Position numbers and translations under genes: made by a program | Notes under the pieces: generated by a model | Database searches by the model: none | What the model saw: only the letters and a program-made list of their open reading frames with translations | What the model was told of the DNA's origin: nothing | Origin: Aliarcobacter faecis | GTDB taxonomy: Bacteria > Campylobacterota > Campylobacteria > Campylobacterales > Arcobacteraceae | Assembly (NCBI RefSeq): GCF_013201705.1 | Contig: NZ_CP053837.1 | Span: 1,054,001 to 1,118,000 of the forward strand | Reading direction: 5' to 3' | DNA: 64,000 nt | Shown here: in pieces, positions 1 to 64,000 of the stretch | Position numbering within the stretch: position 1 is the first letter of the stretch | Layout of the letters: the number at the start of each line of letters is the position of its first letter

Positions 1-38
1 ATGAAGAAGTTATAAAAGCTTTTAGACCAAAAAAATAA
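1..38 (+). CDS. 3' end of an upstream gene (partial)
   Basis: Reading from base 3 gives an open frame ending in EEVIKAFRPKK and a TAA stop at 36-38, just before a hairpin that could end the transcript. Only about 11 codons lie in the window, so no product can be named and the frame itself is a guess. Confidence 0.3.
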   Translation, partial: EEVIKAFRPKK

Positions 39-56
39 GAAGTTTTAAGCTTCTTA
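36..56. terminator. Bidirectional hairpin between convergent genes
   Basis: Seven-base arms TAAGAAG and CTTCTTA enclose a 7-base loop. A T-rich run follows on the plus strand and an A-rich run precedes it, so it could stop both the upstream plus-strand gene and ribB, whose stop codon lies inside the right arm. Confidence 0.5.
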
Positions 57-683
57 TTTCTCATTTTTTAATCTATATTCAATAATCTCTTCTATACTTA
101 TAATTGGCATTGAATATTTTTTTGCAAAATCTATTATTTGTTCACCTTTTGCCATTGTTCCATCTTCATTTGTTATCTCACATAAAACTGCATTTGGTTC
201 TAAGTTTGCTAACTTCATCATATCAATACTAGCTTCTGTATGCCCATTTCTTTCTAAAACTCCACCATCTTTTGCACATAATGGAAATATATGACCTGGA
301 GAAATTATATGGTTTATTCCATCTTTTTTTAGTGCTGATTTTATAGTTGTTACTCTATCTTTTGCACTAACTCCAGTTGTTATATCTTCTTTTGCTTCGA
401 TTGAGATTGTAAAAGGTGTTTGAAATCTTGAGTTATTAGATTGTACCATCATAGGAAGATTTAACTCTTTTACTTTTTGAGAAGTTAAACATAAGCATAC
501 AATTCCACTACATTCTCTTATAAGTAGTGCCATTTGCTCATTTGTGATTGTATTTGCATGAAAGATAATATCTGCTTCATTTTCTCTACTTTTATCATCA
601 GTGATAATAATACCAGTTCCATTTTGAAGTGCTTTTATAGCATTTGCTATATTTTTTTGTGAATTTGACATTTGTTGATTCAT
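54..683 (-). CDS. ribB: 3,4-dihydroxy-2-butanone 4-phosphate synthase
   Basis: RibB converts ribulose 5-phosphate to 3,4-dihydroxy-2-butanone 4-phosphate and formate, the four-carbon branch of riboflavin synthesis. The 209 residues match a stand-alone RibB. The acidic metal-binding loop DDKSRENEAD is near residue 29, and the H-T-E-A-S-I-D motif near residue 147 corresponds to the catalytic histidine region. There is no GTP cyclohydrolase II domain. An FMN riboswitch lies directly upstream on the same strand, so expression should fall when flavin is plentiful. A second, fused ribBA at 28755-29786 makes this copy the regulated paralogue. In other bacteria such riboswitch-driven RibB copies sit beside flavin transport or secretion genes; no flavin transporter is visible here. 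Confidence 0.93.
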   Translation of the reverse strand: MNQQMSNSQKNIANAIKALQNGTGIIITDDKSRENEADIIFHANTITNEQMALLIRECSGIVCLCLTSQKVKELNLPMMVQSNNSRFQTPFTISIEAKEDITTGVSAKDRVTTIKSALKKDGINHIISPGHIFPLCAKDGGVLERNGHTEASIDMMKLANLEPNAVLCEITNEDGTMAKGEQIIDFAKKYSMPIISIEEIIEYRLKNEK

Positions 684-762
684 AGTTTTCCTTTTTTTAT
701 AAAGTAAACTTATTGAATCAGGGCAATAAACCTAATTTTTTTAACAAATAATAAAGTTTAAT

Positions 763-898
763 CTTCTCTTTCATCCAGACTATAACTGTTGGTTTTGGAT
801 TCTCACCAAATCTGCTTGTCCCTTATAATTTTATAAGGCGCTCGTGGACTTCTATAAAATAGTTACCACCAGTAAGGAATTTCACCTTGCCCTGAGAA
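763..898 (-). promoter_or_regulatory. FMN riboswitch (RFN element)
   Basis: Read on the minus strand, the segment begins with TCAGGGCAAGGTGAAATTCC and continues with an ACTGGTGGTAA block, CCACGAGCGCC, GATTTGGTGAGAATCC and a closing AGTCTGGATGAAAGAGAAG. These are the conserved blocks of the RFN element in the correct order. It ends about 80 bases before the ribB start, so FMN binding should control transcription or translation of ribB. The gene upstream (938-1210) is on the same strand but lies 5' of the element and is not controlled by it. Confidence 0.95.
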
Positions 899-937
899 AA
901 TAAATTTGTGAAATTGTAACTAAGACTTTCTTAATTA

Positions 938-1210
938 TTATTCACTTTTTATTAAACTGTTTGTTAATTTTCTTACAATTGGAAGAATAATTAATAAAAC
1001 AGGAAAAGCAATCAACCATGATATTACCCATGAACTCATCCATAAAGTTATTAATGTTTCTTGAAAACCAATTACTCTAATTGTACTTATAAAAGATACA
1101 ATAAGCGTCATCAATGATGATAAAATAAAAGGCATAATAACTGCACTTGATTTTGTAGGAAATTTTGGAATTCCGAATAAGATTGTTTGTTTTTTGAGAT
1201 TTTTACTCAT
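938..1210 (-). CDS. Small two-helix membrane protein, DUF2798-like
   Basis: Starting at the internal ATG (1210), preceded by an AAAAGGG ribosome site seven bases away, the product is 90 residues. A longer frame begins 11 codons upstream but lacks a good ribosome site. The sequence has a basic N-terminus, then two hydrophobic segments at about residues 15-40 and 50-78. A proline before the first helix and the pattern of the second resemble the DUF2798 family, whose function is unknown. It is monocistronic upstream of the FMN riboswitch. The family call comes from overall pattern only. Confidence 0.6.
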   Translation of the reverse strand: MSKNLKKQTILFGIPKFPTKSSAVIMPFILSSLMTLIVSFISTIRVIGFQETLITLWMSSWVISWLIAFPVLLIILPIVRKLTNSLIKSE

Positions 1211-1448
1211 AATAGTACCCTTTTCTACACTAAACAGCTTCAAAACGCTAATCTATATTTTATAGTTAAATATCTGGAGTTCTGTCCAGTGTACTATATT
1301 TAATTTAGCGCATTGATTGACGTTAATGCTCACGGCCACTCTAAATGAGTTTGCGATGGAATTCTATTTGATACTATCTTAAATTTAAATAAAAATAGTT
1401 AATTTAGCAAATACTTGTTAAAATCTTTGAAATCTAATAGGACAAAAT

Positions 1449-1883
1449 ATGTTTACAAATGAGATAGAGACCTCTATAAAAATATCTTCAACAGCAAATA
1501 AAATATGGAAAGAACTTACAAATTTTGATGAATATAAAAATTGGAATCCATCTATTATTGATATTAGTGGAGAGTTGGGAAAAAATAAAACTATAAAAAT
1601 AGTAGTAAAAATAGATGAAAAAACTATGATTTTTAAACCAATAGTTTTAGAATGTGAAGAAAACAAAGAACTAAGATGGCTTGGAAAACTTCTATTTAGT
1701 GGAATATTTGATGGAGAACATTATTTCTTAATAAAAGAGAATAGTGATGGAATTTCTACATTTGTTCAAGGTGAAAAATTTAGTGGAATTTTAATACCTT
1801 TTTTTGGGAAGATGATTTTAAAGACAAAAAAAGGTTTTGAAGCTATGAATGAAGAGTTAAGAAAAAGAGTTGAAAGAGTTTGA
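1449..1883 (+). CDS. SRPBCC (START-like) family protein
   Basis: This 144-residue protein has the layout of the polyketide cyclase/START-like fold. The opening beta strand is followed by ANKIWKELTNFDEYKNWNP, the usual helix and W-N-P turn after the first strand. The L-R-W-L-G segment comes mid-protein, and a long amphipathic C-terminal helix ends the chain. Members bind small hydrophobic ligands; the ligand here cannot be read from sequence. It ends nine bases before the transglutaminase-GNAT gene, so the two are probably co-transcribed. Confidence 0.75.
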   Translation: MFTNEIETSIKISSTANKIWKELTNFDEYKNWNPSIIDISGELGKNKTIKIVVKIDEKTMIFKPIVLECEENKELRWLGKLLFSGIFDGEHYFLIKENSDGISTFVQGEKFSGILIPFFGKMILKTKKGFEAMNEELRKRVERV

Positions 1884-1892
1884 GAGTTTAAA

Positions 1893-2912
1893 ATGAAAGA
1901 GTTTTTAGAAGAGACAGAAATAATTGACTTTAAAAATAAAGAGGTTTTTAATCTTGCAAAAAAGTTGGCAAAAAATTGTAAAACAGATGAAGAGATAGCA
2001 AAAAACTGTTTTTTGTATGTGAGAGATAATATTCATCATAGTGGAGATTTTAAAGATGAAATTACAACTTATAAAGCAAGTGATGTTTTAAAATATAAAA
2101 CTGGTTGGTGTTATGCAAAATCTCATCTTTTGGCAGCACTTTTAAGAGCAAACGGTATTCCAACTGGATTTTGTTATCAAAGATTATCTTGCAGTGAATA
2201 TAAAAAAGATATTTATTGTTTACATGGATTAAATGCAATTTATTTAAAAGAATTTGGTTGGTATAAAGTTGATGCAAGAGGAAATAAAAAAGGTGTGAAT
2301 GCACAGTTTAATCCACCTTTTGAACAACTTGCTTTTAAACTAGAAAAAGATGAGTTTGATTTACCAAATATTTATTCTAAACCTTTAGATGTTGTCATTG
2401 AAGCTTTGAAAAAAAATAAAACTTATGACGAAATGATGGATGTTTTTCCTGATATTTCATTTTTGATAGTTAATTATGATAAAAAATATTTAAAACAGAT
2501 AGTTGAACTATTTACAAATACAGTTCATAATATAAATAAAAAAGATTACACAAAAAAGCAGTTAAATGCTTGGGCAAATCCAAATTTTGATTTAGAGATT
2601 TGGGAAAAAAGATTTGAAAAATCAAAACCTTATTTATCTATTTTAGAAGATGAAGTTGTAGGATTTTGTGAGTATTATGATGGATATATCGATTGTTTTT
2701 ATGTTCATTTTAAATATCAAAATTGTGGTATAGGAAAATTACTTTTAAATCATATTTTTGAACTTGCAAAAAATGAAAATATAGACAAAATCAAAGTTGA
2801 TACAAGTATCACTGCTAAACCATTTTTTGAAAAGTTTGGATTTATAGAAGTTAAAAAAAATCTAGTGCTAAGAGAAAATATTGAGTTAATAAATTTTAGT
2901 ATGGAAAAATGA
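1893..2912 (+). CDS. Transglutaminase-like domain fused to GNAT acetyltransferase
   Basis: The 339 residues contain two domains. Residues 1-150 have a transglutaminase-like core with a plausible Cys-His-Asp triad: Cys73 in TGWCYAKSH, His111 in CLHGLNA and Asp127 in WYKVDARGN. Bacterial relatives are usually cysteine proteases or amidases rather than cross-linking enzymes. Residues about 190-335 form a GNAT domain, with FYVHFKYQNCGIGKLLL giving the acetyl-CoA pyrophosphate loop and FFEKFGF the last motif. The substrate is unknown. It follows the SRPBCC gene closely. A peptide-modifying or self-activating role is speculation. Confidence 0.8.
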   Translation: MKEFLEETEIIDFKNKEVFNLAKKLAKNCKTDEEIAKNCFLYVRDNIHHSGDFKDEITTYKASDVLKYKTGWCYAKSHLLAALLRANGIPTGFCYQRLSCSEYKKDIYCLHGLNAIYLKEFGWYKVDARGNKKGVNAQFNPPFEQLAFKLEKDEFDLPNIYSKPLDVVIEALKKNKTYDEMMDVFPDISFLIVNYDKKYLKQIVELFTNTVHNINKKDYTKKQLNAWANPNFDLEIWEKRFEKSKPYLSILEDEVVGFCEYYDGYIDCFYVHFKYQNCGIGKLLLNHIFELAKNENIDKIKVDTSITAKPFFEKFGFIEVKKNLVLRENIELINFSMEK

Positions 2913-2944
2913 TAAATTTACTTTACATTTATAGCTAAATATTT

Positions 2945-2972
2945 CATAATGATAAGTAAATTTATCATTATG
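2945..2972. promoter_or_regulatory. Perfect 11-base inverted repeat upstream of fecI
   Basis: CATAATGATAA and its exact complement TTATCATTATG are separated by six bases. The arms resemble the GATAAT units of Fur operators, and the next gene begins an iron-type sigma/anti-sigma/receptor set, so a Fur-like operator is attractive. A weak terminator for the preceding gene is the alternative, but no T-run follows. Confidence 0.45.
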
Positions 2973-3110
2973 AGTTTAAATAGAGTTTAAAACTAAACAA
3001 AACTTTGGAATTCCTACTTTAGATGAGTTATAAAAGTAAAATTATTTTAATATAAGCACAATTTTAATTATGATACTATTTCTCAAAATATTTTAAAGGG
3101 CTATTTTTTA

Positions 3111-3593
3111 ATGGTGCAATATTATCAAGAATTAGTATATTATGTACAAAAAATGATAGGGGATAAGGATAAAGCTAAAGATATAGTACAAGAGTCTTAT
3201 AGCAGAATGTTAGATGTAAGTATAGCTACTCCAATAGAAAATGAGAGAGCTTTTTTGTATAAATTAGCAAGAAATATTGTTTTTGATTTATCAAGAAAAG
3301 AGAAACATTCAGCTTCAATCGAATATGAAGAAGAGAGTTATAGTATCCCTAAAAATCAACAACCAGAAGAGCTACTTTTAGAAGAAAATCAACAAGAGTT
3401 ATTATTACAAATATTAGACACAATTCCTCCCAAAAATGCACAAGCATTTATTTTACATATTTTTGAAGGTTTAAGTAGAAAAGAGATAGCTTTAAAAATG
3501 GGAATAAGTGTAGCTGCAGTTGAAAAACACATTATTCGTGCAAGTGAAAAAATAAAAGAGAAGTTAGATAGTATTGAAGGAAATAATTTATGA
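3111..3593 (+). CDS. fecI: FecI-type ECF sigma factor
   Basis: The 160-residue protein has the sigma-2 region at the N-terminus (DKAKDIVQESYSRML, about residues 21-35) and a sigma-4 helix-turn-helix near the C-terminus (LSRKEIALKMGISVAAVEKH). There is no sigma-3, as expected for ECF factors. Its stop overlaps the start of fecR by four bases, and a STN-bearing TonB receptor follows, so it belongs to the FecI/FecR/FecA surface-signalling type. Its likely target is the receptor promoter. The inducing ligand is not known; ferric citrate is only the name-giving example. Confidence 0.93.
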   Translation: MVQYYQELVYYVQKMIGDKDKAKDIVQESYSRMLDVSIATPIENERAFLYKLARNIVFDLSRKEKHSASIEYEEESYSIPKNQQPEELLLEENQQELLLQILDTIPPKNAQAFILHIFEGLSRKEIALKMGISVAAVEKHIIRASEKIKEKLDSIEGNNL

Positions 3594-4525
3594 AAAATAT
3601 TGATGAACAAGCTATATCTTGGCTTATAAAAGAGAAAGAGGGATTAAGCCAAATTGAAAAAGAGCAGTTAGAATATTGGCTAGAAGAGAATCCTTCTCAT
3701 AAAAAATCTTATGATACAAATAAACTTTTAAGACAAAGATTTTCAAATTTATCAAATAGTACAAAAGAAAAATTACTAGAAAAGGCAAATAAAGGGGCAA
3801 AAAAAACTAAATTTATTGAAAGAACTAAAAAGTTTACTATTGCTGCTTCTATTTTTCTCTGTATTAGTTTTGGAGCAGATTATTATTTTGTTCCAGTTTA
3901 TTCACAAAATTTTGTTTCAGCTCAACAGCTACAAAACACTCTTACTCTTCCTGATAACTCAAAAATAGTTTTAGATGTACATTCAAACTTAAATATAAAC
4001 TACTATAAAGGTAGTAGAAATGTAGATTTTATAGATGGAAGAGCAGTTTTTTATGTAGCAAAAGATAAAGAAAGACCATTTATCATAAAAACAAAAGATG
4101 CAAAAATTGAAGTAGTAGGAACAGCTTTTGAAGTTTCAAATTTTGATGATAATTTAAGTGTAACAGTAAAAGAGGGAACTGTAAGAGTATCTTTTGATAG
4201 AAAAGTTACTTATCTAAATCAAGGGGATAAAATATTTGTAGATAAAAATAAAGAGCTAAAATTTGCAAAAACTGAACTTGAAAATATAGCAAGTTGGGAG
4301 AAAGGTTTTTTAGTATTTGATAAAACATCTTTAAAAGATAGTTTAAAAGAGTTTTCAAGATATGAAGATATAAATATAGAATATGACAATTCTAAAGTAG
4401 CTCAAATACCAATTACAGGTAAGTTTTCAACAAATGATTTTGATAAATTTTTATTGGCTTTACCAAAAATATACTCTATAACAGTTGATAAAAATCAAAA
4501 TAGTTTGAAGTTTTCAAAGAAATAA
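3590..4525 (+). CDS. fecR: FecR-type anti-sigma factor / sigma regulator
   Basis: The 311-residue protein has a cytoplasmic N-terminal domain (DUF4880-like, with AISWLIKEKEGLS and W-L-E-E-N-P-S-H). One transmembrane helix lies near residues 82-100, and a periplasmic FecR domain begins at about residue 120 (LPDNSKIVLDVHSNL). The C-terminal part carries the receptor-contact region. It relays the signal from the receptor's STN domain in the periplasm to FecI in the cytoplasm. It overlaps fecI by four bases. Confidence 0.92.
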   Translation: MKNIDEQAISWLIKEKEGLSQIEKEQLEYWLEENPSHKKSYDTNKLLRQRFSNLSNSTKEKLLEKANKGAKKTKFIERTKKFTIAASIFLCISFGADYYFVPVYSQNFVSAQQLQNTLTLPDNSKIVLDVHSNLNINYYKGSRNVDFIDGRAVFYVAKDKERPFIIKTKDAKIEVVGTAFEVSNFDDNLSVTVKEGTVRVSFDRKVTYLNQGDKIFVDKNKELKFAKTELENIASWEKGFLVFDKTSLKDSLKEFSRYEDINIEYDNSKVAQIPITGKFSTNDFDKFLLALPKIYSITVDKNQNSLKFSKK

Positions 4526-4654
4526 TAGAAAATTAAATTGTTTAAAAGAATACAATAAAATAGAATTCTTATTCCAATATTTAAAAAAATTAAAAATTTT
4601 TTGAAAAAAAGTGTCTGATTTTTTTTACTCAAACGTCTTATTAGCAAAAGAATG

Positions 4655-4673
4655 GTTACGATAATCGTTCTTA
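4655..4673 (+). promoter_or_regulatory. Fur-box-like operator before the TonB receptor
   Basis: GTTACGATAATCGTTCTTA lies 18 bases before the receptor start and contains the inverted repeat ACGATAATCGT, resembling the GATAAT hexamers of Fur sites. An AAGGAG ribosome site follows. Iron repression of the receptor is a reasonable inference, in addition to activation by the neighbouring sigma factor. Confidence 0.4.
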
Positions 4674-4690
4674 ATATTTAAGGAGAAAAA

Positions 4691-7039
4691 ATGACTAAAT
4701 TTAAATCGTCACTAATTGCTCCAGCATTAGCAATACTATTAAGTACAAGTTTAAATGCAGAGCAATTTTCAGTTTCAAATCTATCTTTAAAAGAAGCAAT
4801 AGAGGAAATAAGTAAAAAATCAAATATGCCATATATGGTAGATGGAAAACTACTAGATGGTAAAAAAGCACCAAATATTAAAAATATAGAAGGTGTACAA
4901 AATGCTCTAAATGAAATTTTAAAAGGTACAAATCTAAAAGCAGATATTGAAGATGGGACAATTTTAATAAAAGAGGTGCCTTCTGTAAAAGTTTTAAGCA
5001 ATGGAACTTATGTTTTAGATGATGTTTCTGTAAATAGTAAAAGTAGTAAAAATGGAAGTGCAGAATCTGGATATTTAGTAGAAGATATAACTGGTGTTGG
5101 AATTTGGGGGCAAAGAAGCCTACAAGACACTCCATACTCTATGACTGTAATTTCTCAAGAACTTATAGAAAATGTACAAGCTAATGATATGGCTCCTATT
5201 TTTAAGATGAATCCAATCACACAAGATGGTGGAGACCAGCCATCAGGTAATTATAATACAGTTATTCGTGGATTTTCTTCAAATAACGCAGTTGTAAATG
5301 GTATGCCTTTAGCTGATTTTTATAGTTTTACAACTATGGAAGATTTAGAAAGAGTTGAAACTATAAGTGGAGCAACTGGATTTTTATATGGTGGTGGAAG
5401 AGTTGGAGGAGCAGTTAATTATGTAATGAAAAAACCAACTTTAGAAGATAAAAGAAGTATAAAAATAGGAAACTATGGAGGAGAACAATATTATGGACAT
5501 ATTGACTTAAGTGGACAAATAGATGAAAAAAAAGTTTTTGGATATAGAATAAATGCCCTATATCAAGATGGTGATAGTGTAGAAAATGTAGGAAAAGAAC
5601 AAAAATTTGTAAGTTTAGCATTTGACTATAAACCAACAGATAATTTTACTATGGATTTAAACTATGCTCATAGAGATTTGAAAAGAACAAATCAAAAACT
5701 TCCTTTTACTGTAAGTTCAAATACTGCTCGTCCAAAGCTTGATGTAAGTAAAAATTATTCACCAGATTATGTATCAAGTGAAGAAAAAAATGATAGAGTG
5801 ATGACAAGTTTAAAATGGGATATAAATGATATTTTTACTCTTAGAAGTTCACTTCTTTATGAAACAACAGATAGAGAAATTACTGGTGATGCATTTGCTT
5901 ATACAAGAACAGATGGTTTATATAATGCTTTACTTTATCGTTTTCCAAAAGGTGGGCAAGGATTTGATAGTTATGCGGGAAATGTTTATTTAGATAGTAA
6001 ATTTGAAACTTTTGGAGTAAATCATCTTTTAACTACAGGTTATTCTGAAACTTATATGAAATATAAAAGAGATAGAAATTGGTATGTTGGTGACTATTGG
6101 ATAATTGGAAAAACATTAGATGAAATAAAAAATACTATTATTCCAGCAAATCCAAATCCACATGGAGGAAGATTAGCTCATTGGAAAACACAGTATAAAA
6201 ATGTTTTAATTGGTGATGATATAGTATTTAATGACCAATGGAGTACTTTAGTTGGAGTAAATTATGCAACTGCAATAAGTACAAGTTATGATAATGGAGT
6301 AAAAGATTCAAAATATGATAAATCAGAATTAACACCAACTTTATCTTTGATGTATAAACCTTTTGAAGATTTAACAACTTATGTAACTTATATAGAAAGT
6401 TTAGAAGCAGGAGAACCTGTAGGAGAGGATTATAAAAATGAAGGTGAAATTTTAGATCCATATAAAAGTAAACAATATGAAGTTGGAGCAAAATATAGCT
6501 TAAATGAGAATATTTTATTAACTAGTGCTTTATTTAGAATTGAAAAATCAAATTCTTATGAAGTTGATACAATACCAAAACCAACATTAACTCAAGATGG
6601 TAAACAAATCCATCAAGGAATTGAGCTTACAGCAACTGGAAAAGTTACAGATAATCTAACTATTTTTGGTGGTGGAACTTTGATGGATATCAAAGTTGAA
6701 AAAGCAGATAATCCTGCAATTGAAGGTAAAAAGCCGACAAATGCAGCAACTAAAATGGCAAAACTTTATGCAGAGTATAATATACCTATGATTAAAGGAT
6801 TAACTGTAACTGGTGGAGCATATTACACTGGTGAGAAATATGGAAATAGACTTAATACTGATAAAATCGCAAGTTATACTTTATATGATGCAGGACTTAG
6901 ATATAAAACTAAGTTAGATAAATATCCAACAACATTTTTAATAAATGTATCAAATCTAACTGGAAAAGATTATTGGGCTAATAATAATTTCTTAGGAGAC
7001 CCAAGAAGTGTTGCATTTTCAATGAAAATGGAGTTTTAA
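4691..7039 (+). CDS. TonB-dependent siderophore receptor with STN signalling domain
   Basis: The 782-residue outer-membrane receptor begins with a signal peptide (to about residue 23, ...STSLNA). Residues about 24-95 are an STN domain, which talks to FecR. The TonB box is probably within DDVSVNSK, and the plug domain contains DTPYSMTVISQELIENVQANDM and VIRGFSSNNAVVNGMPL. A 22-strand barrel follows, ending in the terminal aromatic residue of SMKMEF. It imports a ferric siderophore powered by TonB/ExbBD, which is not encoded here. Its place after fecI-fecR says it controls its own expression. The substrate cannot be told from sequence; the architecture resembles FecA, FpvA and PupB. Confidence 0.93.
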   Translation: MTKFKSSLIAPALAILLSTSLNAEQFSVSNLSLKEAIEEISKKSNMPYMVDGKLLDGKKAPNIKNIEGVQNALNEILKGTNLKADIEDGTILIKEVPSVKVLSNGTYVLDDVSVNSKSSKNGSAESGYLVEDITGVGIWGQRSLQDTPYSMTVISQELIENVQANDMAPIFKMNPITQDGGDQPSGNYNTVIRGFSSNNAVVNGMPLADFYSFTTMEDLERVETISGATGFLYGGGRVGGAVNYVMKKPTLEDKRSIKIGNYGGEQYYGHIDLSGQIDEKKVFGYRINALYQDGDSVENVGKEQKFVSLAFDYKPTDNFTMDLNYAHRDLKRTNQKLPFTVSSNTARPKLDVSKNYSPDYVSSEEKNDRVMTSLKWDINDIFTLRSSLLYETTDREITGDAFAYTRTDGLYNALLYRFPKGGQGFDSYAGNVYLDSKFETFGVNHLLTTGYSETYMKYKRDRNWYVGDYWIIGKTLDEIKNTIIPANPNPHGGRLAHWKTQYKNVLIGDDIVFNDQWSTLVGVNYATAISTSYDNGVKDSKYDKSELTPTLSLMYKPFEDLTTYVTYIESLEAGEPVGEDYKNEGEILDPYKSKQYEVGAKYSLNENILLTSALFRIEKSNSYEVDTIPKPTLTQDGKQIHQGIELTATGKVTDNLTIFGGGTLMDIKVEKADNPAIEGKKPTNAATKMAKLYAEYNIPMIKGLTVTGGAYYTGEKYGNRLNTDKIASYTLYDAGLRYKTKLDKYPTTFLINVSNLTGKDYWANNNFLGDPRSVAFSMKMEF

Positions 7040-7045
7040 TTAAAA

Positions 7046-7071
7046 AATAAAGAGAGTTTTCTCTCTTTATT
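7046..7071 (+). terminator. Rho-independent-type hairpin after the TonB receptor
   Basis: AATAAAGAGAG and CTCTCTTTATT form an 11-base stem with a TTTT loop, seven bases after the receptor stop. It is A/T-rich but perfectly paired and well placed to end the fec transcript. Confidence 0.7.
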
Positions 7072-7076
7072 ATAGA

Positions 7077-7173
7077 TTTAAGTATGGGTTTCAAGGTATT
7101 TTCTCATTATGATTAAAATTTCGAATAATAACTAGAAAAACTCTCCTTTTTTTACTTTGAAATCCATACTTAA
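7077..7173. repeat. Long inverted repeat in the gap before the VIT1 gene
   Basis: TTTAAGTATGGGTTTCAAGG near 7077 is almost complementary to the segment ending in TTTGAAATCCATACTTAAG near 7173, with two mismatches and about 55 bases between arms. A second, smaller pairing (GAGAGTTTTCT earlier with AGAAAAACTCTCC inside) is also possible. It could be a small RNA, a paired terminator or the trace of a vanished element. No open frame is present. Confidence 0.45.
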
Positions 7174-7237
7174 GTTTTTATTCAAATTATAAAAGATTTA
7201 TTGTAGTAAAATCCTAGTTGAATAAAAAAGGAAGAAA

Positions 7238-8119
7238 ATGGATATTTCATCAAATAAAACAAATTTAAAAAAAGCTTTAAAACAGCAACAAAATGAGATA
7301 AATGACTATACTATTTATCAATCTTTGGCTTTTTATCAAAAAGATGAGAATAACAAAAAGATATTTGAAAAAATTGCAATTGAAGAGAAAAGTCATTATG
7401 ATTTTTGGGTAAAAATAACAAACCAACAACTAAAAGCTCAAAAGTTTGTTGTTCTTTTTTATATTTTTCTTGTAAAAATATTTGGTACATCTTTTGCTTT
7501 AAAAACACTAGAAAAAAGAGAAGAGGGAGCAGAAGAGTTCTATAAAGAGCTTTTTGATCTTTATCCAGAAGCAAAAAAAATATATGAACAAGAGACTGAA
7601 CACGAATTTGCCTTAATAGATATGTTACATGATAAAAAGCTTGTTTATGCTGGAGCTATAGTTTTGGGAATGAATGATGCTTTAGTAGAATTAACAGGAA
7701 CTTTAAGTGGTCTTGCATTTGCTTTTGATAAAAGTTTGGTAGTTGGACTTACAGGGCTTATTATGGGAATTGCTGCTTCTTTATCAATGGCTGGTTCAGC
7801 TTATCTTGAAGCAAAAGAGAATCCAAATGAATTAGTAAAACCAGTTACATATTCACTTTATACTGGAGTCTCTTATATTCTTACAACTGCTATTTTAGTT
7901 GCACCATTTTTTATATTTAGTTCTATTTTTAGCTCTATTATTTTAATGTTTATCTGTGCTTTTATAGCTATTGTTTCATATAATTTTTATATTAGTGTTG
8001 CAAAAGATTTGAGTTTTACAAAAAGAGTTTTACAAATGTCGGCAATTACTTTTGGAGTTGCTATTATCTCATTTTTGATTGGGTATTTAGTGAAATACTA
8101 TTTTGGAATAGAGATATAG
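7238..8119 (+). CDS. Ferritin-like domain fused to VIT1/CCC1 iron-manganese transporter
   Basis: The 293 residues join an N-terminal rubrerythrin/ferritin-like four-helix domain (about 1-130, with Glu and His residues such as EEKSHYDF and EQETEHEFA) to a VIT1/CCC1 membrane domain. The membrane part begins at GAIVLGMNDALVELTGTL and has about five helices, including the glycine-rich GLIMGIAASLSMAGSAYLEAK stretch. This is the layout of MbfA-type exporters, which remove iron or manganese from the cytoplasm. Sitting just after an iron-import receptor, it may balance uptake. Metal choice is not certain. Confidence 0.85.
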   Translation: MDISSNKTNLKKALKQQQNEINDYTIYQSLAFYQKDENNKKIFEKIAIEEKSHYDFWVKITNQQLKAQKFVVLFYIFLVKIFGTSFALKTLEKREEGAEEFYKELFDLYPEAKKIYEQETEHEFALIDMLHDKKLVYAGAIVLGMNDALVELTGTLSGLAFAFDKSLVVGLTGLIMGIAASLSMAGSAYLEAKENPNELVKPVTYSLYTGVSYILTTAILVAPFFIFSSIFSSIILMFICAFIAIVSYNFYISVAKDLSFTKRVLQMSAITFGVAIISFLIGYLVKYYFGIEI

Positions 8120-8139
8120 TTTTAAATAAATGAAGTAAA

Positions 8140-10386
8140 ATGATAAGTAAAAAAATATCTGTTTTAGGAACAGTTCAAGGGGTGGGGTTTCGTCCATATA
8201 TTTATAATTTAGCTATTAAATATAATATAAAAGGTTGGGTTAAAAATGATGAAAATGGAGTAGAAATAGAAGCTTACTCCACAAAAGAGAATATCCAAAA
8301 TTTTATAGATGAAATCAAATCAAATCCACCAATTTTAGCAAAAATAACTGATTTAAAAATAGAAAATAAAAATAGAAAAGAGTATAAAGATTTTCAAATT
8401 ATACAAAGTTCTAGTTCTAAAAACAAAACTACAACTATCTCTCCTGATATGGCAATTTGCCAAGATTGTATAGATGATATTTTTGATGAAAATAATTTTA
8501 GATTTTCTTACTCTTTGACAAATTGTACAAATTGTGGACCTAGATACTCTATTATAGAAACTATTCCTTATGATAGAGTTAATACCTCTTTAAAAGAGTT
8601 TCCACTTTGTAAAAATTGTCAAAAAGAGTTTACAAACCCAACAAATAGAAGATACCATGCTCAAGCAATATCATGTGAAGAGTGTGGACCAACAACTTTT
8701 TTATATGATATAAAACAAAATCCAATTGCTACAAAAATAGATGCTATAAATTTAGCTTCACAATATATAAATGATGGAAAAATATTGGCAATAAAAAGTA
8801 TGGGAGGTTTTCATATAGTTTGTGATGCTTTAAACAATGAAGCTATAAAAAGATTAAGAGAGTTTAAAAAAAGAGCTACAAAACCTTTTGTAGTTATGTT
8901 TAGAGATATAAAAACATTGAAAGATTATGCTTTATTAGATATTTTTGAAGAGAGAATTTTAACTTCAAAGGAAAGACCAATAGTTTTATTGGATAAGAAA
9001 GAAAATGAAAATTTATCAAATTTTGTTGCAGCAAATATCAAAAAGATTGGCTGTTTTTTACCAAATAGTGCTTTACACTATTTGCTATTTAAAACTTTGT
9101 TTAAACCAATTATCGCAACAAGTGCCAATTTAAAGGGAGAGCCAATAATTACAACAAAAGAGGATATTTTCTCAAAATTGTATGGTTTAATAGATTTTGT
9201 GCTTGATTATAATAGAGATATAGTAAATAGTTGTGATGATTCAATCCTACAAGTAGCAAATAATAAGATTATAAAACTTCGAAATAGTAGAGGATATGCT
9301 CCAAATAGTTTAAAAATAGATGGAAGATTTGATAAAAAGATTTTAAGTTTAGGGGCAAATCAAAAATCAACTTTTAGTATAGCTTTTGATAATAAGATTA
9401 TTACAGCTCCATATTTAGGAGATTTAGACTCTATCTCTTCAATAGAAAACTATAAAAAAACAATAGAAAATTTTCTCTCTTTTTATGATTTTTCGCCTGA
9501 AATTATAGTTTGTGATAAACACCCAAAATATGAGAGTACGAAGTTTGCTTTTGAACTTTTAAATAAATATCCAAATCTAAAGTTAGTGCAATTACAACAT
9601 CACTATGCACATATTTTGGGAGTAATGGCTGAGTATTCATTAAAAGAGGAGGTTTTAGCTTTTGTTTTTGATGGAACAGGCTATGGAGATGATGCAAATA
9701 TTTGGGGAGGAGAGGTATTTATTGCAAACTCTAAAGAGTACAAAAGAGCTTATCATCTAAAATATTTTAAACTTTTAGGAGGAGAATTAGCTATAAAAGA
9801 GCCAAAAAGAGTTGCTTTATCCTTACTATTTGATAATTTTACACTAGAAGAGGTTTTAAATTTAGATTTAGCTTGTCTGAAATCTTTTGAGAAATCACAA
9901 ATAAAGCTTTTATATAATCTTTGGCAAAAAGGTTTAAATGCTCCATTAACTAGCTCTTTTGGAAGAGTTTTTGATGCTATTTCTTCTTTATCAGATATTT
10001 TACATATACAAGAGTATGAGGGGCAAACAGGGCTTTATATTGAAAATTTATATGATGAAAATATCAAAGATAGTTTCTCTTATAAAATTATTGATGAGCT
10101 TATTGATTTTTCAGCAATGATTAAAGAAATTGTAAAAGAAAAAGATAGAAAAATAATCGCTTCAAAATTTATAAATACAGTTGCAAATATAGTTTTTGAT
10201 ATTTCAAATAATCATAAAGAAATGCCGATAATTCTATGTGGTGGAGTTTTTCAAAACAAAACTTTGGTAGAAATTTTGCTAAAAGAGTTTCAAAAAACAA
10301 ATAAAAAAATATATCTAGGAGAAAAATATAGTCCAAATGATGAATCTATAAGTTTAGGTCAAGTATATTTCCAATTACAAAATTAA
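8140..10386 (+). CDS. hypF: Carbamoyltransferase HypF
   Basis: HypF makes thiocarbamate on HypE from carbamoyl phosphate, the source of the cyanide ligands of [NiFe]-hydrogenase. The 748 residues have the full layout: an N-terminal acylphosphatase domain (VLGTVQGVGFRPYIYNLA); two C-x2-C-x18-C-x2-C zinc fingers (from CQDC near 107 to CEECGP); a YrdC-like domain (LAIKSMGGFHIVCDA); and a Kae1-like C-terminal domain with HHYAHILGVMAEY and FDGTGYGDDANIWGGE. It opens the hyp cluster; a minus-strand gene separates it and the zinc-ribbon gene from hypB. Confidence 0.97.
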   Translation: MISKKISVLGTVQGVGFRPYIYNLAIKYNIKGWVKNDENGVEIEAYSTKENIQNFIDEIKSNPPILAKITDLKIENKNRKEYKDFQIIQSSSSKNKTTTISPDMAICQDCIDDIFDENNFRFSYSLTNCTNCGPRYSIIETIPYDRVNTSLKEFPLCKNCQKEFTNPTNRRYHAQAISCEECGPTTFLYDIKQNPIATKIDAINLASQYINDGKILAIKSMGGFHIVCDALNNEAIKRLREFKKRATKPFVVMFRDIKTLKDYALLDIFEERILTSKERPIVLLDKKENENLSNFVAANIKKIGCFLPNSALHYLLFKTLFKPIIATSANLKGEPIITTKEDIFSKLYGLIDFVLDYNRDIVNSCDDSILQVANNKIIKLRNSRGYAPNSLKIDGRFDKKILSLGANQKSTFSIAFDNKIITAPYLGDLDSISSIENYKKTIENFLSFYDFSPEIIVCDKHPKYESTKFAFELLNKYPNLKLVQLQHHYAHILGVMAEYSLKEEVLAFVFDGTGYGDDANIWGGEVFIANSKEYKRAYHLKYFKLLGGELAIKEPKRVALSLLFDNFTLEEVLNLDLACLKSFEKSQIKLLYNLWQKGLNAPLTSSFGRVFDAISSLSDILHIQEYEGQTGLYIENLYDENIKDSFSYKIIDELIDFSAMIKEIVKEKDRKIIASKFINTVANIVFDISNNHKEMPIILCGGVFQNKTLVEILLKEFQKTNKKIYLGEKYSPNDESISLGQVYFQLQN

Positions 10387-10401
10387 ATTAAAGGTATTAT
10401 T

Positions 10402-10707
10402 ATGAAATGTCCAGTATGTAAAAATGTAGATTTAATAATGAGTGAAAGACAAGGTGTTGAGATTGATTATTGCCCATCTTGTAGAGGAGTTTGGCTTGAT
10501 AGAGGAGAGTTGGATAAAATTATAGAAAAAAGCTCAAGTTATCAAGCAAATAATCAATCAAACTACTCTAAAAATGAAGATAGAAATTCATACAATAAGT
10601 ACAATAATCATCAACAATATAACTCTTATGATAATAGACAACAGCAAACTCCTTATAAAAAGAAAAAAGAGGGATTTTTATCTGAAATTTTTGATTTTGA
10701 TTTCTAA
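10402..10707 (+). CDS. Small zinc-ribbon protein (zf-TFIIB-like)
   Basis: The 101-residue protein starts MKCPVCKNVDLIMSERQ and then IDYCPSCRGVWLDRGELDKI. This is the C-x2-C ... Y-C-P-x-C-x-G-x-W-L-D-x-G-E-L-D signature of the bacterial zf-TFIIB family. The rest is a Gln/Asn/Tyr/Ser-rich low-complexity stretch (about residues 52-85) ending in a short acidic-aromatic tail. The family's function is not established. It follows hypF by 15 bases, so co-transcription is likely; a link to metal handling is only suggested by position. Confidence 0.8.
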   Translation: MKCPVCKNVDLIMSERQGVEIDYCPSCRGVWLDRGELDKIIEKSSSYQANNQSNYSKNEDRNSYNKYNNHQQYNSYDNRQQQTPYKKKKEGFLSEIFDFDF

Positions 10708-10710
10708 TTT

Positions 10711-11352
10711 TTATGAAAAACTAAGAGATTTTAAAATCTCTAGTTGTTCAGACTTTTTATAGTTAAATTTAAACTCATACTCTTTTAAATAGTAGAAGAA
10801 ATTATCTTCATCTACCCCTTTATGTTTTTTTAGATTTTTTTCCAAAAACTTCCAAAATTTACTAAGTTTTGTTTGGTGGGAATTTTGTGAGTGAATTTTA
10901 TACCAACTTAGATATTGAATAAAACCATCTTCTACATCAAAAGCTCTATTACCAATTTTGGGCATCAAAAGGGTATAAACTTTTTGATTTGAATAAAAAC
11001 CAATAATATTTATAGCTTCACTTAAAGATTTTCTTTTTTTTGCCTTTTCTCTCTCTTTTAGATAGTAAAACTCTTCATATTCGGTGTTATCTTTGATTGA
11101 GCTATTATAAATATCTTCTGAAAAAACTGCAATTTTTTGTCTTAGAATATCAAATCTATCTTTTATAGTTTTATAGTTCAAATCAAGTTCATTTGAGACT
11201 TCAAAGGCAGTTTTATTTTCACAAAATTTTTGAGTTATCAAAATATCTTTTTCAATCTTTTTTAAAGATAGTTTTTTTGTACACTTTTTACATTTTATAT
11301 AATTATTTGCAAGAGTATAAAACTCTATATTTTTACAGTTTGGACAAATCAT
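10711..11352 (-). CDS. IS1595-type transposase-derived protein, probably inactive
   Basis: The 213 residues keep the order of an IS1595/ISXO2-like transposase. An N-terminal zinc ribbon (CPNCKN, then CKKCTK) is followed by a helix-turn-helix (TAFEVSNELDLNYKTIKDRF), a shrunken core and a C-terminal block (NSHQTKLSKFWKFLEKNLKKHKGV, then YLKEYEFKFNYKK) that mirrors the family's terminal motif. The usual first catalytic region appears as EYEEFYYL, and the core is short. No terminal inverted repeats are evident. It is opposite to the hyp genes and ends three bases from the zinc-ribbon gene. It is either a decayed insertion sequence or a domesticated DNA-binding protein. Confidence 0.65.
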   Translation of the reverse strand: MICPNCKNIEFYTLANNYIKCKKCTKKLSLKKIEKDILITQKFCENKTAFEVSNELDLNYKTIKDRFDILRQKIAVFSEDIYNSSIKDNTEYEEFYYLKEREKAKKRKSLSEAINIIGFYSNQKVYTLLMPKIGNRAFDVEDGFIQYLSWYKIHSQNSHQTKLSKFWKFLEKNLKKHKGVDEDNFFYYLKEYEFKFNYKKSEQLEILKSLSFS

Positions 11353-11462
11353 AAAAAGATTTTAGCAAATTGGTTCTAAAACTATATAGGTGTTTAGCTT
11401 ATATCAAAGAGTTTTAAAAGAAATTAGATTAGACTTCAATAAAATTAAAATAAGGAACTACT

Positions 11463-12272
11463 ATGTGTAAAGATTGCGGATGTACAATAGCAGGAATGGA
11501 ACACCACCATCATGAACACTCACATGACCACGATCATCACAATCATGGACATCACCATCATCATGAGACAACTACTTTTAAAACAGTAAATGATAATTTA
11601 AAAAACAATCCTTTGTTAAATGATTCAAAAACAATCTCGGTTATTCAAAAAATCTTAGATAAAAATGACCATGAAGCCTCTCACAATAGAAGCCATTTTG
11701 ACTCTCATAAGGTTTTAGGAATAAATCTAATGTCAAGCCCAGGAAGTGGAAAAACTACTCTTTTAGAAAAATTAGCAGATATTTGTAGTTTTAAATTTGC
11801 TGTTATTGAGGGTGATTTAGAGACTTCAAAAGATGCTGATAGATTAAAAGCAAAAGGGATAAATGCAGTTCAGATTCAAACAGGAAGTGCCTGTCATTTG
11901 GATGCTTTTATGGTACATAAAGCTTTACATAATATAGATTTAAAAGAGATTGATGTCTGTTTTGTGGAAAATGTTGGAAATTTAGTTTGCCCAGCCTCTT
12001 ATGATGTAGGAACTCATTTAAATATTGTACTTGTTTCAATTCCTGAAGGGGAAGATAAAATTGCAAAATATCCAGTTATGTTTAGAAGTGCTGATTTAGT
12101 ACTTTTTACTAAAACCGATTTGTTGCCATATTTTGAATATGATTTAGAAAAAGAGAAACTATCTTTGAGAAAATTAAAACCAAATGTTGATATTTTGGAA
12201 GTTTCTACAAAAGATAAAGATTCCCTTCAAGCTGTTGTAGATTGGATAAATTTTAAAAGAAAAATGAGATAA
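11463..12272 (+). CDS. hypB: Hydrogenase nickel incorporation GTPase HypB
   Basis: HypB is the GTPase that, with HypA, delivers nickel to hydrogenase (and often urease). The 269 residues start with the high-affinity nickel site MCKDCGC. A long histidine/aspartate-rich stretch follows (about residues 14-37), typical of versions that also store nickel. The P-loop is SSPGSGKTTL near residue 94, the metal-switch loop is SACHLDA, and the guanine-recognition motif is TKTDLL. It has its own AAGGA ribosome site and is followed by hypC after four bases. Confidence 0.97.
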   Translation: MCKDCGCTIAGMEHHHHEHSHDHDHHNHGHHHHHETTTFKTVNDNLKNNPLLNDSKTISVIQKILDKNDHEASHNRSHFDSHKVLGINLMSSPGSGKTTLLEKLADICSFKFAVIEGDLETSKDADRLKAKGINAVQIQTGSACHLDAFMVHKALHNIDLKEIDVCFVENVGNLVCPASYDVGTHLNIVLVSIPEGEDKIAKYPVMFRSADLVLFTKTDLLPYFEYDLEKEKLSLRKLKPNVDILEVSTKDKDSLQAVVDWINFKRKMR

Positions 12273-12276
12273 AAAT

Positions 12277-12540
12277 ATGTGTCTATCAATACCATCAAAA
12301 ATAAAAAGTATAGATAAAGAGATGAACTCTTGTATAGTTGATACTATGGGAGTTGAAAGAAGTGCTAGTTTAGATTTAATAGATCAAGAGGTAAAAGTTG
12401 GAGATTATGTTTTAATTCATATTGGTTTTGCTATGAATAAAATAGATGAAGTTGATGCTTTGGAGTCTTTGAAAGTCTATACAGAATTAATAGAAAAATT
12501 AGAAGAGAAAGAGGCTTTAGAGTATGAAAAAAACACTTGA
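12277..12540 (+). CDS. hypC: Hydrogenase assembly chaperone HypC
   Basis: The 87 residues begin MCLSIPSKI; the conserved Cys2 and the following proline are the HypC/HybG signature. HypC carries the Fe(CN)2CO unit with HypD and holds the hydrogenase large subunit until maturation. Its end overlaps hypD by 17 bases, suggesting translational coupling of the partner proteins. Confidence 0.96.
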   Translation: MCLSIPSKIKSIDKEMNSCIVDTMGVERSASLDLIDQEVKVGDYVLIHIGFAMNKIDEVDALESLKVYTELIEKLEEKEALEYEKNT

Positions 12541-13648
12541 GCTAAAAGATTTATATGATGGCTTTCGTGATGCTAAAACCATAAAAGCCTTTAAAAATTT
12601 AATTGATGAAGAGTTAAAAGATTATGATGGGCTTATAAATATTATGGAGGTTTGTGGTGGACATACTCATACTATTATGAAATATGGGCTTCCTCAAATC
12701 TTAAATAAAAAGATAAATTTTATTCATGGTCCTGGATGTCCTGTTTGTGTTATGCCAAAAAATAGAATTGATAGTGCTTATGAACTGAGCCTTCAAAAAG
12801 ATGTTATTTTAGTAACTTTGGGTGATATGATAAAAGTTCCAGGGAGCCGTGGAAGTTTACAAGATGCAAGGGCAAAAGGTGCTGATGTAAGATTTGTATA
12901 CTCTCCACTTGATTGTCTAAAAATTGCTGATGAAAATAAGAATAAAACAGTTATATTTTTTGCAATAGGTTTTGAAACAACTACTCCTATGACTTGTGCT
13001 TTATTGGAGCAAGTGATTAAACAAGATATAAAAAATATACTTTTTCATATAAATCATATTACTGTTCCAGAAATTATGAGAGTTTTAATAACTAGTAATG
13101 AATCAAAAATAGATGCTTTTTTAGGACCAGCTCATGTTAGTGTGATTAGTGGAAGTAAAATATATGAAGAGTTTCCTTTAAAATATAATAAACCCGTTGT
13201 TGTAAGTGGATTTGAGCCAGTTGATGTAATAGAGTCTATTTATATGTTAGTTAAGCAGTTTAAAGAAAAAAGAGCAGATTTAGAGCTTGAGTATAAAAGA
13301 GTTGTTAGTTTTGAAGGGAATTTAAAAGCTCAAGAGCTTATGTATAGATATTTTAAAAAGGTTCCTTTTAGCTTTAGAGGAGTTGGAGAGGTAGAAAATA
13401 GTGGTTGGGAGTTAAAAGATGAATACTCAAAATATAATGCAAAAATTGTTTTTAAAGATAAATTACCAACTCAAGAGGTAAAAGAGAATAAAGCTTGTAG
13501 ATGTCCTGATATTTTAAAGGGTGTTGCAAAACCTCTTGATTGTAAACTTTTTGGAACAATTTGTACTCCTACAAATCCAATAGGTTCTTGTATGGTTAGC
13601 TCTGAAGGTGCTTGTAGTGCTTACTATAAATATGGGAATTTGTTGTAG
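12524..13648 (+). CDS. hypD: Hydrogenase maturation iron-sulfur protein HypD
   Basis: HypD is the [4Fe-4S] scaffold where the iron receives cyanide and carbon monoxide ligands. The 374 residues show the family motifs: MEVCGGHTHTI (near 42), HGPGCPVCVMP, GFETTTP and the C-terminal cysteine set in CRCPDILKG, KPLDCKLFGTICTP and GSCMVSSEGAC. The length is normal. It overlaps hypC. About 90 bases separate it from the next gene, and the hyp order is interrupted there by three non-hyp genes. Confidence 0.97.
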   Translation: MKKTLELKDLYDGFRDAKTIKAFKNLIDEELKDYDGLINIMEVCGGHTHTIMKYGLPQILNKKINFIHGPGCPVCVMPKNRIDSAYELSLQKDVILVTLGDMIKVPGSRGSLQDARAKGADVRFVYSPLDCLKIADENKNKTVIFFAIGFETTTPMTCALLEQVIKQDIKNILFHINHITVPEIMRVLITSNESKIDAFLGPAHVSVISGSKIYEEFPLKYNKPVVVSGFEPVDVIESIYMLVKQFKEKRADLELEYKRVVSFEGNLKAQELMYRYFKKVPFSFRGVGEVENSGWELKDEYSKYNAKIVFKDKLPTQEVKENKACRCPDILKGVAKPLDCKLFGTICTPTNPIGSCMVSSEGACSAYYKYGNLL

Positions 13649-13737
13649 TATTGATAAAAATTTCTAATTTAAAAGTAATAATTGTTAATTAAAGGTATTC
13701 TTTAAAAAATTTAATTGAGTAAATAAAAAGTGAATTA

Positions 13738-14448
13738 ATGAAAAAAGAAGAAAAGATAGTATTTGAATATTTAACTTCATTAGGCTTTAATAATATTTCT
13801 TATGAACCTTTAGGTTTTAGTACTTTTCCTGATTTTGGGATAGATAGAGAAATAGGTGTGGAAGTTAGAAGATTAAATAGAAATCATATATATGAAAATG
13901 AAATTCCAGAAGTTGATAATTTAAATAGTAAATATAAAAATGAAATAAATAAAATTTTAAATTCTATTCAACAAGATACTAAGGTAACTTATTTTATTGA
14001 TTTTAAGATAAAAAAAAGTAATAGTACTATCCATGAAAAATCATTATTCAAAAATCTAAAAAATTATTTGAAAACTTGTGATACAAATAGTAATAGCCAT
14101 AATATAGATAAAAATTTAAATATGACACTTGTAAAAGGTTCATTTGATTGTGAGAAGAAATTTAAATTTAATGCAATACAACTTCCCTTTTTTTTTATAG
14201 AAGAACAGTATTTAAAAGATATTCAATTTTGCATAAAAGATAAGCAAAAAAAAATTGATGTTTTAAATGATAAGACAATTTTTAGTGAATATTGGCTTGT
14301 CTTAATTGATTGTTTATTCTATGATAATTTAACAGAGTATGAATTTGATTTTCTTGAATTAAAAGATTTTTCAAAAGTTATAATAATTAATAAGGATAAT
14401 AATAAAATAAGAATCATTCATAGTAATAAATTAAAGGAAGACTTATGA
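13738..14448 (+). CDS. Unknown protein with a possible PD-(D/E)xK nuclease fold
   Basis: This 236-residue protein is not one I recognise. Near residues 30-46 the segment PDFGIDREIGVEVRRLN has the spacing of a PD-(D/E)xK nuclease core (P-D followed by E-V-R in place of E-x-K). An earlier glutamate-rich helix fits the fold's first element. The rest is Asn/Lys-rich and even more A/T-rich than its neighbours. It overlaps the next gene by four bases but shares no obvious role with the hyp genes, so it may be a later arrival. A Holliday-junction or restriction-type nuclease is one reading; a catalytically dead relative is another. Confidence 0.5.
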   Translation: MKKEEKIVFEYLTSLGFNNISYEPLGFSTFPDFGIDREIGVEVRRLNRNHIYENEIPEVDNLNSKYKNEINKILNSIQQDTKVTYFIDFKIKKSNSTIHEKSLFKNLKNYLKTCDTNSNSHNIDKNLNMTLVKGSFDCEKKFKFNAIQLPFFFIEEQYLKDIQFCIKDKQKKIDVLNDKTIFSEYWLVLIDCLFYDNLTEYEFDFLELKDFSKVIIINKDNNKIRIIHSNKLKEDL

Positions 14449-15293
14449 AAAGAATAGCTTTTATTGGTGTTGGGGTTATGGGAAGATATATGGTTTCAAA
14501 TCTTTTAAAAAAAGGTTTTGAAGTAAGTATCTATGCACGAAACAGACAAAAAGTAGAAGAAGTTATAAAAGAGGGTGCTATTTTTTGTGAATCTATAAAA
14601 GAGTGTGTAGAAAATAAAGATGCAGTTATCACAATAGTTGGTTATCCAAAAGATGTAGAAGAGGTATATTTCTCGTCAGATGGTATTATAAATAGTGCTT
14701 CAAAAGGTACATATTTGATAGATATGACAACTACCACTCCAAGTTTATCTATAAAAATCCACAAAATTGCAAAACAAAAAGGATTAAAAGCTTTAGATGC
14801 ACCAGTTTCAGGTGGAGATATTGGAGCAAAAAATACAACTTTATCTATAATGGTTGGAGGAGAGCAAGAAGATTTTAACTCTTGTAAAACTATTTTTGAA
14901 AGTTTAGGAACAACTATTGTTTATGAAGGAGTTGCTGGAAGTGGACAACATACAAAAATGGCAAATCAAATAGCAATAGCAGGAGTTATGGCAGGAGTTA
15001 GTGAAGCAATAGCTTATGGTAAAAAAGTAGGGCTTGATTTACCTACTATGCTAAAAAGTATAAGTAATGGTGCAGCACAAAGTTTTCATCTTACAAACAA
15101 TGCTCCTAAAATGCTAAAAAGAGAGTTTGAAGCAGGTTTTTATATAAAACATATGATAAAAGATTTAAAAATTGCTTCCCAAGAAGTTCCAAATCTAAAA
15201 GTATTAAATGATGTTTTAGAGATGTATGAAACTTTGGAAAAAAATGGCGATGGTGATTTAGGAACTCAAGCTATTTGCAAATATTATGAATAA
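14445..15293 (+). CDS. NAD(P)-dependent beta-hydroxyacid dehydrogenase family protein
   Basis: The 282 residues match the 3-hydroxyisobutyrate/tartronate-semialdehyde reductase family. They show the Rossmann motif FIGVGVMGRYM at the N-terminus, the substrate motif DAPVSGGDIGA near 122 and the catalytic lysine in GSGQHTKMANQ near 170. Known activities are reduction or oxidation of small hydroxyacids; the exact substrate cannot be fixed. It overlaps the possible nuclease gene by four bases and is followed closely by a MazG-like gene. Confidence 0.85.
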   Translation: MKRIAFIGVGVMGRYMVSNLLKKGFEVSIYARNRQKVEEVIKEGAIFCESIKECVENKDAVITIVGYPKDVEEVYFSSDGIINSASKGTYLIDMTTTTPSLSIKIHKIAKQKGLKALDAPVSGGDIGAKNTTLSIMVGGEQEDFNSCKTIFESLGTTIVYEGVAGSGQHTKMANQIAIAGVMAGVSEAIAYGKKVGLDLPTMLKSISNGAAQSFHLTNNAPKMLKREFEAGFYIKHMIKDLKIASQEVPNLKVLNDVLEMYETLEKNGDGDLGTQAICKYYE

Positions 15294-15302
15294 AGGCTAT
15301 TT

Positions 15303-15659
15303 ATGGATATAGAAAAAATAAAAAATAGAATACAAAAGTTTAGCGATGATAGAAATTGGGGAGAGTTTCACAATCCAAAAAATCTAGTTATGGCATTAAA
15401 TGGAGAAGTTGGAGAGTTAAATGAGATATTTCAATGGTTAAATTTTGAAGAGTCTTTAAACTTACCTGATGATGTTTTAACTCATACAAAAGAGGAAGTT
15501 GCTGATATTGCTATTTATCTTATACGAATTTGTATGAAATTAGATATAAATCTTGAAGATGCCATTTTAAGTAAAATGACAAAAAATGAAGCAAAATATC
15601 CAGTAGAAACTTCTTTTGGTGGAAATAAAAAATATAGTAAAAGTAGAGAAGATAAATAG
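15303..15659 (+). CDS. MazG-like nucleotide pyrophosphohydrolase
   Basis: The 118-residue protein has the all-alpha NTP-pyrophosphatase metal motifs: EVGELNEIFQW (E-x-x-E pattern, near residue 35) and EEVADIAIYLIRIC (E-E-x-x-D, near 62). It resembles small single-domain dCTPase/RS21-C6 type enzymes, which hydrolyse non-canonical or excess nucleoside triphosphates. Its stop codon abuts the hypE start. A housecleaning role is the family expectation; its presence in the hyp operon probably reflects shared transcription only. Confidence 0.85.
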   Translation: MDIEKIKNRIQKFSDDRNWGEFHNPKNLVMALNGEVGELNEIFQWLNFEESLNLPDDVLTHTKEEVADIAIYLIRICMKLDINLEDAILSKMTKNEAKYPVETSFGGNKKYSKSREDK

Positions 15660-16655
15660 ATGAAGAGTATAACTTTAGCACATGGAAATGGTGGACAAGA
15701 GAATAATGAACTAATATCTAAAATATTTTATAAAGCTTTCAAAAATGAGATATTAGAAAAAAGTGAAGATGCTAGTATTATTGAAGATGGAAAACTTGCT
15801 TTTAGTACAGATAGTTTTACTGTTAGTCCACTTTTTTTTAATGGTGCAAATATTGGAAAGTTAGCAATTTGTGGAACTTGTAACGATTTAGCTATGATGG
15901 GTGCAAAACCAAAATATCTTACTTGTAGTGTTATAATTGAAGAGGGATTTTCTTTTGATGAGCTTGAAATCATAGTAAACTCTATGAAAGAAGAGTTAGC
16001 TAAAAATGAAGCTATTATTGTAAGTGGTGATACAAAGGTAGTTCCTAAAGGCTCTGTTGATAAACTTTTTATAAATACCACGGGAATTGGTGAAGTGCTT
16101 TATCGTGGTATTAGCTCAAACAGTATTACTCAAGATGATTTAATTCTTGTAAGTAGGGATATAGGAACTCATGGTGCTACAATATATACAGCAAGGGAGG
16201 GAATAGAGTTAAATTCAAATTTAAAAAGTGATTGTGCCTCTTTATTTCCTCTTGTAAAAGCTTTAATTGATGAAAATATCAAAATAACAGCGCTAAGAGA
16301 TGCTACAAGAGGTGGTTTAAGTGCTGTTTTAAATGAGTGGGCAAAACAATCAAATATCTGTATAGAAGTAGATGAAGATAGTATTCCAATATCTGATGAG
16401 GTAAAAGGAGTTTGTGAAATGCTTGGTTTTGAAGCAACAAATTTAGCAAATGAAGGAACATTTGTTTTGGCTATAAATAAAGATGATGCAAAAAAAACTA
16501 TTGAAATTTTACAAAGATTTTCTGAATCAAAAAATGCTTGTATAATTGGAAAAGTAACTTCTCAATATCCACAAAAAGTAGTAATAAACAGCTCTTTTGG
16601 TACAAAAAGATTTTTAGATACTCCAACTGGTGAATTACTTCCTAGAATATGTTGA
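15660..16655 (+). CDS. hypE: Hydrogenase maturation protein HypE
   Basis: HypE dehydrates the carbamoyl group from HypF to a thiocyanate on its C-terminal cysteine and passes cyanide to HypC-HypD. The 331 residues show the AIR-synthase-like fold, with LAHGNGGQENNELI at the start and TDSFTVSPLFFNGANIGKLA. The required C-terminal Pro-Arg-Ile-Cys is intact. A hairpin terminator follows, ending this part of the cluster before hypA. Confidence 0.97.
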   Translation: MKSITLAHGNGGQENNELISKIFYKAFKNEILEKSEDASIIEDGKLAFSTDSFTVSPLFFNGANIGKLAICGTCNDLAMMGAKPKYLTCSVIIEEGFSFDELEIIVNSMKEELAKNEAIIVSGDTKVVPKGSVDKLFINTTGIGEVLYRGISSNSITQDDLILVSRDIGTHGATIYTAREGIELNSNLKSDCASLFPLVKALIDENIKITALRDATRGGLSAVLNEWAKQSNICIEVDEDSIPISDEVKGVCEMLGFEATNLANEGTFVLAINKDDAKKTIEILQRFSESKNACIIGKVTSQYPQKVVINSSFGTKRFLDTPTGELLPRIC

Positions 16656-16662
16656 TTAATCA

Positions 16663-16700
16663 AGTGCAACTCGTTGCACTCTTTAGAATTTTTGCTTTTT
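16663..16700 (+). terminator. Rho-independent terminator after hypE
   Basis: AGTGCAAC and GTTGCACT pair around a two-base TC turn (16663-16680), followed by CTTTAGAATTTTTGCTTTTTTT, giving the T-run on the plus strand. Confidence 0.8.
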
Positions 16701-16759
16701 TTTAATAGAATTTATTTCTATTTTAAAAAAGAAAAGTTTATATGAAAAAGGAAACTATT

Positions 16760-17101
16760 ATGCATGAATACTCGATTGTTCAATCATTATTAGAAAGTTG
16801 TGAAGAACAAGCCCGTCAAAATGAAGCTAATAAAATTACAAAAGTAGTTGTAAAAATAGGAGTTTTAAGTGGAGTTGAGCCTGATTTACTTCAAACGGCT
16901 TTTGATACTTTTAAAGAACAAACCATTTGCCATGATGCAGAATTTATTATAAATCTTCAAGAAATAGAGATTTTATGTAATGATTGTAATATTAAATCAA
17001 CTTTACAAAAGCATGAGTTCTCTTGTCCAAACTGTCAAAGTATAAATTTAAAAGTAACCGATGGAGAAGATATGTATTTGATGAGTTTAGAGATGGATTA
17101 A
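16760..17101 (+). CDS. hypA: Hydrogenase/urease nickel insertion protein HypA
   Basis: The start is placed at the internal ATG that yields Met-His-Glu, because the N-terminal amine and His2 form the nickel site. An AAGGA ribosome site sits about seven bases before it. The longer frame, six codons upstream, would bury this site. The 113 residues have the zinc-binding pair of C-x2-C motifs near the C-terminus (LCNDCN and SCPNCQS). HypA hands nickel to HypB and then to hydrogenase. It follows the hypE terminator and has its own upstream gap, so it may have its own promoter. Confidence 0.96.
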   Translation: MHEYSIVQSLLESCEEQARQNEANKITKVVVKIGVLSGVEPDLLQTAFDTFKEQTICHDAEFIINLQEIEILCNDCNIKSTLQKHEFSCPNCQSINLKVTDGEDMYLMSLEMD

Positions 17102-17193
17102 GCTTATATGTTCTAAAAATATATAAGAATTAGTAAAATTTATTTTACTTAAATTTAAGATAAATATAATTTCTAAAAATTATAAGGATTATT

Positions 17194-17919
17194 ATGAAGA
17201 AAACGCTTTTTACCTTATGTTGTACAGCAATTTTAGCAAATGCACACTTTTTAACACTACTTCCAAGTAGCGATAATATTGAAGATAAAAAAGAGGCAAA
17301 TTTAAAAATAGATACTATGTTTATTCATCCTTTTGAACAAACTGGAATGAATATGGAAAAACCAATAGGTATTTATGTAAATGACACAAAAACATCATTA
17401 AACTTAGTTGAAACAAAAAAGTTTAATGAAAAAGCTTGGAGTGCAAGTTATGAGATAAAAAAACCTGGAGTTTATAAGTTTTTTGTCCAACCACAACCAT
17501 ATTTTGAAGCTAGCGAAGAGCTATTTATAAGTCATGTTCCAAAAGTAATAGTTAGTGCTTTTGGAGTTGAAGATGGTTGGGATGAGCCAATTGGCTTAAA
17601 ATATGAGATTGTGCCACTTACTAAACCATTTGCTATTTACTCAAATAATATCTTTCAAGGAAAAGTTTTAAAAGATGGAAAACCTGCAAGTGATGTTGAA
17701 GTAGAAGTTGAACTATATAATGAGTTTGGTTTAAAAGCAGCTACTAGCTCACATATTACTCAAAGTGTAAAAACTGATTCAAATGGAGTTTTCTCTTTTG
17801 TTATGAACCATAAAGGTTGGTGGGGATTTGCTGCATTAATTGAAGATGGTGAAAAAGAGCTAAATGGTAAAAAATATCCTATTGAAAATGGTGCATTATT
17901 GTGGTTAAAGGCATATTAG
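17194..17919 (+). CDS. Periplasmic component of an ECF nickel/cobalt transporter (DUF4198, NikK-like)
   Basis: The 241-residue exported protein has a short signal peptide (to about residue 18, ...AILANA). It then starts HFLTLLPSSDN, where the mature N-terminal histidine is characteristic of DUF4198/NikK proteins. Later parts look like an Ig-like or carboxypeptidase-regulatory fold (GKVLKDGKPASDVEVEVELYNEFG). It sits three bases before a CbiM/NikM gene. The family is proposed to present metal to the membrane component. The AAGGA ribosome site and the gap upstream suggest the transporter operon starts here. Confidence 0.85.
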   Translation: MKKTLFTLCCTAILANAHFLTLLPSSDNIEDKKEANLKIDTMFIHPFEQTGMNMEKPIGIYVNDTKTSLNLVETKKFNEKAWSASYEIKKPGVYKFFVQPQPYFEASEELFISHVPKVIVSAFGVEDGWDEPIGLKYEIVPLTKPFAIYSNNIFQGKVLKDGKPASDVEVEVELYNEFGLKAATSSHITQSVKTDSNGVFSFVMNHKGWWGFAALIEDGEKELNGKKYPIENGALLWLKAY

Positions 17920-17922
17920 AAT

Positions 17923-18525
17923 ATGCATATAAGTGATGGTATTTTAAGTCTTGAAGTAGCAATAGTTAGCTCTATTGTTGCTTTTAGCTTTTTTATTTAC
18001 TCTTTTAAAAACCTTTCAAATGAAAAAATAGCATTAGCTTCTGCTTTTAGTGCTCTATTTTTTGTAACTTCTTTTATTCATATTCCTTTTGGACCAACTC
18101 AAATTCATTTAATGCTAATAGGATTTATAGGGATGTTTTTAGGAAGTGTTGCGATATTTTCTATATCTTTAGCTTTAATTTTACAAGCTTTACTATTGGG
18201 ATTTGGAGGGCTTAGCTCTATTGGAGCAAATATTTTAGTTATGGGAGTTAGTTCATATTTGGTATTTTTACTATTTAAGTTAGAGATTTTTAAAAGATTA
18301 AATGAGAAAATAAAGTTTTTTTTAATTGGTTTTAGTGGAGTATTTATCTCTAGTTTTATTCTATTTTTTCTTCTGATTTTTTCAAAAGAGGAGTATAAAA
18401 AAGTTGCTTACTCAATTTTAATAGTAAATATTCCAACAATGATTTTAGAAGGTTTAGTAACTCTTTTTCTATTTTTATATATCAAAAAAACTATGCCAAA
18501 TTTACTAAAGGAATCAAATATATGA
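17923..18525 (+). CDS. nikM: ECF transporter substrate-binding membrane protein, CbiM/NikM family
   Basis: The 200-residue membrane protein begins MHISDGILSLEVA. The Met-His-Ile-x-Asp-Gly N-terminus is the metal-capture loop of CbiM/NikM, and the start is fixed by it. About six hydrophobic helices follow. Nickel rather than cobalt is inferred because the gene lies directly after the hydrogenase nickel genes hypB and hypA and no cobalamin gene is seen. It overlaps the next gene by four bases. Confidence 0.9.
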   Translation: MHISDGILSLEVAIVSSIVAFSFFIYSFKNLSNEKIALASAFSALFFVTSFIHIPFGPTQIHLMLIGFIGMFLGSVAIFSISLALILQALLLGFGGLSSIGANILVMGVSSYLVFLLFKLEIFKRLNEKIKFFLIGFSGVFISSFILFFLLIFSKEEYKKVAYSILIVNIPTMILEGLVTLFLFLYIKKTMPNLLKESNI

Positions 18526-18980
18526 GATTTTTTTTAATACTTTGTTTACCAATACTTATATTTGCCCATAAAATTAATCTTTTTTTAGATTTAAAAGATG
18601 AAAACTTATATATAAACTCATATTTTGCAAATGCAAAACCTTGTATTAATTGTAAATTTCAGATTGAATCAAATAATAAAGTATTATTTGAAGATATTTT
18701 AGATAAAAATGGCGAATATAATTATAAAACTTCTTTAAAAGAGTTAAAAGTTATTGTTGATGCCCAAGCTGGGCATATTGTAAGTAAAGAGATAAAAAAT
18801 AGTAATGAAAATGAAAAACAAGAGTTTAAAGATAATAGTTTATTAGAAGAAAATAGGGCTTTAAAGCATAAAATTGAAGTTTTAGAAGAGCAACTAAACT
18901 ATTTTGAACTATTTAAAATTGTTTTTGGATTACTTTTAATAGTTTTAATCTTTATTTTTATAAAAAGAGTTAAAAATTGA
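18522..18980 (+). CDS. Small auxiliary subunit of the nickel ECF transporter (NikL/NikN-like)
   Basis: The 152 residues have an N-terminal signal-like helix (MRFFLILCLPILIFA). A short extracytoplasmic domain includes KPCINCKF. A coiled-coil-like stretch at about residues 105-130 is followed by a C-terminal transmembrane helix (FKIVFGLLLIVLIFIFI) and basic tail. This topology and its place between nikM and nikQ fit the NikL/NikN auxiliary proteins. It overlaps both neighbours by four bases. Confidence 0.7.
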   Translation: MRFFLILCLPILIFAHKINLFLDLKDENLYINSYFANAKPCINCKFQIESNNKVLFEDILDKNGEYNYKTSLKELKVIVDAQAGHIVSKEIKNSNENEKQEFKDNSLLEENRALKHKIEVLEEQLNYFELFKIVFGLLLIVLIFIFIKRVKN

Positions 18981-19621
18981 GCCTAAATCCTGCTGTTGCA
19001 CTTTTTAGTGCACTCTTTTTTAGTTTAATTTTAAGTTTTTCACAAATTGAGTTATTTTTTATAATACCAGTAGTTTTTTTAATATTTTTAAATTCCAAAG
19101 ATATATTAAAAATTCTAAAAAAAATACTATTTCTAAACTTTTTTATAGTTGTTTTATCTATATTTTTCTATTTTGAAACAAATTTTATTGAAGCACTAAA
19201 CCTTTCTTTTAAGATAAATTTGATTATTTTATTTAATCTTTTACTGTTTTTCTCTTCAAATGGTTTTGATATAGTAAAAGGATTTCAAATATTAAGATTT
19301 CCAAAAAAGTTTGTCTCCTCTTTATATTTTAGTGTCAAACTAATATTTGAGTTAAATCTTGAGTTAAGAGATATAAAAACTTCTCTAAAAGCAAGAAATT
19401 TTAAACCAAAAACAGATATCTTTACCTATAAAACCTATGGAAATATTTTTGGGATACTATTTTTAAAAACTATTACAAAATCAAATAGTTTAAAAGAGAG
19501 CTTTATTTTAAGAGGTTTTAAAGATGAGATATTTTTAAACTATAATAATAGTTTTAAAATCTTTGATTTTATTTTACTAACTCTTTTAGGTTTTACATTT
19601 TTATTAAAGGTTATTTTATGA
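18977..19621 (+). CDS. nikQ: ECF transporter T component, CbiQ/NikQ family
   Basis: The 214-residue membrane protein starts with TTG inside the previous stop (TTGA overlap). It has several hydrophobic helices, and its middle contains ELRDIKTSLKARNF and SNSLKESFILRGF. The A-R-x-F and R-G-F segments correspond to the T-component coupling motifs that contact the ATPase. It would link NikM to NikO. Confidence 0.85.
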   Translation: MSLNPAVALFSALFFSLILSFSQIELFFIIPVVFLIFLNSKDILKILKKILFLNFFIVVLSIFFYFETNFIEALNLSFKINLIILFNLLLFFSSNGFDIVKGFQILRFPKKFVSSLYFSVKLIFELNLELRDIKTSLKARNFKPKTDIFTYKTYGNIFGILFLKTITKSNSLKESFILRGFKDEIFLNYNNSFKIFDFILLTLLGFTFLLKVIL

Positions 19622-20316
19622 GCTGTTCAATAAATTTAAAAAATATTTCATATAAAAAAGATGATAAATTTCTATTTGAGAATATCAATTTAAACTTAGG
19701 TCATAAAGAAAAGATTGCAGTTATTGGTCAAAATGGTGTTGGAAAATCAACTCTACTTAAAATTATTGCTGGATTAAAAGATCCAACAACAGCAGAGATA
19801 GAACTCTTTCATAATCCTATAAAAACAAAAAAAGATTTTGAAAAATATAGAGATGAGATAGGATATTTACCACAAGATGTAAGTAGTTTCTTTCTTTGTA
19901 TAACTGTAATAGAGGATATTATGTTTTCTTTAAGAACTTTAGGAATAAAAAAAGATGAAGCTTACAAAAAAAGTCTTGAGATATTAAAAAGTTTAGATAT
20001 TTTACACCTTGAGAATAGGGTGATTTATGAATTAAGTGGAGGGGAGCAAAAAATTGTAGCTCTTGCAGGAATTTTAGTAAAAGAGCCAAAAATATTGCTT
20101 TTAGATGAACCAACAAATGCTTTAGATGATGAAAGTGAGAAAAAGGTTTTAAATATTTTAAATAGTATAGAAAAATCTATGATAATAGTTTCTCATCATA
20201 AATCTTTCATACAAAAATTAGTTTCAAAAATCTATAAATTAGAGAATAAAACTTTAAAAGAGGAACCTATCGGTACTCATTCTTATACTCAACATAGTGT
20301 TTGGCATGAGCTATAA
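19618..20316 (+). CDS. nikO: ECF transporter ATPase, CbiO/NikO family
   Basis: The 232-residue ABC ATPase has Walker A GQNGVGKSTLL (near 37), the Q-loop YLPQDVSS, the signature LSGGEQKIVALA, Walker B ILLLDEPT and the switch histidine in IIVSHH. It powers the nickel transporter. It overlaps nikQ by four bases. Its 3' end overlaps the convergent carbonic-anhydrase-like gene by 50 bases, so no terminator separates them. Confidence 0.93.
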   Translation: MSCSINLKNISYKKDDKFLFENINLNLGHKEKIAVIGQNGVGKSTLLKIIAGLKDPTTAEIELFHNPIKTKKDFEKYRDEIGYLPQDVSSFFLCITVIEDIMFSLRTLGIKKDEAYKKSLEILKSLDILHLENRVIYELSGGEQKIVALAGILVKEPKILLLDEPTNALDDESEKKVLNILNSIEKSMIIVSHHKSFIQKLVSKIYKLENKTLKEEPIGTHSYTQHSVWHEL

Positions 20317-20767
20317 ATTTCTCTTCATCTTCAAGGCTTAACTCTTTTACAACTTTTGCAGGACTCCCCATAATCAAACTTCTAGGTGGAAAAACTTTAC
20401 CAGAAGTTACAAGTGAATTTGCTCCTACTATACTTCCTTGCCCAATTACTGCATTATCTAAAATAGTTGCACTCATTCCAATTAGGCAATTATCTTCAAT
20501 AATACAGCCATGAAGCATAACTTTATGCCCAACTGTAACATTGTTTCCAATAATAGTTTTTGTATTTGTATCTGTATGAATACATGATAAATCTTGAATA
20601 TTTGTATTTTTACCAATTCTCACCTCATTTACATCAGAACGGATTACACATCCAAACCAAACAGATGAATCTTGACCAATTTCAATATTTCCTATTAAAT
20701 CTGCACTTGGAGCTATCCAAGCAGATGGATGAATTACGGGATAAAACTCTTTAAATTTTAGTATCAT
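20267..20767 (-). CDS. Gamma-carbonic-anhydrase-like hexapeptide-repeat protein
   Basis: The 166 residues form a left-handed beta-helix of hexapeptide repeats (IGNNVTVG, IGMSATI, IGQGSIVG). The three metal-binding histidines are in place: one in CIHTD and two in VGHKVMLHG, matching the YrdA/PaaY/Cam group. Members are cytoplasmic trimers with zinc or iron; not all show carbonic anhydrase activity. The gene runs toward nikO and overlaps it by 50 bases. Confidence 0.85.
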   Translation of the reverse strand: MILKFKEFYPVIHPSAWIAPSADLIGNIEIGQDSSVWFGCVIRSDVNEVRIGKNTNIQDLSCIHTDTNTKTIIGNNVTVGHKVMLHGCIIEDNCLIGMSATILDNAVIGQGSIVGANSLVTSGKVFPPRSLIMGSPAKVVKELSLEDEEKFIAHAKHYVEYKNEYR

Positions 20768-20906
20768 ATACTCTCCTTAATTATTTTTTTATTATACTTA
20801 AGAAAAATAGCAATAAAATTACAAATATTTTTGATTTTTTTGATGAATAATCGAAATTATTTTATATAATTCTATTTGTTTTTTAGATAAAAATTAGGAT
20901 AGTTAA

Positions 20907-21137
20907 ATGGATATTATAAATAGAATAAAACCTTTGGTTGAAGAGATAGCTTTTAAAAAGGTGGAAGTTGATGAACCACTATACACTTCAAATTTGATTG
21001 ATAGTATGGGAACGGTTGATTTAGCTATGATGTTAGAAGAAGAATTTGGTATTAAAATAGATACAAGAGATATTATAGAAAGTAATTTTGATAGTATTGA
21101 AAAATTGGTAAACTATATAAAAAGCAGAGTTGAGTGA
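20907..21137 (+). CDS. dltC: D-alanyl carrier protein DltC
   Basis: This 76-residue acyl-carrier-type protein has the phosphopantetheine serine in NLIDSMGTVDL (near residue 36). In the Dlt pathway DltA loads D-alanine on this carrier and DltB/DltD pass it across the membrane. It begins an unbroken operon: its stop overlaps dltD by four bases. A general acyl carrier role is unlikely given the context. Confidence 0.9.
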   Translation: MDIINRIKPLVEEIAFKKVEVDEPLYTSNLIDSMGTVDLAMMLEEEFGIKIDTRDIIESNFDSIEKLVNYIKSRVE

Positions 21138-22261
21138 ATAGATTATTTTTAAATATATTCTCTCTTTTATTGGCACTATTAGTCATATTTATAAGTTTAT
21201 TTTTACTCAAAGATGAAATTTTTGACTATTTTACAACTTCTTTAAAAGAGACTCAACAAAAAACGGTAAGTTTACAAAGTGATTTAGAAACTGGAAAAAT
21301 CGTGCTCTTTGGCTCTTCTGAATTACTAATTTATCCTAATCAAAAATTTTTACCACAAAATTATTTTAACAATGATTTAAAATTACCATTAAGAGCTCAA
21401 GGAAATGAAGGTCAGCAAACTTTTGTAATAATGTCTCAATTAGCTGCTTGTGATAATCAAATAGTAAGAGAAAATGCAAAAGTTGTTGTACTTTTATCTC
21501 CTAGTTGGTTTACTGGAAGTAGTGATAATGGACTAACAATGCCAAAATTTTTAGAATTTATGTATCCTGGAATGATGAATAAACTCTATTTTGAAAGTGA
21601 TACAAATGATAAATATAGATATTTAATAAGCGATTATATTCAAAAAAATATATCTTTAATTAAAGACCCAACTTTTGTATATAAATATCCTTTAAATATT
21701 TTAGAAGAGGATTATTTAAATAACGAAATTAAAAAGTTTATAATTCAAAATTTTGATGATGAAAATATAGATTTAAAATTAGTAAATTATATTAAACCAG
21801 TATTGAACTATGATGAGTTAAAAGTCAAAGCAAAAACTATAGAGACTCCTACTTCAAATAATAGTTTTGGAGTAAATAGTGAATATTATTCAAAGTATAT
21901 TGAGCCTGAAATTGCGAAAAACAATTTTCCATTCTCTATAATAATACCTCCAGAAATTGATAAAAATCAAGAGTTCCAAGATTTTTTAGTTTTACTTGAT
22001 TTTCTAAAAAGTTATAAAATAAAACCACTTTTTATAATGCAAGATTTAAATCCTTATGTTTTTGCTAAAAATAGAGAAGAAGCAAATAATTTAATGGGAC
22101 TTATAAAATTAAAAGTATTAGAGCATAATTTTGAGTATATGGATATGTGGACATATAAAAAAGATGATTATGAGATGGGTACACTAACGGACATTGTACA
22201 TTTAGGTGAGTTAGGCTGGGTTAAAGTTAATGAAAAAATCATTGAACATTTTATGAAATAA
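21134..22261 (+). CDS. dltD: D-alanyl transfer protein DltD
   Basis: The 375 residues start with GTG, overlapping the dltC stop. One N-terminal membrane anchor (about residues 5-25) is followed by a SGNH-like extracytoplasmic domain. The Gly-Ser-Ser-Glu motif near 55 (VLFGSSELL) contains the nucleophile serine, and the C-terminal DIVHLGELGW supplies the Asp/His pair. DltD places D-alanine onto the surface polymer. It is followed 11 bases later by the small dltX gene. Confidence 0.9.
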   Translation: MNRLFLNIFSLLLALLVIFISLFLLKDEIFDYFTTSLKETQQKTVSLQSDLETGKIVLFGSSELLIYPNQKFLPQNYFNNDLKLPLRAQGNEGQQTFVIMSQLAACDNQIVRENAKVVVLLSPSWFTGSSDNGLTMPKFLEFMYPGMMNKLYFESDTNDKYRYLISDYIQKNISLIKDPTFVYKYPLNILEEDYLNNEIKKFIIQNFDDENIDLKLVNYIKPVLNYDELKVKAKTIETPTSNNSFGVNSEYYSKYIEPEIAKNNFPFSIIIPPEIDKNQEFQDFLVLLDFLKSYKIKPLFIMQDLNPYVFAKNREEANNLMGLIKLKVLEHNFEYMDMWTYKKDDYEMGTLTDIVHLGELGWVKVNEKIIEHFMK

Positions 22262-22272
22262 AGGAAATTTGC

Positions 22273-22413
22273 TTGAAATACTTTTTTAAATTTTTTCTCA
22301 TATATTTAATGCTAATCGTTGGGTTTATATACATATTAGCTAATGAGAATATAAGCGATTTAAGTGGAAATGATGTGGATTCTACTGTTGAATTTGTATA
22401 TGAGGAGTTTTAA
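22273..22413 (+). CDS. dltX: DltX-like small membrane protein (TTG start)
   Basis: A 46-residue frame starts at TTG after an AAGGAAA ribosome site. It has one transmembrane helix (about residues 7-24) and ends in VEFVYEEF. The aromatic-acidic tail matches the conserved C-terminus of DltX, which in Gram-positive bacteria works with DltB and DltD and carries the acyl intermediate on its C-terminal tyrosine motif. The stop overlaps the dltB start (TAATG). It is easily missed because of its size and start codon. Confidence 0.8.
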   Translation: MKYFFKFFLIYLMLIVGFIYILANENISDLSGNDVDSTVEFVYEEF

Positions 22414-23552
22414 TGCAAGACTTTTTACCTTTTTCTGGACTAGGTTTTTTTATAATAAGTTTTGCTTTTGTTCTTTTTTTACATCTTTTTAAAAATATTT
22501 TGAATAAATTTATAACATATAAAACTTTGATATTTATTGTTGTTGTTACTTATATATACTTTTGTATACCAGAATCTTATGAACTCTTTTTACTACTTTT
22601 ATATGTTTATATTGTTTACTATATTTTTGTTAAAAATGAGTATAAAGAGACAATTTTCCCTATGATTGTGATAGCTTTTCCTATGATATTACATAAAATT
22701 GATATAGCTAATCCTATGTTTAAAATAATAGGTATCTCATATATTACATTTAGAACTATTCAAGCTATTGTTGATAGCCAAAATTATGGGAAATTGTCTT
22801 TTTTTGAATTTACTTCATTTTTACTATTCCCTACAACACTTCTTGCTGGTCCAATAGATAGATCATATAGATTTCAAGAAGATTTACAAAAAGGGTATGA
22901 AAATCTTACTTTTTCAAATATTTTAAAAGGTTGGGAAATTTTAGTTGTTGGAGTTTTATTTAAATTTATTTTTGCAGAACTTGTTTATATGTTTTGGCTT
23001 TCAAAAATTGATGAGAATAGTACAGCTTTAGTGGATATGATAAATAGTGCTTACTCTTATACGGTTTATCTGTTTTTTGATTTTGCTGGGTATAGTGCAA
23101 TGGCTGTTGGTCTTAGTATTATGATTGGAATTTTTATCCCTATGAATTTTAATCATCCTTATTTAGCACCAAATCCACAGGATTTTTGGAGAAGATTTCA
23201 TATTACATTAGGAAGTTGGTTAAATGATTACTTCTTTAAACCTCTATATAAATATCTTCACAATTTTTCTTTTTTAAAAGGTAGAAAATTACTTATACAA
23301 AATCTAGCTATAACTTCTACATTTTTACTTATGGGAATGTGGAATGGACTAACTTGGTATTTTATCTTTAGTGGGTTTTTATTTGGAGTTTATTCTAGTA
23401 TTCATAACTCTTATGTTTTATATGTAAAAAAAGGTGGATTTGATTATTTTTCTATATTTCCACAAGGATTAAGTATAAATATAAAAAGGTTTTTGATGAT
23501 TAATGGTGCAGTTTTTGCCTTATATTTTTTTAGTGGGAGAGTTCCTTTATGA
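22413..23552 (+). CDS. dltB: MBOAT D-alanyl transporter DltB
   Basis: The 379-residue membrane-bound O-acyltransferase has many hydrophobic helices. It carries the MBOAT signatures NPQDFWRRFHITLGSWLNDYFF (near 250) and a downstream MGMWNGLTWYFIFSG region, where the catalytic histidine of many MBOATs is replaced by Asn (W-N-G). In DltB this residue is usually His (W-H-G), so the Asn here deserves a check. It moves D-alanine from DltC to the outer face. It overlaps dltX and dltA. Confidence 0.9.
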   Translation: MQDFLPFSGLGFFIISFAFVLFLHLFKNILNKFITYKTLIFIVVVTYIYFCIPESYELFLLLLYVYIVYYIFVKNEYKETIFPMIVIAFPMILHKIDIANPMFKIIGISYITFRTIQAIVDSQNYGKLSFFEFTSFLLFPTTLLAGPIDRSYRFQEDLQKGYENLTFSNILKGWEILVVGVLFKFIFAELVYMFWLSKIDENSTALVDMINSAYSYTVYLFFDFAGYSAMAVGLSIMIGIFIPMNFNHPYLAPNPQDFWRRFHITLGSWLNDYFFKPLYKYLHNFSFLKGRKLLIQNLAITSTFLLMGMWNGLTWYFIFSGFLFGVYSSIHNSYVLYVKKGGFDYFSIFPQGLSINIKRFLMINGAVFALYFFSGRVPL

Positions 23553-24985
23553 GATTTGATTTAAAACTTATGGATTTTGTTGAGTGTGAGAAAGATAGCG
23601 ATAAATTAGCAGTTTGTGGAAGTGATAAAGATTTAACTTGGAGTGAACTTAAAAATGAAGTTGAAATTTATAAAGATAAACTTCTAAAATACAATCTTCC
23701 AAAAGGTCATCCTATTGTTATTTATGGTCATAAAGAGTCAGATTTTATTGTAAGTATAGTTGCAAGTATGAGTTTAGGTTTCCCATATATTCCTATTGAT
23801 ACAATATATCCAAAATCAAGAGTTGATAAAATAGTAGAAATTGTGAAATCAGCTATTACTATAAATGCTATAGAGAAAAAAATAGATTTTAATGATAAAA
23901 ATCTCTCTACAACATATTTTTTGCCTGACCCAATAGTTTATATAATCTTTACTTCAGGAAGTACAGGAGAGCCAAAAGGTGTACAAATCACACAAAATTC
24001 TATTTTAGATTTTCAAAAATGGCTTGAAAGTGATTTTGGATTCTCTAAAAATAGTGTTTTTATGAATCAAGCACCTTTTAGTTTTGATTTATCAGTTTAT
24101 GAGCTAATAGGTTTTTTGAGTTTAGGAGGAACTATTGTTTTAAATAGTAAAGAGACAATAGAAAATCATATTGAATATTTTGAAAGATTAAAAAAATACT
24201 CTTGTGATGTTTGGGTATCAACACCATCTTTTATAAGTAAACTTTTATTATCTGATTTATTTAATGAAGATAATTTAAAAGCTTTAAAAACTTTCCTATT
24301 TTGTGGAGAAGTTTTACCAGTAAACAGTGTTAAAAGAATAAAAAATAGTTTTCCAACATCAAAGGTTTTAAACTCTTATGGACCAACTGAGGCAACAGTT
24401 GCAACAACTTTAGTTGAAATTACTGAAGAGATTTTAGAAAAATACCCAAAAAGTTTACCAGTTGGTTATGTAAAAGATAAAACTACTATAAATTTATTAA
24501 ATATTGATGAACAAAATATTGGTGAAATGGAGATAGTAGGAGATAATGTATCTATTGGATATTTTAAAAATGATGAGTTAAATAGCCAAAAATTTGAGAA
24601 AAAATACTCTAAACGAAGTTTTAGAACAGGAGATTTTGGATATTTTGAAGATAATCTACTCTTTTTTGCCAATAGAAAAGATGAGCTTATAAAACTTCAT
24701 GGATATAGAATAGAGTTAGGTGAAATAGATAAAGAGATTTTAGCAAATAAAAATATAGAAGATACTATTACAATAGCTCTAAAAAGGGGTACAGAAGTAG
24801 TTAAACTAATCTCTTTTGTTATTTGTAAAAATAAGATAAATAGTGAAGAGTTAAAAAATAGTATCTCAAAAAATCTTCCTTATTATATGGTGCCTTCTGA
24901 TATTGTAGCAGTAAAGAGTTTTCCATATAATGCAAACCATAAAATCGATAAAAATGAGTTAATTAATATATATAAGAGTTTATAA
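23549..24985 (+). CDS. dltA: D-alanine--carrier protein ligase DltA
   Basis: The 478-residue adenylation enzyme activates D-alanine with ATP and loads DltC. It shows the core motifs FTSGSTGEPKGVQ (A3), NSYGPTEATVATT (A5), FRTGDFG (A7) and KLHGYRIELGEIDKEI (A8), with the catalytic lysine near the C-terminus in NHKIDKNEL. Its length is close to that of typical DltA. It is last in the operon, overlaps dltB by four bases and is followed by a strong two-way terminator. Confidence 0.93.
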   Translation: MRFDLKLMDFVECEKDSDKLAVCGSDKDLTWSELKNEVEIYKDKLLKYNLPKGHPIVIYGHKESDFIVSIVASMSLGFPYIPIDTIYPKSRVDKIVEIVKSAITINAIEKKIDFNDKNLSTTYFLPDPIVYIIFTSGSTGEPKGVQITQNSILDFQKWLESDFGFSKNSVFMNQAPFSFDLSVYELIGFLSLGGTIVLNSKETIENHIEYFERLKKYSCDVWVSTPSFISKLLLSDLFNEDNLKALKTFLFCGEVLPVNSVKRIKNSFPTSKVLNSYGPTEATVATTLVEITEEILEKYPKSLPVGYVKDKTTINLLNIDEQNIGEMEIVGDNVSIGYFKNDELNSQKFEKKYSKRSFRTGDFGYFEDNLLFFANRKDELIKLHGYRIELGEIDKEILANKNIEDTITIALKRGTEVVKLISFVICKNKINSEELKNSISKNLPYYMVPSDIVAVKSFPYNANHKIDKNELINIYKSL

Positions 24986-25010
24986 ATTGGGCAAAGGTTT
25001 TGCCCAATTT
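24984..25010. terminator. Bidirectional terminator between dltA and argG
   Basis: AAATTGGGCAAA pairs perfectly with TTTGCCCAATTT around a three-base loop, with A-rich and T-rich flanks on the two sides. It lies between convergent genes and overlaps the dltA stop. Confidence 0.88.
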
Positions 25011-25019
25011 AAAGTTAGA

Positions 25020-26255
25020 TTATTTCTGTTTTTTACCTGCAATTACAAGTCTTAAAGCATTTAATCTAATAAACCCTTCTGCATCTTTTTGATTATAAAC
25101 CTCATCTTTTTCAAAAGTAGAGTAAGCATCATCATATAAAGATTTTGATGACTCTCTTCCAATCACCATAACATTTCCTTTGTAAAGTTTTAATCTTACT
25201 TTACCTTCTACATTTTTTTGAGTTGCATCAATAGCAGCTTGAAGCATTTCTCTTTCAGGAGAGAACCAATACCCTTGATAAATTAGTTTTGCATATCTTG
25301 GCATTAATTCATCTTTTAAATGAGCTGCTTCTCTATCTAAAGTTAAAGATTCAATAGCTCTGTGAGCTTTTAGCATAATAGTTCCACCTGGAGTTTCATA
25401 ACAACCTCTTGCTTTCATTCCAACATATCTATTTTCAACTATATCAACTCTTCCAATTCCATGTTTATTTCCAAGTTTATTTAGTGCTAAAAGAAGATTT
25501 GCAGGAGTGAGTTTTTCTCCATTTAGTGCAATTGGATCTCCATTTTTGTACTCAATTTCAATAATTTCAGCTTTATCTGGAGCTTTTTCAGGAGATGTTG
25601 TCCATAACCACATAGACTCTTCTGGCTCATTTGCTGGATTTTCTAAATGAAGACCTTCATAAGAGATATGAAGTAAATTTGCATCCATAGAGTAAGGGCT
25701 GATTTTTGGATTTCCATTTTCATCAACATGTTTTTGAGCTATTTCTATACCATGTTTTTTAGCATATTCAAGTAAACTTTCTCTTGAATTTAACTCCCAC
25801 TCTCTCCAAGGAGCAATTACTTTTAAATCTGGATTTAGTGCTAATGCTCCAAGTTCAAATCTAACTTGGTCATTTCCTTTTCCTGTTGCTCCATGAGATA
25901 CAGCTTCAGCACCTTTTTCATTTGCAATTTCAACTAATTTCTTTGCAATTAAAGGTCTAGCTATACTTGTTCCTAAAAGATACTCTCCTTCATAAATAGC
26001 ATTTGCTCTAAACATAGGGAAAACATAATCTTTTACAAACTCCTCTTTTACATCTAAAATATATACATTTTCAGGTTTAATTCCACAAGCTATTGCTTTT
26101 GCTCGTGCTGGTTCAACCTCTTCACCTTGTCCTAAATCAGCTGTAAAAGTGATAACTTCTGCATTGTACTCATCTTGAAGCCATTTTAAAATAATAGAAG
26201 TATCTAATCCTCCACTATAAGCTAAAACTACTTTTTTAATATCTTTTTTGCTCAT
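25020..26255 (-). CDS. argG: Argininosuccinate synthase
   Basis: ArgG joins citrulline and aspartate with ATP in arginine synthesis. The 411 residues carry the ATP loop [12 protein letters not shown] at the N-terminus, the [15 protein letters not shown] motif near 115, and [19 protein letters not shown]. The length is normal. It is a single gene on the minus strand. Confidence 0.97.
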
Positions 26256-26353
26256 CTTATATCCTATTTTTAGTAAATTATTGTGGATTTTACCTAAGTT
26301 TTACTATAAAGAATTTTAAGCACTTTTAGAAAATTTTCGTTATAATCAATCTT

Positions 26354-26602
26354 ATGAGAATAGATAAATTTTTAAATGCAGTAAATATTACAAAAAGAAG
26401 AGCCGTAGCTGAAGATATGTTGGAACACAAAGTTGTGTTTTTAAATGATATTGCAGTAAAAAAAGCAAAAGAGGTAAAAGTTGGAGATATTATAGAGATA
26501 AAATATCTTGAAAAGAGTGAAAAATTCAAAATTCTTCAAATTCCAACAACAAAATCAACACCAAAATCAAAAATAGATGAATATGTAGAGAGGTTAAATT
26601 AG
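26354..26602 (+). CDS. S4-domain RNA-binding protein (HslR/RqcP-like)
   Basis: The 82 residues are almost entirely one S4 domain: MRIDKFLNAVNITKRRAVAEDMLEH, then the V-x-V-G-D-I-I-E-I strand pair. Stand-alone members such as HslR or RqcP bind stalled 50S subunits with peptidyl-tRNA. The stop abuts the trpD start. Confidence 0.85.
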   Translation: MRIDKFLNAVNITKRRAVAEDMLEHKVVFLNDIAVKKAKEVKVGDIIEIKYLEKSEKFKILQIPTTKSTPKSKIDEYVERLN

Positions 26603-27589
26603 ATGTTTTTAGAGACAAAAGCAAAATTTGATGAAATTTTTGAAGATAAACTATCTCACGATGAAATAAGAGATTATTTTTTGGCTCTTTATGAAAGAGG
26701 GGAGACAGCTTCAGAACTTGCAGGAGCTGCTAGTTCTATGAGAGATTTTGTTATTCCTCTTCCAATAAGTGAAGAGTTAAGAGAAAAAGCTATTGATATA
26801 GTTGGAACTGGTGGAGATAAAAGTTATAGCTTTAACATTTCAAGTACAGTTTCTATTCTTTTAGCATCTGTTGGATGTTTTGTAGCAAAACATGGAAATA
26901 GAAGTGTTACAAGTAAAAGTGGAAGTGCAGATATGCTTGAAGCTTTGGGAATAAACTTAAATCTTAGTCTTGAAAATACAGCTAAAATGCTAGAAGAGAC
27001 AGGTTTTGGATTTATGTTTGCAGCAAATCATCATCCTGCTATGAGATATATTACACCTGTGAGAAAAACAATAGACCATAGAACTATTATGAATATAATT
27101 GGACCTTTATGTAACCCTGCTGGAGTTAAAAAACAAGTAATTGGAGTTTTTCATAAAGATTTTATAAATAAAATTGCAACAGCCTTAGATTTATTAGATT
27201 GTAAAAGAGCTATGGTTTTATCTTCAAAAGATGGAATGGATGAGATTTCAATCTCTAGCATTACTTATGCAACACTTTTAGAAAATGGGAAACAAACAGA
27301 TTTAGAGATAAATCCAGAGTATTATGGTTTAAAATTAGCTTCAAAAGATGATATTGTAGGAGAAGGACCAGAAATTAATGCACAAATTACAAGAGATATC
27401 TTAACTGGAAAAGAAAAAGGTGCAAAGTTAGATATTGTTTTAATAAATGCAGCAGCAACTTTGGTTGTAGATGAAAAAGCTAGAGATTTAAAAGAGGGCA
27501 TACAAATAGCAAGAGATGCTATAAATGGTGGAAATGCAAAAAGAAAATTAGAAGAGATAGTAAAATTTTCACAAAGGCTTAGTTGTTGA
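26603..27589 (+). CDS. trpD: Anthranilate phosphoribosyltransferase
   Basis: TrpD attaches phosphoribose to anthranilate in tryptophan synthesis. The 328 residues contain GTGGDKSYSFNIST (PRPP loop, near 68), KHGNRSVTSKSGSAD and HHPAMRYITPVRKTI. It is separate from the other trp genes in this window and is coupled to the S4 gene and tsaE; the tsaE start lies in its stop codon. Confidence 0.95.
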   Translation: MFLETKAKFDEIFEDKLSHDEIRDYFLALYERGETASELAGAASSMRDFVIPLPISEELREKAIDIVGTGGDKSYSFNISSTVSILLASVGCFVAKHGNRSVTSKSGSADMLEALGINLNLSLENTAKMLEETGFGFMFAANHHPAMRYITPVRKTIDHRTIMNIIGPLCNPAGVKKQVIGVFHKDFINKIATALDLLDCKRAMVLSSKDGMDEISISSITYATLLENGKQTDLEINPEYYGLKLASKDDIVGEGPEINAQITRDILTGKEKGAKLDIVLINAAATLVVDEKARDLKEGIQIARDAINGGNAKRKLEEIVKFSQRLSC

Positions 27590-28005
27590 TGAGTAAAGAG
27601 TTTTTACTAGAAGAGACCCAAATAGATATTGTAGTTTCTTATCTTAGAAATATTTTACAAGATAGAGATTGTATAGTTATTTTAAGAGGAGATTTAGCAA
27701 GTGGGAAAACAACACTTGTAAAATACTTTGTAAAATCTCTTGGTTTAGAAGATATAGTAAATTCCCCAACTTTTTCACTTCAAGTGGTTTATGGTGATAA
27801 TATTTTTCACTATGATTTATATAATAAATCCCTAGAAGAGTTTATTGCTTTAGGAATGCTTGAAGAGTTTGAGAAAAGTGGACTTCATTTTGTAGAGTGG
27901 GGTAATAGTAAACTAGAAAATATCTTGTGTGATTATGGATTTGATGTTTTAGTTATAGATATTTTAAAAAAAGATGATAAAAGGTTGTATAAAATATATG
28001 AATAA
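27589..28005 (+). CDS. tsaE: tRNA threonylcarbamoyladenosine biosynthesis ATPase TsaE
   Basis: TsaE is the small P-loop ATPase that works with TsaB/TsaD in making t6A in tRNA. Starting at the ATG in the trpD stop (TGATG) gives 138 residues with Walker A GDLASGKTTLVKYF, SPTFSLQVVY and HYDLYN. The longer frame with an upstream TTG adds only two residues. The 3' end overlaps lptB. Confidence 0.93.
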   Translation: MSKEFLLEETQIDIVVSYLRNILQDRDCIVILRGDLASGKTTLVKYFVKSLGLEDIVNSPTFSLQVVYGDNIFHYDLYNKSLEEFIALGMLEEFEKSGLHFVEWGNSKLENILCDYGFDVLVIDILKKDDKRLYKIYE

Positions 28006-28723
28006 ATTGAAAATTGTTGATATTAAAAAAAGTATTAAAAAAACTGAAATTTTACATGGTATCTCTCTTGAAGTTAATTCTGGTGAAATTGTAGGTCTTT
28101 TAGGACCAAATGGAGCAGGGAAAACTACAACTTTTTATACAGTTTGTGGTTTGGTAAAACCAAGTAGTGGAAAAGTTTTTTTTGATAATGAAGATATAAC
28201 ATCTTTACCTTTACATAAAAGAGCTTTAAAAGGAATAGGGTATTTACCTCAAGAATCATCTATTTTTAAAGATTTAAGTGTTGAAGACAACCTCCTTTTA
28301 GCAGCTGAAATTGTGTTTAAAGATAAAGATGAGCAAAATAGAAGAGTAGAAGAGCTTTTAGAATTACTTGATATTGAACCAATAAGACAAAGAAAAGGTG
28401 TTTCACTTTCAGGTGGAGAGAGAAGAAGAACAGAAATAGCAAGAGCTTTGGTTTCAAAACCAAAATTTTTACTTCTTGATGAACCTTTTGCTGGAGTTGA
28501 TCCAATTGCAGTGAAAGACATTCAAGACCTAATAAATGAACTTACAAAAATAGGAATAGGAATTTTAATAACAGATCATAATGTAAGAGAAACTTTACAA
28601 ATTTGTCATCGTGCTTATGTTATGAAAAGTGGTAGTTTACTAGCAAGTGGAACTTCTGAAGAGATTAAAAATGATCCTAGAGTAAAAGAGCACTATTTAG
28701 GTGATGATTTTAAATTTAATTAA
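27998..28723 (+). CDS. lptB: Lipopolysaccharide export ATPase LptB
   Basis: The start is set at the ATG overlapping the tsaE end, giving 241 residues. The frame extends eight codons upstream but those lie within tsaE. Walker A is GPNGAGKTTTFYT, the signature is LSGGERRRTEIARAL, Walker B is FLLLDEPFAGVDP and the switch is ITDHNVRETL, with the LptB-type EHYLGDDFKFN end. It drives LPS transport with LptF/G, which are not in the window. Confidence 0.95.
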   Translation: MNKLKIVDIKKSIKKTEILHGISLEVNSGEIVGLLGPNGAGKTTTFYTVCGLVKPSSGKVFFDNEDITSLPLHKRALKGIGYLPQESSIFKDLSVEDNLLLAAEIVFKDKDEQNRRVEELLELLDIEPIRQRKGVSLSGGERRRTEIARALVSKPKFLLLDEPFAGVDPIAVKDIQDLINELTKIGIGILITDHNVRETLQICHRAYVMKSGSLLASGTSEEIKNDPRVKEHYLGDDFKFN

Positions 28724-28754
28724 TAAAATATAAATAATTTATGAAAGATAAAAA

Positions 28755-29786
28755 ATGAATGCAATAATAAGAGTTAAAGAAGCAATAGAAGAGATAAAAA
28801 AAGGTAATATGGTAATTATGCTTGATGATGAGGATAGAGAAAATGAGGGTGATTTAGTTTACTCAGCAGCTCTTAGTACTCCTTGGCATGTTAATTTTAT
28901 GGTAACACATGCAAAAGGTTTAGTTTGCGTTAGTGTTTCAAATGAGACTGCAAAAAGATTAGAACTTTATCCAATGGTTACTACAAATACATCATCTTAT
29001 GAGACTGCATTTACAGTTTCTGTTGATGATGCAAATGCAGCAACAGGTATTAGTGCAGTAGAAAGAGATAATACTATAAAAATTCTAGCAAATCCTATAT
29101 CAAAAGCTGTTGAGTTGGTTCGTCCTGGACATATTTTTCCACTTATTGCAAAAGATGGTGGAGTATTAGTAAGAACTGGACATACTGAAGGAAGTATAGA
29201 TCTATGTAAACTAGCTGGATTAAAAGGTGAAGCAGTTATTTGTGAAATTTTAAAAGAAGATGGAACAATGGCAAGAAGAGATGATTTAGATATTTTTGCT
29301 ACTAAACATAATTTAAAACAGATTTACATCTCTGATTTGGTTGAATATAGATTATCTCATGAAAAACTAATAAATGATGTTTCAAGTACTCAAAGTAAGT
29401 TTTTTGGGCAAGAAGTCCTAAAAAAAGAGTTTAAAGACCATTTAAATAATATCCATACAGCTATTATATTTGGTGAGATAAAAGATTTAACTCATGTGAA
29501 ATTTCATACAATAAGACCAGATATTAAAATCTTTTTAAATGATGATAAACTTCATTCAATGTTAAAAACTATAAATTTTCTACAAAGTAAAGGTGGTGTT
29601 TTAATATTTTTAAATAATGAAAATAAAAACCAAGAGATAGAGAAAAATTATGGTATTGGTGCACAAATATTAAATTCATTAAATATTAAAAAAGTAAAAC
29701 TAATGACAAGTGGAGGAAAACACTCATTTGTTGGATTAAATGGTTTTGGATTAGAAATTATTGAAGAGATACAAATAGAGTCTTAA
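28755..29786 (+). CDS. ribBA: Bifunctional RibBA with degenerate GTP cyclohydrolase II half
   Basis: Residues 1-200 are a complete DHBP synthase (RibB), with DDEDRENEGD near 26 and HTEGSID near 146. The C-terminal 140 residues align in position with GTP cyclohydrolase II but lack its cysteine zinc ligands and GTP motifs; only the closing NYGIGAQIL ... GLEIIEEIQIES pattern remains. Such RibBA-like proteins with a worn second half are common in Campylobacterota, so RibA activity probably comes from elsewhere. No FMN riboswitch precedes it, unlike ribB at the window start. It is the last chromosomal gene before the mobile elements. Confidence 0.92.
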   Translation: MNAIIRVKEAIEEIKKGNMVIMLDDEDRENEGDLVYSAALSTPWHVNFMVTHAKGLVCVSVSNETAKRLELYPMVTTNTSSYETAFTVSVDDANAATGISAVERDNTIKILANPISKAVELVRPGHIFPLIAKDGGVLVRTGHTEGSIDLCKLAGLKGEAVICEILKEDGTMARRDDLDIFATKHNLKQIYISDLVEYRLSHEKLINDVSSTQSKFFGQEVLKKEFKDHLNNIHTAIIFGEIKDLTHVKFHTIRPDIKIFLNDDKLHSMLKTINFLQSKGGVLIFLNNENKNQEIEKNYGIGAQILNSLNIKKVKLMTSGGKHSFVGLNGFGLEIIEEIQIES

Positions 29787-29788
29787 AA

Positions 29789-29808
29789 GCTAGTTTTAAA
29801 TTACTAGC
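29789..29808 (+). terminator. Hairpin after ribBA
   Basis: GCTAGT and ACTAGC form a six-base stem with an eight-base loop three bases after the ribBA stop, followed by an A/T-rich tract. The left dif-like site starts ten bases further on. Confidence 0.5.
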
Positions 29809-29818
29809 ATTATAATTT

Positions 29819-29846
29819 AGTATTGAAAACTATAATAATCAATATA
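29819..29846 (+). other. Left dif-like junction site (attL)
   Basis: The 28-base site has an 11-6-11 layout: left arm AGTATTGAAAA, core CTATAA, right arm TAATCAATATA. The left arm is perfect and shared with the middle site; 27 bases (TTATAATTT through the core and one more T) match the middle site on the opposite strand. The right arm is degenerate and belongs to the inserted element. It should be the boundary between chromosome and left element. Confidence 0.75.
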
Positions 29847-29950
29847 AACTTAAATATAGCTTTAAATTTTGCTTTTTTTGTTTCTAGTATTTTTTTAATT
29901 TTGTAATTAAAACAAAATAAAACTTAAAAAACAATTAATTTTAATTGTTC

Positions 29951-30088
29951 TTATTTTAACTTATCTTTAGTTTCTAAAACTGTTAATCTTTTTTCTATTG
30001 CAAAGGCAAATTTAAAAACAGGGTACAAAACCAAAGTATTTAACAATATCAAAAATTGAGATATATTATTTATTATTTCTAAATTCAT
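29951..30088 (-). CDS. Small single-helix membrane protein of the element (left copy)
   Basis: A 45-residue frame whose ATG directly follows the spike gene stop, so translation is probably coupled. It has one hydrophobic helix (about residues 9-30) and a charged C-terminal segment ending ETKDKLK. The right copy has the same protein with a different tail (ETKQK). Near-identity over the body supports it as a real gene. The function is unknown; a virion membrane or lysis accessory role is possible. Confidence 0.65.
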   Translation of the reverse strand: MNLEIINNISQFLILLNTLVLYPVFKFAFAIEKRLTVLETKDKLK

Positions 30089-31594
30089 TTAATTAACCAC
30101 TATATCTTTTTTAAAAAGATTTAAATGAGTTTCGTCTTTTGAAACAACAGTATTTGGCACAGTAATATACTTATTGTCTTTCATGATTGAAACTTGAAAA
30201 GTTTCAAATGGGTAAACCCTGTTTTGAGTTGTTTTATCTTTAAAATCAAGATAGAAAGCCACAACTAAATCATCATTTTTAATAACGGTTGCATATTCAA
30301 CTTCAATATTCTCAGGCGGAGTACCATTATCATATTTAAAAACTAAACCATTATAGTAATCAGAAGCAACAGTAAGAACTAATGACCCCTTTAAGCCTTG
30401 TGCATTATAATATAGAATTGATATTACATCTCCAATATTAACAGAAAGACCAAAAACAAAATAAAATCTATTCTTTAACAAAGCTCCATCTTGATACAAC
30501 AAATTCTTATTTTTTAAATATTCAAATTTGTACTCTATATTTGTATTTTCTCCACTATTATCTTCACCGCCTTGATTGTTTTCTCCATTATTGTTTTCGC
30601 CATTATCTTCACCACCTTGAGAAGAAGCAAGAACAAATACACCACTGTTTTTTATATTATTTTGTATAAGTTCAACAAAACCATCAAACCCAGTATAAAT
30701 ACCATTGTTTACTAAATATCCCAGAAAATCTAAATCATTCCCATTTTTACCTATTAATGAAGCAAGATACTCATGTTCCGTTCCTGAAAAACCATTTTTT
30801 AAAGCTAATTCATAAGCTGATAATCCATTTTGACCTTTTAAACTATCTTTTTGAGATTGTGTTAAATCTTCAAAATTCCCATTTTGTCCTTTTAAAGAGT
30901 CTAAATATTCCTGCTCTGTTCCTGAAAAACCATTTTTTAAAGCTAATTCATAAGCTGATAATCCATCTTGACCTTTTAAGCTATCTTTTTGAGATTGTGT
31001 TAAATCTTCAAAATTCCCATTTTCTCCTTTTAAAGAGTCTAAATATTGCTGCTCTGTTCCTGAAAAACCATTTTTTAGTGCAAGTTCATAAGCTGATAAT
31101 CCATCTTTACCTTTTAAACTATCTTTTTGAGATTGTGTTAAATCTTCAAAATTTCCATCTTTTCCTTTTAAAGAATTTAAAAAATCTATTTCATTACCCT
31201 CAAACCCATATCTTTTAGCTAATTCATAAGCACCATCTCCTTTATCTCCCTTATCTCCTTTAACTTTTAAAAACTCTTTTTGTTCAGGTGTTAAAGTATC
31301 AAATTCTATTTTTAAAGTATTTATCTCTAAATTTGTTAAAACTGAATTTAATTGCTCTAATTTTTGATTAAAAGTAACTTTCAAGGCTTCAAGTTCTGCA
31401 ACTGTGTAATTTATAGTTTTATTTGATAACTGATTTAAAACATTATTGATATCAGATATCTCTTTATCTATATCTTTTGCTTCACTTGGTGTCAAATCTG
31501 ATGACTCTAATCTATCCAAAAAGTACTTGCTTTGTTTTTGTAAACCTAAAAGCAAATTTTGTAAGATTGATTGTTGTAATTCTGTATTATCCAT
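30089..31594 (-). CDS. Collagen-like repeat spike/receptor-binding protein (left copy)
   Basis: The 501 residues fall into four parts. Residues 1-105 are a helical, coiled-coil-like stalk. Residues about 112-290 hold KGDKGDKGD followed by three and a half 46-residue repeats built on GLSAYELALKNGFSGTEQ and YLDSLKG. Residues about 325-352 are a Gly/Asn/Glu-rich linker, and a C-terminal domain of about 150 residues completes the chain. The A-Y-E-L-A-x-x-N-G-F-x-G-T-E repeat is common in phage tail fibres and surface adhesins. It is nearly identical to the right copy (one visible Q/K difference in a repeat). Receptor binding is inferred. Confidence 0.8.
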   Translation of the reverse strand: MDNTELQQSILQNLLLGLQKQSKYFLDRLESSDLTPSEAKDIDKEISDINNVLNQLSNKTINYTVAELEALKVTFNQKLEQLNSVLTNLEINTLKIEFDTLTPEQKEFLKVKGDKGDKGDGAYELAKRYGFEGNEIDFLNSLKGKDGNFEDLTQSQKDSLKGKDGLSAYELALKNGFSGTEQQYLDSLKGENGNFEDLTQSQKDSLKGQDGLSAYELALKNGFSGTEQEYLDSLKGQNGNFEDLTQSQKDSLKGQNGLSAYELALKNGFSGTEHEYLASLIGKNGNDLDFLGYLVNNGIYTGFDGFVELIQNNIKNSGVFVLASSQGGEDNGENNNGENNQGGEDNSGENTNIEYKFEYLKNKNLLYQDGALLKNRFYFVFGLSVNIGDVISILYYNAQGLKGSLVLTVASDYYNGLVFKYDNGTPPENIEVEYATVIKNDDLVVAFYLDFKDKTTQNRVYPFETFQVSIMKDNKYITVPNTVVSKDETHLNLFKKDIVVN

Positions 31595-31626
31595 ACTTTA
31601 TCCTTTTTTTTATTTTTTATGTAAAT

Positions 31627-31660
31627 TAAAAAAGGCTAGATAAATCAATATCTAACCTTT
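31627..31660 (-). terminator. Terminator after the 132-residue protein gene (left copy)
   Basis: On the minus strand AAAGGTTAGATA and TATCTAGCCTTTTTT form a stem with a T-run, about 28 bases past the stop. It is identical in the right copy. Partial read-through would make the compact upstream gene more abundant than the spike. Confidence 0.82.
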
Positions 31661-31688
31661 GTATTTTTTTGTTATCTATAAATAGATA

Positions 31689-32087
31689 TTAAAGTAAACC
31701 AAAGTTTGCAGTATCTAATGAAACATCTTTTGGTGTATCTGCACTATATGGAGCAGGGAATGGTTTGCAAGACATTAAATAAGCATAAACATTTGATATT
31801 GGAGTTTTAAACACTATAGGTCTTCTACTACTATTTGCTACATAAATAGGAACGTGTACACCGTGCTTAATAAGTACTCTATCACTAGCATTTACTGAAC
31901 TTGTAGCAGTTGAAACACCTGTAACAGATAAAGTTAAATTTTGCTCATATACTTCAACCTCGCCTTCTAAAAGAGCGATATATCCAGCAATCTCAGACTC
32001 ATCAAGTTGTATTGTTGATGTTCCTGATTTTTCTCCTCTTCCACCCCAGTTTGTTTTTTGTTTAATTATAAATTTTTTTTGAGCCAT
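31689..32087 (-). CDS. Conserved 132-residue protein, candidate major structural protein (left copy)
   Basis: Not a family I recognise. The 132 residues lack membrane helices and signal peptide and look beta-rich after a basic N-terminus (MAQKKFIIKQKTNWGGRGE). The protein is identical in both copies. It has a consensus promoter about 120 bases upstream, an A-rich leader and a strong terminator directly after it, as expected for an abundantly made product. A capsid or capsid-decoration subunit is the leading guess; an abundant DNA-binding protein is the alternative. Confidence 0.75.
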   Translation of the reverse strand: MAQKKFIIKQKTNWGGRGEKSGTSTIQLDESEIAGYIALLEGEVEVYEQNLTLSVTGVSTATSSVNASDRVLIKHGVHVPIYVANSSRRPIVFKTPISNVYAYLMSCKPFPAPYSADTPKDVSLDTANFGLL

Positions 32088-32204
32088 TTTATTTTTTTTC
32101 CTTTTAATTTTAATTTTGTTTTTTTTATAATCCTAGTTCTTTTAAAAATCTTCTTTTTTATTTTTTTGAGGTTTTGCAAGACTTAAAAGCTATTGATTGA
32201 TGAA

Positions 32205-32233
32205 ATTAAAGAGTTTTTTAAAAAGGTTGTCAA
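32205..32233 (-). promoter_or_regulatory. Strong promoter of the 132-residue protein gene (left copy)
   Basis: On the minus strand TTGACA (32233-32228) and TTTAAT (32210-32205) are separated by 17 bases. The match and spacing are unusually good for this AT-rich genome, and the whole box is the same in the right copy. Confidence 0.65.
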
Positions 32234-32236
32234 TAG

Positions 32237-32293
32237 TTCAATTTTTTTCTTATGAAGTCCGATTTTATAGGTGTTTTAAAGAAAAAAATTGAA
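32237..32293. other. Conserved 15-base-pair hairpin upstream of the promoter (left copy)
   Basis: TTCAATTTTTTTCTT (32237-32251) pairs perfectly with AAGAAAAAAATTGAA (32279-32293) around a 27-base loop. In the right copy two stem pairs are changed on both sides (CAAT/ATTG here, CCGT/ACGG there) while the loop is nearly the same. Matching changes on both strands show that pairing itself is maintained. Confidence 0.7.
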
Positions 32294-32338
32294 ATAGGTA
32301 ATTTTTTGGGGTTTTAAAAGTTGTTAAAAGTAGGGTGT

Positions 32339-32791
32339 TTATAGATTACGATTTTTTAAGGGATAAACATAAACAGCAATAAATGGAATAAAAATAAAGC
32401 ACAATAACCAAAATGTCTTATCTTTAGTGTTTGTAAAAATTTTATAAATTCCATATATCCATAAAATGCAAAAATTCAATATTATAAATAAACCCATAAT
32501 AATAGATAATGTTTCATTTATAAGAATAGAGAAAATACCGAAAATATGAAGAAAAATTTGAATATTTAAAAATAAATAATCTATTTCATTTTCTTTATTA
32601 TTATTTGAATTTATATTTATAACTTTTTGAGAAGTTTTAGAATTTAAAGAGTCTATCTTTTGATTATTTATATTAGTATTATTTTTTGACTTAATTGTCT
32701 TATATGTTATTTCATCTTCTAAAGCTTCATTTTCAGCTTTTAAAACTTTTTTTTCATCATTCCAATAGTTTTTTAAATCATCATTTTTCAT
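32339..32791 (-). CDS. Membrane protein of the left-only cassette, gene 2
   Basis: The 150-residue protein has an N-terminal charged part starting MKNDDLKNYWNDEKK, a Ser/Asn-rich middle and about three hydrophobic helices from residue 75 on. The N-terminal phrase is repeated in the gene just upstream, so the pair arose by duplication. The right copy has two unrelated secreted proteins in this position. Superinfection exclusion or immunity is a reasonable guess; there is no family evidence. Confidence 0.7.
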   Translation of the reverse strand: MKNDDLKNYWNDEKKVLKAENEALEDEITYKTIKSKNNTNINNQKIDSLNSKTSQKVININSNNNKENEIDYLFLNIQIFLHIFGIFSILINETLSIIMGLFIILNFCILWIYGIYKIFTNTKDKTFWLLCFIFIPFIAVYVYPLKNRNL

Positions 32792-33150
32792 TTAATTTTA
32801 TTCTCGAATTTTGAAAAAAAAATAACAATATTAAGAAAAGGGACTAAACAAAGAAATATATTTATAAACTTATCTGGATAATCATCTTTAACAACTCTAT
32901 AGACAGCTAAAAAGAAAAAAATAAAATTAAAATAAATAAATTGATGATAATCGCTTTTATAAATATTAAAAAGTAAAAAAGTAAAGAGAGAAGATGAAAA
33001 AAAGATTATCAAATTAACATTAAATTTATAATTTTCTATTTTTTCATATTCCTTTAATCTTAAATGTTCATTTTCTGTTTTTATTTCTTTAAATGCTTTA
33101 TTGAGTTTTTTGTCATCTTCCCAATAGTTTTTTAAATCATCATTTTTCAT
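32788..33150 (-). CDS. Membrane protein of the left-only cassette, gene 1
   Basis: The 120-residue protein begins MKNDDLKNYWEDDKK, has a charged helix to about residue 42 and then about three hydrophobic helices. It is a paralogue of the next gene, overlapping it by four bases. An AAGGA ribosome site precedes the start. No recognised family; copy-specific. Confidence 0.7.
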   Translation of the reverse strand: MKNDDLKNYWEDDKKLNKAFKEIKTENEHLRLKEYEKIENYKFNVNLIIFFSSSLFTFLLFNIYKSDYHQFIYFNFIFFFLAVYRVVKDDYPDKFINIFLCLVPFLNIVIFFSKFENKIK

Positions 33151-33195
33151 TTAATTTTTTCCTTGTATATTATAAAATTAAGTTTGAAGTATATA

Positions 33196-33936
33196 TCATT
33201 TTAGATAAAACTTTATTTTATCTTTATCTATTCTTTTATTTCTGAACTTTAGAGTTTCGGTAATAACATTTTGAATTACTTTAAAATCTTTATACTTTTT
33301 GATATTTGGAATAAAGCTAACCATTTGAAAATTACCATCATAAATTTTAAAGCTTACTCTTTTAAAATAGTTTCCATCATCTTTTTTAATTGCTACATTT
33401 ACATATTCAAACTCTCTTATTTCTATTAATTGACCTGAAACAAATTTATCAAAAAAGTTTTTTAATTCTTGTACATTATTAGAATAAAAGTTTTCTGTAT
33501 AAGTTCTACTATTATATTTATACACTACTTGGAAGAGATTTTGGTCAAGTATAGTTTCGTCTTTTATATCAACTCTTACATCATCATAAAAACCTATTAT
33601 AGGCTCATCTACAATCAATTGAGTTTTTAAAAATTTTTCGATATCTTCTTTTGTAGTGGTAGGCTTTAGATTATATAAATCAATTTGCTTTGAATGATTA
33701 TTTGAATAACAAAAAAATGACCATTTATAAATTCCATAATCTTCACTTGGGAATCTATCTATATTATCATTAGTACCTATTTTAAAATTTTTAGAATAGA
33801 TAACTTTTTTAATATTTAATATTTCAGCTTCTGAAATTTCAGTAATTAAATTAAAACAATCGTTATAGTTATCAGCTTCAAGGAAGAAGCTATCAACCCT
33901 ACCTAATTGAGTAGAGATATGGTATATATTTGACAT
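33196..33936 (-). CDS. Unknown 246-residue element protein (left copy)
   Basis: A soluble, mixed alpha/beta protein with no signal peptide, membrane helix or motif that I recognise. The partner in the right copy differs by only a few residues near the C-terminus (for example YKDFKVIQNVITE here, HKDFKVIQNAIIE there). It has an AAGGATA ribosome site. It may be a virion component or assembly factor. Confidence 0.75.
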   Translation of the reverse strand: MSNIYHISTQLGRVDSFFLEADNYNDCFNLITEISEAEILNIKKVIYSKNFKIGTNDNIDRFPSEDYGIYKWSFFCYSNNHSKQIDLYNLKPTTTKEDIEKFLKTQLIVDEPIIGFYDDVRVDIKDETILDQNLFQVVYKYNSRTYTENFYSNNVQELKNFFDKFVSGQLIEIREFEYVNVAIKKDDGNYFKRVSFKIYDGNFQMVSFIPNIKKYKDFKVIQNVITETLKFRNKRIDKDKIKFYLK

Positions 33937-33962
33937 AATTATCCTTTATTTTCTTTTTAGTA

Positions 33963-33986
33963 CCATAACGGGCGAAGCCCTTATGG
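33963..33986. terminator. GGGC-TTCG-CCC hairpin (left copy)
   Basis: CCATAA-CGGGCGAAGCCC-TTATGG forms a tight stem with a TTCG/CGAA tetraloop between the 252- and 246-residue genes. A close relative of this hairpin recurs in the structured gap at about 39965-39989. It may slow transcription, protect mRNA ends or act as a DNA structure in single-stranded replication. Confidence 0.6.
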
Positions 33987-33990
33987 TTAA

Positions 33991-34749
33991 TTACTTAACA
34001 ACTCCCGAACGATTAACAACTTTAAGCAATGCTTCCGTTAAGTTAAATATTTCGCCCTCACTATTTTTTGCAAACTCTGAATATTGATTTAATTTTTCAA
34101 CAAGTTTACTCCAACTTTCCGCACTACTATCTGTTATTTTTTCGCCCGTTACTCTTTCAAAGAGTTTTTTATCTACATTTGTATTTTTCCAAGTGCTAGT
34201 TTTCGTTTTATGAAGATACAAGTTAAAGTTTTCTTGACTTGAAACTCCTTTAATTTGTGAAGCTTTACCACCCATATCTAAAAGTCTATTTTCCATATTC
34301 ATACGAATATTTTTATCTTGATAGATTTTATTATCAATGTGATTCAAATTATCATTTATTATTTTTGCTACTTGTATTCTTTCTGATGTTTTATCAGCAC
34401 CAATAACAGCGGAAGCTAAAGCAAGACCTTTTTTGCCTATTTTTGAAGATGTTTTTAATTTACTAATTTTTTGTTTCATTTTTCCAACAACTATATAAGC
34501 CCAAAGCATAGTAAATCTAGTTCCTGCTTTTCTTATATATTCCATTATGTGCATATAAGCATATAATGTAAGACCCATTGAGAGAGTTGTAATAAAGTTT
34601 TGTACAGCTCCATCGAAATCGCTATCACTTTCAAAATCTTTTTTTACGGGTTCTGTATATTCTCTCATTTTACGAAAAAGAAAAGATGATAAAAAATCAT
34701 CTATTCCATCTTCTACACTATTACCTAAAATATTTCCTAAGCTTTGCAT
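33991..34749 (-). CDS. Unknown 252-residue element protein with hydrophobic segment (left copy)
   Basis: The N-terminal 50 residues are charged, followed by one hydrophobic stretch (FITTLSMGLTLYAYMHIMEYI, about 52-72), a Lys-rich segment and a helical C-terminal half. No Walker A motif, so it is not a packaging ATPase. The C-terminal 130 residues are identical in both copies; substitutions cluster around residues 90-125. It follows the 344-residue gene by one base, so the two are probably partners. Confidence 0.75.
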   Translation of the reverse strand: MQSLGNILGNSVEDGIDDFLSSFLFRKMREYTEPVKKDFESDSDFDGAVQNFITTLSMGLTLYAYMHIMEYIRKAGTRFTMLWAYIVVGKMKQKISKLKTSSKIGKKGLALASAVIGADKTSERIQVAKIINDNLNHIDNKIYQDKNIRMNMENRLLDMGGKASQIKGVSSQENFNLYLHKTKTSTWKNTNVDKKLFERVTGEKITDSSAESWSKLVEKLNQYSEFAKNSEGEIFNLTEALLKVVNRSGVVK

Positions 34750-34750
34750 A

Positions 34751-35785
34751 TTAAATTTCTCCTACACTTTTAATATTATATTTAGTTTTTTTCTCTTTAA
34801 AATCTTCCGTAAACTCATCTTTTAATCTATTTAAAATGACTTCAAAAGGGTTATAATCTAAGTCAAAACCATCGCTAACCATATCTTCAACAAAATCAGT
34901 TATATCGTCCATATCAAAAGAGTTTTCAGATTTTAAGGCTTCAATCTCTTCCTTTAATCTAATAACTTCCAATTCTCTTTTATTTACTTTAGTTCCATTA
35001 TATGTTATATCTTTCTCGTCTTCCATAGCATTAGTTTTTTCTAAAGTTTTATTAATTGCTTCTAAACCTTTAGAAGTATCGGAATTAGTTAATTGAGTAG
35101 TTACACCTCTTACCGCAGTTCTAATAATATCTCCACTTTCTTCGGTAGATTTTGCTAAATCTTTAAATCCTTGTTTTGTGGCTTTTTCAACATTTTCTAT
35201 ATTTTCAGCTACTACACCATTCATTGCGATATTAGAGAAACTTAAATCATTAGAATATTCAAAAACTTTGGATAAAGCAGAAATATTAACAGCAATTGAA
35301 GATAAAATATTATTTTGTTTAGATTGTTCTGCGAAAGAATTTAAACCAGAAATAGACACAGACTCAACTAAAGAAGATAAATGAGTATTTATCCCTATAA
35401 TAGATTTATTTAAAAATTCTAATTGTTTTTCAATTCTTAAAGAATTTTCGCTTAATACAGATAATAAATTTGTAGTATTTACAACAGTTGGAGCAATAGG
35501 AATATCTGCAGCTTTAGGTAAAGTAGCATAATAATCCATAAGTTTTTCACTTATAAACTTTCCTCCAACTTCAAGTTCTTCAACCAATTCAATAGATTTT
35601 TTATTAAAAATATCACTTTCAGTTTTATAATATTTTACTAACCCAACATCTAATTTATTGTGCTCATCTATAGCAATAGCAGTAGCAGTAACACCAACAC
35701 CTAAAAAAGCAGATGCTTTACTATATATTGTGGGAATAGCAGACCTAATATAAGAACCAACAGCAAGAGCAATAGGAACAGCCAT
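34751..35785 (-). CDS. 344-residue protein with copy-specific N-terminus (left copy)
   Basis: The left version starts with hydrophobic helices (MAVPIALAVGSYI, then VGVTATAIAI) and continues with long heptad-like helices. Only the last 60 or so residues (from SFDMDDITDF onward, including DGFDLDYNPFEVIL) match the right copy. The rest is unrelated, although both proteins are exactly 344 residues. This swap of the N-terminal domain on a constant C-terminal anchor suggests a part facing the host or other phages. The conserved tail probably docks to the following 252-residue protein. Confidence 0.78.
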   Translation of the reverse strand: MAVPIALAVGSYIRSAIPTIYSKASAFLGVGVTATAIAIDEHNKLDVGLVKYYKTESDIFNKKSIELVEELEVGGKFISEKLMDYYATLPKAADIPIAPTVVNTTNLLSVLSENSLRIEKQLEFLNKSIIGINTHLSSLVESVSISGLNSFAEQSKQNNILSSIAVNISALSKVFEYSNDLSFSNIAMNGVVAENIENVEKATKQGFKDLAKSTEESGDIIRTAVRGVTTQLTNSDTSKGLEAINKTLEKTNAMEDEKDITYNGTKVNKRELEVIRLKEEIEALKSENSFDMDDITDFVEDMVSDGFDLDYNPFEVILNRLKDEFTEDFKEKKTKYNIKSVGEI

Positions 35786-35787
35786 AT

Positions 35788-35901
35788 TTAATTACCCCCT
35801 AATATTTTTAAGATAGCTTTTAAAGTAGTATCAATGCTTTGTAATAGTGTCTTACAATCATCTATTACTACAATTTCCTCGTATTCGTTTTCATTTTCCA
35901 T
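35788..35901 (-). CDS. Small 37-residue acidic protein (left copy)
   Basis: An ATG-started frame of 37 residues (MENENEYEEIVVIDDCK, then an amphipathic helix ending LKILGGN) lies between the 402- and 344-residue genes. The same frame, with a different last few residues (GGANGS), is kept in the right copy, where it overlaps the next gene. Conservation in both supports coding. Function unknown. Confidence 0.6.
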   Translation of the reverse strand: MENENEYEEIVVIDDCKTLLQSIDTTLKAILKILGGN

Positions 35902-35906
35902 TTTTT

Positions 35907-37115
35907 TTAACCTTTATTTTTTAAGCAGTCTAAAAGACAACACTTATATTTTTTTTTTACTTTATTACCTAAAAGTTCAAGAGCTCCATAAAATTTCTTA
36001 AACTTTTCACTTTCTTCAACACCTTTTAAAAATGCAATATGAATAGTTATCATATCGCTAGATTTTATTTTTATTTGTTCCTCTTCTCTTTCATTTACAT
36101 ATATTCCATTATAGATATGATTTTGAGTATAAAAGAAATATGCAAAGTAATCTTGAATTACAAGAGTAGAAGAGAATAGGGGGAATTGAAAATTTTTATA
36201 ATTCTCTTTTAAGTATTTACTTAAATGATATTGCCTTTGCCCTAATCCACCAATTAAGTATGAATTTGCATTACTTGAATTTATATTAAGTAGTTCAAAA
36301 AGTAGATTAAAATCTTCTTTTTTAATTTCTATTGAATGAGAAAATATCTCTTTAAAATCAAACAGAAAAATATCTCCTTCAATATAAGGACGATGAACTT
36401 TTCCTAAATAGTCTATAACTTCACTTTCGAGATATTGAATGCCTTTATAAAAATTTAATTTATCAACATTTAAACTAAATTTATTTATAAAAGTAAAAAA
36501 TCTTTTATTGTATTCCCAATTTAAAAAGTGTTCCATATATTCAACAATCTTTTTAAAATTACTATGATTTCTTCCATAATGTACATCAATATTAAAAAAT
36601 ATTCTTTCCATATAATCAGGGATTATTTGAGTATGTAGTGCGATAGGTGAAACATAATCAGGATAAGTTGTAAAGGGCAAAGAATAAGATTTATAATAAT
36701 CATACTCTTTTAAAATATAAAATTCATTTATTTGCTCTTGGTTAAAATATTTAGCAATATTTGGAGCTTCAGAATAAATTTTTATTTCATATTTTTTATT
36801 ATCTAAAATAAATAGATTTTCTTTTGTGAAGCCTTTATAATTAACATTTAATTCTGTAACGGCTGAAAACTCATTAAAAAGATAGTTTCTAGGGATATCA
36901 ATATATGGAAAAGCTTCTAGCACTTCCGTTGATTGACCATAATTATCTATTTTAGAGACATATTGCTCATAATATGGAGCTATAAATTCAACATTAGGAT
37001 AACTTAATTCTTTAAAATCACCTATAACAAAATCAAAATTATTACTATTAAATTTATAGATATCCAAAGGATAACGACCTCTTGGATAGTTTTCCAAATC
37101 TACAATTTGAGACAT
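35907..37115 (-). CDS. Unknown 402-residue element protein, candidate virion protein (left copy)
   Basis: It is the largest unassigned protein of the conserved set. Soluble, rich in Tyr, Phe and Asn, starting MSQIVDLENYPRGRYPLDIYKF and ending with a Cys-containing, basic tail (KYKCCLLDCLKNKG). I recognise no family. It differs from the right copy at about 20 scattered positions, more than the replication genes do. Its place between the lysis genes and the variable genes suggests a structural or assembly role. Confidence 0.75.
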   Translation of the reverse strand: MSQIVDLENYPRGRYPLDIYKFNSNNFDFVIGDFKELSYPNVEFIAPYYEQYVSKIDNYGQSTEVLEAFPYIDIPRNYLFNEFSAVTELNVNYKGFTKENLFILDNKKYEIKIYSEAPNIAKYFNQEQINEFYILKEYDYYKSYSLPFTTYPDYVSPIALHTQIIPDYMERIFFNIDVHYGRNHSNFKKIVEYMEHFLNWEYNKRFFTFINKFSLNVDKLNFYKGIQYLESEVIDYLGKVHRPYIEGDIFLFDFKEIFSHSIEIKKEDFNLLFELLNINSSNANSYLIGGLGQRQYHLSKYLKENYKNFQFPLFSSTLVIQDYFAYFFYTQNHIYNGIYVNEREEEQIKIKSSDMITIHIAFLKGVEESEKFKKFYGALELLGNKVKKKYKCCLLDCLKNKG

Positions 37116-37117
37116 AA

Positions 37118-37351
37118 TTAAGCCTTAGATTTTTGGCAAGTAATCATATTACAATTACTTAAAGCATTTGAAATCTCTTTTGTAATTGTATTATTACTTT
37201 GTTCGGCAAGATAATCAATAGCTAGTTTTGAAACTTCTAGCAATTTATCATCTTTTTTTGTATCAGTTGTTTTAATATATTCACTTATTGTTTTAGTTGC
37301 AACTGGAATAAGCAAATTTATAAAAACTTGTTTTAAAATTGTTAGTAACAT
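37118..37351 (-). CDS. Holin-like 77-residue protein (left copy)
   Basis: One N-terminal hydrophobic helix (LLTILKQVFINLLIPVATKTI) is followed by a charged helix. It starts within the lysozyme stop (TAATG overlap). Position directly after a lysozyme gene and the single helix suggest a holin or lysis regulator, but one helix and a long soluble part are not diagnostic. Identical in both copies. Confidence 0.55.
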   Translation of the reverse strand: MLLTILKQVFINLLIPVATKTISEYIKTTDTKKDDKLLEVSKLAIDYLAEQSNNTITKEISNALSNCNMITCQKSKA

Positions 37352-37800
37352 TATATAAATTCTCCTTTTCGCATTTGTAAAGCTAATTTATAGCTTCTTG
37401 TTTCTTTTTCATTTTTATCTTTTCTTAGAGCCACAAAGTCTCTATGCCATTTACTATCTAACATTTCTTTTGAAGCGGTTTCATAATCCCTTTCATTTAC
37501 CGCTTTAATCATTTTTTGAAACTTTTTAAATCCAGTTTCGCCAAGATTAAAAACCATTTGAATTAATACATTTTTAACGCAGTCATCCACGTAGTAAAAA
37601 TGATCAAAAAAACCATATAAAAATAAATTACATCTTTCTATATCTTCATCTAACATTCTAAGGGCTTCATCTTTTGTTATTCCTCTTGTTTCTAAATTTC
37701 TACCCACTCCTATAGTTTGATATCCAGCTGGGCAAGTGTAAACCTTTAATTTTAAGCCCTCATTTTCAATAAGGCTTTGTTTTAATTTTTCATAATTCAT
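37351..37800 (-). CDS. Phage lysozyme, GH24 family (left copy)
   Basis: The 149 residues show the GH24 active site: Glu14 in ENEGLKLKVY, Cys23 in TCPAGYQ and Thr29 in TIGVG, at the same spacing as the Glu-Cys-Thr triad of phage P1-type lysozymes. It cleaves peptidoglycan for lysis or entry. No signal peptide is seen, so a holin is needed if it is a lysis enzyme. It overlaps the small HTH gene and the holin-like gene. Confidence 0.93.
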   Translation of the reverse strand: MNYEKLKQSLIENEGLKLKVYTCPAGYQTIGVGRNLETRGITKDEALRMLDEDIERCNLFLYGFFDHFYYVDDCVKNVLIQMVFNLGETGFKKFQKMIKAVNERDYETASKEMLDSKWHRDFVALRKDKNEKETRSYKLALQMRKGEFI

Positions 37801-37982
37801 TTTTTTAACTCCATTAATCTTTTAATATTTCTTCTTACAGCGTTGTAAGAAATCCCACATCTTTTAGCTATTGTAAAAGCTGATATATTTATTTTTTTCT
37901 CATTTTCTATATTATCTTGTACAAGTTCACACATAGCATTTAAAACAAGAATTTCATTTTGTTTAAAATATAATCTACTCAT
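37797..37982 (-). CDS. Small helix-turn-helix protein (left copy)
   Basis: A 61-residue protein, mostly one HTH: NISAFTIAKRCGISYNAVRRNIKRL near residues 32-56. Its start overlaps the Rep stop and its end overlaps the lysozyme start, placing it at the switch from replication to lysis genes. A late-gene regulator or copy-control protein is plausible. Confidence 0.75.
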   Translation of the reverse strand: MSRLYFKQNEILVLNAMCELVQDNIENEKKINISAFTIAKRCGISYNAVRRNIKRLMELKK

Positions 37983-39334
37983 TAAGCTATCCTTTTTCTA
38001 AACTCTTTAAATGTTGTAATATTTGAGCTATCTGTATCTAAGAAAGTAAAAAGGCAATCAAGATTATTTTTTAAATCTTTTTTATATTTATGAATTTCAA
38101 GCACATCTATTCCTGAATGATTTAAGAAATCTTCCGCCCTTGTACAAAAATCAAGAGTTTTAAGTCTTGCATTATCAACTAAGCCTAAATGTTTAGTTTG
38201 TTGCAGTTCTTTATCGGCATTTAGTAAAATTTCTACGAGTTCAGAAGCATTAAAAGAGCCTCTTTTTAATTTAATAAATGTTGATAAAACAGCTTTGAAA
38301 GCATTTTTAACATACATCACAGCGGGTTTACTTACATCTCTTATTTTTTGTAGTTTCTCTACTATATTGCCTTTAAATTCAGACATAAAAAGCCACAAAG
38401 GGTGTATAACTGCTCTTTGAAATCTCTTTTTAATTGCTTCTTGACTTAAGATGATAATTTCATCATCATTGATTTTATATCCTGATTGTATCTCTTGACA
38501 CTCTTTATTAGAGAAGTCTTTTAAAACAAAGGTATTTATTAAATAGTTCCAAATACTAGAGATTGATTTTAATAAGCTATCTAAGTTTTCAATAAGACCA
38601 AAAGAGCTACAAAGTTCTTTTAACTTTTCTCTTCTTAATTGAAATTCAATTCGCCAAACTGTTTTTGTATCATCATATTTTGGGTTCTGCTCCCACGATA
38701 GATATTTTACAAATGCAGTTTTTTTATCTTTTTCAATTTTGTGAGTTTTATTATAAATTCTCAACATTTCAGCACCTTTACCAATAGAAAAGCCCGTAAA
38801 TTTTAAGCCACTAAAAAATAATTCTGTATCTTGATTATGAATTTTTCTAAGTTTTTTTAATGTTTTTAATCTATAAAAATCTAGTATGTTAAAGTTATAA
38901 CCTTGTATATCCTTAGCCAAATGAAGTTCTGATACTTTAATGAAATAGTTTTTTAACAAAGAGCCTACATATTCAACAACTGTTTTAATGGCTCTTGTAT
39001 AACCATTTCTTAAAAGAAATTCACTCCTAAATTCAGCTTTTACAACGGGGTTTTTATGTTCACTTATTTTTCTAAAAGATAGGGTAAAATCAGCATTTTG
39101 ACAAACAACATTAAAACCATTTTGAGACGAAGCCATAACACGAAGCTTTATTCCATTAAGATTTACAGAGACATATCGCTCTTGACTATCTTCGTTTTTA
39201 ATATCCATAGCTTTTCTTTTTGCTACTAGAAAGATATCTACAAAAGCATTAAATATCATTTTGTCCGCTTCTATATCAGCTGGATAAAATTGTAATTTTA
39301 AAGTATCTACTAAATCATTCAAACATACATACAT
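37982..39334 (-). CDS. Replication initiation protein, Rep_trans/RstA-like (left copy)
   Basis: The 450 residues carry patterns typical of the Rep_trans family used by small plasmids and filamentous phages such as CTX (RstA): SELHLAKDIQGY near 135, LRIYNKTHKIEKDKK near 191 and VWRIEFQLRREKL near 226. The family starts rolling-circle replication by nicking one strand. The likely origin is the GC-rich gap just upstream. Identical to the right copy. The assignment rests on these patterns; the catalytic tyrosine is not pinned down. Confidence 0.8.
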   Translation of the reverse strand: MYVCLNDLVDTLKLQFYPADIEADKMIFNAFVDIFLVAKRKAMDIKNEDSQERYVSVNLNGIKLRVMASSQNGFNVVCQNADFTLSFRKISEHKNPVVKAEFRSEFLLRNGYTRAIKTVVEYVGSLLKNYFIKVSELHLAKDIQGYNFNILDFYRLKTLKKLRKIHNQDTELFFSGLKFTGFSIGKGAEMLRIYNKTHKIEKDKKTAFVKYLSWEQNPKYDDTKTVWRIEFQLRREKLKELCSSFGLIENLDSLLKSISSIWNYLINTFVLKDFSNKECQEIQSGYKINDDEIIILSQEAIKKRFQRAVIHPLWLFMSEFKGNIVEKLQKIRDVSKPAVMYVKNAFKAVLSTFIKLKRGSFNASELVEILLNADKELQQTKHLGLVDNARLKTLDFCTRAEDFLNHSGIDVLEIHKYKKDLKNNLDCLFTFLDTDSSNITTFKEFRKRIA

Positions 39335-39383
39335 TTTTTAAAGTTCCTTTTTTTCTACTATTTAGGGTAGGGGTGCTTATTTT

Positions 39384-39420
39384 GTCCCTTTTAGCCCCCC
39401 TTGTTAATCTAGCAGGGGAC
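39384..39420. other. GC-rich hairpin before rep, candidate origin (left copy)
   Basis: Mirror of 44280-44316. In an otherwise AT-rich element this stretch has runs of C and G: GTCCC and GGGAC close a large stem, with CCCC and GGGG inside it. Such clustered GC hairpins next to rep are the usual setting of rolling-circle origins. Confidence 0.45.
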
Positions 39421-39449
39421 TAAGATTTTTTTTTCTTTTTTTTTAAGTT

Positions 39450-39845
39450 TTATAACTCCACAAATTGCGAGAAAATAGGCTTAATTAAAGTATTTCCAAA
39501 CTCTTTAACTTCTCCTAATCTTCCTACAGCTAAATATCTACAATCTATTTTTAAATCTTCAAAATCTTTTTGCTTAATAGGAGTTTCTATCTCTCCACCA
39601 ATAAATGATATTTTTGCAGTATATTTATTAGGGTAAAATGCAGGTATTCCGTTATTTTCTTTTTGTATTCCAGTTTCTTTATCCATTATTGGTTTACCTG
39701 GTATCTCTACAAGCTCAACAACCTTGCAACCTAAAGAGATTTTGTTTTCTTCTCTTTGTTTAAGTTTAAAATCAAACTCCTCTTGTTGTTTTTGAAGAGC
39801 AAGAGCTATTTTTTCATCTATACTTAATTCTTTATTTTTTTCCAT
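39450..39845 (-). CDS. 131-residue protein, possible ssDNA-binding replication accessory (left copy)
   Basis: A charged N-terminal helix (about residues 1-35) precedes a compact beta-rich domain (SLGCKVVELVEIPGKP to FSQFVEL). Its place directly before the putative origin and rep suggests a single-stranded-DNA-binding protein, as in filamentous phages. No family motif is seen. The only visible protein difference from the right copy is Glu2 here against Lys2 there. Confidence 0.65.
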   Translation of the reverse strand: MEKNKELSIDEKIALALQKQQEEFDFKLKQREENKISLGCKVVELVEIPGKPIMDKETGIQKENNGIPAFYPNKYTAKISFIGGEIETPIKQKDFEDLKIDCRYLAVGRLGEVKEFGNTLIKPIFSQFVEL

Positions 39846-39861
39846 TGGGGTAATCCTTTTT

Positions 39862-39998
39862 TTTATTTATTTTAAGTTCCTAAGAACTTAAAGAAGTTGT
39901 TAAAAAAAACAACTTTCTTAAATTCTCTCTTTTCAGCCTAACGGCTAAGAATAGCTCTCTTTAAGCCTTAACGGGCAAAGCCCTTAGGCTTAAGGCTT
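39862..39998. other. Multi-hairpin non-coding gap (left copy)
   Basis: Mirror of 43702-43838, with the same three or four stem-loops in the opposite direction. The bases appear identical in both copies, showing strong conservation of a stretch without a gene. Confidence 0.6.
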
Positions 39999-40005
39999 TT
40001 TTCTT

Positions 40006-40218
40006 TTATTTTAATTTCCAATAAATGCCCCCAAAATTGATATAAAATACCTTTCCCATATCTACGATTTTTTCAAAATCGTTAAGAGTGCTTTGCACTC
40101 CGCTTTTAGAGGTAAAATTATCAAGTTTACTAAGAAGTTCATCTTTAGTAACATATTGGACTTTTTCCATTTCTTCTATTGGAAGTTTATTTTTAAAGTA
40201 GATTTCACAAGCTGACAT
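40006..40218 (-). CDS. Unknown 70-residue protein (left copy)
   Basis: Small soluble protein beginning MSACEIYFKNKLPIEEMEKVQYVTKDELL, with a predicted helical middle and an aromatic C-terminal strand (VFYINFGGIYWKLK). An AAGGATA ribosome site precedes it. Identical in both copies; the structured gap begins just after its stop. A small DNA-binding protein is possible. Confidence 0.65.
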   Translation of the reverse strand: MSACEIYFKNKLPIEEMEKVQYVTKDELLSKLDNFTSKSGVQSTLNDFEKIVDMGKVFYINFGGIYWKLK

Positions 40219-40230
40219 TTTTATCCTTTC

Positions 40231-40536
40231 CTATATTTCAACATCTAAAGCTAAAAGCTTTAAATCAAAATTCATTTCTGACTTAAGTTCTTTTTCTATT
40301 TGCATAACTTCTATTTTTGCTTTAAACAAATCAATAACTAACTTTAATCTTTTAATATCCATTCCTAAATCGAACTCTTTATCTATCAAATCATCATAAT
40401 TAAATGAATTTGTTTTATTTTGCTTTTGTAAAAGTGTCATATTCTCAATTACTTTTAAAAGCTCTTGATTTTTCTCAAAAAGCTTATTTTGACAATCAAT
40501 CATTTTTTTAGTTAAATTTTCTATTTCTATTTTCAT
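40231..40536 (-). CDS. Unknown 101-residue coiled-coil protein (left copy)
   Basis: Almost entirely heptad-like helix, from MKIEIENLTKKMIDCQ to LKLLALDVEI, rich in Lys, Glu and Leu. Part of the early run of small genes behind the regulator. No recognised family; identical in both copies. Confidence 0.7.
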   Translation of the reverse strand: MKIEIENLTKKMIDCQNKLFEKNQELLKVIENMTLLQKQNKTNSFNYDDLIDKEFDLGMDIKRLKLVIDLFKAKIEVMQIEKELKSEMNFDLKLLALDVEI

Positions 40537-40537
40537 T

Positions 40538-40747
40538 TTAAAACCCTTCTAATTCTTTAGAAATAGCAATTTTATTGCTCAAACTATTTTCTATTTTTAT
40601 AATTTCTTCTTTTATTTTTTCTTTATCAAAAGAAGTTATAAGAATGGAATTTAATTCATTTATAAGCTTTAAATATTTTTTTGAAAGTTCTGATATTTCA
40701 ACAACTATCATAAATTTATTTTGATTTTTAAATTGTTGTGGTGTCAT
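40538..40747 (-). CDS. Unknown 69-residue helical protein (left copy)
   Basis: The start is placed at the ATG at 40747, preceded by CGGAG, rather than at an upstream TTG in the same frame. The product (MTPQQFKNQNKFMIVVEISEL...) is helical, and related in style to its coiled-coil neighbours. Identical in both copies. Confidence 0.65.
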   Translation of the reverse strand: MTPQQFKNQNKFMIVVEISELSKKYLKLINELNSILITSFDKEKIKEEIIKIENSLSNKIAISKELEGF

Positions 40748-40748
40748 A

Positions 40749-40961
40749 TTAACACTCCGAAACAAGATTTTCTAAAGCTTTAAATCTGTTAGAAAATTTT
40801 TCTTCTATTGCTAAAATATCTTTATTCATTCTTTCTTTTTTAGAAACACTAAATAAATCAAGAGTTAAAAGATGTAACAAACTTCCATATTCTCTATCTA
40901 AATCATTACATTGATAGATAAGCTTTCTTTTTTTATTATTCTTTTTTATTTGTAAAATCAT
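40749..40961 (-). CDS. Unknown 70-residue helical protein (left copy)
   Basis: The start at 40961 is chosen because AGAAAGG lies seven bases before it; the frame extends nine codons upstream but overlaps the zinc-finger gene. The protein is basic at the N-terminus (ILQIKKNNKKRKLIYQ) and helical after that. Identical in both copies. Confidence 0.65.
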   Translation of the reverse strand: MILQIKKNNKKRKLIYQCNDLDREYGSLLHLLTLDLFSVSKKERMNKDILAIEEKFSNRFKALENLVSEC

Positions 40962-40978
40962 TTTATAAGCCTTTCTAA

Positions 40979-41200
40979 TTATGAACATTTAAGATTATTT
41001 GCTAAAGAAAACAATCTACTTTTTAATCTATTTTGAGATTTATTCTCAAAGCCATTATTTTGTATTTTTTTTAATAATCTATTCTCAAAAGCTGAGAAAA
41101 ATTTTTCTATCTCTTGGCACTCTAAACTACAATATTGTTTAGGGCGACCTTTTTTATTTTCTTCAATTTTTGAGAAACAAAGAGGGCAAATCAATTTCAT
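40979..41200 (-). CDS. Small zinc-finger protein (left copy)
   Basis: The 73 residues contain Cys5-x2-Cys8 and Cys24-x3-Cys28, a likely zinc site, with a basic linker (KKGRPKQY), then a helical tail. Similar small cysteine-pair proteins occur in plasmid and phage early regions. It starts two bases after the regulator stop. Identical in both copies. Confidence 0.75.
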   Translation of the reverse strand: MKLICPLCFSKIEENKKGRPKQYCSLECQEIEKFFSAFENRLLKKIQNNGFENKSQNRLKSRLFSLANNLKCS

Positions 41201-41202
41201 TA

Positions 41203-41772
41203 TTAAGCTCCTTTATTAATTCTAGTTAATGAAATTAACTCTTGAATATTTTTTCTTAAAAGGATAGGGCGGTTATATTTCTTCTTTAACTCTTCATTTT
41301 CTGAAATAAAATCAATGATATTTCTTATTAATATCTCTTGATAGTTTTCAAGCATTAAAAAAATAGATTTTAAATTAGTAGATTTACTAACTTTAGTTTT
41401 AGAAGGAATTTTCTCAAAAAAATAGCAATATAATTCCGAAGCAGATGAAAGAGGGCTATTTACAAAGCTATTATCACTTTTTAGTAATTGCTTATTTTTA
41501 ACAGTTACTAAATATTGATAACTACTTATATTTTTTTCGCTTTTTACATTTTTATTTTGCTTAACAATATAACCATTTTTTAAAAGATTTTTTAAAGATT
41601 TTGAAAGAGTATTAAAAGAAGAGATACTTAATTCTTCTTTCATATCTTTTAATAAGAAGTCCGATTTTAGAGCTATATAAGATAATATTCTAAAATCAAT
41701 AGATTTTATTTCACTATCAATCAATGCAATTTGAATAGTTTGTAAAAAATCTTTACTTATTGAGTCGTTCAT
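41203..41772 (-). CDS. Winged-helix-like regulator, left-type allele
   Basis: The 189 residues include an HTH region (LKDMKEELSISSFNTLSKSLKNLLKNGYI, about 37-68), a strand-rich wing, a middle helical domain and a C-terminal block (IIDFISENEELKKKYNRPILL onward). Only that C-terminal block, about 45 residues, is shared with the right-hand regulator; the rest is a diverged allele with the same layout. As the first gene and beside the middle dif-like site it probably controls early transcription or replication and may set immunity type. Confidence 0.75.
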   Translation of the reverse strand: MNDSISKDFLQTIQIALIDSEIKSIDFRILSYIALKSDFLLKDMKEELSISSFNTLSKSLKNLLKNGYIVKQNKNVKSEKNISSYQYLVTVKNKQLLKSDNSFVNSPLSSASELYCYFFEKIPSKTKVSKSTNLKSIFLMLENYQEILIRNIIDFISENEELKKKYNRPILLRKNIQELISLTRINKGA

Positions 41773-41825
41773 AGATAACCACCTTAAATGTTTACCTACA
41801 AGACCAATTTTTATAATAATGACAA

Positions 41826-41853
41826 CAGTTTGAAAATTATAGTTTTCAATACT
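41826..41853 (-). other. Middle dif-like site, best match, inverted core
   Basis: On the minus strand it reads left arm AGTATTGAAAA, core CTATAA, right arm TTTTCAAACTG, with both arms near-perfect inverted repeats (TTGAAAA and TTTTCAA). It is the only one of the three sites with two good arms apart from the reconstructed empty chromosomal site. On the plus strand its core is TTATAG, opposite to the outer sites. It lies between the divergent regulators. Confidence 0.8.
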
Positions 41854-41915
41854 AAATTATAAATAAAAAATCTTTAATCTTTGCTTTTTTGTTTCTTATA
41901 AAAAGGATTATTTAA

Positions 41916-42497
41916 ATGGAAAATTTAAAGCTTGATTATTCAGACTTTGTTCAACTTCTTGAATTTGCTACTCTTGATACTTCTTTAAATGTAAAAGACT
42001 TTCGAGTCTTATGTTATGTGTATTTTAATGATAATTTTACACAACAAAAGCTAAGTAAAGATTTAAAAATTTCTTCACTTGGCGTTGTTATATCTTCACT
42101 TAAGAAATTAGAAAAACTTGAGTATATTGAGAAAGTTTCTAAGCATACTAAAAAAATAAAAAATGTTAGTTCTTATAATTATCTTGTACTTACTAAAAAT
42201 TTGAATGTACATAAAAATCATAATAACTCTATAAATTCATATTTTAAAGATACTTCAAGCCTTTATAATTACTTTTTTGAATTAATCCCTACTTCTAAAA
42301 AAATAGCTTATTTTGAGAATTATAAAGCTGTTGATTTACTTCTTAATTATGACAAATTTACTTTTGAACAAATTAAAACAATCATTGATTTTATTTCAGA
42401 AAATGAAGAGTTAAAGAAGAAATATAACCGCCCTATCCTTTTAAGAAAAAATATTCAAGAGTTAATTTCATTAACTAGAATTAATAAAGGAGCTTAA
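41916..42497 (+). CDS. Winged-helix-like regulator, right-type allele
   Basis: The 193 residues share layout with the left regulator: HTH region (TQQKLSKDLKISSLGVVISSLKKLEKLEYI, about 43-72), a wing and a helical middle. Clear identity begins only at base 42381, in the last 45 residues. Two alleles in one lysogen fit different immunity or replication specificities. An AAAAGGATT ribosome site precedes the start. Confidence 0.75.
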   Translation: MENLKLDYSDFVQLLEFATLDTSLNVKDFRVLCYVYFNDNFTQQKLSKDLKISSLGVVISSLKKLEKLEYIEKVSKHTKKIKNVSSYNYLVLTKNLNVHKNHNNSINSYFKDTSSLYNYFFELIPTSKKIAYFENYKAVDLLLNYDKFTFEQIKTIIDFISENEELKKKYNRPILLRKNIQELISLTRINKGA

Positions 42498-42499
42498 TA

Positions 42500-42721
42500 A
42501 TGAAATTGATTTGCCCTCTTTGTTTCTCAAAAATTGAAGAAAATAAAAAAGGTCGCCCTAAACAATATTGTAGTTTAGAGTGCCAAGAGATAGAAAAATT
42601 TTTCTCAGCTTTTGAGAATAGATTATTAAAAAAAATACAAAATAATGGCTTTGAGAATAAATCTCAAAATAGATTAAAAAGTAGATTGTTTTCTTTAGCA
42701 AATAATCTTAAATGTTCATAA
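42500..42721 (+). CDS. Small zinc-finger protein (right copy)
   Basis: Same 73 residues as the left copy, with Cys5/Cys8 and Cys24/Cys28. Its ribosome site AAAGGAG lies inside the regulator's last codons, so the two are translated together. Confidence 0.75.
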   Translation: MKLICPLCFSKIEENKKGRPKQYCSLECQEIEKFFSAFENRLLKKIQNNGFENKSQNRLKSRLFSLANNLKCS

Positions 42722-42738
42722 TTAGAAAGGCTTATAAA

Positions 42739-42951
42739 ATGATTTTACAAATAAAAAAGAATAATAAAAAAAGAAAGCTTATCTATCAATGTAATGATTT
42801 AGATAGAGAATATGGAAGTTTGTTACATCTTTTAACTCTTGATTTATTTAGTGTTTCTAAAAAAGAAAGAATGAATAAAGATATTTTAGCAATAGAAGAA
42901 AAATTTTCTAACAGATTTAAAGCTTTAGAAAATCTTGTTTCGGAGTGTTAA
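42739..42951 (+). CDS. Unknown 70-residue helical protein (right copy)
   Basis: Start chosen after AGAAAGG. Basic N-terminus (QIKKNNKKRKLIY), then helix with LLHLLTLDLFSV. No recognised family; identical to the left copy. Confidence 0.65.
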   Translation: MILQIKKNNKKRKLIYQCNDLDREYGSLLHLLTLDLFSVSKKERMNKDILAIEEKFSNRFKALENLVSEC

Positions 42952-42952
42952 T

Positions 42953-43162
42953 ATGACACCACAACAATTTAAAAATCAAAATAAATTTATGATAGTTGTT
43001 GAAATATCAGAACTTTCAAAAAAATATTTAAAGCTTATAAATGAATTAAATTCCATTCTTATAACTTCTTTTGATAAAGAAAAAATAAAAGAAGAAATTA
43101 TAAAAATAGAAAATAGTTTGAGCAATAAAATTGCTATTTCTAAAGAATTAGAAGGGTTTTAA
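42953..43162 (+). CDS. Unknown 69-residue helical protein (right copy)
   Basis: Starts one base after the preceding stop with CGGAG as ribosome site. Helical, charged protein (ISELSKKYLKLINELNSIL). Identical to the left copy. Confidence 0.65.
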   Translation: MTPQQFKNQNKFMIVVEISELSKKYLKLINELNSILITSFDKEKIKEEIIKIENSLSNKIAISKELEGF

Positions 43163-43163
43163 A

Positions 43164-43469
43164 ATGAAAATAGAAATAGAAAATTTAACTAAAAAAATGA
43201 TTGATTGTCAAAATAAGCTTTTTGAGAAAAATCAAGAGCTTTTAAAAGTAATTGAGAATATGACACTTTTACAAAAGCAAAATAAAACAAATTCATTTAA
43301 TTATGATGATTTGATAGATAAAGAGTTCGATTTAGGAATGGATATTAAAAGATTAAAGTTAGTTATTGATTTGTTTAAAGCAAAAATAGAAGTTATGCAA
43401 ATAGAAAAAGAACTTAAGTCAGAAATGAATTTTGATTTAAAGCTTTTAGCTTTAGATGTTGAAATATAG
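43164..43469 (+). CDS. Unknown 101-residue coiled-coil protein (right copy)
   Basis: Heptad-like helix through most of its length; GGGTTTTAAAATG start context. One of five small early genes whose order and sequence are fixed in both copies, implying they work as a set in takeover or replication control. Confidence 0.7.
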   Translation: MKIEIENLTKKMIDCQNKLFEKNQELLKVIENMTLLQKQNKTNSFNYDDLIDKEFDLGMDIKRLKLVIDLFKAKIEVMQIEKELKSEMNFDLKLLALDVEI

Positions 43470-43481
43470 GAAAGGATAAAA

Positions 43482-43694
43482 ATGTCAGCTTGTGAAATCT
43501 ACTTTAAAAATAAACTTCCAATAGAAGAAATGGAAAAAGTCCAATATGTTACTAAAGATGAACTTCTTAGTAAACTTGATAATTTTACCTCTAAAAGCGG
43601 AGTGCAAAGCACTCTTAACGATTTTGAAAAAATCGTAGATATGGGAAAGGTATTTTATATCAATTTTGGGGGCATTTATTGGAAATTAAAATAA
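43482..43694 (+). CDS. Unknown 70-residue protein (right copy)
   Basis: Identical to the left copy. It ends eight bases before the multi-hairpin gap and so closes the early gene run. Confidence 0.65.
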   Translation: MSACEIYFKNKLPIEEMEKVQYVTKDELLSKLDNFTSKSGVQSTLNDFEKIVDMGKVFYINFGGIYWKLK

Positions 43695-43701
43695 AAGAAA
43701 A

Positions 43702-43838
43702 AAGCCTTAAGCCTAAGGGCTTTGCCCGTTAAGGCTTAAAGAGAGCTATTCTTAGCCGTTAGGCTGAAAAGAGAGAATTTAAGAAAGTTGTTTTTTTTAA
43801 CAACTTCTTTAAGTTCTTAGGAACTTAAAATAAATAAA
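43702..43838. other. Multi-hairpin non-coding gap (right copy)
   Basis: At least three stem-loops follow one another: GCCTAAGGGC with GCCCGTTAAGGC (43711-43735), AAGTTGTT with AACAACTT (43785-43806) and TAAGTTC with GAACTTA (43810-43827); AGCC/GGCT at about 43753-43764 gives a fourth. The first is related to the GGGC-TTCG-CCC hairpin at 49709. Candidates are an early terminator, a complementary-strand origin or a packaging signal. Confidence 0.6.
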
Positions 43839-43854
43839 AAAAAGGATTACCCCA

Positions 43855-44250
43855 ATGAAAAAAAATAAAGAATTAAGTATAGATGAAAAAATAGCTCTTG
43901 CTCTTCAAAAACAACAAGAGGAGTTTGATTTTAAACTTAAACAAAGAGAAGAAAACAAAATCTCTTTAGGTTGCAAGGTTGTTGAGCTTGTAGAGATACC
44001 AGGTAAACCAATAATGGATAAAGAAACTGGAATACAAAAAGAAAATAACGGAATACCTGCATTTTACCCTAATAAATATACTGCAAAAATATCATTTATT
44101 GGTGGAGAGATAGAAACTCCTATTAAGCAAAAAGATTTTGAAGATTTAAAAATAGATTGTAGATATTTAGCTGTAGGAAGATTAGGAGAAGTTAAAGAGT
44201 TTGGAAATACTTTAATTAAGCCTATTTTCTCGCAATTTGTGGAGTTATAA
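43855..44250 (+). CDS. 131-residue protein, possible ssDNA-binding replication accessory (right copy)
   Basis: Charged N-terminal helix then a beta-rich domain with the segment NKYTAKISFIGGEIETPIKQ. Differs from the left copy at residue 2 only (Lys for Glu). Position before the putative origin and rep suggests a replication accessory. Confidence 0.65.
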   Translation: MKKNKELSIDEKIALALQKQQEEFDFKLKQREENKISLGCKVVELVEIPGKPIMDKETGIQKENNGIPAFYPNKYTAKISFIGGEIETPIKQKDFEDLKIDCRYLAVGRLGEVKEFGNTLIKPIFSQFVEL

Positions 44251-44279
44251 AACTTAAAAAAAAAGAAAAAAAAATCTTA

Positions 44280-44316
44280 GTCCCCTGCTAGATTAACAAG
44301 GGGGGCTAAAAGGGAC
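44280..44316. other. GC-rich hairpin before rep, candidate origin (right copy)
   Basis: GTCCC (44280-44284) and GGGAC (44312-44316) enclose CCCC, TGCTAGATTAACAA and a run of six G. A C-rich AGCACCCCTACCC block follows before the rep ribosome site AAGGAAC. This is the most GC-rich non-coding spot of the element. A nick site for Rep is inferred from position. Confidence 0.45.
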
Positions 44317-44365
44317 AAAATAAGCACCCCTACCCTAAATAGTAGAAAAAAAGGAACTTTAAAAA

Positions 44366-45718
44366 ATGTATGTATGTTTGAATGATTTAGTAGATACTTT
44401 AAAATTACAATTTTATCCAGCTGATATAGAAGCGGACAAAATGATATTTAATGCTTTTGTAGATATCTTTCTAGTAGCAAAAAGAAAAGCTATGGATATT
44501 AAAAACGAAGATAGTCAAGAGCGATATGTCTCTGTAAATCTTAATGGAATAAAGCTTCGTGTTATGGCTTCGTCTCAAAATGGTTTTAATGTTGTTTGTC
44601 AAAATGCTGATTTTACCCTATCTTTTAGAAAAATAAGTGAACATAAAAACCCCGTTGTAAAAGCTGAATTTAGGAGTGAATTTCTTTTAAGAAATGGTTA
44701 TACAAGAGCCATTAAAACAGTTGTTGAATATGTAGGCTCTTTGTTAAAAAACTATTTCATTAAAGTATCAGAACTTCATTTGGCTAAGGATATACAAGGT
44801 TATAACTTTAACATACTAGATTTTTATAGATTAAAAACATTAAAAAAACTTAGAAAAATTCATAATCAAGATACAGAATTATTTTTTAGTGGCTTAAAAT
44901 TTACGGGCTTTTCTATTGGTAAAGGTGCTGAAATGTTGAGAATTTATAATAAAACTCACAAAATTGAAAAAGATAAAAAAACTGCATTTGTAAAATATCT
45001 ATCGTGGGAGCAGAACCCAAAATATGATGATACAAAAACAGTTTGGCGAATTGAATTTCAATTAAGAAGAGAAAAGTTAAAAGAACTTTGTAGCTCTTTT
45101 GGTCTTATTGAAAACTTAGATAGCTTATTAAAATCAATCTCTAGTATTTGGAACTATTTAATAAATACCTTTGTTTTAAAAGACTTCTCTAATAAAGAGT
45201 GTCAAGAGATACAATCAGGATATAAAATCAATGATGATGAAATTATCATCTTAAGTCAAGAAGCAATTAAAAAGAGATTTCAAAGAGCAGTTATACACCC
45301 TTTGTGGCTTTTTATGTCTGAATTTAAAGGCAATATAGTAGAGAAACTACAAAAAATAAGAGATGTAAGTAAACCCGCTGTGATGTATGTTAAAAATGCT
45401 TTCAAAGCTGTTTTATCAACATTTATTAAATTAAAAAGAGGCTCTTTTAATGCTTCTGAACTCGTAGAAATTTTACTAAATGCCGATAAAGAACTGCAAC
45501 AAACTAAACATTTAGGCTTAGTTGATAATGCAAGACTTAAAACTCTTGATTTTTGTACAAGGGCGGAAGATTTCTTAAATCATTCAGGAATAGATGTGCT
45601 TGAAATTCATAAATATAAAAAAGATTTAAAAAATAATCTTGATTGCCTTTTTACTTTCTTAGATACAGATAGCTCAAATATTACAACATTTAAAGAGTTT
45701 AGAAAAAGGATAGCTTAA
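44366..45718 (+). CDS. Replication initiation protein, Rep_trans/RstA-like (right copy)
   Basis: Same 450-residue protein as the left copy. The LRIYNK (191-196) and WRIEFQLRR (227-235) patterns and the SELHLAKD segment place it with Rep_trans initiators. Together with the lack of a DNA polymerase or helicase this predicts rolling-circle replication through single-stranded DNA. Its stop overlaps the HTH gene. Confidence 0.8.
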   Translation: MYVCLNDLVDTLKLQFYPADIEADKMIFNAFVDIFLVAKRKAMDIKNEDSQERYVSVNLNGIKLRVMASSQNGFNVVCQNADFTLSFRKISEHKNPVVKAEFRSEFLLRNGYTRAIKTVVEYVGSLLKNYFIKVSELHLAKDIQGYNFNILDFYRLKTLKKLRKIHNQDTELFFSGLKFTGFSIGKGAEMLRIYNKTHKIEKDKKTAFVKYLSWEQNPKYDDTKTVWRIEFQLRREKLKELCSSFGLIENLDSLLKSISSIWNYLINTFVLKDFSNKECQEIQSGYKINDDEIIILSQEAIKKRFQRAVIHPLWLFMSEFKGNIVEKLQKIRDVSKPAVMYVKNAFKAVLSTFIKLKRGSFNASELVEILLNADKELQQTKHLGLVDNARLKTLDFCTRAEDFLNHSGIDVLEIHKYKKDLKNNLDCLFTFLDTDSSNITTFKEFRKRIA

Positions 45719-45903
45719 TGAGTAGATTATATTTTAAACAAAATGAAATTCTTGTTTTAAATGCTATGTGTGAACTTGTACAAGATAATATAGAAAATGA
45801 GAAAAAAATAAATATATCAGCTTTTACAATAGCTAAAAGATGTGGGATTTCTTACAACGCTGTAAGAAGAAATATTAAAAGATTAATGGAGTTAAAAAAA
45901 TGA
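45718..45903 (+). CDS. Small helix-turn-helix protein (right copy)
   Basis: A 61-residue HTH protein (TIAKRCGISYNAVRRN) overlapping rep at its start and the lysozyme gene at its end. Identical to the left copy. Confidence 0.75.
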   Translation: MSRLYFKQNEILVLNAMCELVQDNIENEKKINISAFTIAKRCGISYNAVRRNIKRLMELKK

Positions 45904-46349
45904 ATTATGAAAAATTAAAACAAAGCCTTATTGAAAATGAGGGCTTAAAATTAAAGGTTTACACTTGCCCAGCTGGATATCAAACTATAGGAGTGGGTAG
46001 AAATTTAGAAACAAGAGGAATAACAAAAGATGAAGCCCTTAGAATGTTAGATGAAGATATAGAAAGATGTAATTTATTTTTATATGGTTTTTTTGATCAT
46101 TTTTACTACGTGGATGACTGCGTTAAAAATGTATTAATTCAAATGGTTTTTAATCTTGGCGAAACTGGATTTAAAAAGTTTCAAAAAATGATTAAAGCGG
46201 TAAATGAAAGGGATTATGAAACCGCTTCAAAAGAAATGTTAGATAGTAAATGGCATAGAGACTTTGTGGCTCTAAGAAAAGATAAAAATGAAAAAGAAAC
46301 AAGAAGCTATAAATTAGCTTTACAAATGCGAAAAGGAGAATTTATATAA
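45900..46349 (+). CDS. Phage lysozyme, GH24 family (right copy)
   Basis: Same 149-residue enzyme as the left copy with Glu14, Cys23 and Thr29. A lysozyme argues against an extruding filamentous phage and for a phage that lyses the cell, or that carries the enzyme in the virion for entry. Confidence 0.93.
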   Translation: MNYEKLKQSLIENEGLKLKVYTCPAGYQTIGVGRNLETRGITKDEALRMLDEDIERCNLFLYGFFDHFYYVDDCVKNVLIQMVFNLGETGFKKFQKMIKAVNERDYETASKEMLDSKWHRDFVALRKDKNEKETRSYKLALQMRKGEFI

Positions 46350-46582
46350 TGTTACTAACAATTTTAAAACAAGTTTTTATAAATTTGCTTATTCCAGTTG
46401 CAACTAAAACAATAAGTGAATATATTAAAACAACTGATACAAAAAAAGATGATAAATTGCTAGAAGTTTCAAAACTAGCTATTGATTATCTTGCCGAACA
46501 AAGTAATAATACAATTACAAAAGAGATTTCAAATGCTTTAAGTAATTGTAATATGATTACTTGCCAAAAATCTAAGGCTTAA
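46349..46582 (+). CDS. Holin-like 77-residue protein (right copy)
   Basis: One N-terminal membrane helix and a charged tail ending CNMITCQKSKA. Overlaps the lysozyme stop. Identical to the left copy. Confidence 0.55.
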   Translation: MLLTILKQVFINLLIPVATKTISEYIKTTDTKKDDKLLEVSKLAIDYLAEQSNNTITKEISNALSNCNMITCQKSKA

Positions 46583-46584
46583 TT

Positions 46585-47793
46585 ATGTCTCAAATTGTAG
46601 ATTTGGAAAACTATCCAAGAGGTCGTTATCCTTTGGATATCTATAAATTTAATAGTAATAATTTTGATTTTGTTATAGGTGATTTTAAAGAATTAAGTTA
46701 TCCTAATGTTGAATTTATAGCTCCATATTATGAGCAATATGTCTCTAAAACAGATAATGATGGTCAAACAACGGAAGTACTAGAAGCTTTTCCATATATT
46801 GATATCCCTCGAAATTATCTTTTTAATGAGTTTTCAGCAGTTACAGAATTAAATGTTAATTATAAAGGCTTCACAAAAGAAAATCTATTTATTTTAGATA
46901 ATGAAAAATATGAAATAAAAATTTATTCTGAAGCTCCAAATATTGCTAAATATTTTAGCCAAGAGCAAATAAATGAATTTTATATTTTAAAAGAATATGA
47001 TTATTATAAATCTTATTCTTTGCCCTTTACAACTTATCCTGATTATATTTCTCCTATCGCACTACATACTCAAATAATCCCCGATTACATGGAAAGAATA
47101 TTTTTTAATATTGATGTGCATTATGGAAGAAATCATAGTAATTTTAAAAAGATTGTTGAATATATGGAACACTTTTTGAATTGGGAATACAATAAAAATT
47201 TTTTTACTTTTATAAATAAATTTAGTTTAAATGTTGGTAAATTAAATTTTTATAAAGGTATTCAATATCTCGAAACTGAAGTGATAGACTATTTAGGAAG
47301 TATTCATCGTCCATATGTCGAAGAAAATATTTTTTTGTTTGATTTTAAAGAGATATTTTCTTATTCAAAACAAATTAAAAAAGAAGATTTTAATCTACTT
47401 TTTGAACTACTTAATATAAATTCAAGTAATGCAAACTCTTATCTAATTTCTGGATTAGGGCAAAGGCAATATCATTTAAGTAAATACTTAAAAGAAAATT
47501 ATAAAAATTTTCAATTCCCCCTATTCTCTTCTACTCTTGTAATTCAAGATTACTTTGCATATTTTTTTTATACTCAAAAACATATCTATGACGGAATATA
47601 TGTAAATGAGAGACAAGAGGAACAAATAAAAATAAAATCTAGCGATACGATAACTATTCATATTGCATTTTTAAAAGGTGTTGAACAAGGTGAAAAGTTT
47701 AAGAAATTTTATGGAGCTCTTGAACTTTTAGGTAATAAAGTAAAAATAAAATATAAGTGTTGTCTTTTAGACTGCTTAAAAAATAAAGGTTAA
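46585..47793 (+). CDS. Unknown 402-residue element protein, candidate virion protein (right copy)
   Basis: Differs from the left copy at scattered sites, such as KTDNDGQTT for KIDNYGQST near residue 55 and YSKQIKK for HSIEIKK near 264, with the frame intact. The substitutions are of the kind seen in surface-exposed regions. No family recognised. Confidence 0.75.
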   Translation: MSQIVDLENYPRGRYPLDIYKFNSNNFDFVIGDFKELSYPNVEFIAPYYEQYVSKTDNDGQTTEVLEAFPYIDIPRNYLFNEFSAVTELNVNYKGFTKENLFILDNEKYEIKIYSEAPNIAKYFSQEQINEFYILKEYDYYKSYSLPFTTYPDYISPIALHTQIIPDYMERIFFNIDVHYGRNHSNFKKIVEYMEHFLNWEYNKNFFTFINKFSLNVGKLNFYKGIQYLETEVIDYLGSIHRPYVEENIFLFDFKEIFSYSKQIKKEDFNLLFELLNINSSNANSYLISGLGQRQYHLSKYLKENYKNFQFPLFSSTLVIQDYFAYFFYTQKHIYDGIYVNERQEEQIKIKSSDTITIHIAFLKGVEQGEKFKKFYGALELLGNKVKIKYKCCLLDCLKNKG

Positions 47794-47797
47794 AAAA

Positions 47798-47920
47798 ATG
47801 GAAAATGAAAACGAATATGAGGAAATTGTAGTAATAGATGATTGTAAAACACTATTACAAAGCATTGATACTACTTTAAAAGCTATCTTAAAAATATTAG
47901 GGGGAGCAAATGGCTCATAA
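47798..47920 (+). CDS. Small 40-residue acidic protein (right copy)
   Basis: Same N-terminal 36 residues as the left copy's 37-residue protein. The end differs because the frame runs into the start of the next gene (overlap 47910-47920). Conservation across the domain-swap boundary supports it as a gene. Confidence 0.6.
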   Translation: MENENEYEEIVVIDDCKTLLQSIDTTLKAILKILGGANGS

Positions 47921-48944
47921 ACAATTATATGGTGTTTGTTACAGTGATTGTTCTGATGAAAGCCACCCTAATAAAAATAATGATTTTATGGAAACGGGGG
48001 ATTGGTTACATAATGATTTTTTAGTTCGTGGAGTTCGTTCTAATAAGGGTTTTATGATTATAAATTCTGTCTGCACAATTAACGATTTTAAGAAATTAAA
48101 AGGTGTTATGGATAGTAGTGATAAAGATGTTTCGTTCTCTTTAGACGCAGAAAAAGATAGAGAAGAAAAGTTAAGTAGTTCATTTTCAAATGTTCCAGGT
48201 GCTAAAATCTCTTATCCAGAAGATAAATATAAAGATGTAAAAAAAGATATTGTTGTTCCTACTGATTTGCTTATGGCTTCTCAATTTTCTCATTTGCTTA
48301 ATAAATATAATTCTGATTTAAATTACGAAAAAATAAAATATGATAGTTCTTTAAATCTGGCTAGAACAAAAGAAATGATTGAACAAACAGAAACTTTAAA
48401 AAAAATATTTCAATCAAATGCAGGTTTAGTAAAAATCGAAGCTCAAAAATTAGAAATTGAAAGTAAAAATTTAGCTATTCAAGAAAAAATATCTAAAAAA
48501 GAAACAACATTTAAAAATACTGCAAATATAACAAATACATTTGATAAAGAGTTTGCGGAAGTTTTAGGAAATAAAATATCTGATAGTATAAAGCCCATTT
48601 TAGAGCAACAAAATAAGACTTTAGAAAGTATTAATAATATTTTAAAAACACAAGATACTTATTATAAAAATCTAACTGCTAAAACTGTTAATTTTGAGGG
48701 GAAAGATTATAGTCCACAAGAGATAGAGAATTTTAAAAATGTAGAGCAATTAAAAGGCTCTAAAGATGAAAACTCATTTAATATGGAGGATATAGTTGAT
48801 TTTATAGAAGATATCTTTAGCGATGGTTTTGACTTAGATTATAACCCTTTTGAAGTCATTTTAAATAAATTAAAAGATGAGTTTACGGAAGATTTTAAAG
48901 AGAAAAAAACTAAATATAATATTAAAAGTGTAGGAGAAATTTAA
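47910..48944 (+). CDS. 344-residue protein with copy-specific N-terminus (right copy)
   Basis: This version begins MAHKQLYGVCYSDCSDESHPN, is soluble with cysteines near the N-terminus, and has a long helical region from about residue 105 to 240. It lacks the hydrophobic N-terminus of the left allele. The last 60 residues, from SFNMEDIVDF onward, match the left copy. GGGGG before the start acts as ribosome site. Confidence 0.78.
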   Translation: MAHKQLYGVCYSDCSDESHPNKNNDFMETGDWLHNDFLVRGVRSNKGFMIINSVCTINDFKKLKGVMDSSDKDVSFSLDAEKDREEKLSSSFSNVPGAKISYPEDKYKDVKKDIVVPTDLLMASQFSHLLNKYNSDLNYEKIKYDSSLNLARTKEMIEQTETLKKIFQSNAGLVKIEAQKLEIESKNLAIQEKISKKETTFKNTANITNTFDKEFAEVLGNKISDSIKPILEQQNKTLESINNILKTQDTYYKNLTAKTVNFEGKDYSPQEIENFKNVEQLKGSKDENSFNMEDIVDFIEDIFSDGFDLDYNPFEVILNKLKDEFTEDFKEKKTKYNIKSVGEI

Positions 48945-48945
48945 T

Positions 48946-49704
48946 ATGCAAAGCTTAGGAAATATTTTAGGTAATAGTGTAGAAGATGGAATAGATGATT
49001 TTGTATCATCTTTTCTTTTTCGTAAAATGAGAGAATATACAGAACCCGTAAAAAAAGATTTTGAAAGCGATAGTGATTTCGATGGAGCTGTACAAAACTT
49101 TATTACAACTTTATCAATGGGTCTTACATTATATGCTTATATGCACATAATGGAATATATAAGAAAAGCAGGAACTAGATTTACTATGCTTTGGGCTTAT
49201 ATTGTTGCTGGAAAAATGAAAGAAAAAATTAAAAAACTTAAACCTACTTCGAAAATTGGTAAAAAAGGATTAAGACTTGCTACTGCTGTAATCGGTGCTG
49301 ATAAAACTGGCGAAAGAATACAAGTAGCAAAAATAATAAATGATAATTTAAATCATATTGATAATAAGATTTATCAAGATAAAAATATTCGTATGAATAT
49401 GGAAAATAGGCTTTTAGATATGGGCGGTAAAGCTTCACAAATTAAAGGAGTTTCAAGTCAAGAGAATTTTAATCTATATCTTCATAAAACTAAAACTAGC
49501 ACTTGGAAAAATACAAATGTAGATAAGAAACTTTTTGAGAGAGTAACGGGCGAAAAAATAACAGATAGTAGTGCGGAAAGTTGGAGTAAACTTGTTGAAA
49601 AATTAAATCAATATTCAGAGTTTGCAAAAAATAGTGAGGGCGAAATATTTAACCTAACGGAAGCATTGCTTAAAGTTGTTAATCGTTCGGGAGTTGTTAA
49701 GTAA
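48946..49704 (+). CDS. Unknown 252-residue element protein with hydrophobic segment (right copy)
   Basis: Same layout as the left copy. Differences cluster around residues 90-125 (for example GKMKEKIKKLKPTSKIGKKGLRLATAV). The flanking parts are identical, a short patch of exchange. No nucleotide-binding motif. Confidence 0.75.
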   Translation: MQSLGNILGNSVEDGIDDFVSSFLFRKMREYTEPVKKDFESDSDFDGAVQNFITTLSMGLTLYAYMHIMEYIRKAGTRFTMLWAYIVAGKMKEKIKKLKPTSKIGKKGLRLATAVIGADKTGERIQVAKIINDNLNHIDNKIYQDKNIRMNMENRLLDMGGKASQIKGVSSQENFNLYLHKTKTSTWKNTNVDKKLFERVTGEKITDSSAESWSKLVEKLNQYSEFAKNSEGEIFNLTEALLKVVNRSGVVK

Positions 49705-49708
49705 TTAA

Positions 49709-49732
49709 CCATAAGGGCTTCGCCCGTTATGG
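49709..49732. terminator. GGGC-TTCG-CCC hairpin (right copy)
   Basis: CCATAAGGGC and GCCCGTTATGG-type arms close a TTCG loop five bases after the 252-residue gene. No strong T-run, so processing or pausing is as likely as termination. Confidence 0.6.
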
Positions 49733-49758
49733 TACTAAAAAGAAAATAAAGGATAATT

Positions 49759-50499
49759 ATGTCAAATATATACCATATCTCTACTCAATTAGGTAGGGTT
49801 GATAGCTTCTTCCTTGAAGCTGATAACTATAACGATTGTTTTAATTTAATTACTGAAATTTCAGAAGCTGAAATATTAAATATTAAAAAAGTTATCTATT
49901 CTAAAAATTTTAAAATAGGTACTAATGATAATATAGATAGATTCCCAAGTGAAGATTATGGAATTTATAAATGGTCATTTTTTTGTTATTCAAATAATCA
50001 TTCAAAGCAAATTGATTTATATAATCTAAAGCCTACCACTACAAAAGAAGATATCGAAAAATTTTTAAAAACTCAATTGATTGTAGATGAGCCTATAATA
50101 GGTTTTTATGATGATGTAAGAGTTGATATAAAAGACGAAACTATACTTGACCAAAATCTCTTCCAAGTAGTGTATAAATATAATAGTAGAACTTATACAG
50201 AAAACTTTTATTCTAATAATGTACAAGAATTAAAAAACTTTTTTGATAAATTTGTTTCAGGTCAATTAATAGAAATAAGAGAGTTTGAATATGTAAATGT
50301 AGCAATTAAAAAAGATGATGGAAACTATTTTAAAAGGTTAAGCTTTAAGATTTATGATGGTAACTTACAAATGGTCAGCTTTATTCCAAATATCAAAAAG
50401 CATAAAGATTTTAAAGTAATTCAAAATGCTATTATCGAAACTCTAAAGTTCAGAAATAAAAGAATAGAGAAAGATAAGATAAAGTTTTATCTAAAATGA
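49759..50499 (+). CDS. Unknown 246-residue element protein (right copy)
   Basis: Nearly the same as the left copy. It ends at the edge of the exchanged cassette, and the differences gather toward that edge (last 60 residues), which fits a recombination boundary there. Confidence 0.75.
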   Translation: MSNIYHISTQLGRVDSFFLEADNYNDCFNLITEISEAEILNIKKVIYSKNFKIGTNDNIDRFPSEDYGIYKWSFFCYSNNHSKQIDLYNLKPTTTKEDIEKFLKTQLIVDEPIIGFYDDVRVDIKDETILDQNLFQVVYKYNSRTYTENFYSNNVQELKNFFDKFVSGQLIEIREFEYVNVAIKKDDGNYFKRLSFKIYDGNLQMVSFIPNIKKHKDFKVIQNAIIETLKFRNKRIEKDKIKFYLK

Positions 50500-50549
50500 T
50501 TTTATATATACTTCAAACTTAATTTTTATAAATACACAAGGAAAATTAA

Positions 50550-50927
50550 ATGAAAAAAATATTATTAATATTATTGTTTTTAAGCTCTTTGCTTTTTTCA
50601 TCTGAAAATATTGTATATAATAAAGATTATATTCCAAGAAGCTATCCAAAAGGTTTAAATGATTTAGAAAGGTTTAAAACTAAATATTTTTTTGATGCAG
50701 TTAAATCGCTTGTTTATTATCATACTATGAATATTCAAAAAGAAAAAAGAATAGATTTGATAGTTAGTTTTAATGATGTCTATGATATAAAATTTATTTT
50801 AAAAAATAATCTTTCAAAGTTTGACGAAGATATTTTGATTAAAGTTTTAGAAGATTTAAAAAAAGATAAAAATATTGGAGATACTTTTTTTACTTATAAA
50901 GATTTGATTATGACAATTTTTATTTAA
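50550..50927 (+). CDS. Secreted protein of the right-only cassette, gene 1
   Basis: 125 residues with a clear signal peptide (MKKILLILLFLSSLLFSSENI) and a charged mature part. No recognised family. The same ribosome site and leader (AAGGAAAATTAAATG) are used by gene 2 and by the unrelated left-copy genes, so the cassette was exchanged within a conserved frame. Confidence 0.7.
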   Translation: MKKILLILLFLSSLLFSSENIVYNKDYIPRSYPKGLNDLERFKTKYFFDAVKSLVYYHTMNIQKEKRIDLIVSFNDVYDIKFILKNNLSKFDEDILIKVLEDLKKDKNIGDTFFTYKDLIMTIFI

Positions 50928-50940
50928 TAAGGAAAATTAA

Positions 50941-51315
50941 ATGAAAAAAATAATAATAGTTTTGATATTACTTTTAAATATATCTTTTGCTAAAGATGGA
51001 TATTTTAGAATTAAAACAAAAGAAAATGAGAAAAATGGAATATATATATATGAACATTGTTCAAAAAGATTAAAAGAACATTTAGAAGTAGATTTTAATT
51101 TTGAAATAGGTTTTGATAATAAAAAATTATCTTATTATGATTTAAAAATAAATAAATCAAATGATTATTCAAATGAAGCAATAAAAAGTATAAATGATTT
51201 TTTGATTTGTTCTGTTGAATACTATTTGACAAATGAAGATTTTATTAAAAATATTTTAACTTCTCAAAAATCTTTTATAGGTTATGTAGTATCTATTAAA
51301 AAAAGTAGTGATTAA
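50941..51315 (+). CDS. Secreted protein of the right-only cassette, gene 2
   Basis: 124 residues with a signal peptide (MKKIIIVLILLLNISFAKD) and two cysteines in the mature part (near residues 39 and 92) that could pair in the periplasm. No recognised family. A periplasmic role in blocking reinfection is a guess from position. Confidence 0.7.
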   Translation: MKKIIIVLILLLNISFAKDGYFRIKTKENEKNGIYIYEHCSKRLKEHLEVDFNFEIGFDNKKLSYYDLKINKSNDYSNEAIKSINDFLICSVEYYLTNEDFIKNILTSQKSFIGYVVSIKKSSD

Positions 51316-51375
51316 AAAAAATACTATAAACTACCCTACTTTTAACAACTTTTAAAACCCAAAAAAATTGCCTAT

Positions 51376-51432
51376 TTCCGTTTTTCTCTTTAAAATGCCT
51401 ATAAAATCGAACTTCATAAGAAAAAAACGGAA
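51376..51432. other. Conserved 15-base-pair hairpin upstream of the promoter (right copy)
   Basis: TTCCGTTTTTCTCTT (51376-51390) pairs with AAGAAAAAAACGGAA (51418-51432), one mismatch. Compared with the left copy, C-G and G-C pairs replace two A-T pairs at matching positions while the loop (with CCTATAAAATCG) is kept. Confidence 0.7.
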
Positions 51433-51435
51433 CTA

Positions 51436-51464
51436 TTGACAACCTTTTTAAAAAACTCTTTAAT
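51436..51464 (+). promoter_or_regulatory. Strong promoter of the 132-residue protein gene (right copy)
   Basis: TTGACA (51436-51441), a 17-base spacer and TTTAAT (51459-51464), four bases past the hairpin. It predicts a leader of about 110 bases before the gene. Confidence 0.65.
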
Positions 51465-51581
51465 TTCATCAATCAATAGCTTTTAAGTCTTGCAAAACCT
51501 CAAAAAAATAAAAAAGAAGATTTTTAAAAGAACTAGGATTATAAAAAAAACAAAATTAAAATTAAAAGGAAAAAAAATAAA

Positions 51582-51980
51582 ATGGCTCAAAAAAAATTTA
51601 TAATTAAACAAAAAACAAACTGGGGTGGAAGAGGAGAAAAATCAGGAACATCAACAATACAACTTGATGAGTCTGAGATTGCTGGATATATCGCTCTTTT
51701 AGAAGGCGAGGTTGAAGTATATGAGCAAAATTTAACTTTATCTGTTACAGGTGTTTCAACTGCTACAAGTTCAGTAAATGCTAGTGATAGAGTACTTATT
51801 AAGCACGGTGTACACGTTCCTATTTATGTAGCAAATAGTAGTAGAAGACCTATAGTGTTTAAAACTCCAATATCAAATGTTTATGCTTATTTAATGTCTT
51901 GCAAACCATTCCCTGCTCCATATAGTGCAGATACACCAAAAGATGTTTCATTAGATACTGCAAACTTTGGTTTACTTTAA
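51582..51980 (+). CDS. Conserved 132-residue protein, candidate major structural protein (right copy)
   Basis: Identical to the left copy. Beta-rich pattern in the middle (QNLTLSVTGVSTATSSVNAS) and a Pro-rich C-terminal part (CKPFPAPYSADTPKD). No signal peptide or membrane helix, unlike the coat proteins of filamentous phages. AAAAGGA ribosome site. Confidence 0.75.
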   Translation: MAQKKFIIKQKTNWGGRGEKSGTSTIQLDESEIAGYIALLEGEVEVYEQNLTLSVTGVSTATSSVNASDRVLIKHGVHVPIYVANSSRRPIVFKTPISNVYAYLMSCKPFPAPYSADTPKDVSLDTANFGLL

Positions 51981-52008
51981 TATCTATTTATAGATAACAA
52001 AAAAATAC

Positions 52009-52042
52009 AAAGGTTAGATATTGATTTATCTAGCCTTTTTTA
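52009..52042 (+). terminator. Terminator after the 132-residue protein gene (right copy)
   Basis: AAAGGTTAGATA and TATCTAGCC form the stem (one G-T pair), followed by TTTTTTT. Confidence 0.82.
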
Positions 52043-52074
52043 ATTTACATAAAAAATAAAAAAAAGGATAAAGT

Positions 52075-53580
52075 ATGGATAATACAGAATTACAACAATC
52101 AATCTTACAAAATTTGCTTTTAGGTTTACAAAAACAAAGCAAGTACTTTTTGGATAGATTAGAGTCATCAGATTTGACACCAAGTGAAGCAAAAGATATA
52201 GATAAAGAGATATCTGATATCAATAATGTTTTAAATCAGTTATCAAATAAAACTATAAATTACACAGTTGCAGAACTTGAAGCCTTGAAAGTTACTTTTA
52301 ATCAAAAATTAGAGCAATTAAATTCAGTTTTAACAAATTTAGAGATAAATACTTTAAAAATAGAATTTGATACTTTAACACCTGAACAAAAAGAGTTTTT
52401 AAAAGTTAAAGGAGATAAGGGAGATAAAGGAGATGGTGCTTATGAATTAGCTAAAAGATATGGGTTTGAGGGTAATGAAATAGATTTTTTAAATTCTTTA
52501 AAAGGAAAAGATGGAAATTTTGAAGATTTAACACAATCTAAAAAAGATAGTTTAAAAGGTAAAGATGGATTATCAGCTTATGAACTTGCACTAAAAAATG
52601 GTTTTTCAGGAACAGAGCAGCAATATTTAGACTCTTTAAAAGGAGAAAATGGGAATTTTGAAGATTTAACACAATCTCAAAAAGATAGCTTAAAAGGTCA
52701 AGATGGATTATCAGCTTATGAATTAGCTTTAAAAAATGGTTTTTCAGGAACAGAGCAGGAATATTTAGACTCTTTAAAAGGACAAAATGGGAATTTTGAA
52801 GATTTAACACAATCTCAAAAAGATAGTTTAAAAGGTCAAAATGGATTATCAGCTTATGAATTAGCTTTAAAAAATGGTTTTTCAGGAACGGAACATGAGT
52901 ATCTTGCTTCATTAATAGGTAAAAATGGGAATGATTTAGATTTTCTGGGATATTTAGTAAACAATGGTATTTATACTGGGTTTGATGGTTTTGTTGAACT
53001 TATACAAAATAATATAAAAAACAGTGGTGTATTTGTTCTTGCTTCTTCTCAAGGTGGTGAAGATAATGGCGAAAACAATAATGGAGAAAACAATCAAGGC
53101 GGTGAAGATAATAGTGGAGAAAATACAAATATAGAGTACAAATTTGAATATTTAAAAAATAAGAATTTGTTGTATCAAGATGGAGCTTTGTTAAAGAATA
53201 GATTTTATTTTGTTTTTGGTCTTTCTGTTAATATTGGAGATGTAATATCAATTCTATATTATAATGCACAAGGCTTAAAGGGGTCATTAGTTCTTACTGT
53301 TGCTTCTGATTACTATAATGGTTTAGTTTTTAAATATGATAATGGTACTCCGCCTGAGAATATTGAAGTTGAATATGCAACCGTTATTAAAAATGATGAT
53401 TTAGTTGTGGCTTTCTATCTTGATTTTAAAGATAAAACAACTCAAAACAGGGTTTACCCATTTGAAACTTTTCAAGTTTCAATCATGAAAGACAATAAGT
53501 ATATTACTGTGCCAAATACTGTTGTTTCAAAAGACGAAACTCATTTAAATCTTTTTAAAAAAGATATAGTGGTTAATTAA
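52075..53580 (+). CDS. Collagen-like repeat spike/receptor-binding protein (right copy)
   Basis: Same 501-residue layout as the left copy: helical stalk, KGDKGDKGD, three and a half 46-residue repeats, Gly/Asn/Glu-rich linker and C-terminal domain. One residue differs in the first partial repeat (SKKDS for SQKDS). Its start follows the terminator by about 30 bases, so it depends on read-through or a local promoter. Confidence 0.8.
   Translation: MDNTELQQSILQNLLLGLQKQSKYFLDRLESSDLTPSEAKDIDKEISDINNVLNQLSNKTINYTVAELEALKVTFNQKLEQLNSVLTNLEINTLKIEFDTLTPEQKEFLKVKGDKGDKGDGAYELAKRYGFEGNEIDFLNSLKGKDGNFEDLTQSKKDSLKGKDGLSAYELALKNGFSGTEQQYLDSLKGENGNFEDLTQSQKDSLKGQDGLSAYELALKNGFSGTEQEYLDSLKGQNGNFEDLTQSQKDSLKGQNGLSAYELALKNGFSGTEHEYLASLIGKNGNDLDFLGYLVNNGIYTGFDGFVELIQNNIKNSGVFVLASSQGGEDNGENNNGENNQGGEDNSGENTNIEYKFEYLKNKNLLYQDGALLKNRFYFVFGLSVNIGDVISILYYNAQGLKGSLVLTVASDYYNGLVFKYDNGTPPENIEVEYATVIKNDDLVVAFYLDFKDKTTQNRVYPFETFQVSIMKDNKYITVPNTVVSKDETHLNLFKKDIVVN
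52435..52920 (+). repeat. 138-base tandem repeats inside the spike gene
   Basis: Units of 46 codons recur at exact 138-base steps (for example the GATGGATTATCAG phrase at 52564, 52702 and, with one change, 52840), with a diverged partial unit in front. The mirror lies at 30749-31234. Such in-frame repeats allow the stalk to lengthen or shorten. Confidence 0.9.
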
Positions 53581-53712
53581 ATGAATTTAGAAATAATAAA
53601 TAATATATCTCAATTTTTGATATTGTTAAATACTTTGGTTTTGTACCCTGTTTTTAAATTTGCCTTTGCAATAGAAAAAAGATTAACAATTTTAGAAACT
53701 AAACAAAAATAG
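53581..53712 (+). CDS. Small single-helix membrane protein of the element (right copy)
   Basis: A 43-residue frame starting right after the spike stop, with one membrane helix (about residues 9-30). Body identical to the left copy except Val/Ile37, tail ETKQK. The arms stop being alike within its last codons. Confidence 0.65.
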   Translation: MNLEIINNISQFLILLNTLVLYPVFKFAFAIEKRLTILETKQK

Positions 53713-53829
53713 TAAGAGTTAATCTTATTGTTTTATTTAAGCTTCTATTAAGTTTTTTTATTGTTTAATTTCGGCTAACTTTTAAATAAGTTAGACTTAT
53801 AACAAAATGCTTACAAAGCCCTATTTTAT

Positions 53830-53857
53830 GGTGCTGACAACTATAATTTTCAAACTA
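53830..53857 (+). other. Right dif-like junction site (attR)
   Basis: Left arm GGTGCTGACAA (degenerate, element side), core CTATAA, right arm TTTTCAAACTA (perfect, chromosome side). Joining the left site's left arm to this right arm rebuilds an intact dif: AGTATTGAAAA, CTATAA, TTTTCAAACTA. It lies 52 bases before xerH, as in other Campylobacterota where difH neighbours xerH. Confidence 0.78.
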
Positions 53858-53909
53858 TTATTAATATCTCTTCTGATATAATCCATATATACTTTTTTTA
53901 GGAATTTTT

Positions 53910-54962
53910 ATGAGATACAATTTAGATTTTAAAAATAGTTTTGATACTACTATGCTTTTTTGGATAGAGAGATTTGTAAGAAATAAATTAACAAGTTTAT
54001 CAAATAGACAAGTATCAGATAAAAACAAACTAGCTTTTATAATTCAACAATTAGTAAAAGGTACAAAATCTATTGAAGAGTTAGAAGTTTTTGTAAAAGA
54101 AGCAAGAAATATTGGTTTGAACGGAATAAATACATATTTTAATCCTCTTTTAAAGCTATACAATTATACTTCAAACTTAGGATTAGCATCAATGAAAGAG
54201 ATAGATGAAGAGCTTTTAAGTGATTTCTTAGCTAGTGAAACTAGCTCTTTATCTGATGCAAGTAAAAAGAACCATCGTATTGCCCTACTATCTTTATTCT
54301 CATATATAGATAAGCAAAATGAAAATGAAGATGGAAGTTCATATTTGTTTAAAATAGAGTTAAAAAATTGGGGTGGATTAAGTGGGAAAAGTGGTACTAA
54401 ACTCCCCTCTTTTATGAATCAAGATGAAGTTAATAGATTTTTAGAAGCTATTGACAAATATGAGTTTACAGATAATATAGCATATAGAAATAGGCTTATT
54501 ATAAAAATCATTCTTTATACTGGTATTAGAGTTAGTGAAATGTTGAATTTAAAACTAAAAGATATTTTCAATGAAAAAGATGTTTATATGTTACAAATTC
54601 GAGGTAAAGGAAATAAACCAAGAGTTGTAATGATAAAAAAATCTATTATAGAAAATGATTTACAAAATTGGCTAAATATCAGAGTTTGTAATAGTGATAT
54701 TTTAGTTTGTAATCAAAAAGGTGATAGATTAACTCAAGCTTATGTTAGCCGAATTGTTGAAAATATTTTAATAAGTGCAGGCATAAGAAAAGAGAAAAAC
54801 GGTGCTCATATGCTAAGACACTCTTTTGCAACTTTACTTTATTCAAAACACCATGATTTGATACTTGTTCAAGAGGCACTAGGTCATGCAGATATAAATA
54901 CAAGTCGTATTTATACTCATTTTGATAAAGATAGACTTAGAAAAACAACAGAAATTTTTTAA
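53910..54962 (+). CDS. xerH: XerH-type tyrosine recombinase
   Basis: XerH resolves chromosome dimers at dif with FtsK and is the single-recombinase version found in Campylobacterota. The 350 residues carry the catalytic set Arg207 (TGIRVSE), Lys233 (RGKGNK), His300 and Arg303 (HMLRHSFATLL), His326 (LGHADIN) and Tyr335 (RIYTHF). It is outside the inverted repeat and present once, so it is read as a host gene that the two elements exploit. Confidence 0.93.
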   Translation: MRYNLDFKNSFDTTMLFWIERFVRNKLTSLSNRQVSDKNKLAFIIQQLVKGTKSIEELEVFVKEARNIGLNGINTYFNPLLKLYNYTSNLGLASMKEIDEELLSDFLASETSSLSDASKKNHRIALLSLFSYIDKQNENEDGSSYLFKIELKNWGGLSGKSGTKLPSFMNQDEVNRFLEAIDKYEFTDNIAYRNRLIIKIILYTGIRVSEMLNLKLKDIFNEKDVYMLQIRGKGNKPRVVMIKKSIIENDLQNWLNIRVCNSDILVCNQKGDRLTQAYVSRIVENILISAGIRKEKNGAHMLRHSFATLLYSKHHDLILVQEALGHADINTSRIYTHFDKDRLRKTTEIF

Positions 54963-54972
54963 TTAACTCTAT

Positions 54973-55251
54973 TTACCAAAAAGATGATGTAGAATCATCT
55001 TCTTTTACATCATCTACTTCTAAAAAAAGATTTTGATTATAGTCTAAAAAAAGGCTATATATCCCTGAATAAAAGCTATTTTCTACCTCTCTTTTATTAA
55101 AAAACTCCACTTCTTGAGCATTGTTACAAAAATTGCTAAAATGGTAATCAAGTAACGATGGAGCAATATTATCTATAATAGATTCTAGTGAAAAAAAATC
55201 ATCTGCACCAAAAAGATTATAGATAGACTCTTTATCTAAAGAGAAAACCAT
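54973..55251 (-). CDS. Unknown 92-residue acidic protein
   Basis: A small, Asp/Ser/Phe-rich protein (starts MVFSLDKESIYNLFGADDFF, ends DVKEDDSTSSFW). No recognised motif. It ends 11 bases from convergent xerH and begins seven bases after the coiled-coil gene, so it shares that gene's transcript. Confidence 0.65.
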   Translation of the reverse strand: MVFSLDKESIYNLFGADDFFSLESIIDNIAPSLLDYHFSNFCNNAQEVEFFNKREVENSFYSGIYSLFLDYNQNLFLEVDDVKEDDSTSSFW

Positions 55252-55258
55252 TTTATTT

Positions 55259-55741
55259 TTAATTAAAGCCGTTTAATAAAGAAGACATTCTTGAAAGATC
55301 AAGTTTATTATCCTCTTTTTGCTCTTTTTCTTCTTCTTTTTTATTTAAAACATTTTCAAAAGAGCTAAGAAGATTTTCGCTTTCATTAATAGCGTTATCT
55401 TCTTCTAATTCTTGCTTTATCTCTTCTTTAACTACTTTGTCTATTTTTTCAACTTTTGGTACAGGTGAAACAAAATCTAAGCTAGCATCTTTTTTATTTA
55501 AAATATCTTCAATTTTTCCAAGCATTGAGTAAATATTTGTTTTATCTTGTTCAGTATTTGATTTGAAGCTATCTACCTCTTTTTCTAAGCCTTCTTTTGC
55601 CAATTCAAGGTTTAAAACTTCATCTTCTAGTTCAGCAACTCTCTCTTTTAAATTATTATTTTTTTCTTGTAACTCTTCGTATGCTTTAATTAGCGTTTGT
55701 AAAGCATTATTTAATTTTGTAATTGTTTCTGCATTTGTCAT
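55259..55741 (-). CDS. Coiled-coil protein of unknown function
   Basis: The 160 residues hold a long coiled coil from about 8 to 65 (LIKAYEELQEKNNNLKERVA onward), an acidic middle and a Ser/Leu-rich end. It is similar in style to small cell-division accessory coiled coils, but no family can be named. Confidence 0.7.
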   Translation of the reverse strand: MTNAETITKLNNALQTLIKAYEELQEKNNNLKERVAELEDEVLNLELAKEGLEKEVDSFKSNTEQDKTNIYSMLGKIEDILNKKDASLDFVSPVPKVEKIDKVVKEEIKQELEEDNAINESENLLSSFENVLNKKEEEKEQKEDNKLDLSRMSSLLNGFN

Positions 55742-55796
55742 AGTTATTAAATCCTTAAATATTATATAATTGATATAGTATTATTACAAATTTTTG

Positions 55797-57761
55797 CTAA
55801 ATTATTCCATCAATTTTTAATAATGAATCAATTTTTGGTTCTCTTTGTGCAAAATCGTAGAAAAGCTTATCCATATTGTATGAACCACCTTTACTTAAAA
55901 CACACTCTTTATATTTTAATCCTAGTTCATGATTAAAAATATTTCCACTCTCAATAAACATATAAAAGGCGTCTGCACTTAAAACTTCTGCCCATTTGTA
56001 AGAGTAATACCCTGCACTATAACCACCAGCAAAGATATGAGAGAATCCATTTTGAAACTTGTTATATGAAGGTGGAATTATTACCGCAAACTCTTTTCTA
56101 ATACTATCTAGTAAATTTTGAATATCTTCTTCTTTTTTGTATAGCTCTTGATATAGTTTAAAGTCAAACAATGCAAATTCAATTTGTCTTACAGTTGCCA
56201 TAGAAGATTGAAAATTTTTAGCTTTAATAAGTCTATTTATAGCCTCATCATCAAGAACTTCACCTGTTTGATAATGTTTTGCAAATAATTTTAAAACATC
56301 TTTATCATAAGAAAAATACTCTAAAAATTGTGATGGAAACTCAACAACATCCCAAGCAACTCCAGCTATCCCACTTACATTTGGTTCATCAACTTTACTT
56401 AAAAGATGGTGTAAAGCATGTCCCATTTCATGGAAAAGTGTTACAACATCACTATGTCTTAAAAGTGATGGAATATCTTTTGTAGATTGAGGGAAGTTTC
56501 CAACTATATAAGCTGTTGGAAGTTTTATCTCATCATTTGAAGTTTTATAATATGAGTGCCAGTTATTCATCCAAGCCCCACCTCTTTTATCAGCTCTTGC
56601 TTCTAAATCTATATAAATTCTAGCAATAATTTTTTCATTTTCACTCAAATTATAAACTTGAACTTTGTCATCCCAAGCTTTAGCTTCAGTTTTTACAAAC
56701 TTAATATTAAACATTTTATATAAGAAATCAAAAAAACCTTCAAGAACAGAGTTTTGTTCAAAATAAGGTCTATAATACTCTTCATCTAAATCATATTGAG
56801 CTTTTTTAAGCTTTTCACTATAAAAACTTGTATCACTTGCCCTAAAATCTCTAATTCCATCTTCTAAAGCCATCTGTTTTAACTCTTCAAACTCTTTTAT
56901 AGCTTTTGGTTTAGCTTTATATCCAAGCTCTTTTAGAAAATTAATAACTTCATCTTCACTTTTTGCCATTTTTGTTGCAAGTGAGTATTGTGCAAAGTTT
57001 TCAAATCCCAATATTTTTACCTTTTCCTCTTTTAAAGTTAAAATCTCTTCAATGATTTTTCCATTCTCACTAGCTCTTGTTGTATAAGCTTTATATAGTT
57101 CTTCTCTTAACTCTCTATTTTTACAATATGTCATAAAAGCTATATAAGAAGGCATTTGAAGAGTGAATTTATATTTAGTTTTTCCATCTTCTTCAAACTT
57201 TGCAAGTTCTAAATCTGATTGAGGAATATCTTTTACATCTTCAAAATTTTCAACTATTAAAGAGTAAGAGTTTGTAGCTTTTAATAAATTTTGTGAAAAT
57301 TTGTGTGATAACTCACTCAAAAGTAGATCTAACTCTTCAAGTCTTTGTTTTTTATCTTTTTCTAAATTACAACCAGATAATTCAAAATCTCTTATCTCAT
57401 TTTCTAATACTTTTTTTTGTATATCATTTAAAGTACTATTTTCATTAGACTGTATATATTTTAAAGCATTATATATATTTTCATTCTGACTTACTTCACT
57501 CTCATATTTTGAGATTATAGGAAGACAATCTTCATAAACTTTTGAAGTGATTTCTGAATTTTTAACTGAGTCAATATGAAAAATTGGAGTTATAAATTCA
57601 TTTATACTCTCCCCTATTTCTTGAAATGGCAACACAAAATTTTTATAAGTTTTATTTTCAATAGTTAAAAGTTCTTCTATTTTTTTTCTACTATCATTTA
57701 AAATTTTTTCTAATTCAATACTTGAATTTTCTAAATTTTCTAAATTAAATTCACAAAACAT
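55797..57761 (-). CDS. M3-family oligopeptidase (oligopeptidase A/PrlC-like)
   Basis: The 654 residues end in a typical M3 metallopeptidase domain. The zinc motif HEMGHALHH comes with the downstream glutamate in GVAWDVVEFPSQFLE and the late YSAGYYSYKWAEVLSAD block. It degrades short peptides, including leftovers of protein turnover, in the cytoplasm. The length and motif context fit oligopeptidase A (PrlC) better than PepF. It ends the prmC transcript. Confidence 0.92.
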   Translation of the reverse strand: MFCEFNLENLENSSIELEKILNDSRKKIEELLTIENKTYKNFVLPFQEIGESINEFITPIFHIDSVKNSEITSKVYEDCLPIISKYESEVSQNENIYNALKYIQSNENSTLNDIQKKVLENEIRDFELSGCNLEKDKKQRLEELDLLLSELSHKFSQNLLKATNSYSLIVENFEDVKDIPQSDLELAKFEEDGKTKYKFTLQMPSYIAFMTYCKNRELREELYKAYTTRASENGKIIEEILTLKEEKVKILGFENFAQYSLATKMAKSEDEVINFLKELGYKAKPKAIKEFEELKQMALEDGIRDFRASDTSFYSEKLKKAQYDLDEEYYRPYFEQNSVLEGFFDFLYKMFNIKFVKTEAKAWDDKVQVYNLSENEKIIARIYIDLEARADKRGGAWMNNWHSYYKTSNDEIKLPTAYIVGNFPQSTKDIPSLLRHSDVVTLFHEMGHALHHLLSKVDEPNVSGIAGVAWDVVEFPSQFLEYFSYDKDVLKLFAKHYQTGEVLDDEAINRLIKAKNFQSSMATVRQIEFALFDFKLYQELYKKEEDIQNLLDSIRKEFAVIIPPSYNKFQNGFSHIFAGGYSAGYYSYKWAEVLSADAFYMFIESGNIFNHELGLKYKECVLSKGGSYNMDKLFYDFAQREPKIDSLLKIDGII

Positions 57762-57776
57762 ATTTTTAATCCTTTA

Positions 57777-58604
57777 TTATTTTTTAAATTTTAGAGTAAA
57801 TCCTCTATCAAAATTTTCATAATCTTTATAAAAAGAGTGAAATTCTACATTAAACTCTTTAAAATACTCTTCTAGTGATTTTTTTTGATCAAATCCTATT
57901 TCACATAATAAATATTGAATTTTCTTATCATTTGTTTCTTTAATGATATTTTTTAATAACTCATCTCCAAGAACTCCTCCAAAAAGTGCGTTTGATGGTT
58001 CAAACTTTACATTTTTAGGTAATTTATAATCATTTGCAATATATGGTGGATTTGAAACTACCATAAAAATATTCTCTTCAAAAATATTTTCAAATAAATT
58101 ACTAAGTCTAAAATCAATTTTTTCTAAAACTCCAAATTTTTTGGCATTTTGTTTTGCTAACTCTAAAGCTTTAGGATTTATATCAACGGCTATTATTTTA
58201 ATATTTTCTATTAAAAGTGCTAGCATAACAGAAATTATTCCACTTCCAGTTCCAATTTCAACTACAGTTTTAGACTCTTTTTGCTCTTTTAAAATATTAA
58301 AAGCATTTTCTACTAAAAATTCAGTCTCTGGTCGTGGAATCAAAACTCCTTCATTTACAATAAATTGTTCACCATAAAATGAGGCTTTTTTAGTAATATA
58401 TTCAAGTGGATAGTTTGTAGCTCTCTTTTTTACCAATGTTTGTAGCTCATTTTCTTTCTCAAACTCATTATTGTAGTTTAAGTGAAGCCAAATTGGATTT
58501 TTATCAAGTAAAAACATTATTAAAATTTCAATCTCTTTTGCAGGAATATGAGTTACAAGTTTTAAATCATTACTATATTTTTTTACACAATCTTTTATTG
58601 TCAA
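57777..58604 (-). CDS. prmC: Peptide chain release factor glutamine methyltransferase
   Basis: PrmC methylates the GGQ glutamine of release factors. The 275 residues have the SAM loop VVEIGTGSGIISVML (near 115) and the N-P-P-Y catalytic motif in VVSNPPYIAND, preceded by the PrmC N-terminal helical domain with LIPRPETEFLVE. It lies between hemW and the M3 peptidase, spaced by about ten bases. Confidence 0.94.
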   Translation of the reverse strand: MTIKDCVKKYSNDLKLVTHIPAKEIEILIMFLLDKNPIWLHLNYNNEFEKENELQTLVKKRATNYPLEYITKKASFYGEQFIVNEGVLIPRPETEFLVENAFNILKEQKESKTVVEIGTGSGIISVMLALLIENIKIIAVDINPKALELAKQNAKKFGVLEKIDFRLSNLFENIFEENIFMVVSNPPYIANDYKLPKNVKFEPSNALFGGVLGDELLKNIIKETNDKKIQYLLCEIGFDQKKSLEEYFKEFNVEFHSFYKDYENFDRGFTLKFKK

Positions 58605-58613
58605 ATTTTTTCC

Positions 58614-59705
58614 TTAATCTAGTATATATAAAGCTAATTCATCAGCAAGTAAATAGTTAATATTAATAAGTCTATCTTCTTTTAATTCTAGCTTTTTTTC
58701 AAAGAGTAAATCATCTGCCTTTTTTAGTTCATTTTCATTTAAAAGCTTTAAATCCACACCAAACTTACATCGAAATCCTAGAAGAACTTTTTCAGCTTTT
58801 ATATCTTCGCTACTCAGCTCTTCTTTTTCGACAAGTAGAGGATTTTCTATATATTTCTCTATATTTTTCTGACTATATTCTCTAACATTTTTTATACAAG
58901 CAACTGCACCAGAACCTATCCCCATATATTCATTATATTCCCAATATCCATAGTTATGTTTTGATTCAAACTCTTCATTAGTAGCAAAATTTGCTATTTC
59001 ATATTGCTTAAATCCTAACTTATTTAAATAATCAAAAATTTCATAACTTAAGTCTTCATCATCTATTTTTAAACTTTTTTTACTTTTTTGAAGAGATTTT
59101 TCATCTAAATAAAACTTTGTATTCTCTTCAATTATAAGTGAATAGGCACTAATATGGTTAATTTCTAAATTTTTTACAATATCAAAATCTTTTTTTAAAC
59201 TCTCAAAACTATCATTTATAGTACCATAAATAATATCACAACTTATTTTTTTGAATCCTACTTTTTTTGCACTATTTATAGCTTCGATTGCACTTTGGCT
59301 ACTGTGAGCTCGACCTAAAAATTTTAATTTTTGTTCATCAAAACTTTGAACTCCAAAACTAATACGATTTACACCAAGATTAAACATCTCCTCTTGCCAA
59401 GAAAAAGTAGCTGAATTTGGGTTTGCTTCTGTTGTAATTTCAGCATTCTCTTCTAAATATGGTCTTATTAAGGTAAAAATATCTTTATAACTTGAAGCTT
59501 TTATGGTTGATGGAGTTCCACCACCAATAAAAACAGTTTTTATCTTTCTATTTTTATTAATAATATGTTTTTTTAAATTTTCTTCTAATTGCTTTTTTAA
59601 AGCTTCCATATAGTCATCTTTTAACTTAAATTTTGTTGTATATGAGTTAAAAGCACAATAGAAGCATTTACTATCACAAAAAGGTATATGTATGTATAAA
59701 AGCAA
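58614..59705 (-). CDS. hemW: HemW-type radical SAM heme chaperone
   Basis: The 363 residues begin MLLYIHIPFCDSKCFYCAF, with Cys10, Cys14 and Cys17 giving the radical SAM C-x3-C-x2-C cluster. GGGTPSTI and EANPNSAT follow. Proteins of this type were long called oxygen-independent coproporphyrinogen oxidases; HemW lacks that activity and handles heme delivery. The extra cysteine of HemN after the cluster (C-x3-C-x2-C-x-C) is absent, which supports HemW. Confidence 0.9.
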   Translation of the reverse strand: MLLYIHIPFCDSKCFYCAFNSYTTKFKLKDDYMEALKKQLEENLKKHIINKNRKIKTVFIGGGTPSTIKASSYKDIFTLIRPYLEENAEITTEANPNSATFSWQEEMFNLGVNRISFGVQSFDEQKLKFLGRAHSSQSAIEAINSAKKVGFKKISCDIIYGTINDSFESLKKDFDIVKNLEINHISAYSLIIEENTKFYLDEKSLQKSKKSLKIDDEDLSYEIFDYLNKLGFKQYEIANFATNEEFESKHNYGYWEYNEYMGIGSGAVACIKNVREYSQKNIEKYIENPLLVEKEELSSEDIKAEKVLLGFRCKFGVDLKLLNENELKKADDLLFEKKLELKEDRLININYLLADELALYILD

Positions 59706-59760
59706 TTTTTAATCCTATATTTATTAAAATATCCACCTAATTATAAGGAAAAGTATATTT

Positions 59761-60255
59761 ATGACTGATAAAGAAGAGATTATTAAAAAAGAGAAAAAGA
59801 ATTTTAGACCAAATGTTGCAGCTATTATATTATCATCTAAATATCCAGCTAAGTGTGAGATTTTCATAGCTTCAAGAACAGATATAACAAATGCTTGGCA
59901 ATTCCCACAAGGTGGAATTGATAAGGGCGAAAGTACTAAAGAGGCTTTGTTTAGAGAACTTGAAGAGGAGATTGGAACAAGAGATGTTGAGATAATTGCA
60001 GAGTATCCAACTTGGGTCTCTTATGAATTCCCTCCAGTAATTGCTCAAAAAATGTACCCTTATGATGGGCAAAAACAAAAATACTATTTAGTAAAACTAA
60101 AACAAGGTGCAAAAATCAATATAAACACAGAAATTCCAGAGTTTAGTGAGTATAAATTTGTACCAACAAAAGAGATTTATGAATATATAACTTTTTTTAA
60201 AAGAACTGTTTATAAACAAGTTTTAAAGTATTTTAAAGATGAGGGATATATTTAA
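59761..60255 (+). CDS. rppH: RNA pyrophosphohydrolase (Nudix)
   Basis: RppH removes pyrophosphate from mRNA 5' ends. The 164 residues start FRPNVAAIILS and hold the Nudix box, with GGIDKGES followed by ELEEEIG. WQFPQGG and WVSYEFPP match the RppH group rather than general Nudix enzymes. AAGGAAA ribosome site; lysC follows after 19 bases. Confidence 0.93.
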   Translation: MTDKEEIIKKEKKNFRPNVAAIILSSKYPAKCEIFIASRTDITNAWQFPQGGIDKGESTKEALFRELEEEIGTRDVEIIAEYPTWVSYEFPPVIAQKMYPYDGQKQKYYLVKLKQGAKININTEIPEFSEYKFVPTKEIYEYITFFKRTVYKQVLKYFKDEGYI

Positions 60256-60274
60256 GAAAAGGAAAGAAAATTAG

Positions 60275-61486
60275 ATGTTAAAAGTACTTAAATTTGGTGG
60301 AACAAGTGTTGGAGCATTGGATAGAATTGCTAATGTTGCAAATATCATCAAAAAAATGAAAGATGAAGGACATGATGTAATTGCTATTGTTTCAGCAATG
60401 AGTGGTGAAACAAATAAGTTGATAGAGTATGCTGAATATTATACAAAAACTCCTGAACCCAAAGAGATGGATATGCTTTTAAGTGCTGGGGAAAGAGTAA
60501 CTTCTGCACTTTTATCAATTGCATTAAATAGTATGGGGTATAAAACTATCTCTATGAGTGGAAGAGAAGCTGGAATTTTAACAGATAACTCTCACACAAA
60601 AGCAAGAATAGAAAAAATTGATACTTCAAATATGCAAAAAGCTTTAAAAGAGGGAAATACTATTATAGTTGCAGGATTTCAAGGAGTAACTCTTGATGGT
60701 TCAAGAATTACAACTTTGGGTCGAGGTGGAAGTGATTTATCTGCTGTTGCTATTGCAGGAGCTATAAAAGCTGATGTTTGTGAGATTTATACAGATGTTG
60801 ATGGTATTTATACAACAGATCCACGAATTGAGCCAAAAGCAAAAAAACTAGAAAAAATCTCTTATGATGAGATGCTAGAACTTGCAAGTTTAGGAGCAAA
60901 AGTTTTACAAAATAGATCTGTTGAAATGGCAAAAAAATTGAATGTAAATTTAGTATCAAGAAGTAGCTTTACACCTGATGTAGAGGGAACATTAATCACA
61001 AATGAAGAGGAAATTATGGAAAAACCAATAGTAAGTGGAATAGCTTTAGATAAAAATCAAGTTAGAGTTGGAATGTATGGAGTTATAGATAAACCAGGTG
61101 TTGCTAGTGCAATATTTACAGCACTTGCTGATGCAAATATAAATGTAGATATGATAGTTCAAACAAGAGGACTTGATGGAACAACTGATTTAGATTTTAC
61201 AGTTCCAACAACTGATTTAGAAATTTGTAAAAAAGTTATGGAACAGTTTAGCCTACAAGCAAAAAATATTGACTATAATGAAGCAATTTGTAAAGTTTCA
61301 ATAGTTGGTGTTGGTATGAAATCTCATACAGGAGTCGCTTCAAAAGCATTTACTGCTTTAGCAAATGAAAATATAAATATAAGAATTATCTCTACAAGTG
61401 AGATTAAAATATCTATGATTATTGAAGAAAAATATGCTGAATTAGCTGTACGAGCTTTACACGACGCATACGAACTGGATAAATAA
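60275..61486 (+). CDS. lysC: Aspartate kinase
   Basis: LysC phosphorylates aspartate, the first step toward lysine, threonine, methionine and diaminopimelate. The 403 residues have KFGGTSVG at the N-terminus, the GRGGSDLSAVAIA motif near 150 and two ACT domains at the C-terminus (VGMYGVIDKPGVASAIF and VSIVGVGMKSHTGVA), which sense end product. It leads the hobA-holB-folP run, spaced by one base from hobA. Confidence 0.96.
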   Translation: MLKVLKFGGTSVGALDRIANVANIIKKMKDEGHDVIAIVSAMSGETNKLIEYAEYYTKTPEPKEMDMLLSAGERVTSALLSIALNSMGYKTISMSGREAGILTDNSHTKARIEKIDTSNMQKALKEGNTIIVAGFQGVTLDGSRITTLGRGGSDLSAVAIAGAIKADVCEIYTDVDGIYTTDPRIEPKAKKLEKISYDEMLELASLGAKVLQNRSVEMAKKLNVNLVSRSSFTPDVEGTLITNEEEIMEKPIVSGIALDKNQVRVGMYGVIDKPGVASAIFTALADANINVDMIVQTRGLDGTTDLDFTVPTTDLEICKKVMEQFSLQAKNIDYNEAICKVSIVGVGMKSHTGVASKAFTALANENINIRIISTSEIKISMIIEEKYAELAVRALHDAYELDK

Positions 61487-61487
61487 T

Positions 61488-62039
61488 TTGCAAGAATTTT
61501 TAAATTGGACAGTTGATACAATCAGGGAAGATAGACTTATATCTCCTTGGTTGGAAGAGAAAAAATTTGAGTGGACTCCAATAGTTGCTAGAAATATAAC
61601 AAATATTTTGGATAAAAACTTCTCTATTATTGTAATAACTGATAAAGAGAGAGAGTGGTTTTTAAGTTATATTTTGTCAAATATAAACTCTTCAAAACTA
61701 AATAGACCTTTTTTACCATTTTATGATTTTAGATCTTTTTATAGATATATTGATGGTGTAAAATCTGATGATGATATCTCAAATATAAGAGATATGTTAA
61801 ATATCTCTTTTCCAAATGGATATAGTTTTTGGTATATAGGTAAAAGCCAAGATAATAGAGCAAATATTGCTAAAATGTCAAAAAATTCATTTCTTTGGCT
61901 TTTTGATGAAGAGAAACAAGATGCTTTTAATCTAAAATCAAATGATGAAGCTTTAGATATGAAGCTTTTACAAATGTTTAGATTATATAATAAAACTTTA
62001 AGTGCTGCACTTTTTGCACAAATAAATGTGGAAAATTAA
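61488..62039 (+). CDS. hobA: DnaA-binding replication initiation protein HobA
   Basis: HobA organises DnaA at the origin and is specific to Campylobacterota. The 183 residues start QEFLNWTVDTIREDRLISPW and continue with EEKKFEWTPI, as in known HobA. TTG is used as start, one base after the lysC stop. No other start gives the conserved N-terminus. Confidence 0.92.
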   Translation: MQEFLNWTVDTIREDRLISPWLEEKKFEWTPIVARNITNILDKNFSIIVITDKEREWFLSYILSNINSSKLNRPFLPFYDFRSFYRYIDGVKSDDDISNIRDMLNISFPNGYSFWYIGKSQDNRANIAKMSKNSFLWLFDEEKQDAFNLKSNDEALDMKLLQMFRLYNKTLSAALFAQINVEN

Positions 62040-62041
62040 TC

Positions 62042-62665
62042 TTGCAAGAGTTCTTTTTTAAATCTCATATTTTACTTGTAGATGATATAGAGGAGAGTTT
62101 AAATAAACAAATAACTCTTTATCCAAAACACTCAATAAGAGTTATTAAAAATGAGGAAAAAGATGAGTTTCAAATAGCCCAAGCTCAAATGGCTATAAAA
62201 GAGGCTTATATTGCAACAAGTGAAATAAAATATCTTTTTTTGTGTGGAGCAACTTTTAGAGTTGAAGCACAAAATGCTTTACTTAAAATTTTAGAAGAGC
62301 CACCATTAAATATTGTTTTTATTATATTAACAAACTTAAAAAACACCCTGCTTCCAACAATTTATTCAAGATTACCATATAAAAATCTAAGAAGTTTTGA
62401 ATTAAAGAATGAATCATCTTTAGATATTAAAAGATTGGATTTAAAAGATATTTATAATTTTTTAAAAGATAATCAAAAAATTTCAAAAGATGAAACAAAA
62501 ATAGTTCTTGAAGAGATTTTAATAAAAGTAAAGAATGAAAAAATTGAGTTAAAAGAGAAAGAACTTGAAGTTTTCTCAAAATCTGTAAAACTTCTTGATT
62601 TAAATTCAAAACCTATAAATATTTTAACCCTTCTTCTTTTAACTTTATTTAATAAAAAGATTTAA
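62042..62665 (+). CDS. holB: DNA polymerase III delta-prime-like subunit, short form
   Basis: The 207 residues correspond to the AAA+ core of HolB-type clamp-loader subunits. FLFLCGATFRVEAQNALLKILEEPPLNIVFIILT is the typical sensor region, split here at A-L-L-K-I-L-E-E-P-P. The chain is much shorter than the usual 300 or more, as in other Campylobacterota, lacking the collar domain. It starts with TTG two bases after hobA and is coupled to folP. Confidence 0.85.
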   Translation: MQEFFFKSHILLVDDIEESLNKQITLYPKHSIRVIKNEEKDEFQIAQAQMAIKEAYIATSEIKYLFLCGATFRVEAQNALLKILEEPPLNIVFIILTNLKNTLLPTIYSRLPYKNLRSFELKNESSLDIKRLDLKDIYNFLKDNQKISKDETKIVLEEILIKVKNEKIELKEKELEVFSKSVKLLDLNSKPINILTLLLLTLFNKKI

Positions 62666-62667
62666 TT

Positions 62668-63810
62668 ATGCAAATTTATAAAATTTCATTAAATGATGCT
62701 AATAATTTTTTAACAAAACTAAATTGTGATAAAAGTGGAGTTAAAATAATGTCTAAAAAGACAAAAATTCATACTCTATTTATAAAAAATCTTCATGTTG
62801 GAGCTGCAAATATTCTAAAACAAGATGCTCTTTCTATTGGTGCTGATTTAGCTGTTCCTGAAGGTGTTGTAGTTGCAAGAGATAAATATGTAGATGTATT
62901 ACTAATAGGAACAACAAAACATATTGAGATTCTAAGTAAAAAAGAGTTAGCCCAACCTTTTGGACTAAAAGAGTTAGCAAAAAATTTAAAAGATTTTATA
63001 AAAGAGCAAAACTATCCTACAAAAATAATGGGTGTTCTAAATGCAAATGAAGACTCTTTTTTCAAAAATAGTAGATTTGATAACTCTAGTGCTCTAATTA
63101 GAATTGAAAAGATGATAGAAGATGGGGCTAATATTATAGATATTGGTGGTGTTTCAAGTCGCCCTGGAAGTATTTATGTAGGAGAAGATGAAGAGTTAAA
63201 AAGAGTTAAAGATATTATTGATTTAATTTATAAGGGAAAATATTTTGAGAAAGTAGAATTTTCTATTGATTCATATTCACCAAAAACTATTGAGTATGCT
63301 TTAAATAGCGGATTTAAAATAGTAAATGATATTACAGGTTTAGAAAATGATGAAGTTTGTAAACTTGCTAAAAAATATAGTGCAAAAGCTATAATTATGC
63401 ATATGCAGAATGATCCACAAACTATGCAAAATGAGCCAAAATATGAAAATATTATGCTCGAAATTGATACTTTTTTTAATAAAAGAGTTGAAAAAGCTAA
63501 AAGTTTTGGAATAGAAGATCTAATTTTAGATGTTGGAATTGGTTTTGGAAAAAATTTAGAGCATAATTTAACACTTATAAAAAATCTTGAACATTTTAAA
63601 CACTTTGGATATGAACTTTTAATAGGTGCTAGTAGAAAATCTATGATAAATATGATAACTCCAACTGCTATTGAAGATAGACTTAGTGGAACTTTGGCTA
63701 TTCATTTAGAGTCTTTAAGAAATGGTGCAAGTATTATTAGATGTCATGATGTAAAAGAACACTTTCAAGCTATTAAAGTTTTTGAAGCTATAAATCAAGA
63801 TTATAAATAA
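62668..63810 (+). CDS. folP: Dihydropteroate synthase, epsilon-type long form
   Basis: FolP condenses p-aminobenzoate with the pterin pyrophosphate in folate synthesis. The first 110 residues are an extension typical of Campylobacterota. The TIM-barrel then shows MGVLNANEDSFF (pterin site), DIGGVSSRPGS, NDITGL and the late GASRKSMI and LAIHLESLRNGASIIRCHDV motifs. MGVLNANEDSF replaces the common M-G-V-x-N-x-T-P-D-S-F. Confidence 0.93.
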   Translation: MQIYKISLNDANNFLTKLNCDKSGVKIMSKKTKIHTLFIKNLHVGAANILKQDALSIGADLAVPEGVVVARDKYVDVLLIGTTKHIEILSKKELAQPFGLKELAKNLKDFIKEQNYPTKIMGVLNANEDSFFKNSRFDNSSALIRIEKMIEDGANIIDIGGVSSRPGSIYVGEDEELKRVKDIIDLIYKGKYFEKVEFSIDSYSPKTIEYALNSGFKIVNDITGLENDEVCKLAKKYSAKAIIMHMQNDPQTMQNEPKYENIMLEIDTFFNKRVEKAKSFGIEDLILDVGIGFGKNLEHNLTLIKNLEHFKHFGYELLIGASRKSMINMITPTAIEDRLSGTLAIHLESLRNGASIIRCHDVKEHFQAIKVFEAINQDYK

Positions 63811-63891
63811 AATCCCCATTATTACAATTATTCAACAATTTTTAGATAAAATTTCACAATTTTTTAATTATACAGTAGGAGATATATGTAA

Positions 63892-64000
63892 ATGAGTGCA
63901 TCTATATTCAGAGAGTACGATATTAGAGGAATTTTTCAAAAAGAGTTAAATGAAAATATTGTAAAAAAAATTGGTTTTTATTTGGCAAAAGCTTTATTAA
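63892..64000 (+). CDS. Phosphomannomutase/phosphoglucomutase, 5' end (partial)
   Basis: The first 36 codons, cut by the window end, read MSASIFREYDIRGIFQKEL. The R-E-Y-D-I-R-G-I segment is the N-terminal signature of the alpha-D-phosphohexomutase group (ManB/AlgC). It lies about 80 bases after folP with an AGGAGAT ribosome site, so it probably has its own promoter or ends the same operon. Confidence 0.85.
   Translation, partial: MSASIFREYDIRGIFQKELNENIVKKIGFYLAKALL

What the first reader, a model, noticed from the sequence alone, without database searches (positions are those of the whole stretch)
29819..53857. Two related 12-kb phage-like elements inserted head to head at dif beside xerH
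Seen directly: every gene from 29951 to 41200 reappears in mirror order from 42500 to 53712. Partner coordinates sum to constants (83700, 83695, 83669), and three dif-like sites mark left end, middle and right end. Phages that use host Xer recombination (CTX, VGJ, TLC types) are known from Vibrio and form direct tandem arrays; an inverted pair at an XerH/dif site is not something I know of.
Basis: partly seen in the sequence, partly recalled or inferred. Interest (0 to 1): 0.88.

Follow-up and report, generated by a model that had tools for sequence, protein, structure and literature searches.

The report
Head-to-head phage pair at dif
Two related but distinct small viruses sit nose to nose in an Arcobacter-type chromosome at the spot the cell uses to separate its chromosome copies, apparently put there by the cell's own enzyme because each virus carries one half of that spot, and the two brought opposite halves.

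Summary
The mirror is real: two 12.0-kb elements (A 29836-41836, genes minus; B 41843-53840, genes plus) lie head to head between ribBA and xerH. They are mosaic relatives, not copies: 4370 bp carries one difference, but the dif-proximal winged-helix genes are 49% identical and other blocks differ. The outer dif sites each have one good XerH arm; the middle site has both and is inverted. The joined chromosomal halves equal the dif of 14 of 27 other xerH loci exactly. No integrase was found in A, B or a single dif-inserted relative; seven relatives elsewhere all encode one. In 104 family genomes the winged-helix gene has eight strong matches, all 1-61 bp from dif, in this phage type, in unrelated inoviruses and as one orphan. 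B supplies a left dif arm, A a right arm; both polarities occur in single insertions, though right-arm cases are few. One of each at one dif should give a head-to-head pair around a complete dif. The reversed centre is best explained by recombination between the arms (inferred). These look like Xer-exploiting phages on single-recombinase XerH, not described in the passages I read. Virion type is unknown; structure prediction never ran.

The parts
28755..29786 (+). ribBA, chromosomal neighbour on the left
   Evidence: ORF; name by similarity of reading, homologs found in relatives' loci
29818..29846 (+). Left junction: chromosomal left dif arm 29818-29829, centre CTATAA 29830-29835, degenerate phage arm 29836-29846 (fibre end of A)
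29836..41836 (-). Element A (12.0 kb), genes on minus strand, fibre end outward, winged-helix end at the middle dif
30089..31594 (-). A: 501-aa collagen-like repeat protein, putative fibre
   Evidence: PHROG tail-fibre families on the repeats
31689..32087 (-). A: 132-aa conserved protein, candidate virion protein
   Evidence: 8 of 8 relative loci; no library match
32339..33150 (-). A: variable block, 150- and 120-aa genes
   Evidence: no blastn match to the facing block of B
33196..34749 (-). A: 246- and 252-aa conserved proteins
   Evidence: 8 of 8 relative loci, the first split in two genes in five
34751..35785 (-). A: 344-aa protein, N-terminal part unlike that of B
35907..37115 (-). A: 402-aa protein, variable (46 codons differ from B)
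37351..37800 (-). A: phage lysozyme, 149 aa
   Evidence: PF00959 1.4e-13
37982..39334 (-). A: 450-aa Rep-like protein
   Evidence: PHROG endonuclease family 5e-8; Rep_trans in 1 of 9 family members at 0.008
39450..39845 (-). A: 131-aa conserved protein
   Evidence: 7 of 8 relative loci
41203..41772 (-). A: winged-helix gene, 189 aa, beside a right-type dif arm
41826..41854 (-). Middle dif, both arms good, inverted: right-type arm 41826-41836 (A side), centre 41837-41842, left-type arm 41843-41854 (B side); best match of its pattern in the own genome
41330..42370 (.). Centre between the 5.4-kb arms, not shared between A and B; joins the two elements
41843..53840 (+). Element B (12.0 kb), genes on plus strand
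41916..42497 (+). B: winged-helix gene, 193 aa, beside a left-type dif arm
43855..44250 (+). B: 131-aa conserved protein
   Evidence: one codon differs from A
44366..45718 (+). B: 450-aa Rep-like protein, identical to A's
45900..46349 (+). B: phage lysozyme
46585..47793 (+). B: 402-aa protein
47910..50499 (+). B: 344-, 252-, 246-aa proteins
50550..51315 (+). B: variable block, 125- and 124-aa genes
51582..53580 (+). B: 132-aa protein and 501-aa putative fibre
53829..53857 (+). Right junction: degenerate phage arm 53829-53840 (fibre end of B), centre CTATAA, chromosomal right dif arm 53847-53857
53910..54962 (+). xerH, host dimer-resolution recombinase
   Evidence: relatives in 100 of 104 family genomes, dif beside it in 27 of 29 other loci read

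Best explanation
A and B are two integrase-less temperate phages (or phage-like elements) that integrate through the host's XerH at dif. Each carries at one end a winged-helix gene beside one intact XerH-binding arm; its far end carries a degenerate arm. Integration of a left-arm phage rebuilds a complete dif on its right; integration of a right-arm phage rebuilds one on its left. So one phage of each polarity, in either order, ends up head to head with the only complete dif between them. The observed middle dif, with both winged-helix genes, is reversed against that prediction; the simplest cause is homologous recombination between the near-identical inverted arms, which would flip the central 1 kb reversibly. 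Shown: the architecture, the arms, the absence of a found integrase, the association of the winged-helix gene with dif, both polarities in single insertions elsewhere. Inferred: that XerH acts on these sites, the central flip, that the phages are viable, and that the winged-helix protein helps integration or excision (it could instead be the repressor or a replication protein).
For: Chromosomal halves of the outer sites join to the 29-base dif found exactly in 14 of 27 other xerH loci that have a site. A complete single relative sits at dif beside xerH in G011. No integrase domain in the 10 largest or most distinctive proteins of A or in 10 of G011's dif element; all 7 non-dif relatives have PF00589, five of them in a tRNA-Met site with 46-50 bp repeats. 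Winged-helix gene: 8 of 8 strong matches in 104 genomes lie 1-61 bp from dif (distances by hand), and again in L107. Arm matrix from 23 sites: B left (+19.2 bits), A right (-21.9), G029 right (-11.0), G011, G005, G026, G043, L107 left. Arms differ by 1 in 4370 bp, ample for recombination.
Against: The centre's orientation was not predicted and needs an added step with no direct evidence. Right-arm examples are few: A, G029, and by geometry an unrelated element in G056; G014's left call is weak (2.9 bits). The distal arms do not say which outer end belongs to which phage. Only this one head-to-head pair was found. XerH action and virion production are untested. The chromosomal left arm and B's left arm share about 8 bases beyond the arm, which this model does not explain.
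Confidence: 0.6

Rival explanations
1. Backward integration: the inner four bases of the six-base dif centre (CTATAA) are palindromic, and XerH joined the phages, or the excised 24-kb pair as one circle, in antiparallel alignment, so no flip by homologous recombination is needed.
For: Explains the reversed centre directly; each element would then keep its own two ends. The left outer arm read backward resembles the distal left-type arm of G056 (9 of 12 bases by hand, sequences).
Against: Needs mismatches at two of six centre positions. A alone inserted this way would leave a right-right palindrome, and right-arm palindromes were not stably bound by H. pylori XerH (PMC5241119, passage); B first would avoid this. 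All single insertions scored here fit forward joining.
Confidence: 0.2
2. One 24-kb composite element: the pair moves as a unit bounded by the two direct outer sites, with an internal inverted dif.
For: The outer sites are direct and their recombination would leave a perfect dif.
Against: The relative in G011 is a complete 11-kb single element, and no other pair was found; the composite would be secondary.
Confidence: 0.08
3. Inverted duplication of one element followed by divergence.
For: Long stretches are almost identical.
Against: The winged-helix genes (49%), the 344-aa N-terminus, the two-gene block and both outer ends are too different for a copy while neighbouring kilobases carry 0-1 differences; replacement from other phages would still be needed.
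Confidence: 0.05
4. Assembly artefact: the head-to-head order or the centre's orientation was made by misassembly of the long inverted repeat.
For: Long inverted repeats are error-prone and no reads were available; L015 is probably the same strain.
Against: The head-to-head joint lies in sequence not shared by the arms (41330-42370) and recurs in a second record; the two outer joints are distinct and carry opposite dif halves. Misassembly could still have chosen the wrong orientation of the centre, which would restore the simple prediction.
Confidence: 0.05

Closest known systems
IMEX phages of Vibrio cholerae (CTX, VGJ, TLC types)
   Same: No own integrase, a dif-like attachment site, integration at dif by the host's Xer; TLC-type attP has one good and one divergent arm (PMC5357621 and PMC4246890, passages).
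   Different: Those use XerC/XerD; here XerH alone. Prophages are described there as tandem; here the pair is head to head. A and B encode a lysozyme and were not found to have Zot or secretin genes.
LME-1 of Legionella (IMEX of the single-recombinase XerL system)
   Same: Phage-like element at the dif of a single-recombinase system (PMC9765430, passages).
   Different: XerL, not XerH; LME-1 sequence was not compared here, and I saw no head-to-head pair in the passages.
Inoviruses at the same XerH/dif in G005, G014, G029, G043 and L107
   Same: Winged-helix gene beside a half-dif next to xerH (G029: 2.4 kb from xerH); some share the small 73-aa gene.
   Different: They carry Zot-like and secretin genes; A and B carry a lysozyme, another Rep and other candidate virion genes.
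Integrase-bearing relatives of A and B in tRNA-Met or elsewhere (G002, G011, G021, G031, G032, G082)
   Same: Shared Rep, lysozyme, 344-, 252-, 246-, 132-aa and fibre proteins.
   Different: Tyrosine integrase, no winged-helix gene, not at dif.
Microvirus-related proviruses of Bacteroidetes at dif-like sites
   Same: Small phages proposed to integrate by host Xer (PMC3091885, passages).
   Different: XerC/XerD; microvirus genes. Not compared by sequence here.

Membership tests
IMEX (integrative mobile element exploiting Xer) | Inserted at the host dif, flanked by dif-like sites | tested here: met
   Three dif sites; joined chromosomal halves equal the genus dif
IMEX (integrative mobile element exploiting Xer) | No integrase of its own | tested here: met
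   No integrase domain in 10 proteins of A and 10 of the G011 element; integrase queries hit neither the window nor L016. Small ORFs were not all scanned
IMEX (integrative mobile element exploiting Xer) | Integration catalysed by host Xer | not testable with these tools
   Needs an experiment
Inoviridae | Zot-like assembly ATPase and secretin | tested here: not met
   Zot and secretin queries from L058 hit other loci but not A, B or the G011 element (queries run on L060-L107 loci; the window and L016 were in the database but only L104/L107 rows were printed); library scan of 10 A proteins shows neither
Temperate phage | Lysis and replication genes, conserved gene set in related insertions | tested here: met
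   Lysozyme, Rep-like protein, core set in 8 of 8 relative loci
Temperate phage | Recognisable major capsid protein | tested here: inconclusive
   No sequence match for the 132- and 252-aa candidates; structure prediction never accepted (13 busy answers)

The most novel reading that the evidence does not exclude
A portable XerH-hijacking cassette (winged-helix protein plus one dif arm, left or right) circulates among unrelated small phages of Arcobacteraceae. The winged-helix protein is a phage-encoded XerH-directing factor, and the two arm polarities let two phages share one dif while always leaving a complete dimer-resolution site between them, in a pair whose centre flips. A and B belong to an undescribed phage family with an unknown virion.
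Probability: 0.3. Interest if true: 0.8.

Novelty: new variant of a known kind. Interest (0 to 1): 0.62.

Why it matters
Phages that borrow Xer are known mainly for XerC/XerD. Here the single-recombinase XerH/dif of an Arcobacter-type host holds at least two unrelated phage types that share a dif-side gene, and in one genome a third, ATPase-encoding element. The arm-polarity rule gives a simple, testable account of when two prophages at one dif lie tandem or head to head, and of where the cell's working dif ends up. If the winged-helix protein directs XerH, it would be a phage-encoded handle on a recombinase whose activation is open: the authors of the XerH structures suspect a missing stimulatory factor in vitro, and propose FtsK (PMC5241119, passage).

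Tried and rejected
Structure prediction of the 132-aa protein and of the winged-helix protein was asked 13 times and always answered 'machine busy'. No model exists and no fold search was run, so the virion type stays open.

Winged-helix protein as an FtsK-gamma mimic: profile comparison with the C-terminus of the host FtsK gave probability 0.3%; rejected as a sequence claim. Exchange of the winged-helix gene between phage types: the tree splits G005, G029, G043, L107 from A, B, G011, G014, G026 (98/99), which puts inovirus G014 with this phage type, but one origin per type is not excluded (22% of bootstrap trees). With G005 as query, Zot identity is 51% (G014) and 42% (G029) while winged-helix identity is 35% and 45%, which hints at exchange. 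The Zot and secretin matrices used wrong frames for some rows and are dropped. Promoters at the middle dif: 3 found, 2.3 expected from shuffles. Hairpins of the sites as single strands: middle z -1.55, outer about 0, so no CTX-like folded attP is claimed. Rep in phage and plasmid records: no match. IMG/VR: Rep finds only L015; the 252- and 132-aa proteins find none, not even L015, which ends before them. Genome contigs: first scan none, profile scan two, Aliarcobacter sp. STC_123 and a Sulfurimonas MAG. Dropped row: G045, weak partial Rep match (5.5e-6) with no other phage gene found around it. Not followed: three weak partial winged-helix matches outside the family.
Full report
OBSERVATION. 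The mirror is real. Three blocks of inverted homology of 5435, 2376 and 1747 nt (99, 99, 96%) cover most of 29961-53708, and partner ORF coordinates sum to the constants given. Three dif-like sites lie at 29818 (+), 41826 (-) and 53829 (+). Aligned to each other, the copies are mosaic: 36950-41319 and 42381-46750 (4370 bp) differ once; the 402-aa gene has 46 differing codons; the N-terminal part of the 344-aa protein, a two-gene block, the dif-proximal genes and the outer ends differ strongly; the fibre-132-aa stretch is again nearly identical. This is two related phages with exchanged blocks, not a plain duplication. The paired ORFs have the same lengths in both copies. The own genome has these two Rep copies and otherwise one 37-base match.

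HOST AND SITE. The window is 1,054,001-1,118,000 of contig 1 of a 2-contig, 2.45-Mb genome. xerH relatives occur in 100 of 104 family genomes. Of the 30 best xerH loci read, the window's own shows only its degenerate right site, 27 others have a dif within 6 mismatches of the consensus, and two (G002, G029) have none in the stretch; 14 of the 27 equal the join of the window's chromosomal halves exactly. A near-identical motif, 66 bp from xerH, is published for A. butzleri RM4018 (PMC2731167, passages). In the own genome the middle site is the best match of the core pattern (1 mismatch; the outer sites have 2; with 3 mismatches the pattern is common by chance, 220 forward matches against 176 in the control).

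JUNCTIONS. Left: good left arm, centre CTATAA, poor phage arm. Right: poor phage arm, CTATAA, good right arm. Middle, read on the minus strand: good left arm (B side), CTATAA, good right arm (A side). A weight matrix from 23 dif sites of loci without a recognised insertion (not each checked for other insertions) separates left from right arms by about 20 bits; it calls B's dif-side arm left (+19.2) and A's right (-21.9). In H. pylori the left arm has an extra base and is preferred for binding and cutting (PMC5241119, PMC5357621, passages); here too the left arm is one base longer.

RELATIVES. The Rep protein has 11 matches in 8 of 104 family genomes. One (G045) was dropped as weak and isolated. 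Of the ten left, three are at dif (A, B, one of three in G011) and seven elsewhere. The dif element of G011 is a complete single copy: fibre end at a degenerate site, winged-helix gene 33 bp from a perfect dif, then xerH. All seven others encode a protein with PF00589 above its cut-off. Five are flanked by 46-50 bp repeats; in four of these a tRNA-Met gene was called at the repeat, and the fifth (G031) shares the repeat of G032. Two (G021, G011 third copy) carry another integrase at the fibre end. None of the seven has the winged-helix gene. So this phage family uses two ways of integrating. Rep, lysozyme, 344-, 252-, 246- (split in two genes in five), 132-aa and fibre proteins are found in 8 of 8 relative loci, the 131-aa protein in 7, the 402-aa protein in none by profile.

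WINGED-HELIX GENE. A four-sequence profile finds nine matches in 8 of 104 genomes. Eight are strong (E 8.5e-33 or better) and all lie 1-61 bp from dif: A, B, G011, the inoviruses of G005, G014, G029 and G043, and an orphan copy in G026. The ninth (G056, E 1.9e-7, partial) is not at dif. Among 398 genomes of the order three further weak partial matches lie outside the family and were not examined. In IMG/VR three contigs match: L015 (this pair), the G005 inovirus, and a metagenomic inovirus, L107, again beside dif and xerH; the three contigs with a complete dif of this type are the same. Libraries say winged helix, MarR/Lrs14-like, all below curated cut-offs.

POLARITY AND ORDER. Arm beside the gene: left in B, G011, G005, G026, G043, L107 and weakly G014; right in A and G029. 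An element in G056 with a packaging-ATPase-like gene and its own, different winged-helix gene also sits at dif with right-arm geometry. A left-arm phage yields [chromosomal left + poor] phage [phage left + chromosomal right]; a right-arm phage yields [chromosomal left + phage right] phage [poor + chromosomal right]. One of each, in either order, gives poor end, phage, complete dif, phage, poor end, gene ends facing. That is the window, except that the centre is reversed. Recombination between the near-identical arms would do this without touching the outer ends. Backward joining through the near-palindromic centre is the main rival; the outer arms do not decide.

FUNCTION. Most likely temperate phages using XerH. 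The winged-helix protein is either an XerH-directing factor or a repressor or replication protein that travels with the att half. Its tie to dif in all strong matches and its absence from integrase-bearing kin favour a role linked to XerH; nothing here proves it, and it does not resemble host FtsK-gamma.

LITERATURE. Ten searches. Bearing on novelty: XerH+phage+dif (14 papers), Arcobacter+inovirus (1), two of Arcobacter/prophage/XerH (111, 20 listed), exploiting Xer+Campylobacter (5), difH+prophage (4), dif site+filamentous phage+inverted orientation (3), prophage+dif site+head-to-head (4), Aliarcobacter+filamentous phage (3). Nine papers were opened for passages only; those passages describe no phage at XerH/dif and no head-to-head pair at dif. 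Most subscription papers and all bioRxiv preprints are outside this library.

LIMITS. No reads, no experiment, no structural model; one pair; few right-arm phages; L015 probably not independent.

Noticed in passing
L101 3613-12774 (G056): A different 9.1-kb element at dif beside xerH, with a terminase/ATPase-like gene (PHROG 3.8e-7) and a DnaD-like winged-helix gene next to the dif; right-arm geometry. Possibly a tailless phage; its capsid gene is not identified.
   Followed up: partly
xerH loci L029-L057: dif orientation relative to xerH is opposite in 7 of 27 loci (L046, L048, L053-L057; strands, counted by hand).
   Followed up: no
window 29810-29829 and 41843-41862: The chromosomal left arm and B's left arm share about 8 bases beyond the 12-base arm; the model does not explain this.
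   Followed up: no
L071 3020-3675 (G026): An orphan winged-helix gene between dif and a chemotaxis-type gene, 83% identical to that of the G014 inovirus: a likely remnant of a lost prophage.
   Followed up: partly
L061 1538-2646 and 16942-17991 (G002): Two xerH-like genes (67% and 87% identical to the window's); only the more distant one has a dif-like site within the scanned limit.
   Followed up: no
L104 10001-11956: A Sulfurimonas MAG carries a 35% relative of the Rep protein and of the lysozyme; no XerH-type dif was found in the locus.
   Followed up: no
window 42500-42721 / 40979-41200: A 73-aa protein with paired cysteines, also found in two inoviruses (42-46%, L073, L099) and in L026.
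   Followed up: no
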